From NCBI GenBank assembly GCA_900105225.1, contig LT629764.1, forward strand, positions 4,856,501-4,920,500: a stretch of 64,000 bases of DNA, written 5' to 3'. The position numbers and the translations under genes are program-made. The stretch is from Paenibacillaceae bacterium GAS479 (GTDB lineage: Bacteria; Bacillota; Bacilli; Paenibacillales; Paenibacillaceae). Each line of letters opens with the position of its first letter. The stretch's first letter is position 1. Positions 1-64,000 of this stretch are shown piece by piece. The notes under the pieces were generated by a model. That model was given only the letters and a program-made list of their open reading frames with translations. It was not told the origin of the DNA and made no database searches.

Positions 1-93
1 CATTTGCCAGCTTCACTCGTCGTATAGCTGATGCCTTCTACGCGCACAATAATTTCGTTGAGTTTCTCAACGACTTTAAGGAGGCGACCAAGC

Positions 94-345
94 ATGTCTA
101 CTGTACTTTCGAACTTTGATTCGTGGAAGGAATTCCTCGCAGAGCGACTTGAACAGGGCAAAAAGCTCGGTCTGAGCGAAGAAGCAATCGGCAACCTGGC
201 TTATGAGATCGGTTCGTTCCTCGATGAGAAGGTTGATCCGAAAAACGAAGAGCAGCGTGTGCTCAAGGAAATTTGGGATGTCGGGGACGAGAACGAGCGT
301 AAGACGATTGCCAGGCTTATGGTTAAGCTTGTTCATCATCGTTAA
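94..345 (+). CDS. ymfJ: DUF3243 family protein (YmfJ-like)
   Basis: Small, charged, predicted all-helical cytosolic protein of 83 residues matching the DUF3243 family; its molecular role is not known. In Bacillus it stands directly before ymfK and ymfM, as here, so the call rests on both sequence and order. I start at the ATG at 94 because AAGGAGG at 78-84 lies nine bases upstream; an earlier in-frame ATG at 31 has no ribosome site. A terminator at 364-390 follows the stop, so this is the last gene of a unit that begins left of the window. Confidence 0.85.
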   Translation: MSTVLSNFDSWKEFLAERLEQGKKLGLSEEAIGNLAYEIGSFLDEKVDPKNEEQRVLKEIWDVGDENERKTIARLMVKLVHHR

Positions 346-363
346 TGATCAGCTTCACGTCGG

Positions 364-390
364 AAAGCTCCCGGTCACGGGAGCTTTTCT
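364..390 (+). terminator. Intrinsic terminator after ymfJ
   Basis: Ten-base perfect stem (364-373 with 378-387), GTCA loop, then a short T run. It separates ymfJ from ymfK. Confidence 0.8.
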
Positions 391-474
391 GTACGTGAAC
401 ATAGGGGGAGTTTTGGAGACAGAGAACGAGCGTGCGCATTGCGGAAATTTAGCGAATCATGTAGAATGTAGGCT

Positions 475-500
475 TATAATGGAGGCTTTTAGCGAAGCCT
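475..500 (+). promoter_or_regulatory. Possible promoter -10 and early hairpin before ymfK
   Basis: TATAAT stands at 475-480 without a convincing -35 box. Immediately after it, AGGCTT (483-488) can pair with AAGCCT (495-500), followed by TTTC, so any transcript would begin with a small hairpin. The role is a guess; it could be a weak attenuator. Confidence 0.35.
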
Positions 501-523
501 TTCTACTCGGGACGGTGTGATTA

Positions 524-1288
524 ATGGAGTCTAAACAGTGGTATATGGAATACAAAATACATAAAAACCGCCCGGGTTTACTTGGCGATATCGCCTCGCT
601 GCTTGGAATGCTCAATGTCAATATTATTACGATTAACGGTGTCGAGGATCGAACCCGAGGCATGCTGCTTCAGACAAATGATGACGAGAAAATCGAAATT
701 CTGGGTAAAATGTTACAGAAAGTCGAAAATATAACGGTCAATAAGCTTCGTCCACCAAGTCTGGTCGACCGCCTTGCCGTCCGGCATGGTCGTTATATCG
801 AGCGCGACTCCGATGATCGTAAAACGTTTCGTTTCACTAGGGACGAGTTAGGCTTGTTGGTCGACTTTCTCGGTGAGATTTTCAAGCGCGATGGCAATCA
901 GGTTATCGGTCTGAGAGGAATGCCCCGCGTTGGCAAGACCGAGTCGATCATTGCCGGAAGCGTCTGCTCCAACAAGCGGTGGGCATTTGTTTCCTCTACG
1001 CTGCTACGCCAGACTGTTCGCTCCCAGCTGTCGAGCGAAGAGATGAATCCGGATAATATTTTCATTATTGATGGGATCGTCAGCACGATCCGCTCCAATG
1101 AGCGACATCACGCGCTGCTTCAGGAAATTATGGAGATGCCATCCACTAAAGTTATCGAGCACCCGGATATTTTTATCCGCGAATCTAACTATGACTACAG
1201 CACTTTTACAACGATTATTGAGCTTCGTAATACGCCGGATGAAGAGATTTCGTATGATTCCTTCACGGTTAATTATAACGATTTTTAA
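524..1288 (+). CDS. ymfK: DUF3388 family protein with ACT-like N-terminus and P-loop (YmfK-like)
   Basis: A 254-residue protein of the DUF3388/YmfK family, function undescribed. Residues about 6-75 have the pattern of an ACT small-molecule-binding domain (the stretch beginning YKIHKNRPGLLGDIASLLG). Residues 132-139 (GMPRVGKT) fit a Walker A loop, and a hydrophobic strand ending in Asp at about 178-183 could serve as Walker B. The architecture suggests a nucleotide-binding protein controlled by a ligand, which is inference. It is followed after 23 bases by the RodZ-like gene and is probably co-transcribed with it. The ribosome site is weak. Confidence 0.85.
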   Translation: MESKQWYMEYKIHKNRPGLLGDIASLLGMLNVNIITINGVEDRTRGMLLQTNDDEKIEILGKMLQKVENITVNKLRPPSLVDRLAVRHGRYIERDSDDRKTFRFTRDELGLLVDFLGEIFKRDGNQVIGLRGMPRVGKTESIIAGSVCSNKRWAFVSSTLLRQTVRSQLSSEEMNPDNIFIIDGIVSTIRSNERHHALLQEIMEMPSTKVIEHPDIFIRESNYDYSTFTTIIELRNTPDEEISYDSFTVNYNDF

Positions 1289-1311
1289 AATGAAAGGAGG
1301 CCGCGCCAAAC

Positions 1312-2250
1312 ATGTCTGAATTGGGCCAAACCCTGAGGACCGCCAGGGAGGAGATGGGTCTATCTCTGGATGAGCTGCAGGAGATGACCAAGATCCGCAA
1401 ACATTATCTTGTAGCAATTGAAGAAGGCAACTACAGCGCATTGCCAGGCAGCTTTTATGCTCGGGCATTCGTTAAGAATTACGCAGAGGCGGTAGGCCTC
1501 AATGCGGAAGAGGTTTTGGGCTACTACCAAAATGAGCTTCCGTCCGCTCCCCAAGCAACTTCTACGGAGCCGACAGCTGCGCCGCAGCCTCCCCGCAAGG
1601 CCTCTACGTCGCGGTCGACGTCAGAGCGCTTCGGTAGATTAGGCTTTTCAGTTCTAATGTGGGCTTTTCTCGGGCTGATCGTATTTTTGTTATGGATGTT
1701 CGTCATTCGTGACGACAATAACAAAACTGCTGACCAGACCGATAACACTCCATTCACGACAGCAACCCCGGGACCTTCCAACTTGCCTGGAGCAGCTTCT
1801 CCGGGCCCAGGAACAGGAACCCCAGGTCCATCGACCAGTCCTTCTCCGTCGCCAAGTCCAACACCGTCTAGTGGAGCGGTTGAATTCGATCGCAAATCCG
1901 GCAGTACGGATCATTATAAAGTGACGGGTCAACCTACGATGCAAATCAAGTTCTCCGGCGGAGCGTGGATCGAAGTCCGTAAGGGTGGGCGAGATGGCGA
2001 ACTGCTCCATAACAAGTCCGCGGAATCGGGAGAGACGCTTGAAGTTCCGCTTGATTCGGTCATTTACATGAATACGGGCCGCGCGGACAATACGGAGATT
2101 ATCATCGACGGCACTGTGCTTGAAGATGGCGATCGTCCAGGACCGAAGAGAATCCAGTTCGAACCTGCAGATGGCAACGAGACAACTGGTGGCGCCGAGA
2201 CAACAGATGGCGAGGGGCAAGAGACAGATAGTTCGGAGTCCGGGAATTAA
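1312..2250 (+). CDS. ymfM: RodZ-like helix-turn-helix membrane protein (YmfM)
   Basis: A 312-residue bitopic membrane protein of the RodZ/YmfM type, a partner of the MreB cytoskeleton in rod-shape maintenance in other bacteria. Residues 3-70 form a Cro/C1-type helix-turn-helix domain (RodZ N-terminus). A Ser/Thr/Pro-rich linker precedes one membrane helix at about 110-132. A second Pro/Gly/Ser-rich linker, about 145-185, leads to an external beta-rich DUF4115 domain at about 190-275 and an acidic Thr/Glu tail. GAAAGGAGG stands just before the ATG at 1312. The gene sits in the same place in Bacillus, upstream of pgsA. Confidence 0.9.
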   Translation: MSELGQTLRTAREEMGLSLDELQEMTKIRKHYLVAIEEGNYSALPGSFYARAFVKNYAEAVGLNAEEVLGYYQNELPSAPQATSTEPTAAPQPPRKASTSRSTSERFGRLGFSVLMWAFLGLIVFLLWMFVIRDDNNKTADQTDNTPFTTATPGPSNLPGAASPGPGTGTPGPSTSPSPSPSPTPSSGAVEFDRKSGSTDHYKVTGQPTMQIKFSGGAWIEVRKGGRDGELLHNKSAESGETLEVPLDSVIYMNTGRADNTEIIIDGTVLEDGDRPGPKRIQFEPADGNETTGGAETTDGEGQETDSSESGN

Positions 2251-2265
2251 CTCAAGGATCATACA

Positions 2266-2308
2266 GGGTGTCCCAAATGTCATGGAATGATGACGGGGGC
2301 GCCCTTTT
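2266..2308 (+). terminator. Intrinsic terminator after ymfM
   Basis: Nine-base GC-rich stem with G-U pairs (2266-2274 with 2296-2304), an inner TCAT/ATGA helix, and a T-rich tail. Confidence 0.65.
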
Positions 2309-2401
2309 CCTTGCGCCGTTTGCAAGCGAAGGTTGAGAAGTTATACTTTCAGTATGGGATGTTTTATAATGTAAGGAATCAAAAGCAAGGAGGAACTAAA
2401 C

Positions 2402-2893
2402 ATGAGTTCGGAAAGTTCGTTTGATATTGTATCCAAAGTAGATCTGCAGGAACTTAACAATGCAATCGTTCAAGCGGAGCGTGAAATTGAGACCCGCTTT
2501 GATTTTAAGGGCAGTAAAAGCAGCATCAAGTTGGAGAAGGAGGAGCTTGTCGTCCATTCGGATGACGAATACAAGCTCAAGAGCGTAATCGACATTCTTC
2601 AGACCAAGATGATCAAGCGTAATGTACCGATCAAAAATATGGACTTCGGCAAGATTGAGCCTGCCTCAATGGGAACGGTGCGCCAGCGCATCAAGCTGAA
2701 GCAGGGAATCGGCCAGGATGAATCGAAGAAAATCAATACACTGATTCGCGATTCCAAGCTGAAGGTCAAAAGCCAGATTCAGGGCGATCAGATTCGTGTA
2801 ACGGCTAAGAGCCGGGACGACCTGCAAGCCGTCATCTCCATGCTCCGTGGTGCCAATTTAGAGCTGGAGCTGCAATTCACGAACTACCGTTAA
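2402..2893 (+). CDS. yajQ: YajQ family nucleotide-binding protein (DUF520)
   Basis: A 163-residue protein matching the YajQ family along its whole length: [17 protein letters not shown] at the start, the [13 protein letters not shown] segment, and an [10 protein letters not shown] end. Family members bind nucleotides or cyclic di-GMP, and in some Gram-negatives work with a transcription factor; the role in Bacillota is not established. AAGGAGG precedes the ATG. TATAAT at 2365-2370 with a weak TTATAC at 2341-2346 could be its promoter, since a terminator separates it from ymfM. It lies between ymfM and pgsA, an insertion relative to the Bacillus subtilis order. Confidence 0.92.
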
Positions 2894-2976
2894 GTTGGCT
2901 GCGGAGCCTGGCTTTGACACGCCGCTTCCAGTTCGATTATACTTGTGAAGTTTGATATGTCAGGGAGGGGAACCGC

Positions 2977-3552
2977 GTGAACCTGGCCAACAAGATTACG
3001 CTTGCGCGCATCTTTTTAGTGCCTGTTATCCTGTTTTTTTTATTGATCCGTCTCGATTTTGGAGTGGTCAAGTTTGAGGATTTTGAGCTTACATACACGC
3101 AAATAATTGCGGCGCTGATCTTCATTATTGCGGCTAGCACCGACGGTTTGGACGGATATTTGGCTCGTAAAAACAAGATGGTCACAAATCTGGGCAAACT
3201 GCTCGATCCGCTGGCGGATAAGCTGCTTGTAGCTGCTGTTCTTATCTCTTTAGTAGAGATGGACAAGCTCAGTGCGCTCATCGCGATCATCATTATTAGC
3301 CGTGAGTTTGCCGTAACGGGCCTTCGTCAGGTTGCTCTGCTGGAAGGTTCAGTTTTAGCCGCGAGTACATGGGGCAAGTGGAAAACCGGCGTTCAGATCG
3401 CTATGATCATCGTGCTGCTGCTGAATAATTTTCCATTCGCGTTTGTCGACATCCCGATGGATCTTATTATGAGTTGGGCTGCAGCCCTGATTACGATTTG
3501 GTCCGGCATCGACTACTTTGTGAAGAACCGCAATTTAATACCCGTAGAATAG
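2977..3552 (+). CDS. pgsA: CDP-diacylglycerol--glycerol-3-phosphate 3-phosphatidyltransferase
   Basis: Membrane enzyme that makes phosphatidylglycerol phosphate from CDP-diacylglycerol and glycerol 3-phosphate, the committed step to phosphatidylglycerol and cardiolipin. At 191 residues it has the usual length. The CDP-alcohol phosphotransferase signature D-G-x2-A-R-x8-G-x3-D-x3-D is complete at about residues 58-83. Several hydrophobic helices follow. The start is GTG at 2977, preceded by GGGAGGGG; the protein begins NLANKITLARI, as in the family. It stands upstream of cinA and recA, the conserved Bacillales arrangement. Confidence 0.95.
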   Translation: MNLANKITLARIFLVPVILFFLLIRLDFGVVKFEDFELTYTQIIAALIFIIAASTDGLDGYLARKNKMVTNLGKLLDPLADKLLVAAVLISLVEMDKLSALIAIIIISREFAVTGLRQVALLEGSVLAASTWGKWKTGVQIAMIIVLLLNNFPFAFVDIPMDLIMSWAAALITIWSGIDYFVKNRNLIPVE

Positions 3553-3611
3553 CAAGCAGGGCTCTCTTTCCAACCGGGATGAGGGCCTTGTCTGCACTTT
3601 GGCGAATGTTA

Positions 3612-3630
3612 CCCACTATACTGTAGTGGG
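3612..3630. promoter_or_regulatory. Perfect palindrome over a possible -10 box before cinA
   Basis: CCCACTA and TAGTGGG form a perfect 7-base inverted repeat with a 5-base spacer 27 bases upstream of cinA. TATACT (3617-3622) lies at its centre and resembles a -10 box. This looks like an operator covering a promoter. It is not a LexA box. Confidence 0.45.
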
Positions 3631-3656
3631 ACACTTCCGAACAGGAGAGGATCAGA

Positions 3657-4907
3657 GTGAGGGCTGAAATTATCGCTGTAGGAACCGAGCTTCTGTTGGG
3701 TCAAATAGTTAATACGAACGCGCGGTATCTGTCGCAAGGGCTGGCAGCTATCGGCATTGATGTGTATTTCCAGACGGTTGTTGGAGACAATTCGGCTCGT
3801 ATCCGGCAAGCGATTGACATCGCGCGCTCGCGAGCTGATGTGTTGCTGTTCACTGGCGGACTGGGACCTACGATGGACGATCTGACGAAGGATGTGCTGG
3901 CGGACTATTTGGGACGCAAGATGACTTTGCATGAGCCGACCATGAAGGTGATGGAGGAGCTTTTTGCTTCGCGCGGAAGCCATATGGTGGAGAGCAACCG
4001 CAGGCAGGCGAATTGGATCGAGGGGAGCACACCGCTGGAAAATAGGGCCGGACTGGCGGTCGGCAACGCTCTTGAGCAAGATGGTACGCGCTATGTGCTG
4101 CTCCCGGGCCCGCCTAAGGAAATGATGCCGATGTTTGAAGGGCCGGCTAGCCGCTGGCTGTTGTCCGAGCTCGGCGCAGGAGCGCCCCTGCATTCCCGGA
4201 TTTTGCGTTTCGCCGGTATCGGGGAATCGAAGCTTGAGCATGAGCTCATCGATCTAATCGAGACTCAGAGTGACCCTACTATCGCTCCTTATGCTAAGGA
4301 AGGCGAGGTCGCACTGCGCATCTCCAGCAAATCGGCCCATGAGGCCGCCGCTTTGGCGAAGATCGAGGATACAACGCAGCAGATTCGCGCCCGGCTCGGT
4401 GATTATATTTATGCCGAAGAGGATATTTCGCTTGAGGAGGCTGTGCTGCGCCTGCTGCGTAGTCGAAGGATGAGGGTGAGCGTAGCCGAAAGCTGCACCG
4501 GAGGATTGCTGGCTGAGCTTATTACGGGCGTGCCCGGCAGTAGCGGGGAGTTTCTCGGCGGCATCGTCACCTATACGAATACGATGAAGAATAGGCTGCT
4601 TGGCATTCCGCTTGAACAGTTGGAAGGCCCTGGCGCACCAGGAGCGGTCAGCGAGTCCACGGCGGCTCTGATGGCCCTTCGCGTCGCTGAGACGACGGGC
4701 AGCGATTGGGGCTTGTCCGTCACCGGCGTCGCGGGTCCAGGCACGACAGAGGGCAAGCCGGTCGGGCTTGTGCATCTTGGCATTGCTCGCAAGGGCGGCG
4801 AAGCCGATGTGTACACAATTAACGTCGGGGGTAACCGGGATACTGTGCGTATCCGCGCAGCCAAGCATGCTCTATACCGGCTCTGGTTGAAGCTGAATGC
4901 TCTCTAA
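3657..4907 (+). CDS. cinA: CinA competence/damage-inducible protein
   Basis: A 416-residue CinA with both family domains: an N-terminal MoCF-like (MoaB/MogA fold) part, about residues 1-170, with GTELLLGQIVNTN and a TGGLGPTMDD loop, and a C-terminal nicotinamide-nucleotide amidase part, about 255-412, with VAESCTGG and GPGG-like motifs. Family members hydrolyse NMN and/or ADP-ribose and are induced with competence or damage in some Gram-positives. The start is GTG at 3657, with AGGAGAGG upstream. The gene precedes recA, as usual, but a terminator and a separate LexA-type promoter lie between them. Confidence 0.95.
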   Translation: MRAEIIAVGTELLLGQIVNTNARYLSQGLAAIGIDVYFQTVVGDNSARIRQAIDIARSRADVLLFTGGLGPTMDDLTKDVLADYLGRKMTLHEPTMKVMEELFASRGSHMVESNRRQANWIEGSTPLENRAGLAVGNALEQDGTRYVLLPGPPKEMMPMFEGPASRWLLSELGAGAPLHSRILRFAGIGESKLEHELIDLIETQSDPTIAPYAKEGEVALRISSKSAHEAAALAKIEDTTQQIRARLGDYIYAEEDISLEEAVLRLLRSRRMRVSVAESCTGGLLAELITGVPGSSGEFLGGIVTYTNTMKNRLLGIPLEQLEGPGAPGAVSESTAALMALRVAETTGSDWGLSVTGVAGPGTTEGKPVGLVHLGIARKGGEADVYTINVGGNRDTVRIRAAKHALYRLWLKLNAL

Positions 4908-5003
4908 TCGTCGGGATCCTTTGGACACCCCGTCTGGTTGAGCCCTACAAGCTCGCCTGTTGCCGCAAGAAGGCCGTTGAAGTACAATAGAAGTAGTTGA
5001 CGG

Positions 5004-5043
5004 AAGAACCGCAGCGAGTTGGACAAGCTGCGGTTCTTTTTCT
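5004..5043 (+). terminator. Intrinsic terminator between cinA and recA
   Basis: Twelve-base perfect stem (5004-5015 with 5027-5038) followed by a run of T. Confidence 0.92.
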
Positions 5044-5094
5044 GTTTATGGAGCGGCAGCCTTGGATGAGGGGGAGGTCGCGCATTAAAAAAAG

Positions 5095-5108
5095 CGAATG
5101 TATGTTCG
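5095..5108. promoter_or_regulatory. LexA (DinR/SOS) box of recA
   Basis: CGAATGTATGTTCG departs by one base from the perfect Gram-positive inverted repeat CGAAC-N4-GTTCG. It ends ten bases upstream of the -35 box of recA, where a bound LexA dimer would block transcription. Position and sequence together make SOS control of recA very likely. Confidence 0.85.
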
Positions 5109-5117
5109 AAAAAAAGC

Positions 5118-5146
5118 TTGGCAAACGACTAGAAGTAGACTAAGAT
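5118..5146 (+). promoter_or_regulatory. recA promoter (sigma-A type)
   Basis: TTGGCA at 5118-5123 and TAAGAT at 5141-5146 with 17 bases between them, just downstream of the LexA box. Confidence 0.8.
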
Positions 5147-5182
5147 AGAATTATAAATCGATGAATGAAGGATGTGGATCTC

Positions 5183-6247
5183 TTGTCAGATCGCCGCGCA
5201 GCTTTAGATATGGCGCTTCGCCAAATCGAGAAACAATTCGGAAAAGGTTCCATCATGAAGTTAGGCGAGTCGACTCATCTGGCCGTTGAGACGGTGTCCA
5301 GCGGTTCTCTCGCATTAGATATTGCTCTTGGCATCGGCGGTTTCCCTCGCGGCCGGATTATTGAAGTATACGGACCGGAATCCTCCGGTAAAACGACAGT
5401 TGCCCTCCATGCGATTGCAGAGGTGCAGCGTACAGGCGGACAAGCTGCCTTCATCGATGCGGAGCATGCACTTGATCCTCTTTACGCCCGTAAGCTTGGC
5501 GTTAACATTGATGAACTGCTGCTCTCTCAGCCGGACACAGGCGAGCAGGCGCTTGAGATTGCCGAGGCGCTCGTGCGCAGCGGCGCGGTCGATATCGTTG
5601 TCATTGACTCGGTAGCAGCTCTGGTGCCGAAGGCGGAGATCGAAGGCGAGATGGGCGACACTCACGTCGGCTTACAGGCACGTCTTATGTCACAGGCGCT
5701 TCGCAAGCTCTCGGGCGCAATCAGCAAGTCCAAGACGATGGCGATCTTTATCAATCAGCTTCGCGAGAAGGTTGGCGTTATGTTCGGTAACCCAGAGACG
5801 ACGCCTGGCGGTCGTGCGCTGAAGTTCTACAGCAGCGTGCGCCTCGACGTACGCCGGATTGAGAGCATCAAGCAAGGTACTGATGTTGTAGGGAACCGGA
5901 CCCGTATCAAGGTTGTTAAGAACAAGGTAGCCCCTCCGTTTCGCCAGGCAGAGATTGACATCATGTACGGAGAAGGTATTTCCCGTTTTGGCAGCATCGT
6001 TGATATCGGCGTGGAGAAGGATATCGTACAGAAGAGCGGCGCCTGGTTCAGCTACAATGGCGATCGTTTGGGCCAAGGCCGCGAGAACGCCAAGCAGTTC
6101 CTGAAGGATAACGAGCATATCGCTGGCGCGATCGAGAGCAAGATTCGCGAGGCTCATAATTTGGATGCCGCTGCCGCCGCTGCTGCTGGCGCCGTTGCTT
6201 CCCAAGACGAGGAAGATGAGCTCGAGGAACTGGAACTCGACGTTTAA
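5183..6247 (+). CDS. recA: Recombinase RecA
   Basis: DNA-dependent ATPase that forms filaments on single-stranded DNA, carries out strand exchange and stimulates LexA self-cleavage. The Walker A motif GPESSGKTT, the [10 protein letters not shown] loop 1 region and the [12 protein letters not shown] loop 2 region are all present, and the tail is Ala-rich then acidic. I choose the TTG at 5183, giving [21 protein letters not shown] at the N-terminus as in the family, because GAAGGATG at 5167-5174 is a good ribosome site for it. An in-frame ATG at 5165 would overlap that site and add six atypical residues. Control is by the LexA box and promoter just upstream; a terminator follows at 6277. Confidence 0.97.
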
Positions 6248-6276
6248 GTTCAGCAGACTGGATAGGATAGAAAGGA

Positions 6277-6311
6277 AGCATCTCTGATTTCGGTCAGGGA
6301 TGCTTTTTTTG
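6277..6311 (+). terminator. Intrinsic terminator between recA and recX
   Basis: AGCATCTCTGA (6277-6287) pairs with TCAGGGATGCT (6294-6304) and a T7 run follows. Some read-through would be needed if recX shares the recA promoter. Confidence 0.85.
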
Positions 6312-6346
6312 CAACATTAAGTTAGTCAGGGGGGAGGAACATTATT

Positions 6347-7024
6347 ATGGAGGAAGAGCGCCAGATTACGAGAGTGGAGCAGGATCCTAAGAGACGCTCT
6401 TACTACTGGATTTATTTAGACGAACGGGAAGAGCCGGAGTTGTCGCTCCACGAGGACATTCTCGTCAAATACCGCTTGTTGAAAGGGAGCTTGATTGAAC
6501 CGAAGGCAATGGAGGCGATTGCAGCCGAGAACGGGCGCTACCGGGCCTATGCGTCAGCCGTTTATTATGCCGGGTTCAAAATGCGTACTTCCAAAGAAAT
6601 GACTGCTTACCTCAAGCGCAAGGAGTATGAGGAAGCGGACATCCGCTACGCCATCGAGCGGCTTCAACAGGAACGCGTAGTTGACGACGGGGACTACGCT
6701 CGGATGTTCGCCACGCAGCGGATGCGCAGCAACCAGAAGGGGCGTCGGCTGATTCGCCAAGAGCTGGAACAGCGAGGCATCGCTAAGGAAACTGCGGGCC
6801 AGACTGTAGAAGCGCTCAGCGAGAAGGACGAGCGTGAAGCCGCGCTCAAGGCAGCTGAGAAGAAGTGGCGTAGTCTGAAGGGCGAGGAGGGACAGCGGAG
6901 GATGAAGCTGACCGGATTTCTGCTGCGAAGAGGCTTTCAAGGGGACCTTGTACGCGACACGGTACGTCAAGTTTCCGAATCTCGAGATGATGAATTGGAA
7001 GAGGGAGCTTGGCTTGACAATTGA
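6347..7024 (+). CDS. recX: Regulatory protein RecX
   Basis: Modulator of RecA filament growth. It has 225 residues, a little long, with the all-helical RecX core at about 65-210: AYYAGFKMRTSKEMTAYLKRK and the DDGDYARMFATQR segment typical of the family. About 60 charged N-terminal residues precede the core, as in other Bacillales RecX proteins. GGGGGGAGG upstream of the ATG is a strong ribosome site. It follows recA after 99 bases with a terminator between, so its level may depend on read-through. Its 3' end contains the promoter of rny. Confidence 0.93.
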   Translation: MEEERQITRVEQDPKRRSYYWIYLDEREEPELSLHEDILVKYRLLKGSLIEPKAMEAIAAENGRYRAYASAVYYAGFKMRTSKEMTAYLKRKEYEEADIRYAIERLQQERVVDDGDYARMFATQRMRSNQKGRRLIRQELEQRGIAKETAGQTVEALSEKDEREAALKAAEKKWRSLKGEEGQRRMKLTGFLLRRGFQGDLVRDTVRQVSESRDDELEEGAWLDN

Positions 7025-7043
7025 AATTGCGTAAAGCTACAAT
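7014..7043 (+). promoter_or_regulatory. Promoter of rny inside the recX 3' end
   Basis: Consensus TTGACA (7014-7019) and TACAAT (7038-7043), 18 bases apart. The -35 box overlaps the last codons of recX. It leaves a leader of about 150 bases before rny. Confidence 0.75.
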
Positions 7044-7201
7044 AATAGAGCATCGCTATGATTAGAGATGCCTTTCTTTCCGTAAATGGTTTCGGGTTTT
7101 TTGTCTCCATTCTACACTTGTTACGGTATGGAACCGAATGGCAACAATTGAATATCATTCCCGGCTAATGCCTTGGTGAATGCAACGAGGAGGTGAACAA
7201 G

Positions 7202-8743
7202 ATGAGCCCCATTTGGTGGATCTTGATCGTTCTCGTTGTTGGCGCGATTTCCTTTGGGATAGGTTACTTCGTCCGAAAGTCGATTGCCGAGGCTAAGATT
7301 TCCAGTGCGGAGCAGGCCGCCGTTCAAATCGTCGAGCAGGCGAAAAAAGAAGCGGATGCGCTGAAGAAGGAAACGGTGCTGGAAGCGAAAGACGAAATCC
7401 ATAAACTCCGTTCTGAAGCGGACAAGGACATTCGGGAGAGACGTAATGAGAATCAACGTCTCGAAAGACGTTTGCTGCAAAAAGAGGAGTCATTGGACAA
7501 GAAATTAGAAGCACTCGAACGCAAAGAAGAATTGGTAGCCAACAAGGAGAAACGAATCGAGGAAACGCAGGAGCAAATTGATTCGATCTACAGGCAGCAG
7601 CAGAGCGAGCTTGAACGAATCTCCGGGCTTACTACAGAGGACGCGAAGACCATTATCTTCACGAATGTGGAGCAGGAGGTTCGCCACGAAACAGCTCAGA
7701 TGATCAAGGAGCTGGAGCAGCGAGCCAAGGAAGAAGCGGACAAAAAAGCCCGCGATATCATTTCCCTTGCGATCCAGCGCTGTGCAGCTGACCACGTAGC
7801 TGAGACGACTGTATCCGTCGTCACGCTGCCGAACGAAGAGATGAAGGGACGGATTATCGGTCGCGAAGGCCGCAATATCCGCGCTCTGGAAACTCTCACC
7901 GGCATCGACTTGATCATCGATGATACCCCGGAAGCGGTCATCTTGTCCGGATTCGATCCGATTCGCCGCGAGATCGCCCGTACGGCACTGGAGAAGCTGG
8001 TCGCCGACGGTCGTATCCATCCAGCTCGAATCGAAGAGATGGTCGAGAAATCCCGCCGCGAGGTGGACGAGAGAATACGCGAGTATGGCGAGCAAGCCAC
8101 CTTCGAGGTGGGTGTGCACGCAATTCATCCGGATCTCATCAAAATTTTGGGTCGCCTGAAGTATCGGACAAGCTATGGCCAGAACGTGCTAAAGCACTCG
8201 ATGGAGGTTGCTTATCTGACCGGACTGATGGCGGCAGAGCTCGGCGAGGATATTACGCTTGCCAAGCGTGCTGGTCTGCTGCATGATATCGGCAAGGCGC
8301 TTGACCATGAGGTTGAGGGTTCCCATGTCGAGATCGGCGTTGAACTGGCCCGCAAGTACAAAGAGCATCCTGTTGTCATCAACAGCATCGCCTCCCATCA
8401 TGGCGATTGCGAGGCGACTTCGGTTATCGCTATGCTCGTCGGCGCAGCAGACGCTTTGTCAGCGGCTCGGCCTGGCGCTCGCAGAGAGACGCTTGAGACC
8501 TATATCAAGCGTCTGGAGAAGCTCGAGGCGATTTCGGAATCGTTCGAAGGCGTAGAGAAATCCTATGCTATCCAAGCTGGACGCGAAGTTCGCGTCATGG
8601 TTCAGCCGGAGAAAGTCGATGACACAGAAGCATTCCGTCTTGCTCGAGACATCACGAAGAAGATCGAAGGAGAGCTCGACTATCCGGGACATATCAAGGT
8701 CACGGTTATTCGGGAGACTCGCGCGATCGAATACGCCAAGTAA
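7202..8743 (+). CDS. rny: Ribonuclease Y
   Basis: Membrane-anchored endoribonuclease that starts mRNA decay in Bacillota. At 513 residues it has the usual length. Order: one N-terminal membrane helix (about 4-24), a long charged coiled coil (about 30-200), a KH RNA-binding domain with [12 protein letters not shown], and an HD metal-dependent nuclease domain with the [10 protein letters not shown] pair. The C-terminus EYAK is that of the family. GAGGAGG at 7187-7193 selects the ATG at 7202; the GTG at 7193 overlaps that site. ymdB follows after a hairpin, the conserved order. Confidence 0.97.
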
Positions 8744-8759
8744 CAAGCAAGCAAGGCAG

Positions 8760-8787
8760 ATCCCGCTCCTGCAGGAGCGGGATTTTG
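8760..8787 (+). terminator. Hairpin between rny and ymdB
   Basis: Ten-base perfect GC-rich stem (8760-8769 with 8774-8783), TGCA loop, and TTTTG behind it. The short T run suggests partial termination or 3'-end protection. Confidence 0.75.
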
Positions 8788-8809
8788 TCATTCAGGAGGA
8801 CGTTTACTC

Positions 8810-9604
8810 ATGAAAGTTATGTTTATCGGAGACATTGTTGGCAATGTCGGCCGCTTGGCTCTGCGCAAGGCACTACCTGCACTGAGGGGCAAATACAATC
8901 CTGACGTTATTATCGTTAACGGCGAAAATGCCGCAGCCGGCCGTGGTATTACGGCAGCTATCGCCAAGGAGTTTTTTGATTGGGGCGTAAACGGCATTAC
9001 GATGGGAAACCACACCTGGGACAATAAAGATATATTTGAATGGATCGATGATGAGCCACGATTGGTTCGTCCGGCCAACTTTTCCAGCGAAGCTCCTGGA
9101 ATCGGCTCAAGCGTAATCAAGGTTGGCAGCAAAAAGCTGGGTATTCTCAACCTTCAAGGAAGAACATTTCTTCCGCCCAATGATTGTCCATTCCGTACGG
9201 CCGATGCGCATCTGGAACGGCTGAATAACGAGACAAACTGTGTGCTGGTCGATTTTCACGCGGAAGCAACCTCGGAGAAAATCGCGATGGGCTGGTACCT
9301 AGACGGGCGGGCCTCCATCGTTGTTGGTACACATACACATGTTCAGACGAATGATGACCGGATTTTGCCGGAGGGAACTGCATTTTTGACGGATGTAGGG
9401 ATGACGGGACCGATGAATGGTATTCTCGGCATGGAACAGGATGCGGTACTGCACAAGTTTTTGACCGGGCTGCCCGCCAGATTTGTCGTAGCGGAAGGGG
9501 ATTGGCATCTGCACGGTGTCATGGCCACGCTGGATGAAGCTTCCGGTCGGGCGCTGCGTCTAGAAAAGATCAGGCTGACCGAGACTTCGCTAGCTATGTT
9601 TTAA
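8810..9604 (+). CDS. ymdB: Metallophosphoesterase YmdB
   Basis: A 264-residue phosphodiesterase of the YmdB type. In Bacillus subtilis it hydrolyses 2',3'-cyclic nucleotides and influences biofilm and motility choice. Metal-binding motifs are complete and in order: GDIVG near the N-terminus, NGENAAAGRG, GNHTWDN, DFHAEATSEK and GTHTHVQTND. CAGGAGG stands just before the ATG. It follows rny, with which it forms a two-gene unit in relatives, and precedes spoVS. Confidence 0.95.
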   Translation: MKVMFIGDIVGNVGRLALRKALPALRGKYNPDVIIVNGENAAAGRGITAAIAKEFFDWGVNGITMGNHTWDNKDIFEWIDDEPRLVRPANFSSEAPGIGSSVIKVGSKKLGILNLQGRTFLPPNDCPFRTADAHLERLNNETNCVLVDFHAEATSEKIAMGWYLDGRASIVVGTHTHVQTNDDRILPEGTAFLTDVGMTGPMNGILGMEQDAVLHKFLTGLPARFVVAEGDWHLHGVMATLDEASGRALRLEKIRLTETSLAMF

Positions 9605-9722
9605 CATGAGCTGATAGAGCCGAAGGTTAGGACGAAAGCTCAGCTCAACTGTCCCAATAGAACATGAAATCCGGCTCCACTGAACCTGACGAATGCTGAG
9701 AGCGTAATTGCCAGCAAGTAAA

Positions 9723-9749
9723 GAAGGAATTTTTTGTCCACTCTCGAAT
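9723..9749 (+). promoter_or_regulatory. Sigma-H-type promoter of spoVS
   Basis: GAAGGAATT at 9723-9731 fits the -35 pattern RWAGGAWWT at every position, and CGAAT at 9745-9749 fits the -10 core, with 13 bases between. It lies 50 bases upstream of spoVS, a sigma-H-dependent gene in Bacillus subtilis. Confidence 0.72.
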
Positions 9750-9798
9750 AGGTTATGAATATAGTGTCATGCCACCTATTCCTGAGGAGGTACTTTAC

Positions 9799-10059
9799 AT
9801 GGAAGTTTTAAAAGTTTCCGCAAAGTCCAATCCAAATTCCGTAGCAGGGGCACTAGCCGGGGTTCTCAGGGAACGTGGGGCGGCCGAGCTGCAAGCTATC
9901 GGGGCAGGCGCATTGAATCAAGCCATCAAGGCCGTAGCCATTGCAAGAGGATTTGTGGCGCCTAGCGGCGTGGACCTTATTTGCATACCGGCGTTCACAG
10001 ACATTGTCATTGACGGTGAGAACAGAACGGCCATCAAGCTCATCGTAGAACCGCGATAA
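9799..10059 (+). CDS. spoVS: Stage V sporulation protein S
   Basis: An 86-residue Alba-like protein needed for normal progress through sporulation in Bacillus subtilis. The sequence (EVLKVSAKSNPNSVAGALAG at the start) is nearly invariant in the family. I use the ATG at 9799, which has GAGGAGG seven bases upstream; an in-frame ATG at 9769 adds ten residues not found in the family. It has a good match to a sigma-H promoter and its own terminator, so it is probably a single-gene unit. Confidence 0.96.
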   Translation: MEVLKVSAKSNPNSVAGALAGVLRERGAAELQAIGAGALNQAIKAVAIARGFVAPSGVDLICIPAFTDIVIDGENRTAIKLIVEPR

Positions 10060-10082
10060 AATTTAATATTGAGCATGCAACG

Positions 10083-10111
10083 ACCTGTTTACCGCGTAAG
10101 CAGGTTTTTTT
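10083..10111 (+). terminator. Intrinsic terminator after spoVS
   Basis: Ten-base stem with one mismatch (10083-10092 with 10096-10105) and a T7 run. Confidence 0.88.
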
Positions 10112-10205
10112 GCGTTTTCATGATCATGGCTGGCATATCGTAAAGTGAGGGCTCTTGGGAAGACCCGTTTCAGGAGTAATCGCCATATACAGGAGGCTGA
10201 ATAGG

Positions 10206-11180
10206 ATGACGAACGCATCCACCCGTTCAGGCAAAATAGCTGATTTTCATTGCGATGTGCTTAGCAAGCTGCTCTACTCTCCGGAGCTCAATCCGCTCGA
10301 CTCAAACGCAAATCCTTCCGACAACAGTCTCGATGTTACGCTGGATCGCCAGGTGGCTGGAAACTATATGCTGCAGGCATATGCTGTCTACCTTACAGAG
10401 TCCAAGCCAAAGACAATATATCCGTTGCTCCGTAGCATCGACCTGTTCCGGGAAAAAATCCTAAGCTGTCCGGAATATGAGATGGTTCGAAGCAAAAGTG
10501 ACTTGGAGCGTGCGTTGTCACAAGGAAAAATTGCAGCGCTGCTGACGTTGGAAGGTGCAGATGGTCTTGAGGGCGACTGGGCGCTGTTACGCATTGTATA
10601 TGGGCTTGGCGTTCGTATTCTCGGGCTGACTTGGAATTACGCCAATTGGGCGGCAGACGGCGTGCTGGAGCCGAGACAGGGCGGGCTGACAGCCAAAGGC
10701 AGGGAGCTGGTTCGGATCAGCAAGGAGCTAGGGCTGCTGCTTGATGTTTCTCATCTGACGGATACGGCATTTTGGGAGCTGGTCGAGCTTACCGAGCGGC
10801 CGCTAATCGCTTCTCATTCCAATGCGAGGGCTATATGCCCGCATCATCGCAATCTAACGGACGATCAGATACGCGCCTTGATTGCGCTGGATGGCCGGAT
10901 CGGCTTGACCTATGTGCCTTATTTTGTAACGGATCGCAAAGAGGCCTATGTGGAGGATCTGCTGCCCCATATTGAACATATCTGCACTCTCGGAGGGGAG
11001 AACCATCTGATGCTTGGATCGGACTTCGATGGCATTGAGCTTCATGTGAACGGTTTACGCCATGCGGGAGAAGTCGGGAATCTGAGGGAAATGATCGTGA
11101 GCGCTTACGGAACGAGCTTTGCAGAGAAGCTGCTGAACGAGAATGCGCTGAGATTTTTAACCAAAAACCTCCCTGAATAA
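10206..11180 (+). CDS. Membrane dipeptidase (peptidase family M19)
   Basis: A 324-residue zinc dipeptidase of the renal dipeptidase family. The first metal motif FHCD is near the N-terminus. Then come GLTWNYANWAADG, the DVSHL and ASHSNAR metal-ligand strands, a HRNLTDDQI substrate segment and GSDFDG. No signal peptide is visible, so it probably acts in the cytosol. The start is the ATG at 10206, with AGGAGG at 10191-10196; an upstream in-frame ATG at 10155 is unsupported. In many Bacillales a gene of this family sits between spoVS and the 2-oxoacid oxidoreductase genes, as here. Confidence 0.92.
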   Translation: MTNASTRSGKIADFHCDVLSKLLYSPELNPLDSNANPSDNSLDVTLDRQVAGNYMLQAYAVYLTESKPKTIYPLLRSIDLFREKILSCPEYEMVRSKSDLERALSQGKIAALLTLEGADGLEGDWALLRIVYGLGVRILGLTWNYANWAADGVLEPRQGGLTAKGRELVRISKELGLLLDVSHLTDTAFWELVELTERPLIASHSNARAICPHHRNLTDDQIRALIALDGRIGLTYVPYFVTDRKEAYVEDLLPHIEHICTLGGENHLMLGSDFDGIELHVNGLRHAGEVGNLREMIVSAYGTSFAEKLLNENALRFLTKNLPE

Positions 11181-11189
11181 AGGGTTTTT
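11163..11189 (+). terminator. Possible terminator overlapping the dipeptidase stop
   Basis: AAAAACC (11163-11169) pairs with GGTTTTT (11183-11189) across the stop codon. The stem is A/T-rich and weak. Confidence 0.4.
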
Positions 11190-11276
11190 ACGGACAGCTG
11201 AGCCGCTGTCTAGCGCTTATCAGATTCTGTTATAGCTTTCATTCGATTCCCGTATGCGCGAATATCCGAGAATTCC

Positions 11277-11305
11277 TTGCATTTTTCTTAGTGCAGGCAT
11301 AAAAT
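11277..11305 (+). promoter_or_regulatory. Promoter of korA-korB
   Basis: TTGCAT (11277-11282) and TAAAAT (11300-11305) with 17 bases between, 52 bases before the korA start. Confidence 0.7.
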
Positions 11306-11356
11306 TTATGGAGATTGTGAATGAGTTCTCATAGCAGATGAGGAGTTGGATTTATC

Positions 11357-13105
11357 GTGATTAGTCAGTTGTCTTGGAAAATCGGAGGCCAGCAGGGAGA
11401 AGGCGTAGAAAGTACAGACCGCATCTTCTCCACGGCCCTTAACCGTCTCGGATATTATCTTTACGGATATCGCCATTTTTCTTCGAGGATTAAAGGCGGC
11501 CATACTAATAATAAGATTCGTATCAGCACACAGCCGATCCGGGCTATCTCGGACGATCTGGATATTCTGGTTGCATTTGATCAGGAGAGTATTGACTTGA
11601 ATGCGCCTGAGCTCCGTCCAGGAGGGGTAGTTGTTGCGGATGCCAAGTTCAAACCTGTTCTGCCTGAAGGAAGCGACGCTCGTTTGTTCGCGGTTCCGAT
11701 TACGGCTATCGCCGAGGAACTGGGCACTTCTCTAATGAAAAATATGGTTGCCTCTGGCGCTTCCTGGGCATTGCTCGGTTTGCCGATCGAAGTGTTCAAC
11801 CAGGCCGTAGAGGAGGAATTCGGTCGCAAAGGTCCGGCGATCGTTGAGAAAAACGTCGAGGCCGTCAAGCGCGGAGCTGAATTCGTGCTTGAGCAAGCAG
11901 GCGGACCACTGGAAGAGTTCGCGCTTGAGCCTGCTGATGGCAAACAGAAGATGTTCATGATCGGCAATGAAGCGATCGGCCTCGGTACGGTTGCTGCAGG
12001 CTGCCGACTGATGAGCGCTTATCCAATTACGCCAGCATCGGAGATCATGGAGTATCTGATCAAGAAGCTTCCGAAGCTCGGCGGCACCGTTGTACAAACT
12101 GAAGATGAGATCGCTGCCGTAACGATGGCAATCGGCGCCAACTATGCTGGCGTTCGTACGATGACCGCTTCGGCTGGCCCTGGTTTGTCCCTGATGATGG
12201 AAGCAATCGGACTTGCAGGAATGACCGAGCAGCCGCTCGTCATCGTTGATACGCAGCGTGGAGGCCCATCAACCGGTCTGCCGACCAAACAGGAGCAATC
12301 CGATCTTAATGCGATGGTCTACGGTACGCATGGCGAGATTCCAAAGGTTGTCATCGCTCCTGCCAGCATTGAGGATTGCTTCTATGACACGATCGAGGCA
12401 TTCAACATTGCCGAGGAATATCAGGTGCCGGTCATCATTATGACGGACTTGCAGCTGTCACTCGGCAAGCAAAGCTGCGAGAAGCTGGACTATGACCGCA
12501 TCGAGATTCGTCGTGGCAAGCTGCAGCGGGAGCTGCCTGAGCTTGAGCCGAATGTCCTTTTTAAGCGTTATGAGCTGACAGAGGACGGCGTATCTCCACG
12601 TTCGATTCCAGGCGACAAAGGCGGCCTCCATCATGTGACTGGCGTCGAGCATGACGAAACCGGCCGCCCGTCGGAGAATGCTTTGAACCGCAAACAGATG
12701 ATGGACAAAAGGCTTGGCAAGCTCAATAGCCTGCTCATTCCGGAAGCGATTCGTGTTGATGTGCCGAATGAAAAGCCCGAAGTGCTGATCATCGGTATGG
12801 GCTCCACTGGAGGCACGATCGACGAGGCGCGTGTGCGTCTGGAGCAAGACGGTATGACGACAGGGCATATTCAGGTACGTCAGATCCATCCGTTCCCGAC
12901 CGAGTCGCTGAAGCCTTATTTGAATGCTGCTGAGACGGTCATCGTACTCGAAAATAATGCGACGGCCCAGCTGGCCTCGCAAATCAAACTGCATTGCGGC
13001 TACGCGGATAAGATCCGCAGTCTGCTCAAATATGACGGCAACCCGTTCCTGCCGTCCGAAGTTTACGAAGCGTCGAAGGAGATGAGCAAAGTTGGCCACA
13101 TTTAA
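11357..13105 (+). CDS. korA: 2-oxoacid:ferredoxin oxidoreductase, subunit alpha (gamma-alpha fusion)
   Basis: A 582-residue subunit of the enzyme that oxidises 2-oxoglutarate (or a related 2-oxoacid) with CoA and ferredoxin. Residues about 8-185 form the gamma-type domain (GGQQGEGVESTDRIF at the start). Residues about 200-400 are the pyrimidine-binding alpha domain (GNEAIGLGTVAAGCRLMSAYPITPASEI), and a transketolase-C-like domain follows. The gamma-alpha fusion is the normal Bacillota form. The start is GTG at 11357 with GAGGAG upstream. The stop overlaps the start of korB, so the two are coupled. 2-Oxoglutarate is the usual substrate by orthology; it cannot be proved from sequence. Confidence 0.93.
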   Translation: MISQLSWKIGGQQGEGVESTDRIFSTALNRLGYYLYGYRHFSSRIKGGHTNNKIRISTQPIRAISDDLDILVAFDQESIDLNAPELRPGGVVVADAKFKPVLPEGSDARLFAVPITAIAEELGTSLMKNMVASGASWALLGLPIEVFNQAVEEEFGRKGPAIVEKNVEAVKRGAEFVLEQAGGPLEEFALEPADGKQKMFMIGNEAIGLGTVAAGCRLMSAYPITPASEIMEYLIKKLPKLGGTVVQTEDEIAAVTMAIGANYAGVRTMTASAGPGLSLMMEAIGLAGMTEQPLVIVDTQRGGPSTGLPTKQEQSDLNAMVYGTHGEIPKVVIAPASIEDCFYDTIEAFNIAEEYQVPVIIMTDLQLSLGKQSCEKLDYDRIEIRRGKLQRELPELEPNVLFKRYELTEDGVSPRSIPGDKGGLHHVTGVEHDETGRPSENALNRKQMMDKRLGKLNSLLIPEAIRVDVPNEKPEVLIIGMGSTGGTIDEARVRLEQDGMTTGHIQVRQIHPFPTESLKPYLNAAETVIVLENNATAQLASQIKLHCGYADKIRSLLKYDGNPFLPSEVYEASKEMSKVGHI

Positions 13106-13964
13106 AGAATTCCGCAATAACGTCAAACCGAACTGGTGCCCGGGCTGCGGAGATTTCTCCATCCAGGCTGCCATCCAACGCGCTGCGGCAAACGTCGGCT
13201 TGGAGCCGGAGCAGCTCGCAGTCATATCCGGCATCGGCTGCTCGGGCCGTATTTCGGGTTATATCAACGCATATGGATTGCATGGTATCCACGGCCGCGC
13301 TCTTCCGATTGCTCAAGGCGTCAAGCTGGCTAACCGCGAGCTGACTGTCATCGCGTCCGGCGGCGACGGAGACGGCTTCGCTATCGGCATGGGCCATACC
13401 GTGCATGCGATCCGCCGCAATGTCAATGTCACTTACATTGTCATGGACAACCAGATTTATGGCTTAACGAAGGGCCAGACATCGCCTCGCAGCGCCGAGG
13501 GCTTCAAGACGAAGTCGACACCGGAAGGTTCGATCGAGTCCGTGCTCTCACCGCTTGAGATCGCGCTGTCGGCTGGTGCAACATTCATCGCACAGTCGTT
13601 CTCCAGCGACCTGAAACAGCTGACTGCGCTGATTGAAGCCGGAATCAAGCATGAGGGCTTCTCGCTCATCAACGTGTTCAGCCCTTGCGTTACCTTCAAC
13701 AAGGTCAATACCTATGACTGGTTCAAGGAAAATATCGTCAACCTGGATGGAGAAGCTGGAGAAGGCTATGATCCGTCTAACCGCCTCGCTGCCATGACGA
13801 AGGTCATGGAAACGAATGGCCTCGTGACCGGCCTGATTTATCAGGACACGAAGCGTCGCTCCTATGAGAATCTGATCAGCGGCTTCCAGGAGCAGGGGCT
13901 GGCGAACCAGGATATCAAGCTTTCCCGCGAGGAGTTTGAGAAGCTGGCAGCGGATTTTGTTTAA
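13092..13964 (+). CDS. korB: 2-oxoacid:ferredoxin oxidoreductase, subunit beta
   Basis: The 290-residue thiamine-diphosphate and iron-sulfur subunit that pairs with KorA. The CPGCGDF motif (about residues 15-21), GIGCSGR and a later Cys in FSPCVTFN are the expected [4Fe-4S] ligands. The thiamine diphosphate/Mg motif runs GDGDGFAIGMGH ... DNQIYGLTKGQ. The start is TTG at 13092, inside the korA 3' end, with AAGGAG at 13077-13082. The overlap of 14 bases indicates translational coupling. In Bacillus subtilis miaB and ricA follow; here miaB is not found before ricA. Confidence 0.94.
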   Translation: MATFKEFRNNVKPNWCPGCGDFSIQAAIQRAAANVGLEPEQLAVISGIGCSGRISGYINAYGLHGIHGRALPIAQGVKLANRELTVIASGGDGDGFAIGMGHTVHAIRRNVNVTYIVMDNQIYGLTKGQTSPRSAEGFKTKSTPEGSIESVLSPLEIALSAGATFIAQSFSSDLKQLTALIEAGIKHEGFSLINVFSPCVTFNKVNTYDWFKENIVNLDGEAGEGYDPSNRLAAMTKVMETNGLVTGLIYQDTKRRSYENLISGFQEQGLANQDIKLSREEFEKLAADFV

Positions 13965-14125
13965 TCCGTTAAATGGGCATTAAAGTAAGCGCTAGGGGCG
14001 CAATAGGGTTAATACATCAGTTATAGTTTAGCGGGTAGATACGACAGAAAATAGTGTATTTACGGCGTTAAACTGTAGAACTAACTACACGTTTATCTAA
14101 ATTGATCCTTACGGAGGGATTTAAT

Positions 14126-14233
14126 TTGGATAAGCGTGTTTTGTCGTCTAATCGTGATATTTGGGGACGAAAGAGGGCTTTCTTATCGGATGAGCGCATT
14201 AGTATCGAAGGAATGACTTCATTCTTTATTTAG
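14126..14233 (+). CDS. Hypothetical 35-residue peptide
   Basis: Short frame starting at TTG 14126 behind a good ribosome site, GGAGGG at 14113-14118. It is basic in the first half and ends in Phe-Phe-Ile. A strong hairpin follows 20 bases after its stop, so it is placed like a real gene in its own unit after korB. I do not recognise it. It could be a small regulatory or structural peptide, or chance. Confidence 0.35.
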   Translation: MDKRVLSSNRDIWGRKRAFLSDERISIEGMTSFFI

Positions 14234-14253
14234 ATTCTAAGCAAATCAATGAA

Positions 14254-14295
14254 AGAAACAAGCAGACCATCCATAGTGATAGGCTGCTTGTTTCT
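14254..14295. terminator. Bidirectional terminator
   Basis: Twelve-base perfect stem (14254-14265 with 14284-14295), with an 18-base loop. On the plus strand it follows the 35-residue frame; on the minus strand it touches the stop of the small membrane protein. Confidence 0.75.
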
Positions 14296-14462
14296 CACAC
14301 ACTATTCCGTGTTGCCTTGATCATAATATACACAACCGTGCTAATTCCACTATAAGCAGCTATGACATAAAGCAGCGTACTCTGCCATGTTTCTTCAACC
14401 AATGGAATAAGCATTAGTGAAGAAGCCATTAAGATTAGCCGATATGTTAGATCAGACCTCAT
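14295..14462 (-). CDS. Small two-helix membrane protein, hypothetical
   Basis: A 55-residue protein with two hydrophobic segments (about residues 8-22 and 28-47) joined by the short polar turn VEETWQST, and a basic end. I start at the complement of 14460-14462, because AGGAGAG lies six bases upstream on the minus strand; a longer frame from 14498 lacks a ribosome site. It is convergent with the 35-residue frame across a shared terminator. Function is unknown; such short hairpin membrane proteins are common in Bacillales. Confidence 0.6.
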   Translation of the reverse strand: MRSDLTYRLILMASSLMLIPLVEETWQSTLLYVIAAYSGISTVVYIMIKATRNSV

Positions 14463-14669
14463 AATATCTCTCCTAAATTCACTCGACTGACACCCCATTT
14501 TGCTAGATTAGACAGAGCAGGGGCGATTTCGTTATAATGATAATTGCGCACTCCGGCATACGCCTATTTTCAAAAGGGGCTGTATGCTTTTTCGTTTGGT
14601 TTTTGGCTTGGCCAAGCAGATGGAAGTGTAGAGAGAAAAGAGCAAGAGTGGAAGAAAGGAAGATCACCC

Positions 14670-15242
14670 ATGACCAAATCCGTACCTGTAGGCGTGTCTG
14701 CACGTCATATCCATTTGTCCCAAGAGCATGTCGAGGCGCTTTTCGGCCCCGGCTACGAGCTAACTGAGTTCAAGCCTCTATCTCAGCCCGGCCAATATGC
14801 CGCCAATGAAACCGTAGCGGTTAAAGGCGCAAAAGGTTCTTTTCCAAAGGTTCGCATTCTAGGACCAGCCCGCAAAGCGACACAACTGGAAATTTCCCGT
14901 ACGGATGCCTTCGCAATCGGTGTGAACGCACCAGTGCGCGAGTCTGGCAACATCGCCGGCTCTGCAGGCATTACTATCACCGGCCCTGCCGGAGAGGTGA
15001 CAATTGAGGAAGGCGTTATCGTCGCGGCACGCCATATCCATTTCCACACAAGCGATGCTGCAAATTGGGGCATCGAGGATCAGCAGCTGCTCAAAGTCCG
15101 TGTAGGCGGAGAGCGCGGTGTTGTCTTCGAGAATGTCGTTGCGCGTGTGCATGAGACTTTTGCACTGGACATGCACATCGATACAGACGAAGCCAATGCG
15201 GCTGGTGTGAAAAATGGCGATACAGCCGAAGTTATCGGCTAA
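14670..15242 (+). CDS. pduL: Phosphate propanoyltransferase, PduL family
   Basis: A 190-residue zinc-dependent phosphotransacylase that swaps CoA and phosphate on short acyl groups (propionyl or acetyl). Two copies of the PduL barrel are visible, each with metal-binding histidines: SARHIHLS near the N-terminus and ARHIHFHTSDA at about residue 115. The GQYAANETV segment is also typical. There is no microcompartment-targeting extension, so it is probably a free cytosolic phosphotransacylase in acetate or propionate metabolism. The start is the ATG at 14670 with AAAGGAAG upstream; the longer frame from 14544 lacks homology at its N-terminus. The neighbouring alcohol dehydrogenase could share the pathway. 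Confidence 0.92.
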   Translation: MTKSVPVGVSARHIHLSQEHVEALFGPGYELTEFKPLSQPGQYAANETVAVKGAKGSFPKVRILGPARKATQLEISRTDAFAIGVNAPVRESGNIAGSAGITITGPAGEVTIEEGVIVAARHIHFHTSDAANWGIEDQQLLKVRVGGERGVVFENVVARVHETFALDMHIDTDEANAAGVKNGDTAEVIG

Positions 15243-15286
15243 TCTGGAGTCTCATTAATAAGCGAACGACGCTTAGAAGTTCGGTA

Positions 15287-15317
15287 CGGCTGCCCTTGTC
15301 GGGGCAGTCGTTTTTAT
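15287..15317 (+). terminator. Intrinsic terminator after pduL
   Basis: Nine-base stem with G-U pairing (15287-15295 with 15302-15310), then TTTTTA. Confidence 0.75.
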
Positions 15318-15410
15318 ATCCAAGCAATGGTATAATAAGGACTTGGAATTAAAGAAATCGGCGTAAGCCGCATCGATCTATATACAGAATGAGACAGGAG
15401 CGAATTCGCA

Positions 15411-15908
15411 ATGGCAGAACAGCATACCGCGAAGCCAACAGCAGACGGCACGCACGCGAGCATTCACAATCATGGTCCTAATTGTCCGGTAGAAGTATTT
15501 GATACGCGTGAATTACTCGTCCGCGATGATATTATGGAGAAAGCCCGTGAGCTTGCTGGACTTATCTACTCCTCCGATGAGGTGCAGCAATTCCGCAAAG
15601 CGGAGATTCAGATCAAGGGCAATGATCGAGTGCAGACGCTGATGGCAGGTCTGAAAAAGAAGCAAAAAGAGCTTGTCGCTTTTGAACAGACTTTTAAAAA
15701 CGCTACCATGGTACAGAAAATAGAAGGCGAAATGGATTCACTCCAAAACGAGTTGGACGAAATTCCGATTGTTGGCCAGTTCCAGCAAAGCCAGACGGAC
15801 ATCAATTATTTGCTGCAAATGGTCGTATCCATTATTCAGGACACGGTTGCGGAAAAAATTACGCTCGACGGAGTTCGGCCGGAAGATCCGGAAAGCTGCG
15901 ACGAGTAG
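15411..15908 (+). CDS. ricA: RicA (YmcA) regulatory iron-sulfur protein, YlbF family
   Basis: A 165-residue member of the Com_YlbF family, closest in pattern to RicA/YmcA (the EIPIVGQFQQSQTDINYLLQMV segment at about residue 120). With YlbF and YaaT it forms the Ric complex that promotes RNase Y-dependent processing, sporulation, competence and biofilm formation in Bacillus subtilis. The helical core spans about residues 40-150. Compared with Bacillus RicA there is an extra N-terminal stretch with His-rich HNHGPNCP, and a single Cys near the C-terminal end (ESCDE); Cys25 and Cys163 are candidate cluster ligands. GACAGGAG precedes the ATG. rny lies 7 kb upstream in this window. Confidence 0.88.
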   Translation: MAEQHTAKPTADGTHASIHNHGPNCPVEVFDTRELLVRDDIMEKARELAGLIYSSDEVQQFRKAEIQIKGNDRVQTLMAGLKKKQKELVAFEQTFKNATMVQKIEGEMDSLQNELDEIPIVGQFQQSQTDINYLLQMVVSIIQDTVAEKITLDGVRPEDPESCDE

Positions 15909-15956
15909 AGTTATGGGACTGTCTGAATAATTCAATGGGAGAGGAGCAATTACATC

Positions 15957-17120
15957 ATGAGATCATTCGTATACCATAACCCAACGAGACTTTATTTTGG
16001 TGCAGAGCAGTTGCAGAATCTTACGAAGGAAGCGGACAAGCTCGGCAAAAATGTGTTACTCGTGTACGGCGGCGGCAGCATTAAGCGTAGCGGCCTGTAT
16101 GATGAAGTGCTAAAGACGCTTGGAGAGGCTGGCTGTACCGTTACGGAGCTTGCTGGAGTAGAGCCTAACCCGCGGCTGTCTACGGTCCATCGCGGAGCTG
16201 AGCTATGCCGCGCGAACAATGTGGACTGGGTGCTGGCTGTTGGCGGCGGAAGTACGCTGGACTGTGGCAAGGCGATTGTCGCTTCAGCCCGCTATGAGGG
16301 CAACTTCTGGGACATCGTCAGCCGCAAGGCTGTTGTGAAAGAAGCTCTTCCGCTCGGCACGATCCTGACGCTTGCTGCTACGGGCAGCGAGATGAACAGC
16401 GGCTCGGTTATCACCAACGAGGAAACAGAGGAGAAATGGGGCTGGGGCAGCCCGCTTACTTTCCCTCGTTTCTCCATCCTTGATCCGAAGTACACGGCTA
16501 CGGCTCCAAAAGACCACACCGTCTACGGTATGGTTGATATGATGTCGCATGTATTAGAGCAATACTTCCATCATGATGCTTTGACGCCGGTTCAGGACGG
16601 GTTCTGTGAATCGGTAATGCGCGCAGTCGTCGAGACGGCTCCAAAACTACTCGAGGATCTTGACAATCTGGAGCATCGCGGAACGATCCTGTACTCCGGC
16701 ACGATGGCGCTGAACGGCGTCCTCGCGATGGGAGCGCTTGGCGATTGGGCCAACCACAGTATGGAGCATGCCGTATCTGCGGTGTACGACATTCCGCATG
16801 GCGGCGGTTTAGCGATATTGTTCCCGAACTGGATGACCTATGTGCTGGATGACAATGTAGGCCGCTTCAAGCAGTTCGCCGTCCAAGTGTTCGGTGTGAA
16901 CCCAGAGGGCAAGAGCGATCGGGAAACGGCCGAAGAGGGCATTCGTCGTCTTCGCGAGTTCTGGAGTTCGATCGGCGCTCCATCGAAGCTGTCTGATTAT
17001 AATATCGACGATAGTCGCCTGGAGGATATGGCTGAGAAGGCAGTCCCCGGCGAGACGATCGGCAACTTCCGCAAGCTTACTAAGGAAGATGTGCTGGCGA
17101 TTTATCGTTTGTCGCTGTAG
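15957..17120 (+). CDS. Iron-containing alcohol dehydrogenase (YugJ/BDH type)
   Basis: A 387-residue NAD(P)H-dependent group III alcohol dehydrogenase of the butanol dehydrogenase/YugJ kind. The nucleotide-binding [10 protein letters not shown] loop is at about 96-105. Iron ligands are visible in order: Asp and His in [12 protein letters not shown], then two His in [18 protein letters not shown]. The natural substrate is unknown; aldehydes such as butanal are typical. GGAGAGGAG stands just upstream of the ATG. It starts 48 bases after ricA and may be co-transcribed with it. Confidence 0.93.
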
Positions 17121-17153
17121 GAGATATGCCGGCAATTTATCGCATGTAATTAC

Positions 17154-17199
17154 ACAAATAAACAGCCGCGCAGAAATTTCTGCGCGGCTGTTTATTTGT
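17154..17199. terminator. Bidirectional terminator between the alcohol dehydrogenase and bioY
   Basis: Perfect 23-base inverted repeat without spacer (46 bases), GC-rich in the middle and flanked by A and T runs, so it works for both converging genes. Confidence 0.95.
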
Positions 17200-17246
17200 T
17201 GGGGTTGCGGGTGATGCTGCGGGCTTCGTGCCGCAAGCGGTAAGGC

Positions 17247-17861
17247 TTAGGCTGCGGGAGCAGCGGGGAAAGCCTTGCTGCTGTGGCGCAGCAGACGGAG
17301 GGAAGGCAGATAAGAGCGGAGTGCAACTGCCGCTGCGGCTGCTACGATATTTTTAAGCAAATCGGGAAGTAGGAACGGATAACAACCGCCGCTCATTGCA
17401 GAGGAAAAGCTCAGGTCGGCGGCATGCATTAACCAAGGAATGCCTCCTACATAGGCCATAAGTGAGCCGATAACTTCCATGACGATCAAGACGAGCAGGA
17501 ATGTCATGAACTTGCTTCGATTGCCTGCACCGGCCAAAATTCTCGGCACGATAAGACCGATAATGAAGGCACAGATAGGGAAGATCCACAAGAAGCCAGC
17601 TGTTTGCCCAGCGAGAAAGGCTAGTCCTCCTTGGCCATGAATCATTGGCAGACCTGTAGCTGTCAGGGCGTAAACGAGGACGATGCTGAGAAATCCATCC
17701 CTTGCTCCGAGGAATGCGCCAGCAAGTGCGACGGCCATCGTTTGAAAGGTGAAAGGAACTGGCGAGATACCGATCTGGATTTGGATCGCGCTAAACAGCA
17801 CAAATAGGGCTGCAAACAGCGCAATGAAAACAACTCTGCGCAACGGAGATACGGACGACAT
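17247..17861 (-). CDS. bioY: Biotin transporter S component BioY
   Basis: A 204-residue membrane protein with about six hydrophobic helices, the biotin-binding subunit of an ECF transporter. The family segment SPVPFTFQTMAVALAGAFLG and a glycine-rich GLPMIHGQGGLAFLAGQTAGF region are present. I start at the complement of 17859-17861, with AAAGGAG upstream; a longer frame to 17978 would run through the operator. It is divergent from the double ATPase gene, and a BirA-type palindrome lies between them, so biotin should repress it. The C-terminus ends in a short Ala/Pro-rich tail. Confidence 0.93.
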   Translation of the reverse strand: MSSVSPLRRVVFIALFAALFVLFSAIQIQIGISPVPFTFQTMAVALAGAFLGARDGFLSIVLVYALTATGLPMIHGQGGLAFLAGQTAGFLWIFPICAFIIGLIVPRILAGAGNRSKFMTFLLVLIVMEVIGSLMAYVGGIPWLMHAADLSFSSAMSGGCYPFLLPDLLKNIVAAAAAVALRSYLPSLRLLRHSSKAFPAAPAA

Positions 17862-17896
17862 AATTATTTCGCTCCTTTGGAAAATTGAAGATTGAT

Positions 17897-17930
17897 ATGT
17901 TAACTTCGATCTGATAGATTGGGTTAACAA
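17897..17930. promoter_or_regulatory. BirA-type biotin operator
   Basis: Two GTTAAC cores (17899-17904 and 17923-17928) in inverted order, 18 bases apart, with flanking bases ATGTTAACT and GGTTAACAA. This fits the Bacillota BirA operator (TTGTTAACC, about 15 bases, GGTTAACAA). It lies 36 bases upstream of bioY and 85 bases upstream of the ECF ATPase gene, so it may control both directions. Confidence 0.82.
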
Positions 17931-18014
17931 AACGGATTGTAGCATAGCGCCGAGGCTTTGAGAAGCCAGAAGGCCCAACTATTTCCGAAACCTTGGCTGG
18001 AGGCTTAATAGGGA

Positions 18015-20363
18015 ATGACTAGTATGGAAGAGACTGGGGAAGAGCAGGCGGATTCTCCTTTGCTGGAGCTGATCGAGCATAAGGTAGAGGCAGCTTTGGG
18101 AGATTCGATGAAAACGATCCTTGGCCCAGTGACGTTGTCGGTCAGGCCGGGAGAATGGATCGTTTTGACCGGACGAAACGGCTGTGGAAAATCGACGCTG
18201 CTTCGGGAGCTAGCGGGGCTCGGTTCCTTACCAGACGGGACTCACCTTCGGCGATTGGCTGCTGCTCCTTATGCTAGGAGGCCTTTTCCGATCGTGTTGC
18301 AAAGGCCGGATGCGGCGTTGGCAGGTTCGACTGCTTGGGAGGATCTCGTGCTAACGCTGGAGTATGCGGGCGTTGAAGGGAGACTTATTGAGCAGTTGAC
18401 CACGCAAACACTGGTGTCCTTCAAACTGCTAGAGCTTGCTCATGTTCCGGTGGATCAGCTTTCCGGTGGCCAGAAGCAGTTGGTTGCAATTGCAGGAGCG
18501 GTTGCTGCTGGCTCTCCTATGCTGTTGTTCGACGAGGCGACTTCAATGCTGGATGCAGAATCTGCTGGGCTCGTCCGTGCTCGCGTCCGTGAGCTTCATG
18601 CTGAGGGAAGAACAATCGTATGGGCGACCCAGAAGCTGGAGGAGTTGCAGCGGAACGATCGGGTAGTCTCGTTGCAAGAAGGTTCCATCACATTTGACGG
18701 AGCGGCCGAGCTATTTATGGAGAGGAACGGCGCTGGTGATGGGTCCTTTTGCGAGCAGGCAGGATTGAAACCGCCCTATGTTGTTGAAACAGCATGGGAA
18801 CTGCAGGAGCTTGGTTGTCCGCTGTTGCGCCTGCCATTGTCCCCGGAAGAACTTGGCAAGGAAATTAGGGGAGCGGGTCCTCCGGCTGAATGGCGGTCTG
18901 AACCCGGTGGTTTAGCGGATACAGAGATTAAAGGAGTTGGAGCAACCGTTGGGAGGCGGTCTGAGCTCGGTGGATTCGCGGATGCTGAGATTATGGGTCC
19001 TACCGCTGAGCAGCGGTCCGAGCCAGTTCAATGGGCGGATGCTGGGATTGAGCCAAAGGCTGATGCGGCTGGAATGGCTGAGTCTTCTTTGGAAGCAATC
19101 GAAGCGATGAAAGCTAGGGGAGAAACGGAATCGATAGATGCGTTAAAAGCGGCGGCTGAGTGGCCTGTTTCGGATCGTAAGGAAGATCTGGTGCTGGAGC
19201 AATTTTTACCGGATGCTGCTGCAGGGCGGGAAGAATCTAGTACAAGTATAAGTTTCCGTTCGGGAGCGATCACGCTTCTACTTGGGAGTAACGGCTCTGG
19301 AAAGTCGACGCTGTTGGAATCGTTGGCAGGGCTACGCAGACCTGTTGCTGGTTCGATTCGCTATGGCAGCGTGCCATTATGGGGGGAAAAGAAACCGGAC
19401 AAACGAGCGCTACTGCAGTTAGGAATTACGCTTCAGCAATCCGAGGCGCAGTGGTTCGCCCGTACGGCCCGTGAGGAAATGGAGTACTCGTTAAAGCCTT
19501 ATCGGCTGCAAGCGGAAGAGAGGAGGCTGAGAACTGCTGAGGCTTTCCAAAAGGTAGGGCTGCCTGCGGTCATTTTGGAGCAGGACCCTTGGACGCTAAG
19601 TGGCGGACAGCAAAGGCGCTTGGCGCTGGCCTGCGTCCTTGCTTGCCAGCCGCAATGGTTGTTGCTTGACGAGCCGACAGCTGGTCTGGATGTGGAAGGA
19701 TTGGGACGCCTGAGAGGTATCCTTCAGGCGCATAAGGCTGCTGGACGCAGCGTTGTTGCGGCGGTGCATGGGCTGGAGGCGCTGCTGCCGATCGCCGATG
19801 AGGTCGCCGTCATGGAAGGCGGCCGCATCCGTGAGCTGCTGTCAGCAGCCGAGTACGCGCGGCGGCTTGCCAGCGACGTCGGGCCGGCAGCGCCGCCAGC
19901 GCTCCGCGTAGCGGCGCTGGTAGGCGCGCCCGCCGGCGGCGGCGAGTTATGGCCGCCGCCGAAGGCGCTCGCCGCGCGGCTAGTTGCCGCGTGGGCAGAG
20001 CCCGCGCCCGCGGCAGAGCCCGCGCCCGCGGCAGAGCCCGCGCCCGCGGCAGAGCCCGCGCCCGGGGCAGAGCCCGCGCCCGGGGCAGAGCCCGCGCCCG
20101 GGGCAGAGCCCGCGCCCGGGGCAGAGCCCGCGCCCGGGGCAGGGCCCGCGCCCGCGGCAGGGCCCGCGCCCGCGGCAGAGCCCGCGCCCGCGGCAGAGCC
20201 CGCGCCCGGGGCAGGGCCCGCGCCCGGGGCAGGCGCCCGGGGCAGGGCCCGCGCCCGCGGCAGGGCCCGCGCCCGCGGCAGGGCCCGCGCCCGGGGCAGG
20301 GCCCGCGCCCGCGGCAGGGCCCGCGCCTGCGGCAGAGCCCGCGCCTGCGGCGGCTTTGCCTGA
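18015..20363 (+). CDS. ECF transporter double ATPase (EcfA-EcfA') with repeat tail
   Basis: Two ABC ATPase domains in one chain. The first, about residues 10-240, has Walker A GRNGCGKST, signature LSGGQKQL and Walker B LLFDEATS. The second, about 415-620, has GSNGSGKST, LSGGQQRRL and LLLDEPTAG. They should energise vitamin uptake with an EcfT and the divergently encoded BioY. The domains are joined by a linker with three degenerate 20-residue repeats. After the second domain come 13 complete hexapeptides of the A-E/G-P-A-P-A/G type; a unit five bases short then shifts the frame, and the last 44 or so residues are an Arg/Ala-rich tail with no homology. Restoring the frame would fuse this chain to EcfT. 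The start is the ATG at 18015, with TGGAGG upstream. Confidence 0.85.
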   Translation: MTSMEETGEEQADSPLLELIEHKVEAALGDSMKTILGPVTLSVRPGEWIVLTGRNGCGKSTLLRELAGLGSLPDGTHLRRLAAAPYARRPFPIVLQRPDAALAGSTAWEDLVLTLEYAGVEGRLIEQLTTQTLVSFKLLELAHVPVDQLSGGQKQLVAIAGAVAAGSPMLLFDEATSMLDAESAGLVRARVRELHAEGRTIVWATQKLEELQRNDRVVSLQEGSITFDGAAELFMERNGAGDGSFCEQAGLKPPYVVETAWELQELGCPLLRLPLSPEELGKEIRGAGPPAEWRSEPGGLADTEIKGVGATVGRRSELGGFADAEIMGPTAEQRSEPVQWADAGIEPKADAAGMAESSLEAIEAMKARGETESIDALKAAAEWPVSDRKEDLVLEQFLPDAAAGREESSTSISFRSGAITLLLGSNGSGKSTLLESLAGLRRPVAGSIRYGSVPLWGEKKPDKRALLQLGITLQQSEAQWFARTAREEMEYSLKPYRLQAEERRLRTAEAFQKVGLPAVILEQDPWTLSGGQQRRLALACVLACQPQWLLLDEPTAGLDVEGLGRLRGILQAHKAAGRSVVAAVHGLEALLPIADEVAVMEGGRIRELLSAAEYARRLASDVGPAAPPALRVAALVGAPAGGGELWPPPKALAARLVAAWAEPAPAAEPAPAAEPAPAAEPAPGAEPAPGAEPAPGAEPAPGAEPAPGAGPAPAAGPAPAAEPAPAAEPAPGAGPAPGAGARGRARARGRARARGRARARGRARARGRARACGRARACGGFA
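18871..19050 (+). repeat. Degenerate repeats in the linker between the two ATPase domains
   Basis: Three imperfect copies of about 60 bases encode units of the form A-E-x-R-S-E-x-G-G-x-A-D-x-E-I. They lengthen the inter-domain linker without touching ATPase motifs. Confidence 0.7.
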
Positions 20364-21078
20364 TCCGCGGGCGCTCATCGCCGGCTACCTACTAGTAGCC
20401 AGCGGCATTATGGCCCAGAGCAACTGGGCCGGCGTACTGGTCGCGACATTTGCTGCCGCTGCCCTGGTGTTCCCGTATCGCAAGCGTATTGCACCATATG
20501 TGCCGGCTTTACGCGGATATGCGATCATCACATTGCTTCTTGCTGCTGTAGCAGGCCTTAGAGTCAGTCCGTTCGGTTTCGACAGCGATCAAGCGCTCGA
20601 CACGATGCTCAAGCTAACCCGCCTGATGGCGGTCATGCTGTTGGGGTTGCCGCTACTTTCGCTGATCCCGCCGTTCCGCATGCAGCGCGCGGCAGATCAA
20701 CTGCTTTCGCCGTTTGCCCGGCTTGGCTTACCCGTATCGCGCATCACGCTGGCGATATCGCTAATGTTCCGCTTCCTGCCGCTGCTCGCTGCGGAGTGGC
20801 AGCGCTATGCGCGAATCGCTGCGGCGAGGGGCAAACTGCCCGCTCAGCCCGGCAAAGTCCCGCCCCGGATGATGGCCAGCATCGTCATTCCGTTTCTATT
20901 ATCGCTGCTGCGTCTGGGCGATGCTGTGGCGGACGCGCTCGAAGCCCGTGGCTTCGGGCATGGTACGAACAACAAAACAATGGCCTTTCGGCTAAGCTTC
21001 AGACGAAGCGATCTCAACTTGATCATAGGCGCCTTTGCGCTATGGTTGTCACTTTATGTCTTATCGCGCTTGAACTAG
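19984..21078 (+). CDS. ECF transporter transmembrane component EcfT (start uncertain)
   Basis: Membrane subunit that couples the ATPases to the S component. The recognisable part begins at about 20356 (PDPRALIAGYLL) and has five or so hydrophobic helices. The coupling helix carries a motif of the AxxARG type (YARIAAARGK, about 20809-20838), and EARGFGHG comes later. The open frame reaches back to TTG 19984 through the minisatellite, but there is no ribosome site there or at later candidates, and the first membrane helix starts right after the repeat. I therefore infer that EcfT is, or was, made as the C-terminal part of an A-A'-T fusion, with the 13-base unit acting as a frameshift. A sequencing or assembly error is the alternative. 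Overlap with the ATPase frame is real in this sequence. Confidence 0.75.
   Translation: MPRGQSPRPRQSPRPRQSPRPRQSPRPGQSPRPGQSPRPGQSPRPGQSPRPGQGPRPRQGPRPRQSPRPRQSPRPGQGPRPGQAPGAGPAPAAGPAPAAGPAPGAGPAPAAGPAPAAEPAPAAALPDPRALIAGYLLVASGIMAQSNWAGVLVATFAAAALVFPYRKRIAPYVPALRGYAIITLLLAAVAGLRVSPFGFDSDQALDTMLKLTRLMAVMLLGLPLLSLIPPFRMQRAADQLLSPFARLGLPVSRITLAISLMFRFLPLLAAEWQRYARIAAARGKLPAQPGKVPPRMMASIVIPFLLSLLRLGDAVADALEARGFGHGTNNKTMAFRLSFRRSDLNLIIGAFALWLSLYVLSRLN
19995..20349 (+). repeat. 18-bp minisatellite joining the ATPase and EcfT frames
   Basis: Twenty tandem units of GCAGRGCCCGCGCCCGSG type; 19 are exactly 18 bases. Unit 14 (20229-20241) has only 13 bases, which moves reading from the ATPase frame into the EcfT frame. 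Units 1-13 are in frame with the ATPase; units 15-20 with EcfT. Confidence 0.95.
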
Positions 21079-21277
21079 CAGACGCTCAAGTCATGTCACG
21101 CTTGCTCAAGCTGACTCTCAGATCTTATCGCGTCTTCTCTAGCTGACGCTTTAGTCTTGTCTTTCCGTTTTAGCAGACGCTCAGGTCTTATCACACCTTC
21201 TTTAACTGACGCTCAAATCTTAACGCGCCATCTATAGCTAACGCTTCATGTCTTATCAGGCCATCTCTAGCGATCCC
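21059..21277. repeat. Degenerate 32-bp tandem repeat
   Basis: Seven units, five of them 32 bases or one base off, start at 21059, 21091, 21123, 21155, 21186, 21218 and 21251. Most begin TCTTATC and contain an AGC-GACGCT core. The first unit covers the last codons of EcfT. No unique spacers are present, so this is not a CRISPR array. The rest of the gap up to 21445 shows nothing else. Confidence 0.75.
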
Positions 21278-21444
21278 TTTACGTTTTCTCCGTCTTCCAC
21301 AGCATCCAGAAATCGCATACAAAGACAGCAAAATAGGATAACGAAAAGGGATGTACAGATGGGACATGATCGCGGATAATGTGGTTGAAGCTTCTATTTG
21401 AAGCAGGAGACCAAGATTAACCGACGAAGCGAAGGTGCCTTAAC

Positions 21445-22686
21445 GTGGAAACAGAAGGACGACCGAACCGAGCGCGTTTATTGAAGTTCGGCATGGTTAT
21501 GAGTCCAAGAGTCTGGCTTAATGCGCGGATTGACCTCGCCGCATCAGTTCTGTTCAGTTTGTTTAATGTCGTTATCAACCAGTTTTTCATCCCTTTTGCG
21601 CTCAAACAGGGGGCAACTTACACCCAAGCGGGTCTGCTAGCTGCAGCGCCTGCGTTAGGGCTCATTTTATCGCCGTTTTGGGCAGGACTTGTCGAGAGAG
21701 TCGGCCGCCCTAAGCCGTTTGTCGTTATTCCCAATTTAATCGGGCGTCTTCTGATCTTTTTACCTGCGCTTTTTCCGCATCCGGAAGTTTATGTTGTAAC
21801 TGCCTTTGTTTTTCATCTACTGATGGGCATTCAGGCTCCGGCTTATGCGGCTCTCATTCCCAAAGTATACCCACCTGATCTGCGCGGCAGGCTGATGGGA
21901 TATGTACGTATGGCATCGGGCCTGGTGATGATTCCGATGTCTTATGCAGTTGGTTTTTGGGCTGAATCATCCGGTCCATCGGGACCTTTAATGGCCGCTT
22001 CAATTATGGGGGCAGTTTCCATTCTTCTTTTTGATACGATGAAGCTGCGCAAGGAACCGCGCCGTCAGATCTCGCCTCCGCGCTTCAATTTGCGCAATCA
22101 ATGGGATCTAGTGCGGAGCAATCGGCCGCTCGCCGTATTTCTGGGAGCAACGATGTTCGCTGGTTTCGGCAATATGTTTGCGAATCCCCTTTATCAGATC
22201 ATGCAAGTATCGGTGCTGGGGCTTTCCAATACGGAGATTGGTTTGACGCGTGTCGCTTACTTTACGGCGCTTCTGCTCACTTATCTCATTGCCGGCAGGC
22301 TTCTGGACCGTTTTGATATTCGCTATACATTGATGGCTGGCATTGCCGCTTATGCGATTGTGCCGATGATTTACGGATTAGGTGGTACGTTCCCGGCAAT
22401 TATTGCTGGAAATTTGATTCAAGGAATCGGAGAGGCGATCTGGGATATCGGCATCCTCGCTTTTATATTCCGGCTCGCTCCGGGCAGGGAAGGGATTGTA
22501 TTCTCGATCCATCTCATGCTATTCGGCATTCGGGGGACGATCGGTCCACTGCTCAGCACGGGCTTGTCGGAGCATCTATCGCTCACATGGATGCTGCTTG
22601 CCGCATCGGCTTGCGGCTGGATCGGTACGTTGTTATTCGTAGCGGGCTCCCGCAAAAGTTCCGCCGCAGCTGCGGCGGCAGATTAA
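21445..22686 (+). CDS. MFS transporter
   Basis: A 413-residue major facilitator with about twelve hydrophobic helices. The loop 2-3 segment GLVERVGRPKPF and the matching GRLLDRFDIRYT segment in the second half resemble the family's conserved loop. The tail ends in an Ala run. The substrate cannot be told. The start is GTG at 21445 with GAAGGTG upstream. It stands alone between the repeat tract and a terminator. Confidence 0.85.
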   Translation: METEGRPNRARLLKFGMVMSPRVWLNARIDLAASVLFSLFNVVINQFFIPFALKQGATYTQAGLLAAAPALGLILSPFWAGLVERVGRPKPFVVIPNLIGRLLIFLPALFPHPEVYVVTAFVFHLLMGIQAPAYAALIPKVYPPDLRGRLMGYVRMASGLVMIPMSYAVGFWAESSGPSGPLMAASIMGAVSILLFDTMKLRKEPRRQISPPRFNLRNQWDLVRSNRPLAVFLGATMFAGFGNMFANPLYQIMQVSVLGLSNTEIGLTRVAYFTALLLTYLIAGRLLDRFDIRYTLMAGIAAYAIVPMIYGLGGTFPAIIAGNLIQGIGEAIWDIGILAFIFRLAPGREGIVFSIHLMLFGIRGTIGPLLSTGLSEHLSLTWMLLAASACGWIGTLLFVAGSRKSSAAAAAAD

Positions 22687-22712
22687 TAGAGCAACTAAGT
22701 TCCCGCCGAAGT

Positions 22713-22739
22713 CCGGTCCCTTCCAGGGCCGGGCTTTTT
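22713..22739 (+). terminator. Intrinsic terminator after the MFS gene
   Basis: CCGGTCCCT (22713-22721) pairs with AGGGCCGG (22725-22732), then CTTTTTC. Confidence 0.85.
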
Positions 22740-22829
22740 CGCACTCATCGCACTCATCATCGCACTCATCATCGCACTCATCATCGCACTCATCATCGCA
22801 CTCATCATCGCACTCATCATCGCACTCAT
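22740..22829. repeat. 12-bp tandem repeat downstream of the MFS terminator
   Basis: CGCACTCAT occurs eight times at 22740, 22749 and then every 12 bases to 22821, giving a CGCACTCATCAT array. It begins at the T run of the terminator. It is intergenic; the long frame through it is an artefact of a 12-base unit. Confidence 0.95.
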
Positions 22830-23356
22830 CCTGGCCCTAATTGCGGACTATTTGCTATTATGGATGCATTGGGGAACTTTTGCAGAATCCGAGGCTTCAG
22901 CCGTGGATGAATAGACTCCAAGACGAGAGGGAGGTTTCACCCTACCTTAATCGTCTTGCTTATTTTGCTTCTATTTGCTGCAGTAAATAAAGTAAACGGC
23001 TACAATAGAATTATGGAAAATGGATACAGAGCAATCCAAACGAGCTGACTCACTACCACCTTATAATTTGTCCACGATAGACGGAACATTCTCGTTCGCA
23101 GAAATGGATCAGCAGCATGAATGGAGAATCGTTGCGAAGAGAATTTAGGTCCGATCATGTTCATCTGTTGCTAAACGCTTTTCCATCCCAATTATCCCTC
23201 TGATAATAGGACGAAAATTAACGGGATAACCTCTCGCCGCGTGCGCCAACCATTCAACCATCTCCCATTGCTATGGACGCGTTTCTCGCAGCGAACGTAC
23301 CCGAATGAAACCATGAAGCGTTCTGTCGAAGGTCAGAAAACAAGGGGGTGAACAAC
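22830..23356. other. Gap with possible IS605-family remnants
   Basis: Mostly without recognisable genes. At 22885-22910 a GAATCC-hairpin resembles the 3' end of an IS605-type guide RNA. CAAGACGA (22919-22926) can pair with TCGTCTTG (22951-22958), which could be a terminator or transposon-end hairpin. One short frame at 23020-23148 is listed separately. The left end of the tnpB element must lie in the last few hundred bases, but I could not place it. Confidence 0.4.
23020..23148 (+). CDS. Hypothetical 42-residue frame
   Basis: Short frame with ordinary, protein-like composition (SLPPYNLSTIDGTF in the middle, EWRIVAKRI at the end). TACAAT at 23001-23006 resembles a -10 box, but no good ribosome site is present. 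It may be a small gene or the remnant of a longer gene cut by the transposon nearby. I do not recognise it. Confidence 0.28.
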   Translation: MDTEQSKRADSLPPYNLSTIDGTFSFAEMDQQHEWRIVAKRI

Positions 23357-24415
23357 GTGCAATCTATAACGATTCAGATTCGCATGTATCCGAGCGATCC
23401 TGCTCTACTGATACAAATGGGCAACGAATATATCAACACCGTCAATCATTTAACGGAACAAGCCGAATGGCAAGGTTCATTCCCTACGCTCACTTCCAAG
23501 ACGGTGCAAGCGAATCTGTCATCCGCGATTAAGAATCAGCTTATTCGTGATGCGAAGAGCATCTACCAGAAATCCAAAAAGGACAAGAAACGTCCTGTAC
23601 TGAAAAAACGTGTTTATTATGTCAACAATCAAAACTACTCGATTCGCGACGATGGAGTTGCTTTTCCCGTTGTGAGGGATGGAAAGGTGCAGCGCATCAC
23701 CATTCCTGCAACGCCAACAGACCGCGACAAGGTTTTACTTGCATCCAGTAAGCTTGGTTTGCTTCGTGTTGTCCAGAAGTCTAGCAAATGGTATGTGCAA
23801 GTAGCAATCGAACGCCCTGCAACCTGCCAAGAGGGAACCGAAACGATGGGCATTGATTCAGGGCTCAAGGTTCCAGCGGTTGTCGTGACGTCTACGGGTA
23901 AAACGAAGTTTGTCGGCAACGGCAGAAAGAATAAGTATATTCGCCGTAAGTACAATTCCAATCGTCGCAAGCTAGGCATACTCAAGAAGTTATCTGCCAT
24001 TCGTAAAGCCCGCGATAAGGAAAGCCGGTACATGAGGGACCAAAACCACAAAATCAGCCGCCAAATCGTCAATATGGCGATTGCGGAACGTGTGGGATTT
24101 ATTAAGCTTGAGAACCTTGCTGGTATTCGCAAAACGACACGAACAAGTCGTAAAAACGCAACGAATCTGCACAACTGGTCTTTTTATCAATTGCAATCGT
24201 TCATTCGCTATAAGGCGGCGTTGGCAGGAATTTCGGTGCAGGAAGTTGATCCTGCGTATACGTCCCAAACATGCCCTTCCTGCGAACAACGAAACAAAGC
24301 AAAGGATAGAACGTACCGGTATTGTCAGTGCGGATATGAAGCGCACAGAGACAGAGTTGGAGCGATTAATATCATGCGACAATCTGTGTTCGATGGTCAT
24401 AGTCGAACAGCCTAG
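23357..24415 (+). CDS. tnpB: RNA-guided endonuclease TnpB, IS605/IS1341 family
   Basis: A 352-residue TnpB, the RNA-guided nuclease of IS200/IS605-type elements and ancestor of Cas12. RuvC residues appear intact: Asp in GIDSGLK, Glu in IKLENLAG, and the last Asp in AHRDRVGAIN. A zinc ribbon (CPSCEQ ... CQCGYE) precedes the last motif. The N-terminal helix-turn-helix region is present. I start at GTG 23357, with AAGGGGGTG upstream; GTG at 23348 overlaps that site. No tnpA transposase is next to it, so this is a standalone tnpB element. Its guide RNA is encoded at and beyond its 3' end. Confidence 0.93.
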   Translation: MQSITIQIRMYPSDPALLIQMGNEYINTVNHLTEQAEWQGSFPTLTSKTVQANLSSAIKNQLIRDAKSIYQKSKKDKKRPVLKKRVYYVNNQNYSIRDDGVAFPVVRDGKVQRITIPATPTDRDKVLLASSKLGLLRVVQKSSKWYVQVAIERPATCQEGTETMGIDSGLKVPAVVVTSTGKTKFVGNGRKNKYIRRKYNSNRRKLGILKKLSAIRKARDKESRYMRDQNHKISRQIVNMAIAERVGFIKLENLAGIRKTTRTSRKNATNLHNWSFYQLQSFIRYKAALAGISVQEVDPAYTSQTCPSCEQRNKAKDRTYRYCQCGYEAHRDRVGAINIMRQSVFDGHSRTA

Positions 24416-24564
24416 TCAGCTAGATGCTCTGGACTAGGATGGGCTAATGAACGAGCCCCTAACTTAGCCGTTGGACAAAACGGAAACGGCCTGCGTCCGT
24501 AAACGAGCTAAGAATCCCACGGATTCATCCGTGTGGAGGTTCAAAGAATGTAGTTCGTCTGGAG
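24380..24564 (+). ncRNA. TnpB guide RNA (omega/reRNA) with transposon right end
   Basis: Downstream of and overlapping tnpB. Three helices are visible: GGGCT/AGCCC (about 24444-24463), CTTAGC with GCTAAG (about 24473 and 24506), and a terminal hairpin CCCACGGAT/ATCCGTGTGG (about 24515-24537). The scaffold ends GGAGGTTCAA at 24544, typical of IS605-type right ends. The guide is then the flanking sequence from 24545, AGAATGTAGTTCGTCTGG. The 5' limit is approximate. Confidence 0.7.
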
Positions 24565-24609
24565 GTTATTGAACCTATCGCCGCTGGCGCGGCCAGAAAA
24601 GGAGTCGAA

Positions 24610-25173
24610 ATGAATATCGAGCCTGAACAAGTTCATCCTGGCCAAGGCAGCGGAAAGCAGCGCCTGCTTCCAAAAGGAGCCGAAACGATAGCGGTGCTCG
24701 TCCTGGCCATACTGCTTTCCTTGCTGGTGCAGCAGTATGCCTTTGCGCAAACTGAGGTGCACAATATTAGTATGCAGTCGACGCTGAGAGATGGGCAGAG
24801 ACTGCTGGAAAACAAGCTGGCCTACCGCTTCTCCTCGCCGCGGCGAGGGGATATCGCGATCATTAGCGGACCGGAGAGCGAGCTCCGGCTTGTTAAACGA
24901 ATTGTGGCGCTCCCTGGTGATAATGTGACCATGGATGGAGGTAAGCTGTTTATCAACGGAAAGCCGCTTAACGAGCCCTATGCTAAAGGGCAGACGTATC
25001 CACTGATGCTAAAGCTGCCTTTTACCGTGCCGGAAGGTCATGTATTCGTGCTTGGCGATAATCGCGAAAATAGCACGGACAGCCGCGAGCTTGGTCCAGT
25101 ACGGATCAGCAGCCTGGAAGGCAAAATCATTTTCCGGCTCTGGCCGATGAGCAAGCTCGGCACAGTGCACTAA
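24610..25173 (+). CDS. Type I signal peptidase
   Basis: A 187-residue membrane serine protease that removes signal peptides from exported proteins (peptidase S26). One N-terminal membrane helix is at about 25-46. The catalytic Ser54 lies in HNISMQSTL and the catalytic Lys96 in LRLVKRIVALPGD. The GDNRENSTDSRELGPV box near the end is complete. It is of the short, single-helix Gram-positive type (SipS/SipT-like). AAAGGAG stands upstream of the ATG. The TnpB element inserted just upstream may have changed its promoter. Confidence 0.95.
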   Translation: MNIEPEQVHPGQGSGKQRLLPKGAETIAVLVLAILLSLLVQQYAFAQTEVHNISMQSTLRDGQRLLENKLAYRFSSPRRGDIAIISGPESELRLVKRIVALPGDNVTMDGGKLFINGKPLNEPYAKGQTYPLMLKLPFTVPEGHVFVLGDNRENSTDSRELGPVRISSLEGKIIFRLWPMSKLGTVH

Positions 25174-25367
25174 TGGTTGCCACCGTTCCGCTCAGCTTTC
25201 AAATTGTGAATGACTACACACCAGTCCGCTCAATTCCTGATTCTAAACTGCTACACACCTGGGCCCCTGAATCTCTGAATCTCTGAGCCTCCAGCTCTCC
25301 AGCTCTCTGAGCTACAGGCACTATTTATTCCGCACTACCATCGCCAAGCACCAAGAAGGAGGGTTTC

Positions 25368-26405
25368 ATGCCATTTACGTTTTCCCATCCCTTATTCGCC
25401 GCTCCGCTTAACAAGCTAGTGCCGAGGCTTAGCATCATGGGGCTTGCGCTTGGAAGTATGGCCCCGGATATGGAATATTTCATCGCCATGGAGCCTTATC
25501 GCTCGATCGGGCATGAATGGCAAGGGTTCCTCTTGCTTGGACTGCCGCTAAGCATCGCCTGCTCCGCCGCTTTTTACAGTGTTCTGGCGCCGCTCTTGCC
25601 TCGTTTATTGCCCTCTATAGGATCGCTAGATCGCTATGCGGCTGACAGGCTTAGTAAAACTAGACTGCGAGCGCCTGCTTCTGTCTCCGCTTGGGGATGG
25701 TTTTTGCTTTCCCTTTACATCGGTTATCTGTCCCATTTGTTCATGGACGGAATGACCCATACTAACGGCTGGCTCGTTGTCCGAAACACGGAGCTGATGT
25801 ATGAGCGAACGGCTGGCCTGCCGACCTACAGATGGCTTCAGTATTTGTTCTCGCTGCTCGGACTGCTCGTTTATGCGATTTGGTTGGCATTCGACTATGG
25901 CCGCTGGCGCCGAGTGAGGTCTAAAACTGCGCAAGCTGTCTCACCCGCGCTTGCTTCCTTCGAGCCTTCAGCCTTCCGCAGCCATCGACCGCTTGACAAG
26001 CTAGCCCTATGGTTTTGCGCATCATGTGTAGGTTTGATTTTGTTGGCTCCGAAGATAATGTTCAGCGAGCATCCGGATAATTTGGTGCTTTGGCTCGTAG
26101 CGGGCTTAAGCTCAGCGCTGTTTGGCTTCTTCTCGGCGGGATTGCTACTGAATACTCCAGGCAAAGGTCGCTTCATACGGGCTGTCGGACTGTTGCTGCT
26201 GCTTGTATTCGCCGCCTTGTTCAAAGCTTCAGCTATTGTGCGCGAGGCGACATCTTCTCCTTACGAAGCGGGGCCAATTGGTCTCTGGATCGGCTATATA
26301 TGGGTCTTCTCCATTCTCGTCTGGGTGCTGTCATCCAGCGGCAAACGCCGTCAATATGCAGCGGTACAACCAGTGAGTGGGAGCTCGTCACAGCGTCAAG
26401 TTTAA
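25368..26405 (+). CDS. DUF4184 family membrane protein
   Basis: A 345-residue integral membrane protein. The N-terminus (PFTFSHPLFAAPL, then GSMAPDMEYF) is diagnostic of DUF4184, whose histidine and aspartate pattern resembles a metal-dependent membrane hydrolase; activity is not established. About six to seven hydrophobic helices are present, with a second His-containing segment SHLFMDGMTH at about residue 125. AGAAGGAGGG precedes the ATG. The terminator overlaps the stop. Confidence 0.88.
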   Translation: MPFTFSHPLFAAPLNKLVPRLSIMGLALGSMAPDMEYFIAMEPYRSIGHEWQGFLLLGLPLSIACSAAFYSVLAPLLPRLLPSIGSLDRYAADRLSKTRLRAPASVSAWGWFLLSLYIGYLSHLFMDGMTHTNGWLVVRNTELMYERTAGLPTYRWLQYLFSLLGLLVYAIWLAFDYGRWRRVRSKTAQAVSPALASFEPSAFRSHRPLDKLALWFCASCVGLILLAPKIMFSEHPDNLVLWLVAGLSSALFGFFSAGLLLNTPGKGRFIRAVGLLLLLVFAALFKASAIVREATSSPYEAGPIGLWIGYIWVFSILVWVLSSSGKRRQYAAVQPVSGSSSQRQV

Positions 26406-26440
26406 TCGGGATTCTCACGAATCCCGATTTTTTGTTTTTT
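26405..26440 (+). terminator. Intrinsic terminator after the DUF4184 gene
   Basis: Ten-base perfect stem (26405-26414 with 26419-26428), then a T-rich tract. Confidence 0.92.
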
Positions 26441-26548
26441 GTCTCAAACAGTTTATACTTTTGTAAGAATTGCGTCTGCTTTGGTTTATAACTCTAATCT
26501 ACAATGAGTCTATCATTAAGCCATGGCTGAAGCGGGAGGAGGTAGCTG

Positions 26549-28012
26549 ATGTCGATTCGCCTGAGACTGCTTCTGTCCTACATTGGAATGGCATTCGTGC
26601 CTGTTGTCATAATCGGGGTGATGACGATACTCGTCATTTATCTGCTCGGATACAAAGATTTGCGGGATTTTTTTGAAGAGAACAGGGGCAAGACAGACCG
26701 TCAACAAGTGCTGCTCGGGGAATTGTGGTATGTGCTCCACCAAGATGCCGAAAAACTGCTGGAAGCTCCCTATCTAAAGGATCTCGACAACCGACTGGAG
26801 TCGGTAGGCAGCGGATTCGTAGTTACTTTGCCGGGCGATCGGCTCTATGTCTCGAAGCTGGCTCAGGACAATGGAGTGCCAAGGACTTGGTTTTCCGAGA
26901 ACAAAAATGTTTCCGAGAACAAAGTCGTGAACGGATTCTCCTATACGGTCGTAACCGTCGATTTCAAAAATTCTGACGGTACGCCGGCAGAAGCAGCTCT
27001 AATTTATCGTAAAGACGAAATCGCCGTGGTCTGGAGGCCACTTGGTGCGATCGCTCCGCTGCTGATTTTTGCGTTCGTAAGCATGTTCATGACTTACATC
27101 GTTTCACGCAGCATTACTCGTCCGCTGTCCACGCTGCGCGATGCGGCTCTCTCCCTCAAAGAAGGAAATCTGGAGCCAGTGCCGCTACCAAGAGCCCGTA
27201 ACGAGCTTGGGGAGGTAGGTACCGCGTTTGAGGAGATGAGGCTTAGGCTCAAGGCAACGATTATGCAGATGCAGCAGTACGAAGAGAATCGAAAAATGCT
27301 TTTATCCCACATTTCACATGACCTCAAGACGCCAATTACGGCCATTAAAGGTTACGTAGAAGGCATCATGGAAGGCGTGGCCAACACGCCGGAGAAGCAG
27401 GAGAAGTATATGCGTACGATTTACAGTAAGGCGGACGGGATGGACCGTCTGATAGACGAGTTATTCCTCTACTCCAAGCTGGATTTGCACAAGGAGGAAT
27501 TTCATTTCCTTAACATGGATTTACGCGCATTCTTGAGGCACTATATGGAAGATCAGCAGTTCGAGATGGAGAAGAGGGGCATCGAGTTGCAAGTGAAAAC
27601 GGGTACTAGCGAGTTGTTTGTACAAGCGGATGCGGAGAAGCTGAGCCGTGTGCTCGGCAATATGCTCGATAATAGTGCCAAGTACATGAATGTAGACAAG
27701 GCAGTGCTTAGAAAGTCTCCTTGTATTATGGTGAATCTCGGCGCAGTGGATGGGTTCGCACGGTTGACGCTCGAAGATAACGGGCCGGGCATTGAGCAGC
27801 AGGATTTGCCGTATCTGTTCGATCGTTTCTATCGGGCAGAGCTATCCCGCAGTTCGGAGACGGGCGGCAGCGGGCTCGGACTTGCCATCGTTCGTCAGAT
27901 TGTGGAGGAGCATGGCGGCAAAGTTAGTGCGTCCAATCGCCCCCAGGGCGGAGCATCATTCGAGATCCTCTTGCCGCTTGCGGATAGATTGCGGAAGGAT
28001 GATATACGATGA
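26549..28012 (+). CDS. Sensor histidine kinase with HAMP domain
   Basis: A 487-residue membrane kinase. Helix 1 is at about 12-34 and helix 2 at about 166-186. They enclose an external sensor domain of about 130 residues, which I do not recognise. HAMP follows at about 187-240, then HisKA with phospho-acceptor His257 in SHDLKTP, and a HATPase domain with an N-box (NMLDNSAKY), DNGPGI and GGSGLGLAIV. GGAGGAGG precedes the ATG. It overlaps the response regulator by four bases, with kinase first, an order less common than the reverse. An RND pump follows, so the signal may be a membrane-active compound. Confidence 0.93.
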   Translation: MSIRLRLLLSYIGMAFVPVVIIGVMTILVIYLLGYKDLRDFFEENRGKTDRQQVLLGELWYVLHQDAEKLLEAPYLKDLDNRLESVGSGFVVTLPGDRLYVSKLAQDNGVPRTWFSENKNVSENKVVNGFSYTVVTVDFKNSDGTPAEAALIYRKDEIAVVWRPLGAIAPLLIFAFVSMFMTYIVSRSITRPLSTLRDAALSLKEGNLEPVPLPRARNELGEVGTAFEEMRLRLKATIMQMQQYEENRKMLLSHISHDLKTPITAIKGYVEGIMEGVANTPEKQEKYMRTIYSKADGMDRLIDELFLYSKLDLHKEEFHFLNMDLRAFLRHYMEDQQFEMEKRGIELQVKTGTSELFVQADAEKLSRVLGNMLDNSAKYMNVDKAVLRKSPCIMVNLGAVDGFARLTLEDNGPGIEQQDLPYLFDRFYRAELSRSSETGGSGLGLAIVRQIVEEHGGKVSASNRPQGGASFEILLPLADRLRKDDIR

Positions 28013-28701
28013 AAAAAATCTTAATTATTGAGGACGAAAGCTCAATCGCCGAGCTGCAGCGCGATTATTTGGAAAGCTACGGTTTCTCAGCCGATATTGA
28101 ACATCGTGGAGACCTTGGCCTGCAAAAAGCGCTTCGCGAGCCTTATGACCTGATCGTACTCGACGTCATGCTTCCCTATACGGATGGATTCGAGATTTGC
28201 CGGCGAATCCGCCAGGAGAAAAATGTGCCGATCCTTATGATTACCGCTCGCAAAGAGGATATCGACAAAATTCGTGGTCTCGGCCTTGGTGCCGATGATT
28301 ATATGACCAAGCCTTTTAGTCTCGGTGAAATGGTCGCACGTGTCAAAGCTCACTTGAGCCGTTATGACCGCCTTACCGGGCAAAAGATGGCAGGAGGTCA
28401 AGAGCAAATCCGCGTTCGAGGGCTGCATATCGACAAATCCGCTCATCAGGTCACAGTGAATGGTGAGGAGAAAAACCTAACCAACAAGGAATTTGAGCTG
28501 ATCCAGTTGTTAGCCTCCCATCCAGGCAAGGTTTACAGCAAAGAGGAGCTGTTCGAGCGGGTATGGGGATTGGAGTCGCTGGGCGATATTGCAACGGTAA
28601 CGGTTCATATCCGTCGGCTTAGAGAGAAAATTGAAGATTCCCCCTCAGAGCCGAAGTATATCGAGACCGTATGGGGAATTGGATACCGGCTCAAAGCGTA
28701 G
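28009..28701 (+). CDS. OmpR/PhoB-type response regulator
   Basis: A 230-residue regulator: receiver domain at 1-120 with phospho-acceptor Asp52 (LIVLDVMLP), conserved Thr in MITARKE and Lys in MTKPFS, then a winged-helix DNA-binding domain at about 130-228 (NKEFELIQLLASHPG, ETVWGIGYRL). Its ATG overlaps the kinase stop (ATGA), so the pair is translationally coupled. A GCGGCCG/CGGTCGC inverted repeat at 28736-28752 lies between this gene and the pump and is a possible binding site. Confidence 0.94.
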   Translation: MKKILIIEDESSIAELQRDYLESYGFSADIEHRGDLGLQKALREPYDLIVLDVMLPYTDGFEICRRIRQEKNVPILMITARKEDIDKIRGLGLGADDYMTKPFSLGEMVARVKAHLSRYDRLTGQKMAGGQEQIRVRGLHIDKSAHQVTVNGEEKNLTNKEFELIQLLASHPGKVYSKEELFERVWGLESLGDIATVTVHIRRLREKIEDSPSEPKYIETVWGIGYRLKA

Positions 28702-28798
28702 GCAAAGCTTGTGTGAGCTTAACGAGAGGTGTAAAGCGGCCGAATCGGTCGCATTACCTTATAGATGAGATAAATAGAGAGAAGGAGTGGATGTTCGC

Positions 28799-31700
28799 TT
28801 GAAAAGCATCATAAATTTTTCCTTGAACAACAAGTTTGCACTCTGGATTATGACTGTCATCATTCTGTTCGGAGGAATCTACGCCGGAACGAGCATGAAG
28901 ATGGAAACGATGCCGGATATCACCGTTCCGATTGTTAGCGTGACGACGGTTTACCCGGGTGCATCTCCGGAAGAGATCATGAGTGAGGTCACGTTGCCGA
29001 TCGAACAGGCCACGAGGAATCTCGATGGAGTGAGCAACGTTTCTTCCACTTCGATGGAGAATGCCTCCTCCATTATCATCGAGTATAACTACAAAAAAGA
29101 TATGGAAAAGGCACAGGAAGAGGTGAGCGCGGCGCTTGATGCGCTGAACCTCAAGGAAGGCGTACAGGATCCATCCGTATCGCGTATCAGCATAAACGCA
29201 TTCCCGGTTATGTCACTCAGCGTCTCCAGTGATACCGAGAACCTTGCTGAACTGACGACTACGGTGGAGAACAATATTTTGCCGGAGCTAAAGTCCCTTG
29301 AAGGCGTCGCTTCCGTACAAATTTCCGGCCAGAACGTTAGAGAGGCCGAACTGAGCTACAAAACCGATGAGCTGGCCAAATACGGGCTGACAGCGGAATC
29401 CGTACAGAACGCGATTAAGGCGGCAGCTATTAACGCACCGCTGGGCATTTTCCCATTCGGCGATACGGATAAATCCGTCGTTGTTGATGGACGCGTTTTG
29501 AATGAAGCGGATCTGCTCAATATTGAAATTCCGCTTATGCCATCTGCTGCTGGTGGAGCAGCAGGTACGGGTGGAGCAGCAGGCGCTGGTGGAACAGCGG
29601 GAGCAGGTGGAACAGCAGGTGCTGGTGGCGCGACTGGAGCGGGAGAGCTGAAGCTCCCAACGGTGAAGCTTAGCCAAGTTGCTGATGTCCAGGTGCTTGA
29701 CAAGGCGGAATCCATTTCCCGCACTAATGGCAAAGACGCAATCGGCCTCTCCATCGTCAAAGCCGCCGATGCGAACACAGTCGATGTAGCCGATGCGGTT
29801 ACAGAGCGTTTGGCCGAACTGACCAAAGAGCATAAAGGCATGAGCTCAGACATAACGCTCGACCAAGGTGAGCCAATTAAGGATTCTGTCGAGACGATGC
29901 TTTCCAAAGCTATTCTCGGCGCAGCCTTTGCTATATTCATCATTCTGGTGTTCCTGCGTGATCTGCGTTCGACGATTATTGCGGTTGTATCGATTCCGCT
30001 GTCGCTACTGATTGCCGTACTGCTTTTAAATCAAATGGATATTACGCTTAACATCATGACCCTCGGTGCTATGACTGTGGCGATTGGACGGGTCGTGGAT
30101 GATTCGATTGTCGTCATCGAGAACATTTACCGACGCATGGCCAAGTCGGATGAGCAGTTGAAAGGCAAGGAGCTCATTCTCCAATCGACGCGCGAGATGT
30201 TCGTGCCGATTCTCTCCTCAACAATTGTAACGATCGCTGTTTTCCTGCCGCTTGGGTTGGTTACAGGTCCGATCGGAGAGATTTTCCTGCCGTTCGCTCT
30301 GACTATCGTATTTGCCCTGTCGGCCTCACTGGTAGTAGCTATCACGGTTGTGCCTATGCTGGCGCATATGATGTTCCGCAAAGGGCTCAAAGGCACCAAG
30401 CATGAAGACAAACCAAGCCGTTTGGGCAATAGCTACAAGCGCTTCCTGAACTGGACGCTCGACCATAAAGGAATTTCCTTCTTCGTAGCAATCCTGATGC
30501 TTGTGGGTAGCCTCTTCTTATTCCCGCTGATCGGCGTGAGTTTCATTCCTAGCAGCGGTGACAATTCCATGATCATCACCTACAACCCGGCTCCAGGCGA
30601 GAAGCTGGAGGATGTCGAGAAATACGCGCTGGACGCAGAGAAAAAGCTGCTTAAGCGCGAAGGTGTAGAGATCGTGCAGTATTCGGTTGGCGGCAGCAAC
30701 CCGATGAATCCGGGAGCAAGCAAGCAAGCGCTGTTCAATCTACGCTATCCGACAGATTTCAAAAACTTCGATACAGAGAAGGAAGCTGTTCTCAAGCTGG
30801 TGCAGGAAAGTGGCAGCAAAGGGGAATGGAAGCAGCAGGACTTCTCTGGCGGCGGGCTGGGTGGCAGCGGCTTGACCATTACTGCTTATGGTCCGGATAT
30901 GAAATCACTTGAGCCGATTGTTAAAGAACTGGAAGAGAAGCTGAAGCCAGTCAAGAACCTGACCAAGCTCGAGACGAGCTTGTCGGAAACTTACGAGCAG
31001 TATCGCATCGTTGCCAATACGAAAAAGCTCAGCGAAAATGGGCTTTCCGCTGGACAACTGGCGATGGCGATGAGCCCAGTGCGTGAGCGTCCGCTTTTGA
31101 CAACGATTGAGAAAGATGGGGAAGAGCTTAACGTTTATATTAAGACGGAGTCCCGCACCTATACGGATAAAGCTTCTCTCGAAAATACACCGATTGTGAC
31201 GCCTCTCGGTACGACCGTGAAGCTTTCCGATGTGGCTACAATCGAGGAAGGCACTTCTCCGAATACGATTACTCGTCAAGGGGATCGGATCTATGCCGAA
31301 GTTACGGCGGAAGTTACATCCAGTGATATCAGTAAAGCATCTCGCGACGTGCAGGCCGTTATCGATGAGATGAAGCTGCCTGACAATGTCGATGTAGAAA
31401 TGGGCGGCGTAACTGCGGATATCAATGAATCGTTTACTCAGCTTGGACTGGCGATTCTCGCGGCGATTGCAGTTGTGTACCTCGTACTCGTCATCACTTT
31501 CGGTGGTGGACTAACACCGCTGGCAATTCTGTTCTCGCTGCCATTCACCGTTATCGGCGCTCTGGTCGGTCTGTTGATAGCTGGTGAAACCGTCAGCATC
31601 ACAGCTTTGATTGGTATACTGATGTTGATTGGTATCGTCGTTACGAACGCGATTGTGCTTATCGACCGTGTTATCCACATGGAGCGTGAAGGCTTGACAG

Positions 31701-31951
31701 TACGTGAGTCGCTGCTTGAAGCAGCAGGTACACGACTTCGTCCGATTCTGATGACCGCTCTGGCGACGGTCGGAGCTCTATTGCCGCTTGCTTTTGGCTT
31801 CGAGTCCGGTGGCCTGATTTCCAAAGGGCTCGGTGTTACGGTTATCGGCGGTCTTATCAGCTCCACGCTGCTGACACTGATCATCGTACCGATTGTGTAT
31901 GAATTCATGAATCGCCGCCGCGCTAAGCGTGAGCGTATTGTAGAATTATAA
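28799..31951 (+). CDS. RND family efflux pump (SwrC/YerP-like)
   Basis: A proton-driven exporter of about 1050 residues with the RND plan: helix 1 at about 10-30, a large external loop, helices 2-6, helix 7, a second loop, and helices 8-12. DDSIVVIENIY carries the proton-relay Asp in helix 4. It resembles Bacillus subtilis SwrC, which exports surfactin and other amphiphiles. I start at TTG 28799, because the protein then begins like SwrC; GAAGGAG at 28781-28787 is eleven bases upstream. GTG at 28787 overlaps that site. An extra Gly/Ala-rich hexapeptide repeat sits in the first external loop at residues 252-281. A two-component system is immediately upstream. Confidence 0.92.
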   Translation: MKSIINFSLNNKFALWIMTVIILFGGIYAGTSMKMETMPDITVPIVSVTTVYPGASPEEIMSEVTLPIEQATRNLDGVSNVSSTSMENASSIIIEYNYKKDMEKAQEEVSAALDALNLKEGVQDPSVSRISINAFPVMSLSVSSDTENLAELTTTVENNILPELKSLEGVASVQISGQNVREAELSYKTDELAKYGLTAESVQNAIKAAAINAPLGIFPFGDTDKSVVVDGRVLNEADLLNIEIPLMPSAAGGAAGTGGAAGAGGTAGAGGTAGAGGATGAGELKLPTVKLSQVADVQVLDKAESISRTNGKDAIGLSIVKAADANTVDVADAVTERLAELTKEHKGMSSDITLDQGEPIKDSVETMLSKAILGAAFAIFIILVFLRDLRSTIIAVVSIPLSLLIAVLLLNQMDITLNIMTLGAMTVAIGRVVDDSIVVIENIYRRMAKSDEQLKGKELILQSTREMFVPILSSTIVTIAVFLPLGLVTGPIGEIFLPFALTIVFALSASLVVAITVVPMLAHMMFRKGLKGTKHEDKPSRLGNSYKRFLNWTLDHKGISFFVAILMLVGSLFLFPLIGVSFIPSSGDNSMIITYNPAPGEKLEDVEKYALDAEKKLLKREGVEIVQYSVGGSNPMNPGASKQALFNLRYPTDFKNFDTEKEAVLKLVQESGSKGEWKQQDFSGGGLGGSGLTITAYGPDMKSLEPIVKELEEKLKPVKNLTKLETSLSETYEQYRIVANTKKLSENGLSAGQLAMAMSPVRERPLLTTIEKDGEELNVYIKTESRTYTDKASLENTPIVTPLGTTVKLSDVATIEEGTSPNTITRQGDRIYAEVTAEVTSSDISKASRDVQAVIDEMKLPDNVDVEMGGVTADINESFTQLGLAILAAIAVVYLVLVITFGGGLTPLAILFSLPFTVIGALVGLLIAGETVSITALIGILMLIGIVVTNAIVLIDRVIHMEREGLTVRESLLEAAGTRLRPILMTALATVGALLPLAFGFESGGLISKGLGVTVIGGLISSTLLTLIIVPIVYEFMNRRRAKRERIVEL
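29552..29641 (+). repeat. 18-bp repeat in the RND pump, Gly-Gly-x-x-Gly-x units
   Basis: Five in-frame 18-base units encode GGAAGT, GGAAGA, GGTAGA, GGTAGA and GGATGA. They form an insertion in the first periplasm-side loop that RND relatives generally lack. Confidence 0.92.
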
Positions 31952-31962
31952 GAAATATTGTC

Positions 31963-32012
31963 AAAGCGCCTTTGAAGCAGATTCGTCTGCTTCAAAGGCG
32001 CTTTAATTTTGC
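31963..32012 (+). terminator. Intrinsic terminator after the RND pump
   Basis: Nineteen-base perfect stem (31963-31981 with 31986-32004) with a TTCG loop, then TAATTTT. Confidence 0.95.
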
Positions 32013-32044
32013 TGTAAGGTTTTTGTAATTTATGCATTAATGAG

Positions 32045-32062
32045 GTCTAGACATGTTATAGT
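32045..32062 (+). promoter_or_regulatory. Operator GTCTAGAC and extended -10 of the GntR gene
   Basis: GTCTAGAC at 32045-32052 fits the GTnTAnAC pattern of HutC-type GntR operators. TGTTATAGT at 32054-32062 is an extended -10 (TGn plus TATAGT). The operator touches the promoter, which implies self-repression by the gene downstream. Confidence 0.62.
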
Positions 32063-32114
32063 AACCCTATCCGACGTTTAGTCTAATGAATGAATGAAGG
32101 AGGGTTATTCATCC

Positions 32115-32828
32115 ATGTTTCCGCGTTATATGCAAATCAAGAATGAATTAGAGGATCAGATTAACCGGGGAATACTGCCCGCAGGATACCGTTTTCCATC
32201 GGAGCTGGAGATGGCGGCCAAATTCGGCGTGAGTCGAGAAACGTTCCGCACCGCCGTCAAACGACTGGAGGAAGAAGGGAGAGTCCGAGTCCAGCACGGA
32301 GTCGGCACATTTGTCATTCGTCAATTGGACCACGTCCCCAGTGATTTAACACGTCTGCAGTCTACGAGCGAAATGCTCAAAGCAGCAGGCAGGCAAGAGA
32401 GCGATCAGCGTCAGTCAGTGTCATACGGCGAATGCAAGGAAGAGTGGGCAGCCTTTTTAAACATTCAAGTTGGTGATCCTGTAATCATCCTGGAAAGAGA
32501 CCGGACTGCCAACGGAGAACCTGTAATGTCTTCCATCTATATTCTGCCGCGATCGATTGTGGGCAGTGCCTTCGATAACACATCGTTCAATGGGTCTCTT
32601 CTTCATTTTCTGGAACAAAAGCTGGGTATCTATGTGAAAAAAAGCCAAACGGAGATAAAAGTACCGCAACAGGCAGATCCGCATGTGAAAGTATTAATGG
32701 TTAGGCCGAATACTACGGTGTTGCTCATGAAGCAAACCCATTATGATGAAAATAATTTTCCGATCTTCTATGCTTATGATTATTTCCGCAATGATATCTT
32801 TCAGTTTTGGGTTGATCGTGATCGATAG
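32115..32828 (+). CDS. GntR family regulator, HutC subfamily (UTRA domain)
   Basis: A 237-residue repressor. The winged helix-turn-helix occupies residues 1-70 (FPSELEMAAKFGVSRETFRTAVKRLEEEG) and the effector-binding UTRA domain about 90-235, with a LERDRTANGEPVMSS strand. Ligands of this subfamily are small molecules such as sugars, amino acids or phosphonates. I start at ATG 32115, behind AAGGAGGG at 32097-32104. Identical GTCTAGAC sites stand at its own promoter and in front of the ABC importer 2 kb downstream, which makes that importer its likely target. A truncated copy of its 3' end is found at 33708-33830. Confidence 0.9.
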   Translation: MFPRYMQIKNELEDQINRGILPAGYRFPSELEMAAKFGVSRETFRTAVKRLEEEGRVRVQHGVGTFVIRQLDHVPSDLTRLQSTSEMLKAAGRQESDQRQSVSYGECKEEWAAFLNIQVGDPVIILERDRTANGEPVMSSIYILPRSIVGSAFDNTSFNGSLLHFLEQKLGIYVKKSQTEIKVPQQADPHVKVLMVRPNTTVLLMKQTHYDENNFPIFYAYDYFRNDIFQFWVDRDR

Positions 32829-32848
32829 CGTTATTCATATTGGCTCGC

Positions 32849-32875
32849 ATCCTCCTACTCCGTAGGGGGATTTTT
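32849..32875 (+). terminator. Intrinsic terminator after the GntR gene
   Basis: ATCCTCCTAC (32849-32858) pairs with GTAGGGGGAT (32862-32871), then TTTT. The same element is duplicated at 33851. Confidence 0.82.
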
Positions 32876-33001
32876 ACATTTATGACGCGATGTATGCCGC
32901 TAAACTATTATTCTATCGGTACATCTGCCAGAGTCCGTTTATCTGTCTGCTTAATACTATGTGTATAGAAAGATCTTAATCATTTTATAGGAGGAATTTA
33001 G

Positions 33002-33595
33002 ATGGATTTTGAACAAGTTCAAATTAGCAATTTTCAAGGCTCGACAATGGGTGTTATTCTGATTCTGTTTATTTTGCTGGTCATTGTTGCCTGCACCTTT
33101 CCAAGCGGTCAGAGGGACAATTGTAGGAATAACGTGCCGGACTTCGTGCCGGACTTCGTGCCGGACTTCGTGCCGGACTTCGTGCCGGATTTCGTGCCGG
33201 ATTGCGTGCCGGACGATGATTTTCCCTCTATTCTAACCACACTTGAATTCAACATTATTAATAACACGATCAGTCGTCGTTTCGTTTTCAGATCGACCAC
33301 GCGACCAGCAGTAACTCCTACTCCAAGCGCCGTTATAGGTCCTAATGGTGGATCAAACCAGTATGTGATGCAGGTCCCAGGAAATTTAAGTGGAACTAAT
33401 CGAGCTACTATCGTTTACAATGTGCTCAATTCAAGCGGAGGTAATTTGGGGACTTTTACTTTCAGACTTAATACAACTAGAACGGGTAGGGGTATTGGCA
33501 GGGCTGTGGGCACTATTGATCAAGTCAGCTCCACTGCACCAAGGAACATCAGATTTAACATAACCGGCAGGACTCTGTCAGTTAGCGAATTCTAA
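33002..33595 (+). CDS. YjcZ-like membrane segment plus beta-rich domain, paralog A
   Basis: A 197-residue protein that I do not recognise as a whole. Residues about 13-32 (STMGVILILFILLVIVACTF) resemble the hydrophobic core of the sporulation protein family YjcZ. A stalk of VPDF tetrapeptides, from a 12-base DNA repeat, covers about residues 45-72. The rest, about 75-197, alternates hydrophobic and Thr/Ser/Asn-rich stretches like a small beta sandwich, with NIINNT, a VxPTPSAxIG turn, GGSNQYVMQVPG and TIDQVSST. The AGGAGG ribosome site is strong. It is closely related to B (34004), and more distantly to C and D at 58-59 kb. Confidence 0.8.
   Translation: MDFEQVQISNFQGSTMGVILILFILLVIVACTFPSGQRDNCRNNVPDFVPDFVPDFVPDFVPDFVPDCVPDDDFPSILTTLEFNIINNTISRRFVFRSTTRPAVTPTPSAVIGPNGGSNQYVMQVPGNLSGTNRATIVYNVLNSSGGNLGTFTFRLNTTRTGRGIGRAVGTIDQVSSTAPRNIRFNITGRTLSVSEF
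33134..33214 (+). repeat. 12-bp repeat encoding Val-Pro-Asp-Phe units
   Basis: GTGCCGGA occurs seven times at 12-base spacing (33134 to 33206). The unit encodes VPDF five times, then VPDC and VPDD. It lies just after the membrane segment of paralog A. Confidence 0.95.
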
Positions 33596-33606
33596 AAATA
33601 TTAGAT

Positions 33607-33655
33607 AACAGAAAAAACGAGCAGAAGGAAACGCCCGCTCCCCGTCCATCCGAAT
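33607..33655. repeat. 49-bp inverted repeat, left copy
   Basis: Reverse complement of 34706-34754 with a single mismatch. The two copies enclose the decayed gntR fragment and paralog B. The sequence itself resembles a terminator, with a GAGC/GCTC stem and a T6 run on one strand. Confidence 0.92.
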
Positions 33656-33707
33656 ATAAAGCAAACAATTCACCTTCATAGTAAAGAAGTTGGAAGTCTA
33701 GACAACT
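33654..33707 (+). repeat. 54-bp direct repeat, copy 1
   Basis: Matches 34791-34844 at 52 of 54 positions. It contains a GTCTAGAC site (33696-33703). It appears to be a displaced piece of the ABC importer promoter. Confidence 0.92.
33696..33703. promoter_or_regulatory. GTCTAGAC site in the duplicated segment
   Basis: Same 8-base palindrome as at 32045, 34755 and 34833. Here it stands before the decayed gntR fragment and about 300 bases before paralog B, so it may be a leftover. Confidence 0.45.
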
Positions 33708-33830
33708 GAGCGATCAACATCAGTCAGTGTCATACGGTGAATGCAAGGAAGTGTGGGCTTCATTTCTCAACATTGAAATGAGTGCTTCCAAAATGATGTC
33801 TTTCAGTTTTGGATTGATCGTGTTCGGTAG
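33708..33830 (+). pseudogene. Remnant of a second gntR copy
   Basis: The first about 75 bases resemble the middle of the GntR gene (from about 32399), and the last about 45 bases resemble its final codons and stop. Roughly 310 bases between are deleted. The start and DNA-binding domain are missing, so it cannot be functional. It shows that the gntR-paralog A segment was once duplicated whole. Confidence 0.85.
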
Positions 33831-33850
33831 CGTTATTCATATTCGCTCGA

Positions 33851-33877
33851 ATCCTCCTACTTTGTAGGGGGATTTTT
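33851..33877 (+). terminator. Duplicated copy of the gntR terminator
   Basis: ATCCTCCTAC (33851-33860) pairs with GTAGGGGGAT (33864-33873), then TTTT. Confidence 0.8.
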
Positions 33878-34003
33878 ACATTTATGACGCGATGGATGCC
33901 GCCAAACTATTATCCTATCGGTACAACTGCCAGAGTCCGTTTATCTGTCTGATTAATACTATGCTTATAGAAAGATCTTAATCATATTATAGGAGGAATT
34001 TAG

Positions 34004-34624
34004 ATGAATTTTGAACAAGTTCAAATTAGCAATTTTCAAGGCTCGAAAATGGGTGTTATTCTAATTCTGTTTATTTTGCTGGTCATTGTTACCTGCACCT
34101 TTCCAAGCCGTCAGAGGAACAATTGTAGGACTATTGGGACGGACATTGGGACGGACATTGGAACGGACGATGATTTCGCCTCCATTCTAAGCACACTTGA
34201 ATTCAACATTATTAATAACACGATCAATCGTCTCCTCGTTTTCAGAACGACCTCGAGACCCGAAGTAACTCCTACCCCAAGCGCCGTTATAGGTTCCGAT
34301 GGGGGATCGAACCAGTATGTGATGCAGGTCCCAGGAAGTTTAAGTGGAACTTATCGAGCTACTATCGTTTACGATGTGCTCTATTCAAGCGGAGGCAATT
34401 TGGGGACTTTTACTTTCAGACTTAATACAACTAGAACGGGTACGGGTATTGGCAGGGCTGTGGGCACTATTGATCAAGTCAGCTCCACTGTACCAGGGAA
34501 CATCAGATTTAACGTAACCGGCAGGACTCTGTCAATTAATCAATTAGGAGGTCCTATAAGTTCAGCAGGTTCAGAAGAATATCCGCTTGAAAATTACTGT
34601 GGCTGTAATCAGATTCAGTGCTGA
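34004..34624 (+). CDS. YjcZ-like membrane segment plus beta-rich domain, paralog B
   Basis: A 206-residue near-copy of paralog A, about 1 kb downstream in tandem. The membrane segment is at about 13-32. The stalk is shorter and different: three IGTD units from a 12-base repeat (34133-34168). The beta-rich domain is nearly the same as in A. B ends with an extra tail of about 25 residues that carries three cysteines (NYCGCNQIQC), which A lacks. The upstream 170 bases, including the ribosome site, are also duplicated. Function is unknown; a sporulation or surface role is suggested only by the YjcZ-like segment. Confidence 0.8.
   Translation: MNFEQVQISNFQGSKMGVILILFILLVIVTCTFPSRQRNNCRTIGTDIGTDIGTDDDFASILSTLEFNIINNTINRLLVFRTTSRPEVTPTPSAVIGSDGGSNQYVMQVPGSLSGTYRATIVYDVLYSSGGNLGTFTFRLNTTRTGTGIGRAVGTIDQVSSTVPGNIRFNVTGRTLSINQLGGPISSAGSEEYPLENYCGCNQIQC
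34133..34168 (+). repeat. 12-bp repeat encoding Ile-Gly-Thr-Asp units
   Basis: Three units of ATTGGGACGGAC (the last with one change) at the same place in paralog B where paralog A has the VPDF array. Confidence 0.95.
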
Positions 34625-34627
34625 GTC

Positions 34628-34666
34628 AAAAACCACTTTTCATTATTAAATGAGAAGTGGTTTTTT
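34628..34666 (+). terminator. Intrinsic terminator after paralog B
   Basis: Sixteen-base stem with one G-U pair (34628-34643 with 34650-34665), ending in a T6 run. Confidence 0.9.
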
Positions 34667-34705
34667 CATATACGGAAATAATCACCTTTTGCAATATCGA
34701 ATGGA

Positions 34706-34754
34706 ATTCGGATGGACGGGGAGCGGGCGTTGCCTTCTGCTCGTTTTTTCTGTT
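34706..34754. repeat. 49-bp inverted repeat, right copy
   Basis: Inverted partner of 33607-33655, one mismatch in 49. It abuts the GTCTAGAC site at 34755. Confidence 0.92.
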
Positions 34755-34762
34755 GTCTAGAC
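34755..34762. promoter_or_regulatory. GntR operator GTCTAGAC, distal site of the ABC importer
   Basis: Followed by ATGTTA, exactly as at the gntR promoter (14 bases shared in a row). It lies 143 bases before the substrate-binding protein gene. Confidence 0.6.
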
Positions 34763-34790
34763 ATGTTAGCGAATTCTTAACATACGTTTG

Positions 34791-34844
34791 ATATAAAGCA
34801 AACAATTCACCGTCATAGTGAAGAAGTTGGAAGTCTAGACAACT
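34791..34844 (+). repeat. 54-bp direct repeat, copy 2
   Basis: Partner of 33654-33707 with two mismatches. It includes TATAAA (34792-34797), a possible -10 box, and the proximal GTCTAGAC. Confidence 0.92.
34833..34840. promoter_or_regulatory. GntR operator GTCTAGAC, proximal site of the ABC importer
   Basis: Second site, 78 bases from the distal one, between the possible -10 box and the ribosome site. Two sites flanking a promoter would suit looping or roadblock repression. Confidence 0.6.
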
Positions 34845-34897
34845 ACTGGTTGGGACTGACAACGGAACATCTGCACATTCCGAGGAGGGTCAAAAAA

Positions 34898-36100
34898 ATG
34901 AAACGTAATTTTCTCCAAGTCATGCTCGCTAGTGCAACGGTGGCCGCATTAGTAACCGGCTGCGGTGCAAATGAAACGAATTCTGGCAGTAACGAATCTC
35001 CTGCAACGAGTGCAAGCCCGGAAGCTGCAGCTAAAGTAGAGATGAAGCTGAATCTCGCAACAGCAGGCGACACGAATATGACCGAGCTGCAAGAGAAAAA
35101 TGTCATTCCAGAATTGGAAAAGTTGTATCCAGATGCGGATGTGAATGTGGTTGGCACAGGTCCTGGAGACGCAGGCTCCCAGAAAATTTTTGAAAAGTTG
35201 AAAGCCCAAAAGGATGCCGGCAAAAAAGAATGGGATATCGATATCGCTATCGTTCACCAAAGCGTGATGAAATCGATGATCGAGAATGATTTGCTGGAGC
35301 AATGGGTTCCTCAATCCGCTAATAAAGATGCGGTCGTATCGTCGGACAGTAAAAACAGCCTTGGTACAAACGTGGATGGTTATGTCGTTCCGCTCTATCA
35401 CAGCCAAGTCGCAATTGCCTATAACCCGGAAAAAGTGAAGGCAGCTCCACAAAATTTCGATGAGCTTGAGCAATGGATCACAGCCAATCCAAAGAGATTT
35501 GGATATAACGGAATTAAAAATGGCATGAGTGGAGTCGCTTTTGTGACCGCTTACACTTATGCCAAAAGTGGTGATTACAAAACATTGACCGAAGGGCCTT
35601 ATGATGCGGAGTTGGAGAAAAAGTGGCCTGAAATCATGAAACAGTTGAAGTCACTGCCTGTCACTTATACAAACGGCAATAACGGTACGCTTGATATGCT
35701 CAACCGTGGCGAAATCGACATGGGTCCGGTATGGGTGGATATGTTTTATCAATGGATTGCTGACGGCCGCTTGAACCCTGATCTTGCGCTAAAAGTACCG
35801 GAGCCGGGTCTTCCAGGACAACCGCTGTATGTCGTCATTCCGAAGCAGGCCAAAAACAAAGAAGCTGCGCTCAAATACGCCGATTTCCTGACTTCACCGG
35901 AGATCCAGGCCAAAGTCATCGTAGATGGTTACAGCTGGTACCCAGGCATTAATGCCGAGGCTGTTCTACCTAAAGTAAGTGAAGCAGGCAAACAAAAGCT
36001 GTTTAAATACGTTACTGCGGAAGACTTGAACCAGCGTGGACAGTCGCTGCCGATTGGTGATTATTTCAAAAATCTGCAAGCTGCTTACGAGAAAAATTAA
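34898..36100 (+). CDS. ABC importer substrate-binding lipoprotein
   Basis: A 400-residue solute-binding protein anchored by a lipid: the signal peptide ends in the lipobox LVTGC at residues 18-22. The mature part is a two-lobed binding protein of the spermidine/iron/2-aminoethylphosphonate class; the ligand cannot be read from sequence. I use the ATG at 34898, behind GAGGAGGG; an upstream ATG at 34850 would remove the signal peptide. It is the first gene of a four-gene importer operon under the two GTCTAGAC sites. Confidence 0.88.
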   Translation: MKRNFLQVMLASATVAALVTGCGANETNSGSNESPATSASPEAAAKVEMKLNLATAGDTNMTELQEKNVIPELEKLYPDADVNVVGTGPGDAGSQKIFEKLKAQKDAGKKEWDIDIAIVHQSVMKSMIENDLLEQWVPQSANKDAVVSSDSKNSLGTNVDGYVVPLYHSQVAIAYNPEKVKAAPQNFDELEQWITANPKRFGYNGIKNGMSGVAFVTAYTYAKSGDYKTLTEGPYDAELEKKWPEIMKQLKSLPVTYTNGNNGTLDMLNRGEIDMGPVWVDMFYQWIADGRLNPDLALKVPEPGLPGQPLYVVIPKQAKNKEAALKYADFLTSPEIQAKVIVDGYSWYPGINAEAVLPKVSEAGKQKLFKYVTAEDLNQRGQSLPIGDYFKNLQAAYEKN

Positions 36101-36119
36101 TGCCGGGAGGATGGAGATT

Positions 36120-36980
36120 GTGCCCAATTTAAGCGCAGCTTCCAAAGACAATAACACGTCCCATTCCATCTTCCGCTGGCTGGCTGGGGTTATTATGATA
36201 GCCCCGGCTACTCTCATCGTTATTGGTTTATTCTTATACCCGTTCATGGGCTCCCTAGTAGGGAGCTTTCGGAATGAGAGTAGGGAGTGGACGCTGGACA
36301 ATTACTTTTATGTGCTGGAAACCTATCATATGGACCTGTTTTTCACGATTGCAATTTGCTTAATCAGCCTTGTGCTCGTGCTTGCAGTGGCTTCGTTATT
36401 GGCCGGATGGCTGCGGCTTAAAGCAGATCCATTTGTTGAGTTTTTGTTTAAAATACCGCTTTTTGTGCCGTTTGTCGTTGTTGGTCATGCAATGCGCGTA
36501 TTCCTAGCGCCACATGGAACGATGAACTCGCTGCTCGCTTCAACCGGATTATTTAATCCCGACAGCATGCCTGGCGTTGCTTTTTCCACATTAGGATTGA
36601 TCGCCGCATTGGTTTGGAAAAATATCGGATTGACTCTGCTGCTCGTAATGGGGGCTTTTCGCGGAATTAATTCCAGTTATCTCGAAGCCGCTCGCAACTC
36701 CGGAGCCGGAGGCTTCCGCTTGATCAAGGATATGATGATTCCAATGTCATGGGGAACGATCAGCGTTGCAGGCATCTTAACGTTTACGTCGATGATCGGA
36801 AATTTCTCAATTCCTGCCATGCTTGGTGATGGCGGCGGCAGCCAAATGCTGATGATCGATTTGTATTACGAGCTTATTTATCGCCAGGATGCTGGTGCAG
36901 CCAATGCGCTTGGCGTTATATCGTACATTGCCTCCATGGGCGCTGCGATCTATTACGTGAAGAAGGTGGCTAAGTCATGA
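36120..36980 (+). CDS. ABC importer permease 1
   Basis: A 286-residue permease with about six membrane helices and a cytoplasmic EAA-type loop (YLEAARNSGAGGFRLIKDMMIP). The start is GTG 36120, with GGGAGG at 36105-36110; the ATG at 36111 abuts that site. It ends in a four-base overlap with permease 2. Confidence 0.9.
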   Translation: MPNLSAASKDNNTSHSIFRWLAGVIMIAPATLIVIGLFLYPFMGSLVGSFRNESREWTLDNYFYVLETYHMDLFFTIAICLISLVLVLAVASLLAGWLRLKADPFVEFLFKIPLFVPFVVVGHAMRVFLAPHGTMNSLLASTGLFNPDSMPGVAFSTLGLIAALVWKNIGLTLLLVMGAFRGINSSYLEAARNSGAGGFRLIKDMMIPMSWGTISVAGILTFTSMIGNFSIPAMLGDGGGSQMLMIDLYYELIYRQDAGAANALGVISYIASMGAAIYYVKKVAKS

Positions 36981-37831
36981 GCGCTGGCGTGGAATTGAAA
37001 CAAACGGGCGCGCATGCTCCTGGGTTCTCCGGGAGCATTGGTCGGATGATTATGCGCTTTGTTATCTATGCCTTCTCCATTTTCCTGATTATGGGGCCGA
37101 TTTCAAGCTTGATTATTTGGTCCTTTGCCGAGAAGTGGTATTGGCCGCATACGCTGCCCCAGGAATGGGGGATGAAGTATTGGGCGAAAGTGCTGGAAGG
37201 GAAGATGGCAGAGTCGCTTTCGCTCAGCTTCGGCATCGCGCTGCTTGTCACCTTCGTTTGCATTCTTTTATGCGTGCCGCTTTCCTATTTGATAGCACGA
37301 TATCGGATTCCCGCTAAATCTCTCTTGCTGCTTATCTTCTTACTGCCACAGGCTTTCCCGCAGCTTCCGGTGTTCACGAATGCGATGGAGATCATGTATC
37401 GATGGGATCTTGTCGGCACGCTGACAGGGGTGACTTTGATTCATCTTGTAGGCGCGTTGGTATTTTCCGTGTGGACGATGGTTTCGGTGTTTCAAAGCAT
37501 CTCCGTTTCCTTGGAAGAGGCGGCTATCAACCTCGGTTCTTCACGCATTAAGACCTTCTTTACGATCACGCTGCCTATAGCATTACCAGGTATTATTGCG
37601 TCTTCCTTATTAGTATTTCTCTATTCTCTGGATGAATTCACCGGAAGCCTGCTGATCGGCTCGCCGTTTATAACGACCATGCCGGTGTATATGTACAACT
37701 CCGCTATGGGTTATGAAATGCAGACTGCGTCGGTTACAGGGCTGCTGCTTATGATTCCAGGTATCATCCTGTTGTTACTCATGCAACGTTTTATGAAGTC
37801 TGAATATATGGCAGCATTCGGGAGGGGATGA
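36977..37831 (+). CDS. ABC importer permease 2
   Basis: A 284-residue permease with about six helices and its own EAA-type loop (LEEAAINLGSSRIKTFFTITLP). It pairs with permease 1 to form the channel. Start and stop both overlap neighbours by four bases (ATGA), so the three genes are translationally coupled. Confidence 0.9.
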   Translation: MSAGVELKQTGAHAPGFSGSIGRMIMRFVIYAFSIFLIMGPISSLIIWSFAEKWYWPHTLPQEWGMKYWAKVLEGKMAESLSLSFGIALLVTFVCILLCVPLSYLIARYRIPAKSLLLLIFLLPQAFPQLPVFTNAMEIMYRWDLVGTLTGVTLIHLVGALVFSVWTMVSVFQSISVSLEEAAINLGSSRIKTFFTITLPIALPGIIASSLLVFLYSLDEFTGSLLIGSPFITTMPVYMYNSAMGYEMQTASVTGLLLMIPGIILLLLMQRFMKSEYMAAFGRG

Positions 37832-38868
37832 CAATGGACATTCGCTTAGAGCAGGTATCCAAGCAATATGGTAATAGCCGCGGTATCGAAAATATTACCC
37901 TCTCCTTGCCGCAAGGCGGGTTTACGGCAATCGTTGGCCCGAGCGGCTGCGGCAAAACGACCTTGCTGCGCGCGTTAGCCGGATTTCATGATATTGATTC
38001 CGGCACGATGCGCTTTGGTGATCGCGATGTAACAAGGGCGCCATCCCGTGATCGGGGGGCCACGATGGTTTTTCAAAACTATGCGTTATGGCCCCATATG
38101 TCGGTGTTTGACAATGTTGCGTATGGGCTGAAGCTGCGCAAAATGAGCCGGGCGATGATCGAGCAAAAAGTCCATGACGTGCTGACGCGGGTCGAAATTC
38201 CAACTCATGATATTAAATCCCGCAAACCTCAGCATTATTCGGGGGGGCAGCAGCAGCGGATCGCTCTCGCCAGAGCGCTTGTTATCGAACCGAATCTGCT
38301 GCTGATGGATGAGCCGCTTTCCAATTTGGACGCGAAAGTCCGCTCCCGCCTGCGGGTGGAGATTCGGGCGATTCAGCAATCGTTTGGAATTACCGCTTTA
38401 TATGTGACTCATGATCAAGAAGAAGCGCTATCGATGGCCGATTATGTGGTCATTATGAAAGATGGCCGGATCGAGCAGGCGGGAAAACCGCAGGAAGTTT
38501 ATTATCAGCCGCAAACATTGTTCGCCGCTCAATTTTTAGGGGAGAGCCACACATTGAAAGTTATGAAAGACGGCAAACCGATGCAACTTGTGCTCCGCTC
38601 GGAAAATATCCGCCTGCAGCCGGATCGGGTTCCGGCGCAGCTGTACAGCGAATATCCCGCTGTTACATTTGGGGATGGCTATTTCAGCTTCCATGCGGAA
38701 ATCGGCGCCCCGCTGTTCATCGGCTCCACTTACCGCTACATGGCTACGGTGCAAGGACAAACCTTTTTTGTCGACGCAGAAGAGCTTTACCAGCCTGGCA
38801 GTTACCTCGCCACGATTCCGGCAGAACGGGCCTACTGGTTCGAGGACGGTGAAAAAGCAGTTAGCTGA
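37828..38868 (+). CDS. ABC importer ATP-binding protein
   Basis: A 346-residue ATPase of the PotA/FbpC type. Walker A GPSGCGKTT is at about 36-44, the signature is HYSGGQQQRIALARAL, Walker B LLLMDEPLSNLD, and the switch His lies in VTHDQEEAL. About 100 C-terminal residues form a TOBE-like regulatory domain. An ATG at 37834 is an alternative start. The substrate is probably a small polar compound such as a polyamine, a phosphonate or an iron chelate; this is inferred from family only. Confidence 0.92.
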   Translation: MTMDIRLEQVSKQYGNSRGIENITLSLPQGGFTAIVGPSGCGKTTLLRALAGFHDIDSGTMRFGDRDVTRAPSRDRGATMVFQNYALWPHMSVFDNVAYGLKLRKMSRAMIEQKVHDVLTRVEIPTHDIKSRKPQHYSGGQQQRIALARALVIEPNLLLMDEPLSNLDAKVRSRLRVEIRAIQQSFGITALYVTHDQEEALSMADYVVIMKDGRIEQAGKPQEVYYQPQTLFAAQFLGESHTLKVMKDGKPMQLVLRSENIRLQPDRVPAQLYSEYPAVTFGDGYFSFHAEIGAPLFIGSTYRYMATVQGQTFFVDAEELYQPGSYLATIPAERAYWFEDGEKAVS

Positions 38869-38878
38869 AATAGTTATG

Positions 38879-38950
38879 AAACCGGTGAAAAAGTATTCGA
38901 CGTGCCCAAAGTCGGCCCTCCGATCACTGTCGCTGATTTTTCACCGGTTT
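38879..38950 (+). terminator. Long-loop hairpin between the importer and the secreted-protein gene
   Basis: Perfect 14-base stem (38879-38892 with 38937-38950) enclosing 44 bases. It ends in GGTTTTA and is followed at once by the ribosome site of the next gene. It could be a terminator, an attenuator or an mRNA stabiliser. Confidence 0.6.
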
Positions 38951-38971
38951 TACAAAAAAGGAGTGAAGATA

Positions 38972-40378
38972 ATGAGCATAAAAACAAGTTTACGCAAATG
39001 GTTGCCACTCGGACTGGCAGCGGGAATCGCTTGGACAGGATTGCCGCTGCCGGGAGGGGTTGCTGCAAACGCAGCAGTGGCAACAAACGCCGCAAGTTAT
39101 GCAACTGCAGCGGGAGTTGAAGCTCATTATCAAGCTGTCGCAGACCGTTTTGCTCTCGTCATTTATCAGAATGTCCGGAAAAAAGGAGTATTTCGCGCGG
39201 GGTATCTGGACAACTACAACTACAAAATTTATGCCGATTATTTGACCAAGGTCAATTATGACGGGGATTGGAATTCCGGTAATAATTGGCAGAACCTGGA
39301 TGCAAATAAAGATCAACTTGGGGCTTACGTATATTATGATGTGAAAGAAACGGAAACGCATTATTTTATTGGTTACTACACGTATTATCCGATGGATGAC
39401 GCTGGAGCAGATAGCGACCGTCATGAGAACGATATGGAAGGTGTGCTCGTCGTTGTGCGCAAAGGCGCGGAAAATGACGGGATGGGCGCACCGATGCTCG
39501 TTGTTCTGGAAGGCCACGGCAAGCTGTATCAATATCGGGTAGACGGAGCCGGCAGCGCCATTGGGAACAGCGGCGACGATATCGACGGAACGATCCGCAT
39601 GCGCGGTTCACATCCCGAAGTGTTTGCAACGAGCAACGGTGGCACGCCAGATATCGGTTCGTTCGGGCATAACATCAAAAAATGGGATGCGCCTTTCAAC
39701 AGTGATTTTACAAATTCCCAAAACTTCGGTGGTATTGAGTACATCGTGGGCACAAACGCGCAGATTCATAACAATGACACGATTTACAATGCCTACAATA
39801 ACGGCGGATTACCAGTCGGCAACTACAGCAAAGTGACGTATAAAGCAATTCCGATTTCCGAGCTGTGGGACAAACGATTTGAAATCGGACCGGATAAGCT
39901 GTTCGGTGTATTTGGTAAAATTAACGGCGACGATGGAGCGGGAGAGCATGCCGCCAACGCCCCGTGGAACTGGAGTTATCGCCCGGAAGCAGGCTTGGCG
40001 ACAGGACTGATCTTCTATGATCCAGCGAGGCTGATCCAATATATGTTGACCAACTTGGGCAACTATTCGCTCCATTATGTGAAGCGGGACGGCAGCGGCA
40101 ACAATTTGCCGGGCGTGTATCTTTATGAGCATCCCAACGGAGAAGGGCGCATGCAGCACATCGTTTCGAATGTCGGCGATCTGCGTCAAGGACTTGTAGG
40201 CGATGATTCCATTACCTCGGTGAAGGTCGTCGGAGCTAATTATCAAACCGTGCTGTGCGCTGATCTGCTGTTCCAAGGTGCTTTCTCCAACAATATTATG
40301 ACTGAAGGTTTAACGAACCTGAGTTACGGTCCGATGGATGACAAAGCGACTTCGGTAATGGTGAACGTGCTTCCTTAA
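38972..40378 (+). CDS. Secreted protein with C-terminal beta-gamma-crystallin domain
   Basis: A 468-residue exported protein. The signal peptide covers about residues 1-33, with an Ala-x-Ala cleavage region. The main part, about 40-370, has a WQN ... YFIGYYTYYP ... HENDMEG pattern that recalls Vps62/NPP1-like secreted proteins, but I cannot name a family with certainty. The last 85 or so residues are a beta-gamma-crystallin domain: VYLYEHPNGEG opens it, and two calcium-site motifs of the D-D-x-x-S/T-S type are visible (DDSITS and DDKATS). AAAAGGAGTG precedes the ATG at 38972. It follows the importer ATPase by 103 bases and could share its operon. Confidence 0.75.
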   Translation: MSIKTSLRKWLPLGLAAGIAWTGLPLPGGVAANAAVATNAASYATAAGVEAHYQAVADRFALVIYQNVRKKGVFRAGYLDNYNYKIYADYLTKVNYDGDWNSGNNWQNLDANKDQLGAYVYYDVKETETHYFIGYYTYYPMDDAGADSDRHENDMEGVLVVVRKGAENDGMGAPMLVVLEGHGKLYQYRVDGAGSAIGNSGDDIDGTIRMRGSHPEVFATSNGGTPDIGSFGHNIKKWDAPFNSDFTNSQNFGGIEYIVGTNAQIHNNDTIYNAYNNGGLPVGNYSKVTYKAIPISELWDKRFEIGPDKLFGVFGKINGDDGAGEHAANAPWNWSYRPEAGLATGLIFYDPARLIQYMLTNLGNYSLHYVKRDGSGNNLPGVYLYEHPNGEGRMQHIVSNVGDLRQGLVGDDSITSVKVVGANYQTVLCADLLFQGAFSNNIMTEGLTNLSYGPMDDKATSVMVNVLP

Positions 40379-40444
40379 TGGGTATTTCCTCAAAAGCAAA
40401 AGATAACTCCTGCAAAAGTGGGAGGCAGCTGAAACGCCCGTTTA

Positions 40445-40497
40445 ACAGAAAAAGGTACAGTACCTCCATTTTTGAGGAGAATGTACCCTTTTTCTGT
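40445..40497. terminator. Intrinsic terminator after the secreted-protein gene
   Basis: ACAGAAAAAGGTACA (40445-40459) pairs with the stretch at 40482-40497, with an inner CCTC/GAGG helix. A and T runs on the two sides allow it to work in both directions. Confidence 0.85.
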
Positions 40498-40619
40498 ATA
40501 ATAGGTTATGAAACTGAGTAGTTGAGCCTAATGATTCAGTAACAGCAAACCATGAAATTGAGAGACACATAGGAAAAACACCCTAGAAAAAGATGTTTCA
40601 GAAATTTGTGTGACTAATT

Positions 40620-40781
40620 TTATTTATTTGGTTCAAACAAATATTCCTCATTAATTTGCTGTCTCATCTGTTCTTGTACTTCTATTGCTTGATCATAGCT
40701 TTTCGCTGTCACTACATAGAAATTACCAAAAGCCTCCTCTGGGGTCGTTTTCCATGTAAGGTAATGCTTACTGCTTCTCTT
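40620..40781 (-). pseudogene. 3' fragment of an unknown gene
   Basis: A 53-codon stretch ending in a stop, with natural-looking protein sequence (WKTTPEEAFGNFYVVTAKSY, then a helical QAIEVQEQMRQQINEEY part) but no start codon. The frame is closed upstream by a stop. Neighbouring minus-strand sequence in another frame also looks coding, so a frameshifted remnant is likely. Not recognised. Confidence 0.4.
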
Positions 40782-40883
40782 TTAACATTAATTTCTTTTG
40801 GTGAGCTATGTAAATGGCTTGACAAACAAAAAAATGGTGTGAAAATTGAAATTAAAAGTATTTTAATTATTGAGGTGAATTGT

Positions 40884-41177
40884 ATGAGAAGAAATAAAGT
40901 TAAGATAATTTTATATTCTGTAATAGCAATCGTTGTTTTATTCATTTCTTTAATATTATTTACTGGTCATTCCGTGCATATTGCTCTTGTGAAATTAGTC
41001 GAAATTTCCGGTGACGAGCTTGTGTTTGAGACCCAATCGGGTGATGAAATCAGGGCCAAATCTCCTAGCATTATCGTTCCGTTATTAGAAACAGGCAAAA
41101 AATATACGATCACAGTATATGACTACCGGTTCCAAAGTCCTTCTTTGAAAAAAATTAAACTTTCAGAAGTGCAATAA
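40884..41177 (+). CDS. Small membrane-anchored hypothetical protein
   Basis: A 97-residue protein with one N-terminal membrane helix (about residues 7-27) after a basic MRRNKVK start, so the rest should lie outside the cell. The outer part is a short strand-rich domain (ELVFETQSGDEIRAKSPSI, KKYTITVYDYR). I start at ATG 40884 with GAGGTGA upstream; the long frame from 40656 has no support before that. It may be a partner or an immunity-like companion of something lost; no family is recognised. Confidence 0.65.
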   Translation: MRRNKVKIILYSVIAIVVLFISLILFTGHSVHIALVKLVEISGDELVFETQSGDEIRAKSPSIIVPLLETGKKYTITVYDYRFQSPSLKKIKLSEVQ

Positions 41178-41206
41178 AAAAAGAAACTTTGCTAAAATAA
41201 TATGTT

Positions 41207-41241
41207 AAAAAGCCGCCTTAAAATTGCTAAGGCGGTTTTTT
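41207..41241 (+). terminator. Intrinsic terminator
   Basis: CCGCCTTA (41213-41220) pairs with TAAGGCGG (41228-41235), flanked by A and T runs. The sequence from here to 41570 holds no other feature I can name. Confidence 0.88.
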
Positions 41242-41570
41242 AAGGTAGCGTCAAGTATTGTGTGTAGTAAAGTTTTCAATCACGAGAATGATTAAGATAC
41301 TGGTGTTTAAGTGGTGGGCATAGCAATTATAAGTCCGATCAGATTAGGTATATTCGTTTTTGGTTGCATCTTGTTTCTATTATGTTTTTTTGAACTAATA
41401 CTTCGATTGTTCGTATGCTAGCTCCGGTTGTTTTTTGAAGAAAAGCACTTTGCTTAAGTCGAAAGAGTTCAAAGCCTCACTAAAAGTTGAAGAGGGCACT
41501 TGCTGGCGGTAAAATAGATGGAGAGCGCTCCCTTAAGGGTGCGTCGCAGGCTACCCAAGGAGGGTTCCAT

Positions 41571-41882
41571 ATGTTAATCACGACCACACCTACTGTTGAA
41601 GGACGGCCGGTTCGAGAATATGTCGGCATCGTAAATGGTGAAGTCATTATGGGAGCAAATGTCGTGCGTGATTTCCTGGCATCCATCACGGATGTGATAG
41701 GCGGTCGCTCCAATGCATACGAAGAGAAGCTCAAAGAGTCTAGAGATCTCGCTATGGAAGAGATGCGTCGTCAGGCATCCAGTATGGGCGCCAATGCGAT
41801 TGTTGGTGTAGACCTGGGCTACGAGGTGATACGGGATGGCATGCTGATGGTAACATGCAGCGGAACTGCGGTTATCCTCTAA
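41571..41882 (+). CDS. YbjQ/UPF0145 family heavy-metal-binding domain protein
   Basis: A 103-residue protein of the YbjQ (UPF0145) family: [14 protein letters not shown] start, [17 protein letters not shown], then [17 protein letters not shown]. The fold forms rings; the name heavy-metal-binding comes from family annotation and function is unproven. I start at ATG 41571 with AAGGAGGG upstream, not at the earlier ATG 41487. Its stop (TAATG) overlaps the start of the next frame. Confidence 0.92.
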
Positions 41883-42062
41883 TGGACTTCCTGTACCGAA
41901 TCGCGGAGGAGAAAATTCGCGAGGCGATGGAGCGAGGGGAGCTACACGATCTGAAGAGTAATGGCAAGCCGCTTGAGCTTGATGATCTGGGATCACTTGA
42001 CCTCTTATGCCGAATATGGACATAAAATTCGAGAGAAGCTGGAAGGGGATACATCGAAGTGA
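41882..42062 (+). pseudogene. DUF1992 (DnaJ-homologue) gene, internally broken
   Basis: The first 36 or so codons match the DUF1992 N-terminus (FLYRIAEEKIREAMERGEL, KPLELDD). The frame then goes astray and stops at 42025 after 47 codons. In the next frame the sequence SYAEYGHKIREKLEGD reads as coding and ends in a TGA at 42060-42062 that overlaps the rhodanese start. This points to an internal deletion with frameshift rather than a naturally short gene. DUF1992 proteins normally have well over 100 residues. Confidence 0.72.
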
Positions 42063-42370
42063 ACAAAGTTCAAAGCACAGACGAACTACTTATTAGACTA
42101 CAGCAAGGTGAAAAAATCAATTTGGTCGACGTTCGTGAGGACGAGGAATGGGAGGATGGGCATATCCCTCAAGCTCGTCATGTGGCACTTTCCCGTTTGC
42201 AGGAAAGCATGGACGAGCTTCAGGCTGACAGCGGCACGATCTGGCTTATCTGCCGAAGCGGTGCACGCAGCGGCAGAGCCAGCGATTATTTGAACGCGAT
42301 GGGATACGACGCGGTCAACGTCGAGGGCGGTATGCTCGCCTGGACAGGCGAGGTAGCGCAAGGTCGTTAA
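42059..42370 (+). CDS. Single-domain rhodanese-like sulfurtransferase
   Basis: A 103-residue rhodanese domain with the active-site loop CRSGARS at about residues 68-74 (catalytic Cys present) and the structural NLVDVREDEEW and GHIPQARH motifs. It probably carries persulfide sulfur; the acceptor is unknown. The start is GTG 42059, overlapping the stop of the broken DUF1992 gene, with GGAAGGGG upstream. Confidence 0.93.
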   Translation: MNKVQSTDELLIRLQQGEKINLVDVREDEEWEDGHIPQARHVALSRLQESMDELQADSGTIWLICRSGARSGRASDYLNAMGYDAVNVEGGMLAWTGEVAQGR

Positions 42371-42470
42371 AGCCGCCTGATGATGCTTACATTGAGCCGT
42401 CGGCTTTAAACTGTCGTACATGAACTTTAATTGAACTCTAGTAGATGAGTTTCATTACTGCTGCACAAAG

Positions 42471-42515
42471 AAGCCTTCCATTTCAGCATAACAGCTGAAA
42501 ATGGAAGGCTTTTCT
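42471..42515. terminator. Bidirectional terminator
   Basis: AAGCCTTCCATTTCAGC (42471-42487) pairs with 42494-42511 (one bulge), between converging genes, with T runs on the plus strand. Confidence 0.85.
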
Positions 42516-42622
42516 ATGTTTGATGTATCCGCAACGTTGACAGCTTCTACGCCTGACGGGCTTGAACGAGCTTGGTGGCTATCTACAATGAAACTGAAAA
42601 ACGATAAAAAACGAGTATAGGT

Positions 42623-44068
42623 TTACATTGCAGAGCTGTAGGCAGTAATACAATTGCGGCCGTTTTCCTTGGAGCTATAAAGAGCTTGATCGGCCTGTTT
42701 TACAAGTATTTCAGCCTCCGTCACCCGATTGGTCGATTTGGACTGTGAATTTTGGGTGGAGGTACCAATGCTCAGCGTTACATAAGGAGCTGCGGGCGAA
42801 AATTCGTGAACAATCGCTGCCTTCTCCACAGCATGACGGATAACCTCCGCTGCCTGCAGCGTCCGAATATGGTCCACGCCGGGGAGTAGTACGGCGAACT
42901 CCTCTCCTCCGTAACGGGCGGCGGTTGCTGTAGAGGAAGGCAAACTATCCTCAATTAGTCGTGCAGTCTGCTTCAGTACCCGGTCGCCCATCTGATGACC
43001 GTAATGGTCATTGTAGGCTTTGAAACAATCGATGTCGAGCAGCAGCAGACTGAAGGGCTGTCCGGATGCCTCAGATTCTTGCAGCTGCTTGGCCAGCAGC
43101 TCATCAAATCGTCTACGGTTGGCTATGCCGGTCAAGCCATCCAGTTGTGACAGGCGGTAGAGCTCGTCATTGAGCGAATATAATTCCTCCCTCGATTGCA
43201 GCAGCTCCTTCTGATGTTTTGCCAAACGAATGTACAGCCGATTCACCTCATAAACGATCGCACAGATGATAATAAACGCCGAGACTAGCGAGTTGACGCG
43301 TGCCATGTACCAGCCGAGCGAATAACGTGAACCGGCAAAAATAGTTAATGTCACATCAAGCGAAAAAGCAAGCACTGCGACAGTAAGCCACAGATTGAGC
43401 ACGGTCCGCCCCTGTTTGACAATCCAGAGCAATAAGGCGGCTGCGATATTAAGAAGCCAAACAAGCGGCCCCACTACATGTGTCATAAGCTTAGTGAAGT
43501 GGCCCTGCTGGACGAGTACCGGCAAACTGTCCTGGAAAAACAATGCAATAGCTGTTGTAACTAAAACTAACAGCAGTACAGCGACGCCCATCGCTGCGGC
43601 AGCCCAACTACTGGAGCTGTTTACAGGTTTATTTTTCTCCAACTGCCCAGCTAGCAAATAGGAGAGAATGCCGATTGGAAAGCCAATATGCCAAGTGACC
43701 CATAACCAGACAGCAGTCTGGCTGCCTGCTCCGAGCAATCCCTCCGCGCTGAATACACCGGGGAAGGTCAAAATATGGGGAATGATTATTAGCCCTGTGA
43801 ACAAGTAGGTTGCCGCCAGGAAGAGAATCGAGAGATTGCCTGCTGCTCGGTATTGGCTGAACAGCATATGAGCCGTGAGCAGGTCGGCAAACAGGAACCA
43901 GGCGATAAATGCCGGCAGAAAAGCCTGAATTGTGATCAAGCGCTGGTCGCCAAACGGCAGCACGCTGAGAGAAACGGCAATGATCAGTATGGCGGCTAAG
44001 AGGGCTGCGCCAACTTGCTTGCGGGTGGATGGAATTTGCAGCAATTGATCGGTCATTTTGTCTATCAT
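42623..44068 (-). CDS. Membrane diguanylate cyclase (MASE-type sensor, GGDEF)
   Basis: A 481-residue protein that should make cyclic di-GMP. Residues about 15-265 hold seven to eight membrane helices resembling a MASE4-type sensor. A short coiled linker leads to the GGDEF domain (about 305-475), with DGLTGIANRRRFDE, the LLLDIDCFKAYNDHYGH metal site and an active GGEEF. Five residues before GGEEF there is no RxxD, so product inhibition through the usual I-site is not expected. GGAG stands seven bases before the ATG (complement of 44066-44068). Confidence 0.93.
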   Translation of the reverse strand: MIDKMTDQLLQIPSTRKQVGAALLAAILIIAVSLSVLPFGDQRLITIQAFLPAFIAWFLFADLLTAHMLFSQYRAAGNLSILFLAATYLFTGLIIIPHILTFPGVFSAEGLLGAGSQTAVWLWVTWHIGFPIGILSYLLAGQLEKNKPVNSSSSWAAAAMGVAVLLLVLVTTAIALFFQDSLPVLVQQGHFTKLMTHVVGPLVWLLNIAAALLLWIVKQGRTVLNLWLTVAVLAFSLDVTLTIFAGSRYSLGWYMARVNSLVSAFIIICAIVYEVNRLYIRLAKHQKELLQSREELYSLNDELYRLSQLDGLTGIANRRRFDELLAKQLQESEASGQPFSLLLLDIDCFKAYNDHYGHQMGDRVLKQTARLIEDSLPSSTATAARYGGEEFAVLLPGVDHIRTLQAAEVIRHAVEKAAIVHEFSPAAPYVTLSIGTSTQNSQSKSTNRVTEAEILVKQADQALYSSKENGRNCITAYSSAM

Positions 44069-44281
44069 TAGGTAGCTCCTTCATGATGTCCTTCTTGAAT
44101 AAGGCGTGGGATGCGCCATATTCCTTTATCGGCAGACAGATCTAAAATCTTGCATTCTTTCAATCTGTTAGCGAGTTTTTGTCCGTCTACCGCATATTCT
44201 CTCCTCTAGCGACCATATAGTAGTACTAGCAGATTCTATGAATCTATGAAGCCGGCAGGGCGGAGAAGGGGGAAGGCAGGA

Positions 44282-46513
44282 GTGGACGGACAGAACGGAG
44301 CGTCGCTGGATCTCGGCATCCAAGGCATGAGCTGTACCGCATGCGCGGCCAGAATCGAGAAGGCGCTCGGCAAACAGTCCGGCGTAGGGGAGGCGGCAGT
44401 CAGTTATGCGTCCCGCCGGGCATGGATTCGTTATGAGCCAGATCAGATAAGTCCGGGGGAGATTAAAGAGAAAATCCGGCGGCTTGGTTTTGGAGTTTCA
44501 GAGCCTGGCGACCGCAGCGCTGAGCTTGCGGAGATGAATGCGCTGCGGATACGGCTCTTTCTGTCCATAACATTGTCACTACCGCTGCTTTGGGCGATGG
44601 TCGGCCATTATGAGATGTTGTCGGGACTTCCCGTTCCGGGCTGGGTCCGCAAAGGTTGGGTGCAATTGGTGCTGGCAACGGCTATTCAGTTTGGTATTGG
44701 TCTTCCTTTTTATCTCAATGCCTGGAGCGCCCTGCGGGCTAAAACAGCTAATATGGATGTGCTGGTAGCGCTTGGCACAACGGCAGCTTATTTGTATAGC
44801 CACTACATGGTGTTTGAAAATGAGTTCGGCCACACGGCCGGGATTCACGGCGGAATGGCACCGTTGTATTTCGATACAAGTGCAGTAGTCATTACCGCTG
44901 TTTTGCTCGGTAAGTATATGGAATCGCGCTCCGCCGCTCGTGCCCTCCGCGAAGGAGACAGCTTCGCCAAGCTGAAGGCGGATGAGATCAGCGTGATTCG
45001 GGAAGGTGTGACTCGTCGGGTTCCAGCGTCAAGCGTACGGGATGGCGACATTGTGCTTGTGGCATCCGGTGAGTTGGTGCCGGTGGATGGCATCGTTACA
45101 GGCGGTCAGTCGGAAGCGGATGAGTCGCTGCTGACGGGTGAAAGTCGTGCCGTACCCAAAACGCCCGGGAGCCGGGTGTGGGCCGGAACGCGAAATCAGG
45201 GAGATACGCTGCGTATTCGCACGGAAACGACCGGAGAAGGTACATTGCTGAGCCGAATCGATGCGCTGCTTCGTCAAGCACAGGCGGCGAAAACCGGCAT
45301 TCAGCGCAAAGTAGACCGTTTATCGGCCCGATTCGTGCCGTTCATGCTGTTAGCTTCTGCATCTACCTTTTTTATTTGGTACTTGCTCATAGACCCCGGA
45401 AATATATCAAAGGCTAGCTTATGCGCCTTGGCTGTACTGTTGGCGGCTTGCCCCTGTGCGCTCGGCTTGGCGACGCCGATTTCGCTCGTCATTGCGGCTG
45501 GTAAGCTGGCGCGCCGCGGAGTTGTCATCAAGGAAGCTTCAGCACTGGAGAGCATGGCGAAGCTGCAGGTTATTTTGCTGGACAAAACCGGTACACTCAC
45601 TGAAGGAAAACCTTGCGTAGCTGGCATCCAGCCAGCGGATGGGTGGTCAGCAGCAGCCTTGCTCCGGCTGGCAGCTGCGGCCGAGGCAAAGTCGCAGCAT
45701 CCTTATGCTACGGCAATTCGAGATGAAGCCCGGCGTAGAGGACTCGTGGTGCCTGCTACCGAGGATGAAGTGGAATGGCCCGGGTACGGCGTATCGGCCG
45801 ATTGCCCGGAGGGGCGCATCACAGTCGGCAGCAGGCTGCTCGCGCAGCAACAGCGCTGGAGCGGGCTTAACCGGGCGATGGATTTTGCTGCGATCCGGGA
45901 GTCACAAGGCGAAACGTTGCTGCTTGTCGCGCTTAACGATGCCTGCATCGGTGCAATTGCACTTGGTGACCGACTGAAGCCGACATCGGCTCAAGCGGTG
46001 CAGGCGCTCCGCCAGGAGGGTCTTGAGATATGGCTCACGACCGGCGATAGTGTTGGCCCGGCAACGGTCGCCGCACGTGAGGCGGGTATCAGCCGTGCGG
46101 AGGCAGGCATGCTTCCGGCGGACAAGCTGCGCTTGATTCGCTCGCTGCAGCAGCAGGGGCGCAATGTCGCTATGGCGGGTGACGGCTGGAACGATGCCCC
46201 GGCTCTTGCAGCGGCGGATACCGGCTTCGCGATGGCCGGTGGTACCGACGCTGCGCTCCATGCCGGCCATGTGGCGCTGCTACGCCCTAGTCTGCTTGGC
46301 ATCCATGGCGCGGTGCTGGCAAGTCGTTTGACCGTGCGGAACATCAAGCAGAATCTTGGCTTTGCGTTCCTGTATAATCTCTGCATCGTGCCGATTGCCG
46401 CAGCAGGATTGCTGGAGCCATGGATGGCCGGCGCCGCGATGGCGCTCAGTTCTCTTACCGTCGTTGGCAACGCTTTGCGGCTGTCCCGCCAAATAGCCCG
46501 CAAGCTGGGCTGA
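44282..46513 (+). CDS. copA: Copper-translocating P-type ATPase (CopA)
   Basis: A P1B-1 copper exporter of about 743 residues. One heavy-metal domain with GMSCTAC is at about 10-75. Eight membrane helices follow, with CPC in AACPCALGLATP, phosphorylation site DKTGTLTEG, GDGWNDAPAL hinge, and the Cu(I)-specific YNLCIVPIA and MALSSLTVVGNALRL motifs in the last two helices. I start at GTG 44282, with AAGGGGG upstream; an ATG at 44246 is in frame but has no ribosome site. No copZ or csoR is next to it. It is divergent from the cyclase gene. Confidence 0.93.
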   Translation: MDGQNGASLDLGIQGMSCTACAARIEKALGKQSGVGEAAVSYASRRAWIRYEPDQISPGEIKEKIRRLGFGVSEPGDRSAELAEMNALRIRLFLSITLSLPLLWAMVGHYEMLSGLPVPGWVRKGWVQLVLATAIQFGIGLPFYLNAWSALRAKTANMDVLVALGTTAAYLYSHYMVFENEFGHTAGIHGGMAPLYFDTSAVVITAVLLGKYMESRSAARALREGDSFAKLKADEISVIREGVTRRVPASSVRDGDIVLVASGELVPVDGIVTGGQSEADESLLTGESRAVPKTPGSRVWAGTRNQGDTLRIRTETTGEGTLLSRIDALLRQAQAAKTGIQRKVDRLSARFVPFMLLASASTFFIWYLLIDPGNISKASLCALAVLLAACPCALGLATPISLVIAAGKLARRGVVIKEASALESMAKLQVILLDKTGTLTEGKPCVAGIQPADGWSAAALLRLAAAAEAKSQHPYATAIRDEARRRGLVVPATEDEVEWPGYGVSADCPEGRITVGSRLLAQQQRWSGLNRAMDFAAIRESQGETLLLVALNDACIGAIALGDRLKPTSAQAVQALRQEGLEIWLTTGDSVGPATVAAREAGISRAEAGMLPADKLRLIRSLQQQGRNVAMAGDGWNDAPALAAADTGFAMAGGTDAALHAGHVALLRPSLLGIHGAVLASRLTVRNIKQNLGFAFLYNLCIVPIAAAGLLEPWMAGAAMALSSLTVVGNALRLSRQIARKLG

Positions 46514-46582
46514 GGGGGTTATTGGAACAGGGCTGGGATAGTTTTTGGAAGATGAGCCGAATAGCTCGTGACGAAGCTCGGG

Positions 46583-46633
46583 AAAGAGCCGTCCCTAAGT
46601 CATTTGAAGATGACCTAGGGGCGGCTCTTTCGC
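46583..46633 (+). terminator. Intrinsic terminator after copA
   Basis: Stem of about 20 bases with few mismatches (46583-46603 with 46610-46630), with T run. Confidence 0.88.
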
Positions 46634-47150
46634 TGAAGAAATAGTATGCCGATTGCCAATGATTGTAGTATATAAAAAAACGGCCCCAAAGATTTGTTTT
46701 TAAACCTAATATAAAGGTATCAAATCCAAAACGGAGCTATTTTTTCGGTTGTTCCGAAAAGGTATATTCAACATAGAAAAACGCTTACAAAGACATGCGG
46801 TTTTTTGAGATCTCCTTTAAGTTTTTCTTCTGTGGTTTTCGTTCCCCGTGGGCAGGCTCGTGCATTTCAACAAGACCTTCGTTGTTAAAGGCTTTTGCGT
46901 ATATTTATTTGGATTATTATTTTACTCTGATTCCATACACAGGCTTTACCTATTAAGACACGCCCCTTATTTCCCTCAACATATCTCACATTACATAAAT
47001 GAATTAAAAGGCAAGTTGTACCTAAATCGCAAGCTTGTAAGTTTGGATGTACATTCCAATGGGTTTTTCTCTGCATTAAAGGATATGAAGTCTAGTCTGA
47101 CGCTATGGGAAGGTGAAACCATCTTAAAATTGAACGGAGGAAAAGTGAAG
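46634..47150. other. AT-rich leader before the GH20 gene
   Basis: About 500 bases with no gene I can support. The frame of the downstream gene is open back to 46848 but reads as non-protein-like sequence with no ribosome site. TTTTCGG/CCGAAAA (46742-46760) is a small hairpin. Promoter and any regulatory RNA of the GH20 gene must lie here. Confidence 0.5.
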
Positions 47151-50100
47151 ATGACGAGTAAGATCATGTTTTCGTTTGTGTGTTCTTTACTATTAGCAGC
47201 AACAATTTTTTCGGCAAAAACAGATGCAGAGGGTTCCAATAAAGCGCAAGAAATATTGCAAAGTATTATTGATAAAAAACCTACGATTGATAATAACAAG
47301 CTGATTTTGCCAAAGAGTAATGATACTAACTATGATGTTTTACTAGCTGCAACGTCTAATGATTCGGTAATAGGTCTAGATGGAAATATTCATAGCCCCC
47401 TTGAGGATATGGAGGTGAAAATTATGTACAAAGTAGTTAATAAAACAGACAAAACGGATGAGGCGTTTTTACCAGATAAAGATATTAATGTTCAAGTTGC
47501 AGGTCAGTTCAATCATGAAAACAAGGATAATGTGAAACCAAAAGTTATTCCTGGAATTCGCGAATGGAAAGGGCATGAGGGTGATTTCAAATTATTGCCT
47601 TCAAGCAAAATTAAAGTTGAAACCGCACAATTTCTTGATGTTGCTGAAACGATATCCTCCTACTTTAAAGAAATGCTGGGGCTGGATTTAGTTATTGAAG
47701 TTGGACAACCAAGTCCAGGAGATATTTATCTGAAAAACTCTAATTTAACTGAATTACGAAAAGAAGGTTATTCAATTTCGATTAAGGATACGATCCAAAT
47801 TGATAGTCCAACCTTAACCGGACTATTGTATGGCGGAACGACAATAACCCAGATCGCCTCGCAAAATAACGATCATAAAGTACCAAAAGGCTTGATTCGA
47901 GATTACCCTGCCTATGAAGTAAGAGCTGTTATGCTTGATGTTGCCAGGTTTTATATGCCATTGAATTATTTGGAAGAAACTGCGAAATATATGGCGTACT
48001 ATAAAATAAATCGGTTTCAAGTTCATATTAACGACGATGGCGGTGAACAGTCAGCATCGCTCCGGGTAGAAAGTAAAAAATTCCCGAAATTAAATTCCGG
48101 AAATAAACCAGGCGAGACTTATTCTCAAGAAGCGTACAAACAGTTCCAAAAGAATGTTAAGCCACTAGGAATTGATGTCCTCACGGAAATAGATACTCCT
48201 GCGCATAGTGGTTTTATTAAATTACATGACCCGTCTCTCATGCTGGATGAATCCCATATCGATTTGGCGAATCCCAAAGCAATCGCATTTGTAAAAGAGT
48301 TATTGAGTGAATTTTTAGACGGCGATGATCCTGTATTCCAAAGTAATAATTTTCATATCGGTGCGGATGAATACCATAGAGCACCTAAGTATGCTAAGGA
48401 TTTCTTGATTTATCTGGATGAAATGATCAAATTTATTAATGATAAAGGTCTTCATCCTGTCATGTGGGCATCATTAGGCGGTGGCGGAATTGTAGGAGAC
48501 ATTCCTGTAGATAAACGTGTCAGCAGCAACTATTGGGCCTATTCATGGGCCGATTTCCCTAAAATGATTGAGGATGGTTACAGCATTATTAACTCATCCC
48601 ACGATCTCTATGTTGTACCGGGAACAAGTACCGGCTATGTGGATTTCATGCCTATCGAGCGCTTGTATAATGAATGGGGAGTAAATACTTTAAGCGGTGG
48701 AACGAATGTTTCTCCGGCCCATCCTCTTCTGGAAGGCGGGTTAGCCGCTTTATGGAATGACCGTAAAGTGGGCATGTCTGAATTTGATGTTTTTACCAGA
48801 TTTAAAGACCAAATCATGTTGATGAGCGAAAAAACCTGGTATGGCAGTGACAATACTCCTCCTTCTTTTGCAGAGTTTGCATCTAGAATTTCAACCATTG
48901 CAGATACTGCACCTGGCGTAAATCCTGCGAGAGTTGTTCCGAGTGTTGATAAAACGGTTGTTGACTATACTTTCGATGAGTCCACTAATCCGGGTTTAGA
49001 TCATTCACAAAATAAGTACGATGCACAAATCGTTGGTTTACAGTCGACAGCGGGAAGAAATGGGGAAGCGCTGGAGTTTGACGGAAGCGGCCACATGTCC
49101 TTGCCATTTAATAGTATAGGATTCCCTTATACGGTGAAATTTGATGTGTTAATGAATAGTAATACAAAGAAAAACGCATTGTTATTCAATGGCGATGACG
49201 GAAAGATGTATTTAAATTATCAGGGCACATCTAAAATCGGTTATGAACGAAAAGGATACCGATTTATATTTGATGCGGACATTGAAGCGGGCCGATGGCA
49301 AAATATAATGCTTACCAGTGATAAACGCGGTTTGAATTTATATATTGACGGAATTTATGAAGGTACCGCAAGTTATTTGGAAGATAAATTCGCAACACCG
49401 GAATCTTCAACTTTTATATTGCCTACTCAAAAAATCGGTGAGGACCTAATTGGGAAGATGGATAATTTCTCAATTACGAATGAGTATATATCCGTTGATT
49501 CAATGACTGGAGTAGACAAATTAGACTATAGAAATCTAGCGCTAAATAAACCAACCAAAGTATCTGGATTAGAAGTGGAAGGACGGTTTCAAGGTCCAAA
49601 CGCAGTTGATGGAGATTCTGCTACAAGAGTTTCATTGGAGCGTAGGGATAACGCATGGTTCTATGTAGATTTAGAAGCAGAGTACGATATGGACAGAATC
49701 GAAATTGATTTTCTTGAAAGGCCTACTAAATATCAAGTATATATTTCGAGCGACTTGGTCAACTGGGAAATGGTGCATGAAGATTTAAAAGCGCAAGGGC
49801 GTTCAAAAGGAACGGACGTCATTCAATTAAACAATAATAAAAAAGCAAGGTACATTAAATATCAACAGCTTCAAATGTTTGAGCTCACGCCTGGCGACAA
49901 CTATAGCGGGAATTTTTCTGAATTTAAAGTATTTAGCTTTGCAGGAATAAAACATATAGAAGACGTCTTACAGAATGCTCGCCAATTAGTAGCTGACACA
50001 GTAATTACAGATGAAAACAAAATATTAATGGAGCGCTTTTCAATAAATGTTGGACTGTTAGAGAAAGCTTTTGAAAGCAAAGATGTTGTTCACATGAGTT

Positions 50101-52793
50101 GGGTATCCAAAAAAGTAGAAGAACAAATAAACATCATCCAATCTGGAATAATCCCTGAACTATCAAGCAATGTTTCAAAACTAACGCAGCTTATGAATTA
50201 TCCTGTTGACCGCGGTCTGTTTGATGATGAGACATTAAAGCTATATGACGCAGCCATCCGAAAAGCGGAATATGCGTTAGTCGATTTGACTTCAGACCAA
50301 GATCGAATTAATTCGGTTTACTCTAAGTTAGCCCAAATAATGGAGAAGCTAACTGAAAATAAAATCATTGTATCTTCCAATAAGCAACCATGGAAACCGG
50401 AATACGCTTGGCAAAATGCTGCAGACGGCGACTTAAATTCGTTCACATGGATTGGTTCTTCTCAAAGCATCGGCGATTATATCCAATTAGTATTAAGGTA
50501 TCCTATGCAATTACGTTCAGTAACACTAATTGCAAATAATACTTCGGACTTATTAGGGAAATCAGATATTGAAGTTTCTATGGATGGAACTAATTGGGTT
50601 AAAGCGGGAGAACTCGATAAACTAAACGAGCAAACGGTCCAATTTGAAGAAGTAGAAGTGAAGTACATTCGATTTATAGTAAAAGAAGAAGCGGCGAATT
50701 GGACTCGGATTGATGAAATCATTCTTAATGATGCAAGTTCTATTGAATTAGATTTGAATCAATCAAGAGTTGTGGTTGCTCCTTCAACGGTTGTGGCCGA
50801 TGGTATGTCTGTTGTTACTGCGTCGGTCTATCTAATGGATACAAACGGTCAGGAAGTGGCAGATCGCGAGCTGCAATTGCATGTACAAGGTAATGCAGAT
50901 CGGAAATGGACTGCCGTCACCGGTACGAATGGCATTGCCAATTTCCAAGTATCAAGTTCAGATGTAGAAGACATCACCGTATACGTGATAGACGTGCTAA
51001 CCGGAGCAGAGCTTCAGCAAAAAGTCTCGATCTCTTTTACAGCTGGAGATGTTGATCGCCATGCTTCCAGTATCGCTGTAACGCCTGGCACGGCTAATGC
51101 GACTATTACAGTAAGGCTTCAGGATGCTTATCAACATAAATTAAGTGGTCTATCCGTTTCGTTGATGGACAATGGTGCCGTAATAGAGCAGCAAACGACC
51201 GACGCCAACGGAAAAGTGGCTTTCACTGTAGCAAAAGCTGCAGATTCTAAGCGATACGAAGTGTATGTATCCTTAAATGGCGAGGATCAGCTTCTTGGCG
51301 AAGTAGAGGTTAAATTTACGGATAGCAGTATAGACGTAGCTGCTTCTACCATCGTTTCAGATACACAAACACCAATTGTGGCGGATGGTAAGACAAAAGC
51401 AACCATTACTGTGACTGCAATTGATGAGAATGGCCAGCTAATGGCCAATCGTGAAATTGAGCTAGTAGAAAGCAGTACGAATCGAAGCTGGCGTTCAGCT
51501 ACAGGGACCAATGGCCAGGTGAAGTTTATAGTTAGCAGCACAGATATAGCGACTCGTACCTATCTTGCTTATGATGTTGCAGAACAAAAGGAAATTCAGG
51601 GCTCGGTTACTCTTGTTTATGTTGCAGGAGCAGTAAGTCGTTCAGCCTCAACTGTTGCGGCCTTACCGAATGAGGTTAAAGCGGATGGAGCGAGTGAAGC
51701 TAAAATTACTGTAACGGTAAAAGATGATCATGGTCATGCGTTACCGGATTACAATGTTTCGTTGCAAGCTTTAAACAGCCGTGCACAAGTGAAAGGCGAA
51801 GTTCCCGTAACGAATGCTGATGGTCAAGTTGTCTTTACGGTTGTGAATGATCAAGCGGAAAACGTACAGTTTGAAGCTATGGTTACAGGCGTCGACACGA
51901 ATGTAGTGTTGGATCAAAAGGCGGAAGTGAAGTTCACAAGCGTTCCAACAACGAGTCCTATTCCGACACCAACACCAACACCAACACCAACACCAACACC
52001 AACACCGACATCGACATCAACACCGACACCAACGCCGACATCAACACCGACACCAACGCCGACATCAACACCAACACCGACACCAACGCCAACGCCGACA
52101 CCAACGAAGCCGGTTGATAAACTGTTTAAATCAGATATCATTGATCTTGACAAAGCATTAGCCCGTTTCCGTACTCAGCTTGCGCTTACAGCTGGAGATG
52201 ATCGTGCAGCAAGCTTCACAGATGTAGCTGGACATTGGGCAACTCTACCTATTGGCGTACTAGCAAGATTGGACGGTATTCGGGGGTACACAGACGGTAC
52301 AGTTCGTGGCAATCAAACGATCACACGTGGAGAATTTGCATCCTTGCTTGTACAATTACTAGAAATTGAAAACACAGGAAAGAAACAGTGGTCATTAAAG
52401 GATATTGACTCACACTGGGCTTCCCAATCCATTGCTGCATTAGCAGGGCATGGCGTAATTAGCGGTTATAGTGATGGTACATTCCGTCCAGATCAGACCA
52501 TTACTAGAGAAGAAATGGTTACCATGTTACTTCACCTGATTGAAAACAGTACTTTGCCTGATCTAAATGATCTTTCATTTACAGACTTTAATCAGGTCAG
52601 CACTTACGCTGCACAGTTTGTACAAATAGCGTCGGATGCGGGGATCGTGAAAGGTTATCCAGACGGCACATTCCGACCAAAAGGCAAAGTTACCCGAGCT
52701 GAAGCCGTTGTAATGGTTTTGAATTTATTACAGCTAGATAGCGGTATTCGTGCTTTGCTGCAACCAGAATTAGCAGATGTAACAACAAAATGA
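47151..52793 (+). CDS. S-layer-anchored GH20 beta-N-acetylhexosaminidase
   Basis: An exported glycosidase of about 1880 residues. The signal peptide spans about 1-25. A GH20 N-terminal domain is followed by the catalytic barrel, about 240-580, with the DVARFYMPL and HINDDGGEQ strands and the Asp-Glu pair in FHIGADEYH near residue 405. Then come a LamG-like fold (about 600-780), a CBM32/discoidin-like domain (about 790-930), a helical region, a second discoidin-like domain (about 1070-1200), four Ig-like Big_1 repeats (about 1205-1600), a Thr-Pro linker and three SLH motifs with TRGE, TREE and TRAE. It should cleave N-acetylhexosamine glycans at the cell surface. GGAGG at 47136-47140 suits the ATG at 47151. 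The gene is distinctly AT-rich. Confidence 0.88.
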   Translation: MTSKIMFSFVCSLLLAATIFSAKTDAEGSNKAQEILQSIIDKKPTIDNNKLILPKSNDTNYDVLLAATSNDSVIGLDGNIHSPLEDMEVKIMYKVVNKTDKTDEAFLPDKDINVQVAGQFNHENKDNVKPKVIPGIREWKGHEGDFKLLPSSKIKVETAQFLDVAETISSYFKEMLGLDLVIEVGQPSPGDIYLKNSNLTELRKEGYSISIKDTIQIDSPTLTGLLYGGTTITQIASQNNDHKVPKGLIRDYPAYEVRAVMLDVARFYMPLNYLEETAKYMAYYKINRFQVHINDDGGEQSASLRVESKKFPKLNSGNKPGETYSQEAYKQFQKNVKPLGIDVLTEIDTPAHSGFIKLHDPSLMLDESHIDLANPKAIAFVKELLSEFLDGDDPVFQSNNFHIGADEYHRAPKYAKDFLIYLDEMIKFINDKGLHPVMWASLGGGGIVGDIPVDKRVSSNYWAYSWADFPKMIEDGYSIINSSHDLYVVPGTSTGYVDFMPIERLYNEWGVNTLSGGTNVSPAHPLLEGGLAALWNDRKVGMSEFDVFTRFKDQIMLMSEKTWYGSDNTPPSFAEFASRISTIADTAPGVNPARVVPSVDKTVVDYTFDESTNPGLDHSQNKYDAQIVGLQSTAGRNGEALEFDGSGHMSLPFNSIGFPYTVKFDVLMNSNTKKNALLFNGDDGKMYLNYQGTSKIGYERKGYRFIFDADIEAGRWQNIMLTSDKRGLNLYIDGIYEGTASYLEDKFATPESSTFILPTQKIGEDLIGKMDNFSITNEYISVDSMTGVDKLDYRNLALNKPTKVSGLEVEGRFQGPNAVDGDSATRVSLERRDNAWFYVDLEAEYDMDRIEIDFLERPTKYQVYISSDLVNWEMVHEDLKAQGRSKGTDVIQLNNNKKARYIKYQQLQMFELTPGDNYSGNFSEFKVFSFAGIKHIEDVLQNARQLVADTVITDENKILMERFSINVGLLEKAFESKDVVHMSWVSKKVEEQINIIQSGIIPELSSNVSKLTQLMNYPVDRGLFDDETLKLYDAAIRKAEYALVDLTSDQDRINSVYSKLAQIMEKLTENKIIVSSNKQPWKPEYAWQNAADGDLNSFTWIGSSQSIGDYIQLVLRYPMQLRSVTLIANNTSDLLGKSDIEVSMDGTNWVKAGELDKLNEQTVQFEEVEVKYIRFIVKEEAANWTRIDEIILNDASSIELDLNQSRVVVAPSTVVADGMSVVTASVYLMDTNGQEVADRELQLHVQGNADRKWTAVTGTNGIANFQVSSSDVEDITVYVIDVLTGAELQQKVSISFTAGDVDRHASSIAVTPGTANATITVRLQDAYQHKLSGLSVSLMDNGAVIEQQTTDANGKVAFTVAKAADSKRYEVYVSLNGEDQLLGEVEVKFTDSSIDVAASTIVSDTQTPIVADGKTKATITVTAIDENGQLMANREIELVESSTNRSWRSATGTNGQVKFIVSSTDIATRTYLAYDVAEQKEIQGSVTLVYVAGAVSRSASTVAALPNEVKADGASEAKITVTVKDDHGHALPDYNVSLQALNSRAQVKGEVPVTNADGQVVFTVVNDQAENVQFEAMVTGVDTNVVLDQKAEVKFTSVPTTSPIPTPTPTPTPTPTPTPTSTSTPTPTPTSTPTPTPTSTPTPTPTPTPTPTKPVDKLFKSDIIDLDKALARFRTQLALTAGDDRAASFTDVAGHWATLPIGVLARLDGIRGYTDGTVRGNQTITRGEFASLLVQLLEIENTGKKQWSLKDIDSHWASQSIAALAGHGVISGYSDGTFRPDQTITREEMVTMLLHLIENSTLPDLNDLSFTDFNQVSTYAAQFVQIASDAGIVKGYPDGTFRPKGKVTRAEAVVMVLNLLQLDSGIRALLQPELADVTTK
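51964..52108 (+). repeat. Thr-Pro repeat linker before the SLH domains
   Basis: About 145 bases of ACACCA/ACGCCG/ACATCA hexamers encode an almost pure Thr-Pro chain with a few Thr-Ser. It is a wall-spanning spacer and probably length-variable. Confidence 0.92.
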
Positions 52794-52816
52794 TTAAGCA
52801 CTGAGGAAGTTGAGAT

Positions 52817-52890
52817 GCACCCCTTATAGTGGACATTGGAAAACACTTTGGTGTTTAAGCCGGTGAAAACGAATAAGGGGTGCTTTTTCT
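52817..52890 (+). terminator. Intrinsic terminator after the GH20 gene
   Basis: GCACCCCTTAT (52817-52827) pairs with ATAAGGGGTGC (52873-52883), with an inner AACAC/GTGTT hairpin, then TTTTTCTTT. Confidence 0.85.
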
Positions 52891-52963
52891 TTATAAATCT
52901 CGGCTATGCCTAATTTCTTTACCACTGGCGGTGAGAAAAGATAGTGCTTCTCTAGCTGTACCA

Positions 52964-53932
52964 CTAACGGAGGGGAAAGCTCAGCTTCTCCTCGCGGACG
53001 ATAATGGAATCGCGAGGCAAATCTTGCTCGCGAAATTCCGCGAGCAGCTCCTCTGGCGTGACCGGCTCCGCGCGGTGGAGCAGCCCGCTCCAGCTTGCCA
53101 GCAGTCCGACAGCTTGCTGCGGGGAAGCTCCGGCTTCGCGAATGGCCGCCAGCGAGATGCCGCCGTGGCGCTTGGCGAGCCTTTTGCCATCCGGGCCTAG
53201 AAGCAGTGGCACATGTGAATATCGCGGAGGCTTCCAGCCGAGCGCCTCAAAAAGCAGCAACTGGCGCGGCGTCGAATCCAACAGATCGCTGCCACGCAAC
53301 ACATCGGTCACACCCATAAGGGCGTCATCTACGGTGACGGCGAGTTGATAGCTGAAAATACCATCGGCGCGGCGCACGACAAAATCGCCCCCGGCTCCCG
53401 GAGCCGTCGTCTGAGATCCCGCGCACGCATCCTCGAAGCGAACAATTCGGTCCGCAGGTACGGCTAAGCGGAGTGCGGGTTCTTTTACAGCTGAACGCTC
53501 TTGGCGCTGCTCCGAACTTAGCTCGCGGCAAGTGCCTGGATAGGCAGGGCCTTCCGATGATAAGCCATGTGGCGCGCTTGCTACTGTTGCTAACTCGGCA
53601 CGGCTGCAATAACAAGGATAGAGAAGGTTTTGTTCTTCCAACTTTCGAAGCGCTTCTTTATAGAAGGAAAGGCGCTCGCTTTGTGTATAGGGACCGCGGC
53701 TTCCGCCGATATCAGGACCTTCATCCCAATCCAGGCCGAGCCAGCGCAGATCACGAAGCGCAGCCTCTGCATATTCAAGACGGGAACGAGGGCCGTCGAT
53801 ATCCTCCATCCGCAGGATGAAAGACCCTCCTTTGCTACGAATCTGCAGCCAAGCCAGCAGCGCGGTTCGGGCATTGCCGAGATGCATGAGGCCGGATGGA
53901 GTTGGGGCAAATCTTCCAGTAACATTATCCAT
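52964..53932 (-). CDS. gluQ: Glutamyl-Q tRNA(Asp) synthetase
   Basis: A 322-residue truncated GluRS-like enzyme that attaches glutamate to queuosine in tRNA(Asp). The ATP motif is HLGN (HIGH equivalent) in [19 protein letters not shown], and KRLAKRHG stands for KMSKS. Zinc ligands are visible as CYC and a later Cys in YPGTC. The anticodon-binding domain of true GluRS is missing, as expected. It is divergent from the coiled-coil gene. Confidence 0.95.
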
Positions 53933-54010
53933 TGGATCAGCTCCTGCAAGCGGAGGTTTCGCTTCCGCGGATTATTTTCGGCATTGCCGTCGTTTCACGC
54001 TTGTTCTGAC

Positions 54011-54019
54011 TGGTATAAT
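54011..54019 (+). promoter_or_regulatory. Extended -10 promoter of the coiled-coil gene
   Basis: TGGTATAAT is a perfect extended -10 (TGn plus TATAAT), 41 bases before the start. The -35 region is poor, which such promoters tolerate. Confidence 0.6.
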
Positions 54020-54060
54020 AGCATTAGGATGGACGTCTCGCAACGAAAGGGAAGTTAGCG

Positions 54061-55125
54061 ATGATCGATAACAACCAGAATCAACATAACAACGAGAATC
54101 AAGATAAAATCGAGAATCAAGATAACAAAGAGAATCAAGACCGTCATGTGCCCAATCAAGCTGGAGTGGTGGCGAAGCAGCGAATAATGGAGATCGGTCA
54201 GAAGCTGGAGCTTGCACTGCAAGCGGATGCGGAGTTGGGAATTTATGAGCGAAGGAGGGACCGGCTTCGTACGGATATTTTTCGCGCGGAGCAGGAACTG
54301 AGACAACTCAAGGAGCTTAGCAGCGAGGAGCAGCAGGATGTCGAAAAGCTAGCCCGTCTAAATTGGAGCTCACTGCGGCTTCGGCTCACAGGTGATCTGG
54401 AGGAGCAAGTAGAGCTTGAGCAGCTTGAAGCGGAGCGTGCGGCGCTCAAGGTGAAAGAAGCCGAGTCCGCTCTGGAGCTTATGAGGCAGCAGCTATGGGA
54501 TAACGGTGAAAGGATGGGAAATCTGATCCCATTGATCGGCCAAAGCGGCAATCTGCGAATGGAACATGAACGGCTGATTGTCGAAGCTGTACCGGGAATC
54601 GAACTGCAGTTAAGGGAGATTGATGTTGAGATCAAGAGGCAGAATCAACTGAACGTCGAGCTGCAGCGATCGATTTCCGCCTGTTACTCTCTGAACGAGA
54701 ATCTCGACAAGGCGATAAGCAAGCTGGAATCGGCTGCCAACTGGGGCGTCAGCGACATGCTGGGCGGGGGAGCAATTAGCACAGAGATGAAGCATAAACG
54801 GCTTGATGAAGCTCAGGAATCTCTAGTCAACGCCCATTCCGCGGCATACCGGCTGGAGAAGGAGCTAGGTGATCTAAGTAAGAATGCTTCCTTTAAAATT
54901 CAGTTGAGCCAGTCAGCGCGTTTTGGCGATTATTGGTTGGATGGACTTATTATGGACTGGCATGTTCAAAGTAAAATTAAAGATATGATCAGCAAAAATG
55001 TGGTTTTACGACAAGATACTAGAGCTTTGACACATCAGTTGAAAGCGGAATCCACTCGTCAGGAAAAGGGGCTGGAGGAGCTTCGGCGGCAGCGACAGAA
55101 GCTGCTGATCGACGCCATCCAGTAA
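54061..55125 (+). CDS. Coiled-coil protein, hypothetical
   Basis: A 354-residue acidic/basic helical protein without cysteine-rich or catalytic motifs. The N-terminus (residues 1-30) is an Asn/Gln-rich stretch with three ENQDxx hexapeptides from an 18-base repeat (54094-54141). Residues about 40-240 and 255-350 read as long coiled coils, split by a short Gly-rich break (WGVSDMLGGGAIS). No signal peptide. It could be a structural or scaffolding protein. AAAGGGAAG precedes the ATG. I do not recognise a family. Confidence 0.75.
   Translation: MIDNNQNQHNNENQDKIENQDNKENQDRHVPNQAGVVAKQRIMEIGQKLELALQADAELGIYERRRDRLRTDIFRAEQELRQLKELSSEEQQDVEKLARLNWSSLRLRLTGDLEEQVELEQLEAERAALKVKEAESALELMRQQLWDNGERMGNLIPLIGQSGNLRMEHERLIVEAVPGIELQLREIDVEIKRQNQLNVELQRSISACYSLNENLDKAISKLESAANWGVSDMLGGGAISTEMKHKRLDEAQESLVNAHSAAYRLEKELGDLSKNASFKIQLSQSARFGDYWLDGLIMDWHVQSKIKDMISKNVVLRQDTRALTHQLKAESTRQEKGLEELRRQRQKLLIDAIQ
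54094..54141 (+). repeat. 18-bp repeat encoding Glu-Asn-Gln-Asp units
   Basis: GAGAATCAAGA occurs three times at 18-base spacing (54094, 54112, 54130), near the start of the coiled-coil gene. Confidence 0.85.
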
Positions 55126-55239
55126 GATTGTCCAAGAACGGGGACTGGGCCGAAACCGCTCTGAAAACCGACCAGGATAACTCCTTAACGGCGCCTCCCA
55201 GGCGAAGCTGTCGATTCGATAAAGAATGGAGTTTGATTT

Positions 55240-56193
55240 ATGCTGCGCATTATGGCGATGGACAAAAAGAACAAGTTGCGTAAGGATGTTCAGCTCGAGG
55301 AGTTGAACACGCTTGATCCTGTCTGGTACTGGGTCGATATCGGCCAACCGGATGAGCAGGAGACAGGGCTGCTTGAAGAATATTTCCAGTTTCATCCACT
55401 GGCGATCGAGGACTGCCTGCATTTGTTACAGCGTCCAAAGATAGATCCCTATGAGGATGTTCATTTTTTCGTCATGCATTCACTCGATTCGGATACACTG
55501 AAGGCGCATGAAATAAATCTGTTTTTGGGGCCGAATTACGCCGTGACGTTCCACTTCGGCGCATGTCCTGAGATTGACGATGCCTGGAAGCTGATGACGG
55601 TTCATCCGAAACATCCCTCCAAAGGCCATTTAGTCGTCGCCCATGGCGTGCTTGACCGTCTTGTAGATCATTATTTTCCAGCTATATATGGCCTTGAGGA
55701 TCAACTGCTTGATGCCGACCCCAGCAGCAAGGGATACTCGGACAGCTCCAGCATAGACAATGTGTTCGAGATTCGCAGCAAGCTGCTCAAGCTACGCAAA
55801 ACAATCGTGCCGATGCGCGATTTGCTGTACCGGGTCACGACGACGCTGGAGGCCATTCCTGGTATGAAGGACTTTCGGCCGTTTTTTCATGATATATATG
55901 ATCATCTGCTTAAGCAGTCCGAGACGCTTGAAGCCTGCCGGGACATGACGGCCGACATGCGCGACAGCTACATCAGCTACAATGCCAACCGGATGAATGG
56001 AATTATGAAAACACTGACCGTTATCACGACTATTTTCATGCCGCTGACCTTCATGGCCGGTATTTATGGAATGAACTTTGTCCGTATGCCGGAGCTCGAA
56101 TGGGATTACGGCTACTTTATGGCGCTCGGCATAATGGCGGTTGTGGCGGGCAGCATGTTCGCTTGGTTCAAGCGCAAGGGCTGGTTTAGATAA
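55240..56193 (+). CDS. corA: CorA family magnesium transporter
   Basis: A 317-residue CorA-type channel for Mg2+ (or Co2+). A cytoplasmic alpha/beta domain is followed by a long helix and two C-terminal membrane helices. The selectivity motif YGMNF lies between the helices at about residues 280-284, and a basic tail ends the chain. The start is the ATG at 55240, with a GGAG upstream. It is probably a single gene. Confidence 0.94.
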   Translation: MLRIMAMDKKNKLRKDVQLEELNTLDPVWYWVDIGQPDEQETGLLEEYFQFHPLAIEDCLHLLQRPKIDPYEDVHFFVMHSLDSDTLKAHEINLFLGPNYAVTFHFGACPEIDDAWKLMTVHPKHPSKGHLVVAHGVLDRLVDHYFPAIYGLEDQLLDADPSSKGYSDSSSIDNVFEIRSKLLKLRKTIVPMRDLLYRVTTTLEAIPGMKDFRPFFHDIYDHLLKQSETLEACRDMTADMRDSYISYNANRMNGIMKTLTVITTIFMPLTFMAGIYGMNFVRMPELEWDYGYFMALGIMAVVAGSMFAWFKRKGWFR

Positions 56194-56444
56194 CAAGCCT
56201 TGCGCAGACTATTGTAGAGAACCAACGGACGGATCATTTGGTAAAAGGGCGCAGTTCAAACACTAAAGGGGCTGTTTTGCACTAAGGGAGTTTTTGCGAA
56301 ACATCTCACTTCTTCTAATTAAAGATTAAACCTCTGTGGCGGGTTAGGTAGAGGATATCTACATATAAGCACCAAAAGCTTCTCACTTGCATCACTGTTA
56401 TATAATTTCCTTGAAGTATGAATATAAGAGGAGGTTATGTTCTC

Positions 56445-56783
56445 ATGAAGCTGAATCATCTCAATCTTACGGTGACTGATGTCGCGGCGGCCCGGGATTT
56501 TTTGCAAACCTATTTCGGTTTGACCGTCGGGGGCGAGCGGGGAAATACTTTTGCAGCTATGTTTGACGAGGATGGATTAGTTTTGACGCTGATGAAAGGA
56601 ACGCAGGTCAGCTATCCGAAAACATTCCATATTGGATTTATACAAGAGAGCGAAGAGAAAGTGAATGAGATCAATCGGCGACTAAAGGAAGACGGCTTTG
56701 ATGTCGCGCCGCCGCAAAGGTCTCATGGATGGACATTTTATGTAAATGCGCCCGGCGGGTTTGTGGTAGAGGTCCTTTCATAG
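56445..56783 (+). CDS. VOC (glyoxalase/bleomycin resistance) family protein
   Basis: A 112-residue single-domain vicinal-oxygen-chelate protein. It begins MKLNHLNLTVTDVAAARDFL and ends with GWTFYVNAPGGFVVEVLS, where His and Glu residues expected to hold metal are present. The substrate is unknown. I start at ATG 56445, ten bases after GGAGG at 56430-56434. Confidence 0.9.
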   Translation: MKLNHLNLTVTDVAAARDFLQTYFGLTVGGERGNTFAAMFDEDGLVLTLMKGTQVSYPKTFHIGFIQESEEKVNEINRRLKEDGFDVAPPQRSHGWTFYVNAPGGFVVEVLS

Positions 56784-56848
56784 GAGGCAGTTGTACTAAT
56801 CGTGTTAAAGCGTTATGTTCATTGACTCATGTATTGAGAGGAGTAGTT

Positions 56849-57997
56849 ATGAAAGAGAAAATTATCCTCACCTTTTTTATTTTTACATTGTCCCTAGCTT
56901 TCGGTTATACGGTATACGCAGAAAATACTCATGACTTTTATGTAGATGTAACAGAAAATGACTTGAAAAACACTATGATTCTTTCTCCTGAAAGCTCCAT
57001 GGCATTTATTAATGGGCAGAAGGTATCAGCCGTTCAGCCGATTGTTAGAGATGGAAGAACATTAGTGCCCCTTCGTTTTATTTCTGAAGGATTTGGTGCA
57101 AAGGTAGATTTTAATACAAAAAATCAGTCCATTACCATTAAACAATCTGATAAAACCATTTTGCTGAAAATAGGAAATAATAATATTTTTATTAATGGCG
57201 AATCGAGCGAAATGGATGTAGCCGCAAGCATTTACAACAATTCAACTTATATTCCTTTAAGATATATTGGCGAGGCATTTAATAAAAAAGTAGTCTATTT
57301 AAAAAATACAGAGATACAACCCTATAGTTTAATAATAATTAGGGATGTTAACGGCACAGCAATTGAAAACCTTAAGCTTATCCGCGCTTATGAATTACTA
57401 TACCAAGGAAAATCCATTGTCTATAGCGACCGTTTTATGGCAGTCATTAAAGAAAAGGGTCAATTATTAATTAGCAATGATTTCTATTATTTTAAGCCTT
57501 TTGTTTATCAAGAATTGATTGAGGAAAAAAACGTAATTAAATTGGGAGATATATGGTTTAACACAGATATGGGCCGTTTTTATTTGAATTATTCCTATAA
57601 TACAACGCAGGAATTTATTTTATACCGTGTGGATGGAGAAACGATTACAAGGGTAGCGATTGAAAAAGTACCGATAAAGTCGGTAAAAACAAATCTCAAC
57701 GATGTTTATTATTTGACGAGATATGAGCGTGGAATACTCGATGCTCCTGAAACAAGCAATTTAAAAACTGCAACTTTTAATAATGGACAATGGTCTTCTG
57801 ATTTTTTAGGTAAGCCTGGATTTTATTATGGCTTTGACACATTAGGTAAGGTCTATGATTGGCAAATTAATGATAACGGAATCTCTACATTTGGCTATCA
57901 ACGCTCTGGCGATCTAAGTTCTGATGAAAGAAAAAAAACGTTTGGAAATTATAGAATCGAGCTGAAGGGGCATAACCATGAGCTTGTAACGCCATAA
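56849..57997 (+). CDS. Secreted protein with copper amine oxidase N-terminal (stalk) domain
   Basis: A 382-residue exported protein. The signal peptide spans about 1-24 (ends VYAEN). Residues about 48-150 match the copper amine oxidase N-terminal domain, with the paired VRDGRTLVPLRFISEGFGA and YNNSTYIPLRYIGEAFN strands. This domain is a wall-associated module in Paenibacillus and carries no oxidase activity by itself. The remaining 230 residues are strand-rich and unrecognised. AGAGGAG precedes the ATG. The gene is AT-rich. Confidence 0.85.
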   Translation: MKEKIILTFFIFTLSLAFGYTVYAENTHDFYVDVTENDLKNTMILSPESSMAFINGQKVSAVQPIVRDGRTLVPLRFISEGFGAKVDFNTKNQSITIKQSDKTILLKIGNNNIFINGESSEMDVAASIYNNSTYIPLRYIGEAFNKKVVYLKNTEIQPYSLIIIRDVNGTAIENLKLIRAYELLYQGKSIVYSDRFMAVIKEKGQLLISNDFYYFKPFVYQELIEEKNVIKLGDIWFNTDMGRFYLNYSYNTTQEFILYRVDGETITRVAIEKVPIKSVKTNLNDVYYLTRYERGILDAPETSNLKTATFNNGQWSSDFLGKPGFYYGFDTLGKVYDWQINDNGISTFGYQRSGDLSSDERKKTFGNYRIELKGHNHELVTP

Positions 57998-58037
57998 AGG
58001 ATTTGATTACGAATCCACATCCATATAATTAAAAAAA

Positions 58038-58053
58038 CCCCTTAGCGAAGGGG
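58038..58053. terminator. Shared terminator between the stalk protein and paralog C
   Basis: CCCCTT (58038-58043) pairs with AAGGGG (58048-58053). The A7 run on its left gives a T run for the minus-strand gene. Confidence 0.75.
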
Positions 58054-58065
58054 ATTTCGTAGAAT

Positions 58066-58566
58066 TTAGAAGAGTATGGGGTTAGTGATAGTTAAAGTCT
58101 GTCCGGAAGCGTTTAAGTAGACAGGTGCATCTGTTGAAACGTCTACAACAGTGGACGAGACGCCAGATAACCGCCCATTTCTAATACGTAGCGTGAACCG
58201 TACGCTTCCAACGCTAATACTGGCCTCATCGCGCACATCGTAAACGATTGGAGCACGCCGAGTTCCTGTACTAAACCCAGGGACTTGTACCGTATATTGG
58301 TTCAGGCCACCATTCGGGAGCAGAATGTTAGGAGGTATAGAAATTGGATTTGCATTTGAAGAAACGGAAGTCGCATAAAGCGTATAATTGCTTGTGTTGT
58401 TGTAGATGCTGAATGTCCGCGTAGCTAGAAGGTCAATCGAATCATCTTCGTCCGTTTGGCCGACATAAAATACAGAGGTGACGATGACGAGCAATATAAA
58501 CAGGACTAGTACAACTCCAAGGCTTTTACCCGTATAACCACTAATTTTCACAGCTTCATCCTTCAT
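58066..58566 (-). CDS. YjcZ-like membrane segment plus beta-rich domain, paralog C
   Basis: A 166-residue relative of paralogs A and B. The membrane segment (SLGVVLVLFILLVIVTSVF) is at about 15-33. A short acidic stalk (QTDEDDSID) replaces the tetrapeptide arrays. The beta-rich domain keeps IYNNT, a PPNILLPNGGLNQYTVQVPG block and a TLTI end. I start at the complement of 58564-58566, with AAGGGAG upstream; the longer frame to 58641 crosses the conserved upstream block. Lysines before and acids after the membrane segment predict N-in, C-out. Confidence 0.8.
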   Translation of the reverse strand: MKDEAVKISGYTGKSLGVVLVLFILLVIVTSVFYVGQTDEDDSIDLLATRTFSIYNNTSNYTLYATSVSSNANPISIPPNILLPNGGLNQYTVQVPGFSTGTRRAPIVYDVRDEASISVGSVRFTLRIRNGRLSGVSSTVVDVSTDAPVYLNASGQTLTITNPILF

Positions 58567-58959
58567 GTTTGATTTCTCCCTTCTACGATTAATCTTTCTA
58601 TTAACATAGTATGGAAAGGCGGGGAATTCGGACTCTAGCAATTACCCAGCAATAAATTGAAAATAATATTATAGAATGAAAAATAAAGTGTCACACTCGG
58701 CAAATAAGGTTGACGTCGAGCTTATATTGGGCAATTCTGATAGCTATTATATGTATTTTGATTGGCGCATATGGAATGAACTGGTCCTAAATGCCTTCTC
58801 CATATATACGTGGGTATGGTTATCAATAAACAGCGGCGGTCTTGGACTTTATTTTCTTGTCCTTGGCCGTCGCTGTTTCAATCCCTAGGCTCAGTTTTAA
58901 CCTTTATTTTTTGCTGACACCAGATTGTGATTATGGGTATAATTATCTAAAAAGTAAAC
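58567..58959. other. Gap between paralogs C and D
   Basis: Holds the upstream block of paralog C (about 58567-58640) and the terminator of paralog D (58828-58878). A 70-codon plus-strand frame in between crosses the terminator and is not credible. Confidence 0.6.
58828..58878. terminator. Terminator-like hairpin downstream of paralog D
   Basis: AAACAGCGGCGGTC (58828-58841) pairs with 58865-58878 at 12 of 14 positions. It ends in TTT on the plus strand and AAA on its left, so it can serve the minus-strand gene. Confidence 0.6.
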
Positions 58960-59466
58960 TTAAAATAATACATTGTTATAGATATATAACGACGCATCAA
59001 TTCCTGCTTCAGATTCAGTCCAACGAATTGGCGCAGTTGAGCTCACCTCATCAATTAATGCCCTAAATCCGGTGCCACCAGTATGTCTTAAGCGAATATT
59101 GATTGTTAAAGTTCCAATGAAAGTACCGGTCAAACTATCAAAAACATTGTAATTAATAACACCTCGTACAGTCCTGCCTCGAATGCCTGTCATCTGAAAT
59201 TGATTGTATTCACCTGGCGAATTCCGGATTTCAGGTGGAGGAGACGGGCTTACGGTTGACGCTACATAGCTAACTACAAGCACCAAGTTGTTTGTGTTGT
59301 TGTAGATGTTGTAATTTCGTGTGAGCAGAATGCCAATCGGATCATTATCATTCTGACCTGTCCCGCAAAATACAGAGGTGACGATGACGAGCAGTATAAA
59401 CAGAACTAAAATAACGCCGATTCCTGAACCTTTGAAGTTGCTGATGTGAACTTGTTCATCTCTCAT
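58960..59466 (-). CDS. YjcZ-like membrane segment plus beta-rich domain, paralog D
   Basis: A 168-residue protein, the fourth of this kind. The start MRDEQVHISNFKGSGIGVI is closest to paralogs A and B, but the beta-rich domain is the most divergent (IYNNTNN, PPPEIRNSPGEYNQF, DEVSSTAPI). The stalk is short and acidic (QNDNDPIG). AAGGAGGG lies on the minus strand just before the ATG. It stands in tandem with paralog C, pointing left, as A and B stand in tandem 25 kb away. Confidence 0.8.
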   Translation of the reverse strand: MRDEQVHISNFKGSGIGVILVLFILLVIVTSVFCGTGQNDNDPIGILLTRNYNIYNNTNNLVLVVSYVASTVSPSPPPEIRNSPGEYNQFQMTGIRGRTVRGVINYNVFDSLTGTFIGTLTINIRLRHTGGTGFRALIDEVSSTAPIRWTESEAGIDASLYIYNNVLF

Positions 59467-59608
59467 GCTGTTTCCCTCCTTAAAGGTCGATATGAATTTT
59501 CTATTAACATATGTAATTGGAGATAGATTGGACTCCGACAGTTGTCCATGAAACTCTGAAAAATAGGTTGAAGTTCAAAAAAGGGGCGACAGCAATCACA
59601 GATAGAAT

Positions 59609-59701
59609 CAAGATATTAGTGACGCCGATGGTGGAAATGAAAAGCTGATTGATTTCGACTTATTGCTAGAAATTGAAGCGCAGACAATTGTGGAGGAGTA
59701 G
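59609..59701 (+). pseudogene. 3' fragment of an unknown gene
   Basis: A 30-codon stretch with protein-like composition (DGGNEKLIDFDLLLEIEAQ) ends in a stop that overlaps the ribosome site of the methyltransferase. No start codon is present and an upstream stop closes the frame. It may be the tail of a former operon partner. Confidence 0.3.
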
Positions 59702-59712
59702 GAGACTCAAAT

Positions 59713-60417
59713 ATGACCCTCTCATATGAGCAGAAATACCTGATGGATACTGTACGCGCCTGGTTTGACGAGGCAGAGCAAATTACGCATTACGCAGGTG
59801 AGCTGAAGTCGGGGCCGACGCCTGCCGAGTTGTTTTTGCTTGGCCAACTTCCTAGGGATGGACAAATTCTGGATGTCGGATGCGGTGCGGGGAGAATCGC
59901 CATATATTTGGCGGAAAAGGGATATCAAGTTATCGGTACGGATGTTAGCGAGCAGCTGTTAAACGTAGCCAAAGAGCATTCTATGCAGAATAATCAGCCG
60001 ATTAAATTCATCCAAAATGAAGGGGTGCAGCTGCCCTTTAAGGATGCGGAATTTGATGTCGTAATCGGATTTAAAGTTCTTTGTTACATACCAACGAGAG
60101 AATTAAGGGCGGAAGCTTTGAGGGAATACAGTCGAGTGCTCAAGCCAGGCGGCACATGCATTCTGACTCAATACATCGTGCCGGAGGAAGCGATGGAGGA
60201 TGCACGGGATGAGTATTTTGAGGCAAACCCCGCAGCTTCATTCGACATCCTCGAAGAGGGGGATAACTTTCCCCTTGGCAAAGGGTATGTGCACTGGTTT
60301 ACTGAACCGAGTTTACAATCTGAGCTGGCAGGGACTTCATTAACAATCGAGATCTTTGAGGATGATTCCAAACATGGTGGAGCGGGATATCTCTATTTAA
60401 TCAAAATGAAAAATTAA
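59713..60417 (+). CDS. Class I SAM-dependent methyltransferase
   Basis: A 234-residue methyltransferase of the UbiE/Methyltransf_11 type. Motif I is LDVGCGAGR at about residues 55-63, the acidic motif II is IGTDVS, and a LKPGGTCILTQY strand follows. About 50 residues precede the core. The substrate is unknown. GGAGGAGTAGGAG precedes the ATG. Its 3' end overlaps an out-of-frame remnant of a HAD gene. Confidence 0.9.
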   Translation: MTLSYEQKYLMDTVRAWFDEAEQITHYAGELKSGPTPAELFLLGQLPRDGQILDVGCGAGRIAIYLAEKGYQVIGTDVSEQLLNVAKEHSMQNNQPIKFIQNEGVQLPFKDAEFDVVIGFKVLCYIPTRELRAEALREYSRVLKPGGTCILTQYIVPEEAMEDARDEYFEANPAASFDILEEGDNFPLGKGYVHWFTEPSLQSELAGTSLTIEIFEDDSKHGGAGYLYLIKMKN

Positions 60418-60749
60418 TTACATACGGTTCCGTACATTCACAAAATTTCAAAATTGATCAAGTTCAGCTTCGGGGTTATTTTGATGCTGTCATTGTGTTA
60501 GACGAGCTGCAGTTAAAAAAGCCCGATTCTAAAATTTTCGAGCTGACTCTGGAGCGACTAGGGATAACGGCAGATTCCAGCTTATACGTCGGAGATCATC
60601 CACGAAATGATGTTGCGGGAGCAAAAAGTGCTGGTTTAGGTACGGTATGGCTCCGAGGTATTGAGGAGTGGGACTATGCTTTGGAAAAACCGGACTTTAT
60701 GATTTGGGTTCGAAGAATTTGGGAGGATCGTGGGAGAAAGAGGGGTAAT
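60402..60749 (+). pseudogene. C-terminal remnant of a HAD-superfamily hydrolase
   Basis: Open frame without a start of its own. From about 60411 it reads like the second half of a HAD subfamily IA phosphatase: LITYGS (motif II), RGYFDAVIV, LKKPDSKIFE (motif III Lys), YVGDHPRNDVAGAKSAG (motif IV Asp pair). The first half, with the nucleophilic Asp, is missing and replaced by the end of the methyltransferase gene. The frame runs without a stop into the NUDIX domain. A GTG at 60495 would be the first start-like codon. Confidence 0.7.
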
Positions 60750-61712
60750 ATGCTGAGGCCTTTAAATGGAACTTTTCCAACGGATAAAAAGATCGCAGGT
60801 ATACATAGCATTCCAATCGCCGAGGATGGCTCCATAATTATGGTTTGGGACAAAAATGAAAAAACGCTGACGACAGTCGGCGGCAGGATTGAAGGGAATG
60901 AAAATATCGAAAGCGCATTGAATCGCGAGACGGTTGAAGAGGCCGGTCTTATTTTGAAAGCGGAGCGAATACCGATTGCTGCCTGGTACTGGGAAAGTAC
61001 AGATACATATACCGTTTTTGTAATGGCGCGAGTAGAAAAGTATGTTCCCATGCCAGAAGGATTTGAGACGACGGGAAGAGTCTCGATGAATATTGAAACA
61101 GCCCGCCAAATAATCATGAAGCTAGAAGGGTCTGGAATGCGAATTGATCTGCTGAACATGGCAGAGCCCGTGTATAAAGAGTTGATGAATGAGGAAAGGG
61201 ACCCGGCGATTATCATTTCCGACTACCAGAACAATTGGACAGCGGTATATGAGCATGAGGCAGAAAGAATTAGGGCTGCTTTAGGAGCGCTTATGATTGA
61301 AATCGAGCATATCGGCAGTACTTCCATTGAAGGCATGGCAGCTAAACCATTAATAGATATGATGATTTCTGTACAACGGCTGGACGATGTAGACGTGCTT
61401 GTTAGTCCTCTAGCTCAGCTAGGCTATGAATATATACATAAACCGGAATTCCCAACTCGCTGGTTTTTTCGAAAAGGGCCTTGGCGAGCAGGTACTCATC
61501 ACTTGCATGTTTATGCTCAGAATAGCAAGGAATGGAAGCAACAGTTATTGTTCCGGAACTTTATGCAGGCCAATCGGGATCAAGCACAGGCCTATATGGA
61601 GTTAAAAAGAGAGCTGGCCATTCGTTATCGTCATGATCGAGTTTCATATACGGCTGGAAAAGATGAGTTTATTAGAAGGGTTCTTTTTGAGGCTTCGGGA
61701 ATAGGGAATTAG
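60750..61712 (+). CDS. NUDIX-GrpB two-domain protein
   Basis: A 320-residue protein. Residues about 1-130 are a NUDIX domain; the Nudix box is recognisable around GGRIEGNENIESALNRETVEEAG, with the REtxEEAG core intact. Residues about 150-315 are a GrpB (UPF0157) domain, a nucleotidyltransferase-like fold, with IEHIGSTSIEGMAAKPLIDMMI and HHLHVY. I place the start at ATG 60750, which has AGAGGGG upstream; the frame extends back through the HAD remnant to GTG 60495, so a three-part fusion is possible. NUDIX with GrpB is an uncommon pairing. Confidence 0.78.
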   Translation: MLRPLNGTFPTDKKIAGIHSIPIAEDGSIIMVWDKNEKTLTTVGGRIEGNENIESALNRETVEEAGLILKAERIPIAAWYWESTDTYTVFVMARVEKYVPMPEGFETTGRVSMNIETARQIIMKLEGSGMRIDLLNMAEPVYKELMNEERDPAIIISDYQNNWTAVYEHEAERIRAALGALMIEIEHIGSTSIEGMAAKPLIDMMISVQRLDDVDVLVSPLAQLGYEYIHKPEFPTRWFFRKGPWRAGTHHLHVYAQNSKEWKQQLLFRNFMQANRDQAQAYMELKRELAIRYRHDRVSYTAGKDEFIRRVLFEASGIGN

Positions 61713-61917
61713 AGAAGTGAGTTTGAAAGCGGAGAGAGTTAGCCCTTTTGTTGATATAGCGCGGTTGCTCTTTGCAACGTGTATACTGCTAGACAACATG
61801 AGATGTTTGGCCTGTGCGCAGCCGAAATAAGAGAGCTTCAGGTCTGTCCTGCTTGAACCGAACTCGAAAGAACCCTACACTGATAGAGTTAAGGTTTAAA
61901 CGGGTGGAGGATCATGG

Positions 61918-64000
61918 ATGAGCAATAGAGAGAAACTGCCGGTTGAGCTTGTGCTTCCGGAGTTGTTAGAGGCACTGGAGCTGGGCACACGCGCTGTTTT
62001 GGTCGCACAGCCAGGCGCGGGCAAAACAACTCGTGTACCGCTTGCGCTGCTCAACAGCAGCTGGTTAAACGGACGAAAGCTGCTCATGCTGGAACCGAGG
62101 CGCTTGGCGGCGCGCTCCGCTGCGACTTATATGGCGCGACAGCTTGGAGAAGAGGCGGGCGGAACGGTAGGATTCCGCGTTCGGCTGGAAACGAAAGTTG
62201 GTCCTGCAACGCGCATCGAAGTTGTCACGGAAGGCGTTCTGACCCGGCTTCTGCAGGGTGACCCGGCGCTGGAGGCTTATGGAGCGGTTATTTTTGACGA
62301 GTTCCATGAGCGTCATCTGCATAGCGATTTGGGACTGGCGCTATGTTTACAGTCGGCTGCATTGCTGCGGGAGGATTTGCGCCTTTTGGTCATGTCGGCA
62401 ACTTTGGATGCGGGAAAGGTGTCGGAAGTGCTCGGCGGAGCGCCGATCATCGCCAGTGAGGGCCGACAGTACCCGGTCCAGACGAATTATCGGCCGCGAG
62501 CTACTCGTTCGCGTCTGGAAGAGGATGCTGCGGAGGCGGTGTTTGAAGCGCTGCGTGAGCAGGAAGGAGATGTCCTCGTTTTTCTGCCGGGTATGGCCGA
62601 TATTCGCCGAACGGAAGGGGAGCTTCGCCGGAGAGGGCTTCCGGCGGATTGCGATTTGCGCCAGCTGCATGGCAGCATGCCGCTTGCAGCGCAAGATGAG
62701 GCGGTGGCGGCCTGTCAGCCGGGTCGGCGCAAAATCGTACTGGCGACCAGCATTGCAGAGTCAAGTTTGACGGTTGCAGGTGTGCGCTCCGTTGTTGACG
62801 CGGGGCTTATGCGTGTGCCGCGCTTTTCACCACGTACCGGCATGACTCGGCTGGAGACGATGCCGGTATCGCAGGCTTCGGCCGATCAGCGCCGCGGCCG
62901 TGCGGGACGCACGTCGCCAGGTACGTGTTGGCGGCTGTGGAGCCAGGAGGCGCACCGGCTGCTGCCGCCATTTGGCACGCCGGAGCTGCTTGAAGCCGAT
63001 CTGGCTCCGCTAGCGCTTGAGCTGGCGGCATGGGGTGCAGCCGGTCCAGAGGAGCTGGACTGGCCCGATGCGCCGCCTGCGGCTGCTTACGAGCAAGCCT
63101 GCGCGTTGTTGCAGCGGCTCGGCGCGCTCTCGCCTGAGCGGCGGATTACGCCGCATGGGCGGAGGATGGCTGCGCTTGGCGGGCATCCCCGCCTGGCGCA
63201 TATGGCGCTGGAGGCGGCCCGCCTCGGCTGGAGCGCGGCCGCCTGTGAGCTCGCCGCGCTGCTCGGCGAGCGGGACCCGCTGCGCGGCGAGCGCAGCGCA
63301 GATTTGCGGCTGCGCCTGGAGGCGCTGCGCGCCGCCGGGCGCGGCGGCGACGCCGCGCTGGCGGCTGCAGCCGCCAGAGCCGCCGCTGAGGCGCGGCAGT
63401 GGCTGCGCGCGCTAGCCGCGCAGCTGGGCGGCGCGCAGCCTGGCGCGCCGGAGCCGAGCGCGGCGGCCGCAGGCGCGCGCGCAGCGGAGCAGCGCGAGCA
63501 GCAGCCCGGCGAACCGCCGGTCGGGCTGCTGCTCGCGCTGGCCTATCCCGACCGAATCGCGCAGCGGCGGCCAGATGGCCGCTACTTGCTCTCGGTCGGG
63601 CGTGGTGCGGCGCTGCCATTCGCGCAGCCGATCTCGACCGCCGACTACCTTGTGGCGGCAGAACTGGATGATTCCGGCACAGAGAGCCGGATCGATCTCG
63701 CAGCGCCTGTGCAGCTAGAGGAGCTTGAGGCTCTGCTGCCGGAGCTTTTTACGACCGAGGCATCGGTCGAATGGGACAGCGAAGCTGGAGCGGTCCGTTG
63801 CCGCAGGCGCGTTCGGCTCGGTGCGTTAATCATCCGCGAAAGCCAGCTGGAAAATCCAGATCCGGCACTCGTTACAGCCGGATTGCTGCAGGGCATTCGC
63901 CGCGAAGGACTGCGCCTGCTGCCTTGGACTCGCCAAACGCGTCAGCTCCAGGCGAGAATGATGCTGATGCATGCCGTACAACCGGACTGGCCCGACGCCT
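61918..64000 (+). CDS. hrpB: ATP-dependent helicase HrpB (3' end outside the window)
   Basis: DEAH-type RNA/DNA helicase, first 694 codons. Walker A QPGAGKTT is at about residues 32-39, motif II is DEFHERH, motif III SATLD, and motif VI QRRGRAGR. The C-terminal HrpB-specific region is extremely Ala/Arg-rich and GC-rich at 63.2-63.5 kb, as in other GC-leaning HrpB genes. The start is ATG 61918 with GGTGGAGG at 61903-61910. The role of HrpB in bacteria is little known. The frame is open to the window edge. Confidence 0.93.
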   Translation, partial: MSNREKLPVELVLPELLEALELGTRAVLVAQPGAGKTTRVPLALLNSSWLNGRKLLMLEPRRLAARSAATYMARQLGEEAGGTVGFRVRLETKVGPATRIEVVTEGVLTRLLQGDPALEAYGAVIFDEFHERHLHSDLGLALCLQSAALLREDLRLLVMSATLDAGKVSEVLGGAPIIASEGRQYPVQTNYRPRATRSRLEEDAAEAVFEALREQEGDVLVFLPGMADIRRTEGELRRRGLPADCDLRQLHGSMPLAAQDEAVAACQPGRRKIVLATSIAESSLTVAGVRSVVDAGLMRVPRFSPRTGMTRLETMPVSQASADQRRGRAGRTSPGTCWRLWSQEAHRLLPPFGTPELLEADLAPLALELAAWGAAGPEELDWPDAPPAAAYEQACALLQRLGALSPERRITPHGRRMAALGGHPRLAHMALEAARLGWSAAACELAALLGERDPLRGERSADLRLRLEALRAAGRGGDAALAAAAARAAAEARQWLRALAAQLGGAQPGAPEPSAAAAGARAAEQREQQPGEPPVGLLLALAYPDRIAQRRPDGRYLLSVGRGAALPFAQPISTADYLVAAELDDSGTESRIDLAAPVQLEELEALLPELFTTEASVEWDSEAGAVRCRRRVRLGALIIRESQLENPDPALVTAGLLQGIRREGLRLLPWTRQTRQLQARMMLMHAVQPDWPDA

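What the first reader, a model, noticed from the sequence alone, without database searches (positions are those of the whole stretch)
33002..59466. Four-member family: YjcZ-like membrane segment, variable stalk, beta-rich domain
Genes at 33002, 34004 (plus) and 58066, 58960 (minus) share an acidic N-terminus, a nearly constant hydrophobic segment (GVILVLFILLVIV core), a stalk that differs completely between copies, and a strand-rich domain with NNT, a P-rich turn, a GG-NQY-VPG block and a D-V-S-S/T-AP block. The hydrophobic segment resembles YjcZ sporulation proteins, but the added domain is not part of that family as I know it. Two tandem pairs 25 kb apart suggest an expanding, lineage-specific surface or spore-coat family.
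Basis: partly seen in the sequence, partly recalled or inferred. Interest (0 to 1): 0.78.

Follow-up and report, generated by a model that had tools for sequence, protein, structure and literature searches.

The report
Eighty-gene spore family, toxin-like fold
Four odd genes in one stretch of a Paenibacillus genome belong to a family of about eighty genes that look switched on during spore formation and join a short membrane anchor to a domain predicted to fold like lipid-binding toxins; the family was found in only three closely related species.

The parts
33002..33595 (+). family member 1 (197 aa)
   Evidence: ORF; profile E 9.1e-38
34004..34624 (+). family member 2 (206 aa), tandem duplicate of member 1, 80% identical
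   Evidence: ORF; alignment; profile
58066..58566 (-). family member 3 (166 aa, ATG at 58566)
   Evidence: ORF; start and Shine-Dalgarno-like GGGAG; profile
58960..59466 (-). family member 4 (168 aa)
   Evidence: ORF; profile
33050..33088 (+). YjcZ-like hydrophobic segment of member 1 (residues 17-29)
   Evidence: alignment; TIGR01732 sub-threshold match
34052..34090 (+). YjcZ-like hydrophobic segment of member 2
   Evidence: alignment
58480..58518 (-). YjcZ-like hydrophobic segment of member 3
   Evidence: alignment; helix in model
59380..59418 (-). YjcZ-like hydrophobic segment of member 4
   Evidence: alignment
33133..33214 (+). stalk of member 1: 12-bp repeat, 6.8 copies (VPDF repeats)
   Evidence: TRF
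34128..34168 (+). stalk of member 2: 12-bp repeat, 3.3 copies (GTDI repeats)
   Evidence: TRF
33227..33592 (+). beta-sandwich head of member 1 (approximate limits)
   Evidence: alignments; head profile
34181..34621 (+). beta-sandwich head of member 2, with an extra C-terminal tail (approximate limits)
   Evidence: alignment; head profile
58069..58434 (-). beta-sandwich head of member 3, modelled here
   Evidence: AlphaFold model; fold searches
58963..59337 (-). beta-sandwich head of member 4 (approximate limits)
   Evidence: alignment; head profile
32933..32968 (+). promoter motif of member 1 (GTCC-N16-AATACTATG; AATA in place of CATA)
   Evidence: EM motif; coordinates
33935..33970 (+). promoter motif of member 2 (GTCC-N16-AATACTATG)
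   Evidence: EM motif; coordinates
58598..58633 (-). SigK-type promoter of member 3 (GTCC-N16-CATACTATG)
   Evidence: EM motif; coordinates
59498..59533 (-). SigK-type promoter of member 4 (GTCC-N16 with CATATGTTA)
   Evidence: EM motif; coordinates

Best explanation
The four genes are members of a clade-specific, very large family of late-sporulation proteins. A SigK-type promoter turns each gene, or the first gene of each small array, on in the mother cell late in sporulation. The YjcZ-like hydrophobic segment, usually with more positive charge on its N-side, anchors the product N-in/C-out in a membrane of the sporangium or beds it in the forming coat. A short, mostly acidic linker of variable length holds a small beta-sandwich head of aegerolysin/actinoporin fold away from the anchor. 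The heads have diverged strongly while keeping their core, so a spore would carry a mixed population of heads, most likely for recognition of lipids, glycans or other surfaces that the spore meets. Shown by computation: family, architecture, distribution, SigK-type sites, pooled purifying selection. Predicted: the head fold. Inferred: expression, compartment, topology, ligand recognition.
Against: No expression or localisation data. 28 of 66 lead genes lack the full pattern, and members 1 and 2 of the window have AATA. Four of five canonical short yjcZ ORFs of this genome and four of five in other genus members do not score with the motif. No common ligand site: conserved residues look structural, strands and loops are equally variable, Trp in 35 of 72 heads. 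Foldseek TM-scores are modest (0.43/0.50 and 0.44/0.47 for the top hits, whole model with helix), and Cry34Ab1, first for model 1, is not among the 50 rows for model 2. Profile-profile comparison with aegerolysins is not significant. Both models rest on the same eight sequences. One ortholog pair, of the 33-kb gene, has dN/dS 1.05.
Confidence: 0.52

Rival explanations
1. Structural coat or exosporium building blocks: the heads pack with each other as a lining of the spore; their diversity is drift allowed by a redundant structural role, and no outside ligand is recognised.
For: Same SigK-type promoters; conserved positions are core and turn residues, no shared binding site; YjcZ proteins are small sporulation proteins without a known ligand.
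Against: More than 80 strongly diverged heads (13-35% identity to the first member) kept at pooled dN/dS 0.40 is more diversity than a packing unit needs; the closest solved folds are mostly membrane- or glycan-binding proteins.
Confidence: 0.25
2. Spore-borne antagonists: heads that act like aegerolysins or actinoporins against membranes of predators or competitors, released or presented at germination.
For: Nearest folds are aegerolysins and actinoporins, many of them parts of pore-forming systems; aegerolysins are described as lipid-binding and partly as components of two-part pores (PMC9505663, passages).
Against: The head is tied to a hydrophobic segment; no significant sequence relation to aegerolysins; no partner protein was looked for or seen; a shared fold shows no function.
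Confidence: 0.1
3. Mostly copy-number turnover: a family that multiplies by duplication with weak benefit, many copies on the way out.
For: Eight gene remains outside the 81, recent tandem duplication in the window (92-93% identical stretches), 20 family ORFs in 11.4 kb in P. pasadenensis (L098), a locus without members in G003.
Against: Pooled dN/dS 0.40; promoter blocks kept while spacers are free. No plasmid relative of member 4 and no confirmed relative in viral contigs. Transposases or terminal repeats near members were not looked for.
Confidence: 0.07
4. Vegetative surface adhesins that merely share a promoter-like sequence with sporulation genes.
For: The layout anchor-linker-head fits any surface protein; a SigA-like pattern precedes 6 of 66 lead genes.
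Against: SigA-like pattern is no commoner than in controls (15 of 164); the SigK-type pattern is about 47 times commoner than in controls.
Confidence: 0.06

Closest known systems
YjcZ family sporulation proteins (TIGR01732 tiny_TM_bacill, PF09680 YjcZ_2)
   Same: The hydrophobic segment: TIGR01732 in 43 of 72 members at E <= 0.1; one member here and seven in P. herberti with frames of 168-187 aa are over the curated cut-off. B. subtilis yjcZ is under SigK (PMC517825 passages), as these genes seem to be.
   Different: Canonical YjcZ proteins of the genus end at the segment (32-65 aa in most cases); here about 110 further residues form a folded head, in 81 copies.
Aegerolysins (PF06355), e.g. 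ostreolysin A, RahU, Cry34Ab1
   Different: No PF06355 match in the genome or in 72 members at E <= 0.1, no significant profile-profile match, and an N-terminal anchor segment.
Actinoporins and fungal actinoporin-like lectins (FraC, sticholysin; XCL, SRL)
   Different: Sequence identity 4-13% in the alignments; eukaryotic; the pore-forming N-terminal helix of actinoporins (recalled) is not what the helix here looks like.
SigK-controlled exosporium proteins of the B. cereus group such as BclA
   Same: Promoter layout CAC-N16-CATATGTTA (PMC4750369 passages); anchor, stalk and head by analogy.
   Different: Unrelated head and stalk (BclA's collagen-like stalk and TNF-like head are recalled, not tested).

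Membership tests
YjcZ family (TIGR01732 / PF09680) | hydrophobic segment scoring over the curated cut-off | tested here: inconclusive
   Over the TIGR01732 cut-off in the own genome: one full-length member (27.6 bits) and one canonical short protein; four window proteins 11.9-16.1 bits against 21.35; 43 of 72 at E <= 0.1; PF09680 in 28 of 72 at E <= 0.1.
YjcZ family (TIGR01732 / PF09680) | tiny protein that ends after the segment | tested here: not met
   81 members of 140-206 aa with a head after the segment.
Aegerolysin (PF06355) | sequence over the Pfam cut-off | tested here: not met
   0 matches in the own genome and in the 7 other genus genomes; none among 72 members at E <= 0.1.
Aegerolysin (PF06355) | aegerolysin/actinoporin beta-sandwich | tested here: met
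   Predicted models only.
Aegerolysin (PF06355) | stand-alone small soluble protein | tested here: not met
   All 81 full-length members carry the hydrophobic segment by my selection rule; a few head pieces without it are fragments.
Aegerolysin (PF06355) | binding of membrane lipids | not testable with these tools
   needs purified heads and liposomes
SigK regulon | C-N16-CATA-N3-T[AG] promoter | tested here: met
   38 of 66 lead genes, 2 of 164 controls; window members 3 and 4 yes, 1 and 2 with AATA.
SigK regulon | SigK-dependent transcription | not testable with these tools
   needs RNA from wild type and a sigK mutant

The most novel reading that the evidence does not exclude
Spores of this Paenibacillus clade carry a repertoire of some 80-100 different aegerolysin-fold heads on one common YjcZ anchor under one developmental promoter type: a genome-encoded recognition library on a dormant cell, made by joining a toxin-type lipid- or glycan-binding fold to a tiny sporulation protein and multiplying it.
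Probability: 0.3. Interest if true: 0.88.

Novelty: new variant of a known kind. Interest (0 to 1): 0.72.

Why it matters
YjcZ segments are annotated in spore formers with no stated function (Pfam: family of unknown function). Here the same segment, often with a SigK-type promoter, carries a folded head more than eighty times over. That suggests the segment is a general anchor or targeting unit for the spore envelope and makes this testable with tagged fusions. A family of this size that is confined to one small clade, with a head predicted to fold like pore-formers, is also a strong case for asking how spore surfaces diversify and what they recognise.

Tried and rejected
Family searches of the heads gave nothing convincing. 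Best stray hits, one member each: NF033506 putative S-layer protein at 4e-4, phrog_31973 at 0.0016, DUF1980 at 0.0057, DNA_pol_A at 0.0061; no PDB sequence at E <= 1. A TNF-like or Ena-like (DUF3992) head was my first idea (recalled, not tested); the fold lists do not show them, which does not exclude them. SigA-, SigG- and SigE-like patterns: 6, 0 and 0 of 66 lead genes against 15, 0 and 2 of 164 controls. Position-weight scores (49 of 66 leads, 2 of 15 followers, 0 of 164 controls at 12 bits) are circular for the family, since the matrix was made from it; the pattern counts are the fairer test, though the pattern was written after the motif was seen. Start codons were chosen by a ribosome-site rule of mine. 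Left out of the 81: eight gene remains, two of them segment-only ORFs, and five canonical YjcZ ORFs. The wide genome scans scored at most 10 candidates per genome, the order and phylum sets are samples and overlap the family set, so a lone copy elsewhere is not excluded. Plasmids were searched with member 4 only. The viral-contig scan confirms against one member only. Print: searches (listings) showed no paper on such a family; 'YjcZ' does not occur in the P. pasadenensis R16 genome paper (PMC5774705, word search), and passages of PMC8313275 only list YjcZ genes of B. cereus. PMC10681294 passages were not used.

Full report
What was checked. The four ORFs exist as described. Their alignment shows one architecture: a short N-terminus, the segment GV(I/V)L(V/I)LFILLVIV, a linker that differs in length and sequence, and a strand-rich C-terminal domain. 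The window is bases 4856501-4920500 of a single-contig genome of 5,519,719 bases.

The family is far larger than four. A tblastn search of the own genome with the protein of 33002 gave 117 matches at E <= 10. From the regions around them an iterated profile converged on 83 ORFs at E < 1e-5, of which 72 are full length by my rule, at least 135 aa with the segment. A head-only profile (A3) gave 86 matches at E <= 1e-3 in the own genome, some of them pieces of one broken gene. The new places raised the full-length count to 81; besides these there are eight gene remains and five canonical short YjcZ ORFs. The 81 lie at 48 places by 5-kb linkage, 43 on one strand and 38 on the other, 140-206 aa long with a median of 161.

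Distribution. Of 8 genomes held for the genus, three carry the family. In non-carriers the matches of the segment that I examined are short canonical YjcZ proteins (five loci of four genomes). In the sets of 394 genomes of the bacterial family and 392 of the order the only carriers were those three, and in the phylum set of 398 the own genome alone (overlapping sets, at most 10 candidates scored per genome). From 25 to 62 kb the window aligns with P. herberti, mostly at 87-94% identity.

Birth and death of copies. The pair at 58 kb is a pair in P. herberti too, while the pair at 33 kb is one gene there. In the window these two lie in a tandem unit of about 1.0 kb with stretches 92-93% identical. 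P. pasadenensis has 20 family ORFs in 11.4 kb, two of them without the segment (L098). At 283 kb two members stand between two frames whose counterparts in the non-carrier G003 are 12 bases apart. Twenty-four reciprocal best pairs between the 81 own members and those in fetched P. herberti stretches give pooled dN/dS of 0.40 for the head and 0.17 for the segment; single pairs range from 0.11 to 1.05 for the head, and some pairs are too distant to be sure orthologs. In the core of the segment, paralogs agree at 69, 100 and 53% of first, second and third codon positions, so the peptide is what is conserved.

Promoters. An EM search started from words of the sequences themselves found, in the 160 bases upstream of the 81 starts, the motif G[TA][CA]C-N16-CATAnnaT[AG]: 1.1-1.5 bits at CATA, at the T and at the last C of the -35, but 0.1-0.3 bits at 15 of 16 spacer positions. 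Shared ancestry alone would not leave the spacer so much freer. CATA-N3-TA occurs in 31 of 81 upstream regions against a mean of 5.1 and a maximum of 10 in 100 shuffles. The full SigK-type pattern precedes 38 of 66 genes that lead their array, 0 of 15 that follow another member and 2 of 164 other genes of the same regions. In fetched stretches of the two relatives it is 12 of 29 leads and 2 of 32 followers. Passages of PMC517825 place B. subtilis yjcZ in the SigK regulon and say that SigK and SigE promoters share the -10 and differ by C against T at one -35 position; the C just before the 16-base spacer is at 77% here, T at 4%. Passages of PMC4750369 give CAC-N16-CATATGTTA for bclA of Bt. Of the window's four genes, members 3 and 4 have the CATA core, members 1 and 2 have AATA. 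The canonical yjcZ at 281972, close to two members, has the motif, as does its counterpart in G003; the other four canonical ORFs here and four of five in other genus members do not.

Head chemistry and topology. The best conserved positions, N57, F53, P79, Y110, G121 and P149 of model 1, look like core or turn residues; strands and loops are equally variable (mean entropy 2.74 each); Lys is 1.3% and Trp 0.4%, and 35 of 72 heads have any Trp. No common ligand site shows. The N-side of the segment is more positive than the C-side in 67 of 81 members, equal in 5 and less in 9, which by the positive-inside rule (recalled) suggests N-in/C-out.

Reading. Family, architecture, clade restriction within the searched sets, pooled purifying selection and SigK-type sites are shown by computation; the head fold is predicted; mother-cell expression, place in the spore and recognition are inferred. 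The strongest rival is a purely structural coat role.

Noticed in passing
L098:3361-14780 (P. pasadenensis, G006:C56): Twenty family ORFs head to tail on one strand in 11.4 kb, two of them without the hydrophobic segment.
   Followed up: partly
L055:2864-4272 (own genome 2800363-2801771): Four short canonical YjcZ ORFs in a row, three with Gly-rich N-termini and one without; none scores with the family promoter motif.
   Followed up: partly
L083:2650-3701 (own genome 2877149-2878200): Two members with a basic stretch (KKRKKK, RRKKK) straight after the segment in place of the usual acidic linker, which could mean a reversed topology.
   Followed up: no
window 28787-31951 (+): Large efflux-pump-like ORF (1054 aa) with a Gly/Ala-rich repeated insertion near residue 270.
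   Followed up: no
window 33612-33643 and 34718-34749: Nearly the same terminator-like stem on opposite strands after members 1 and 2, so the tandem unit is not a plain copy at its end.
   Followed up: no
L112, L113, L114 (genomes of genus g7): Short proteins over the Pfam Aegerolysin cut-off that are only about 20-24% identical to the other aegerolysins of the bacterial family.
   Followed up: no
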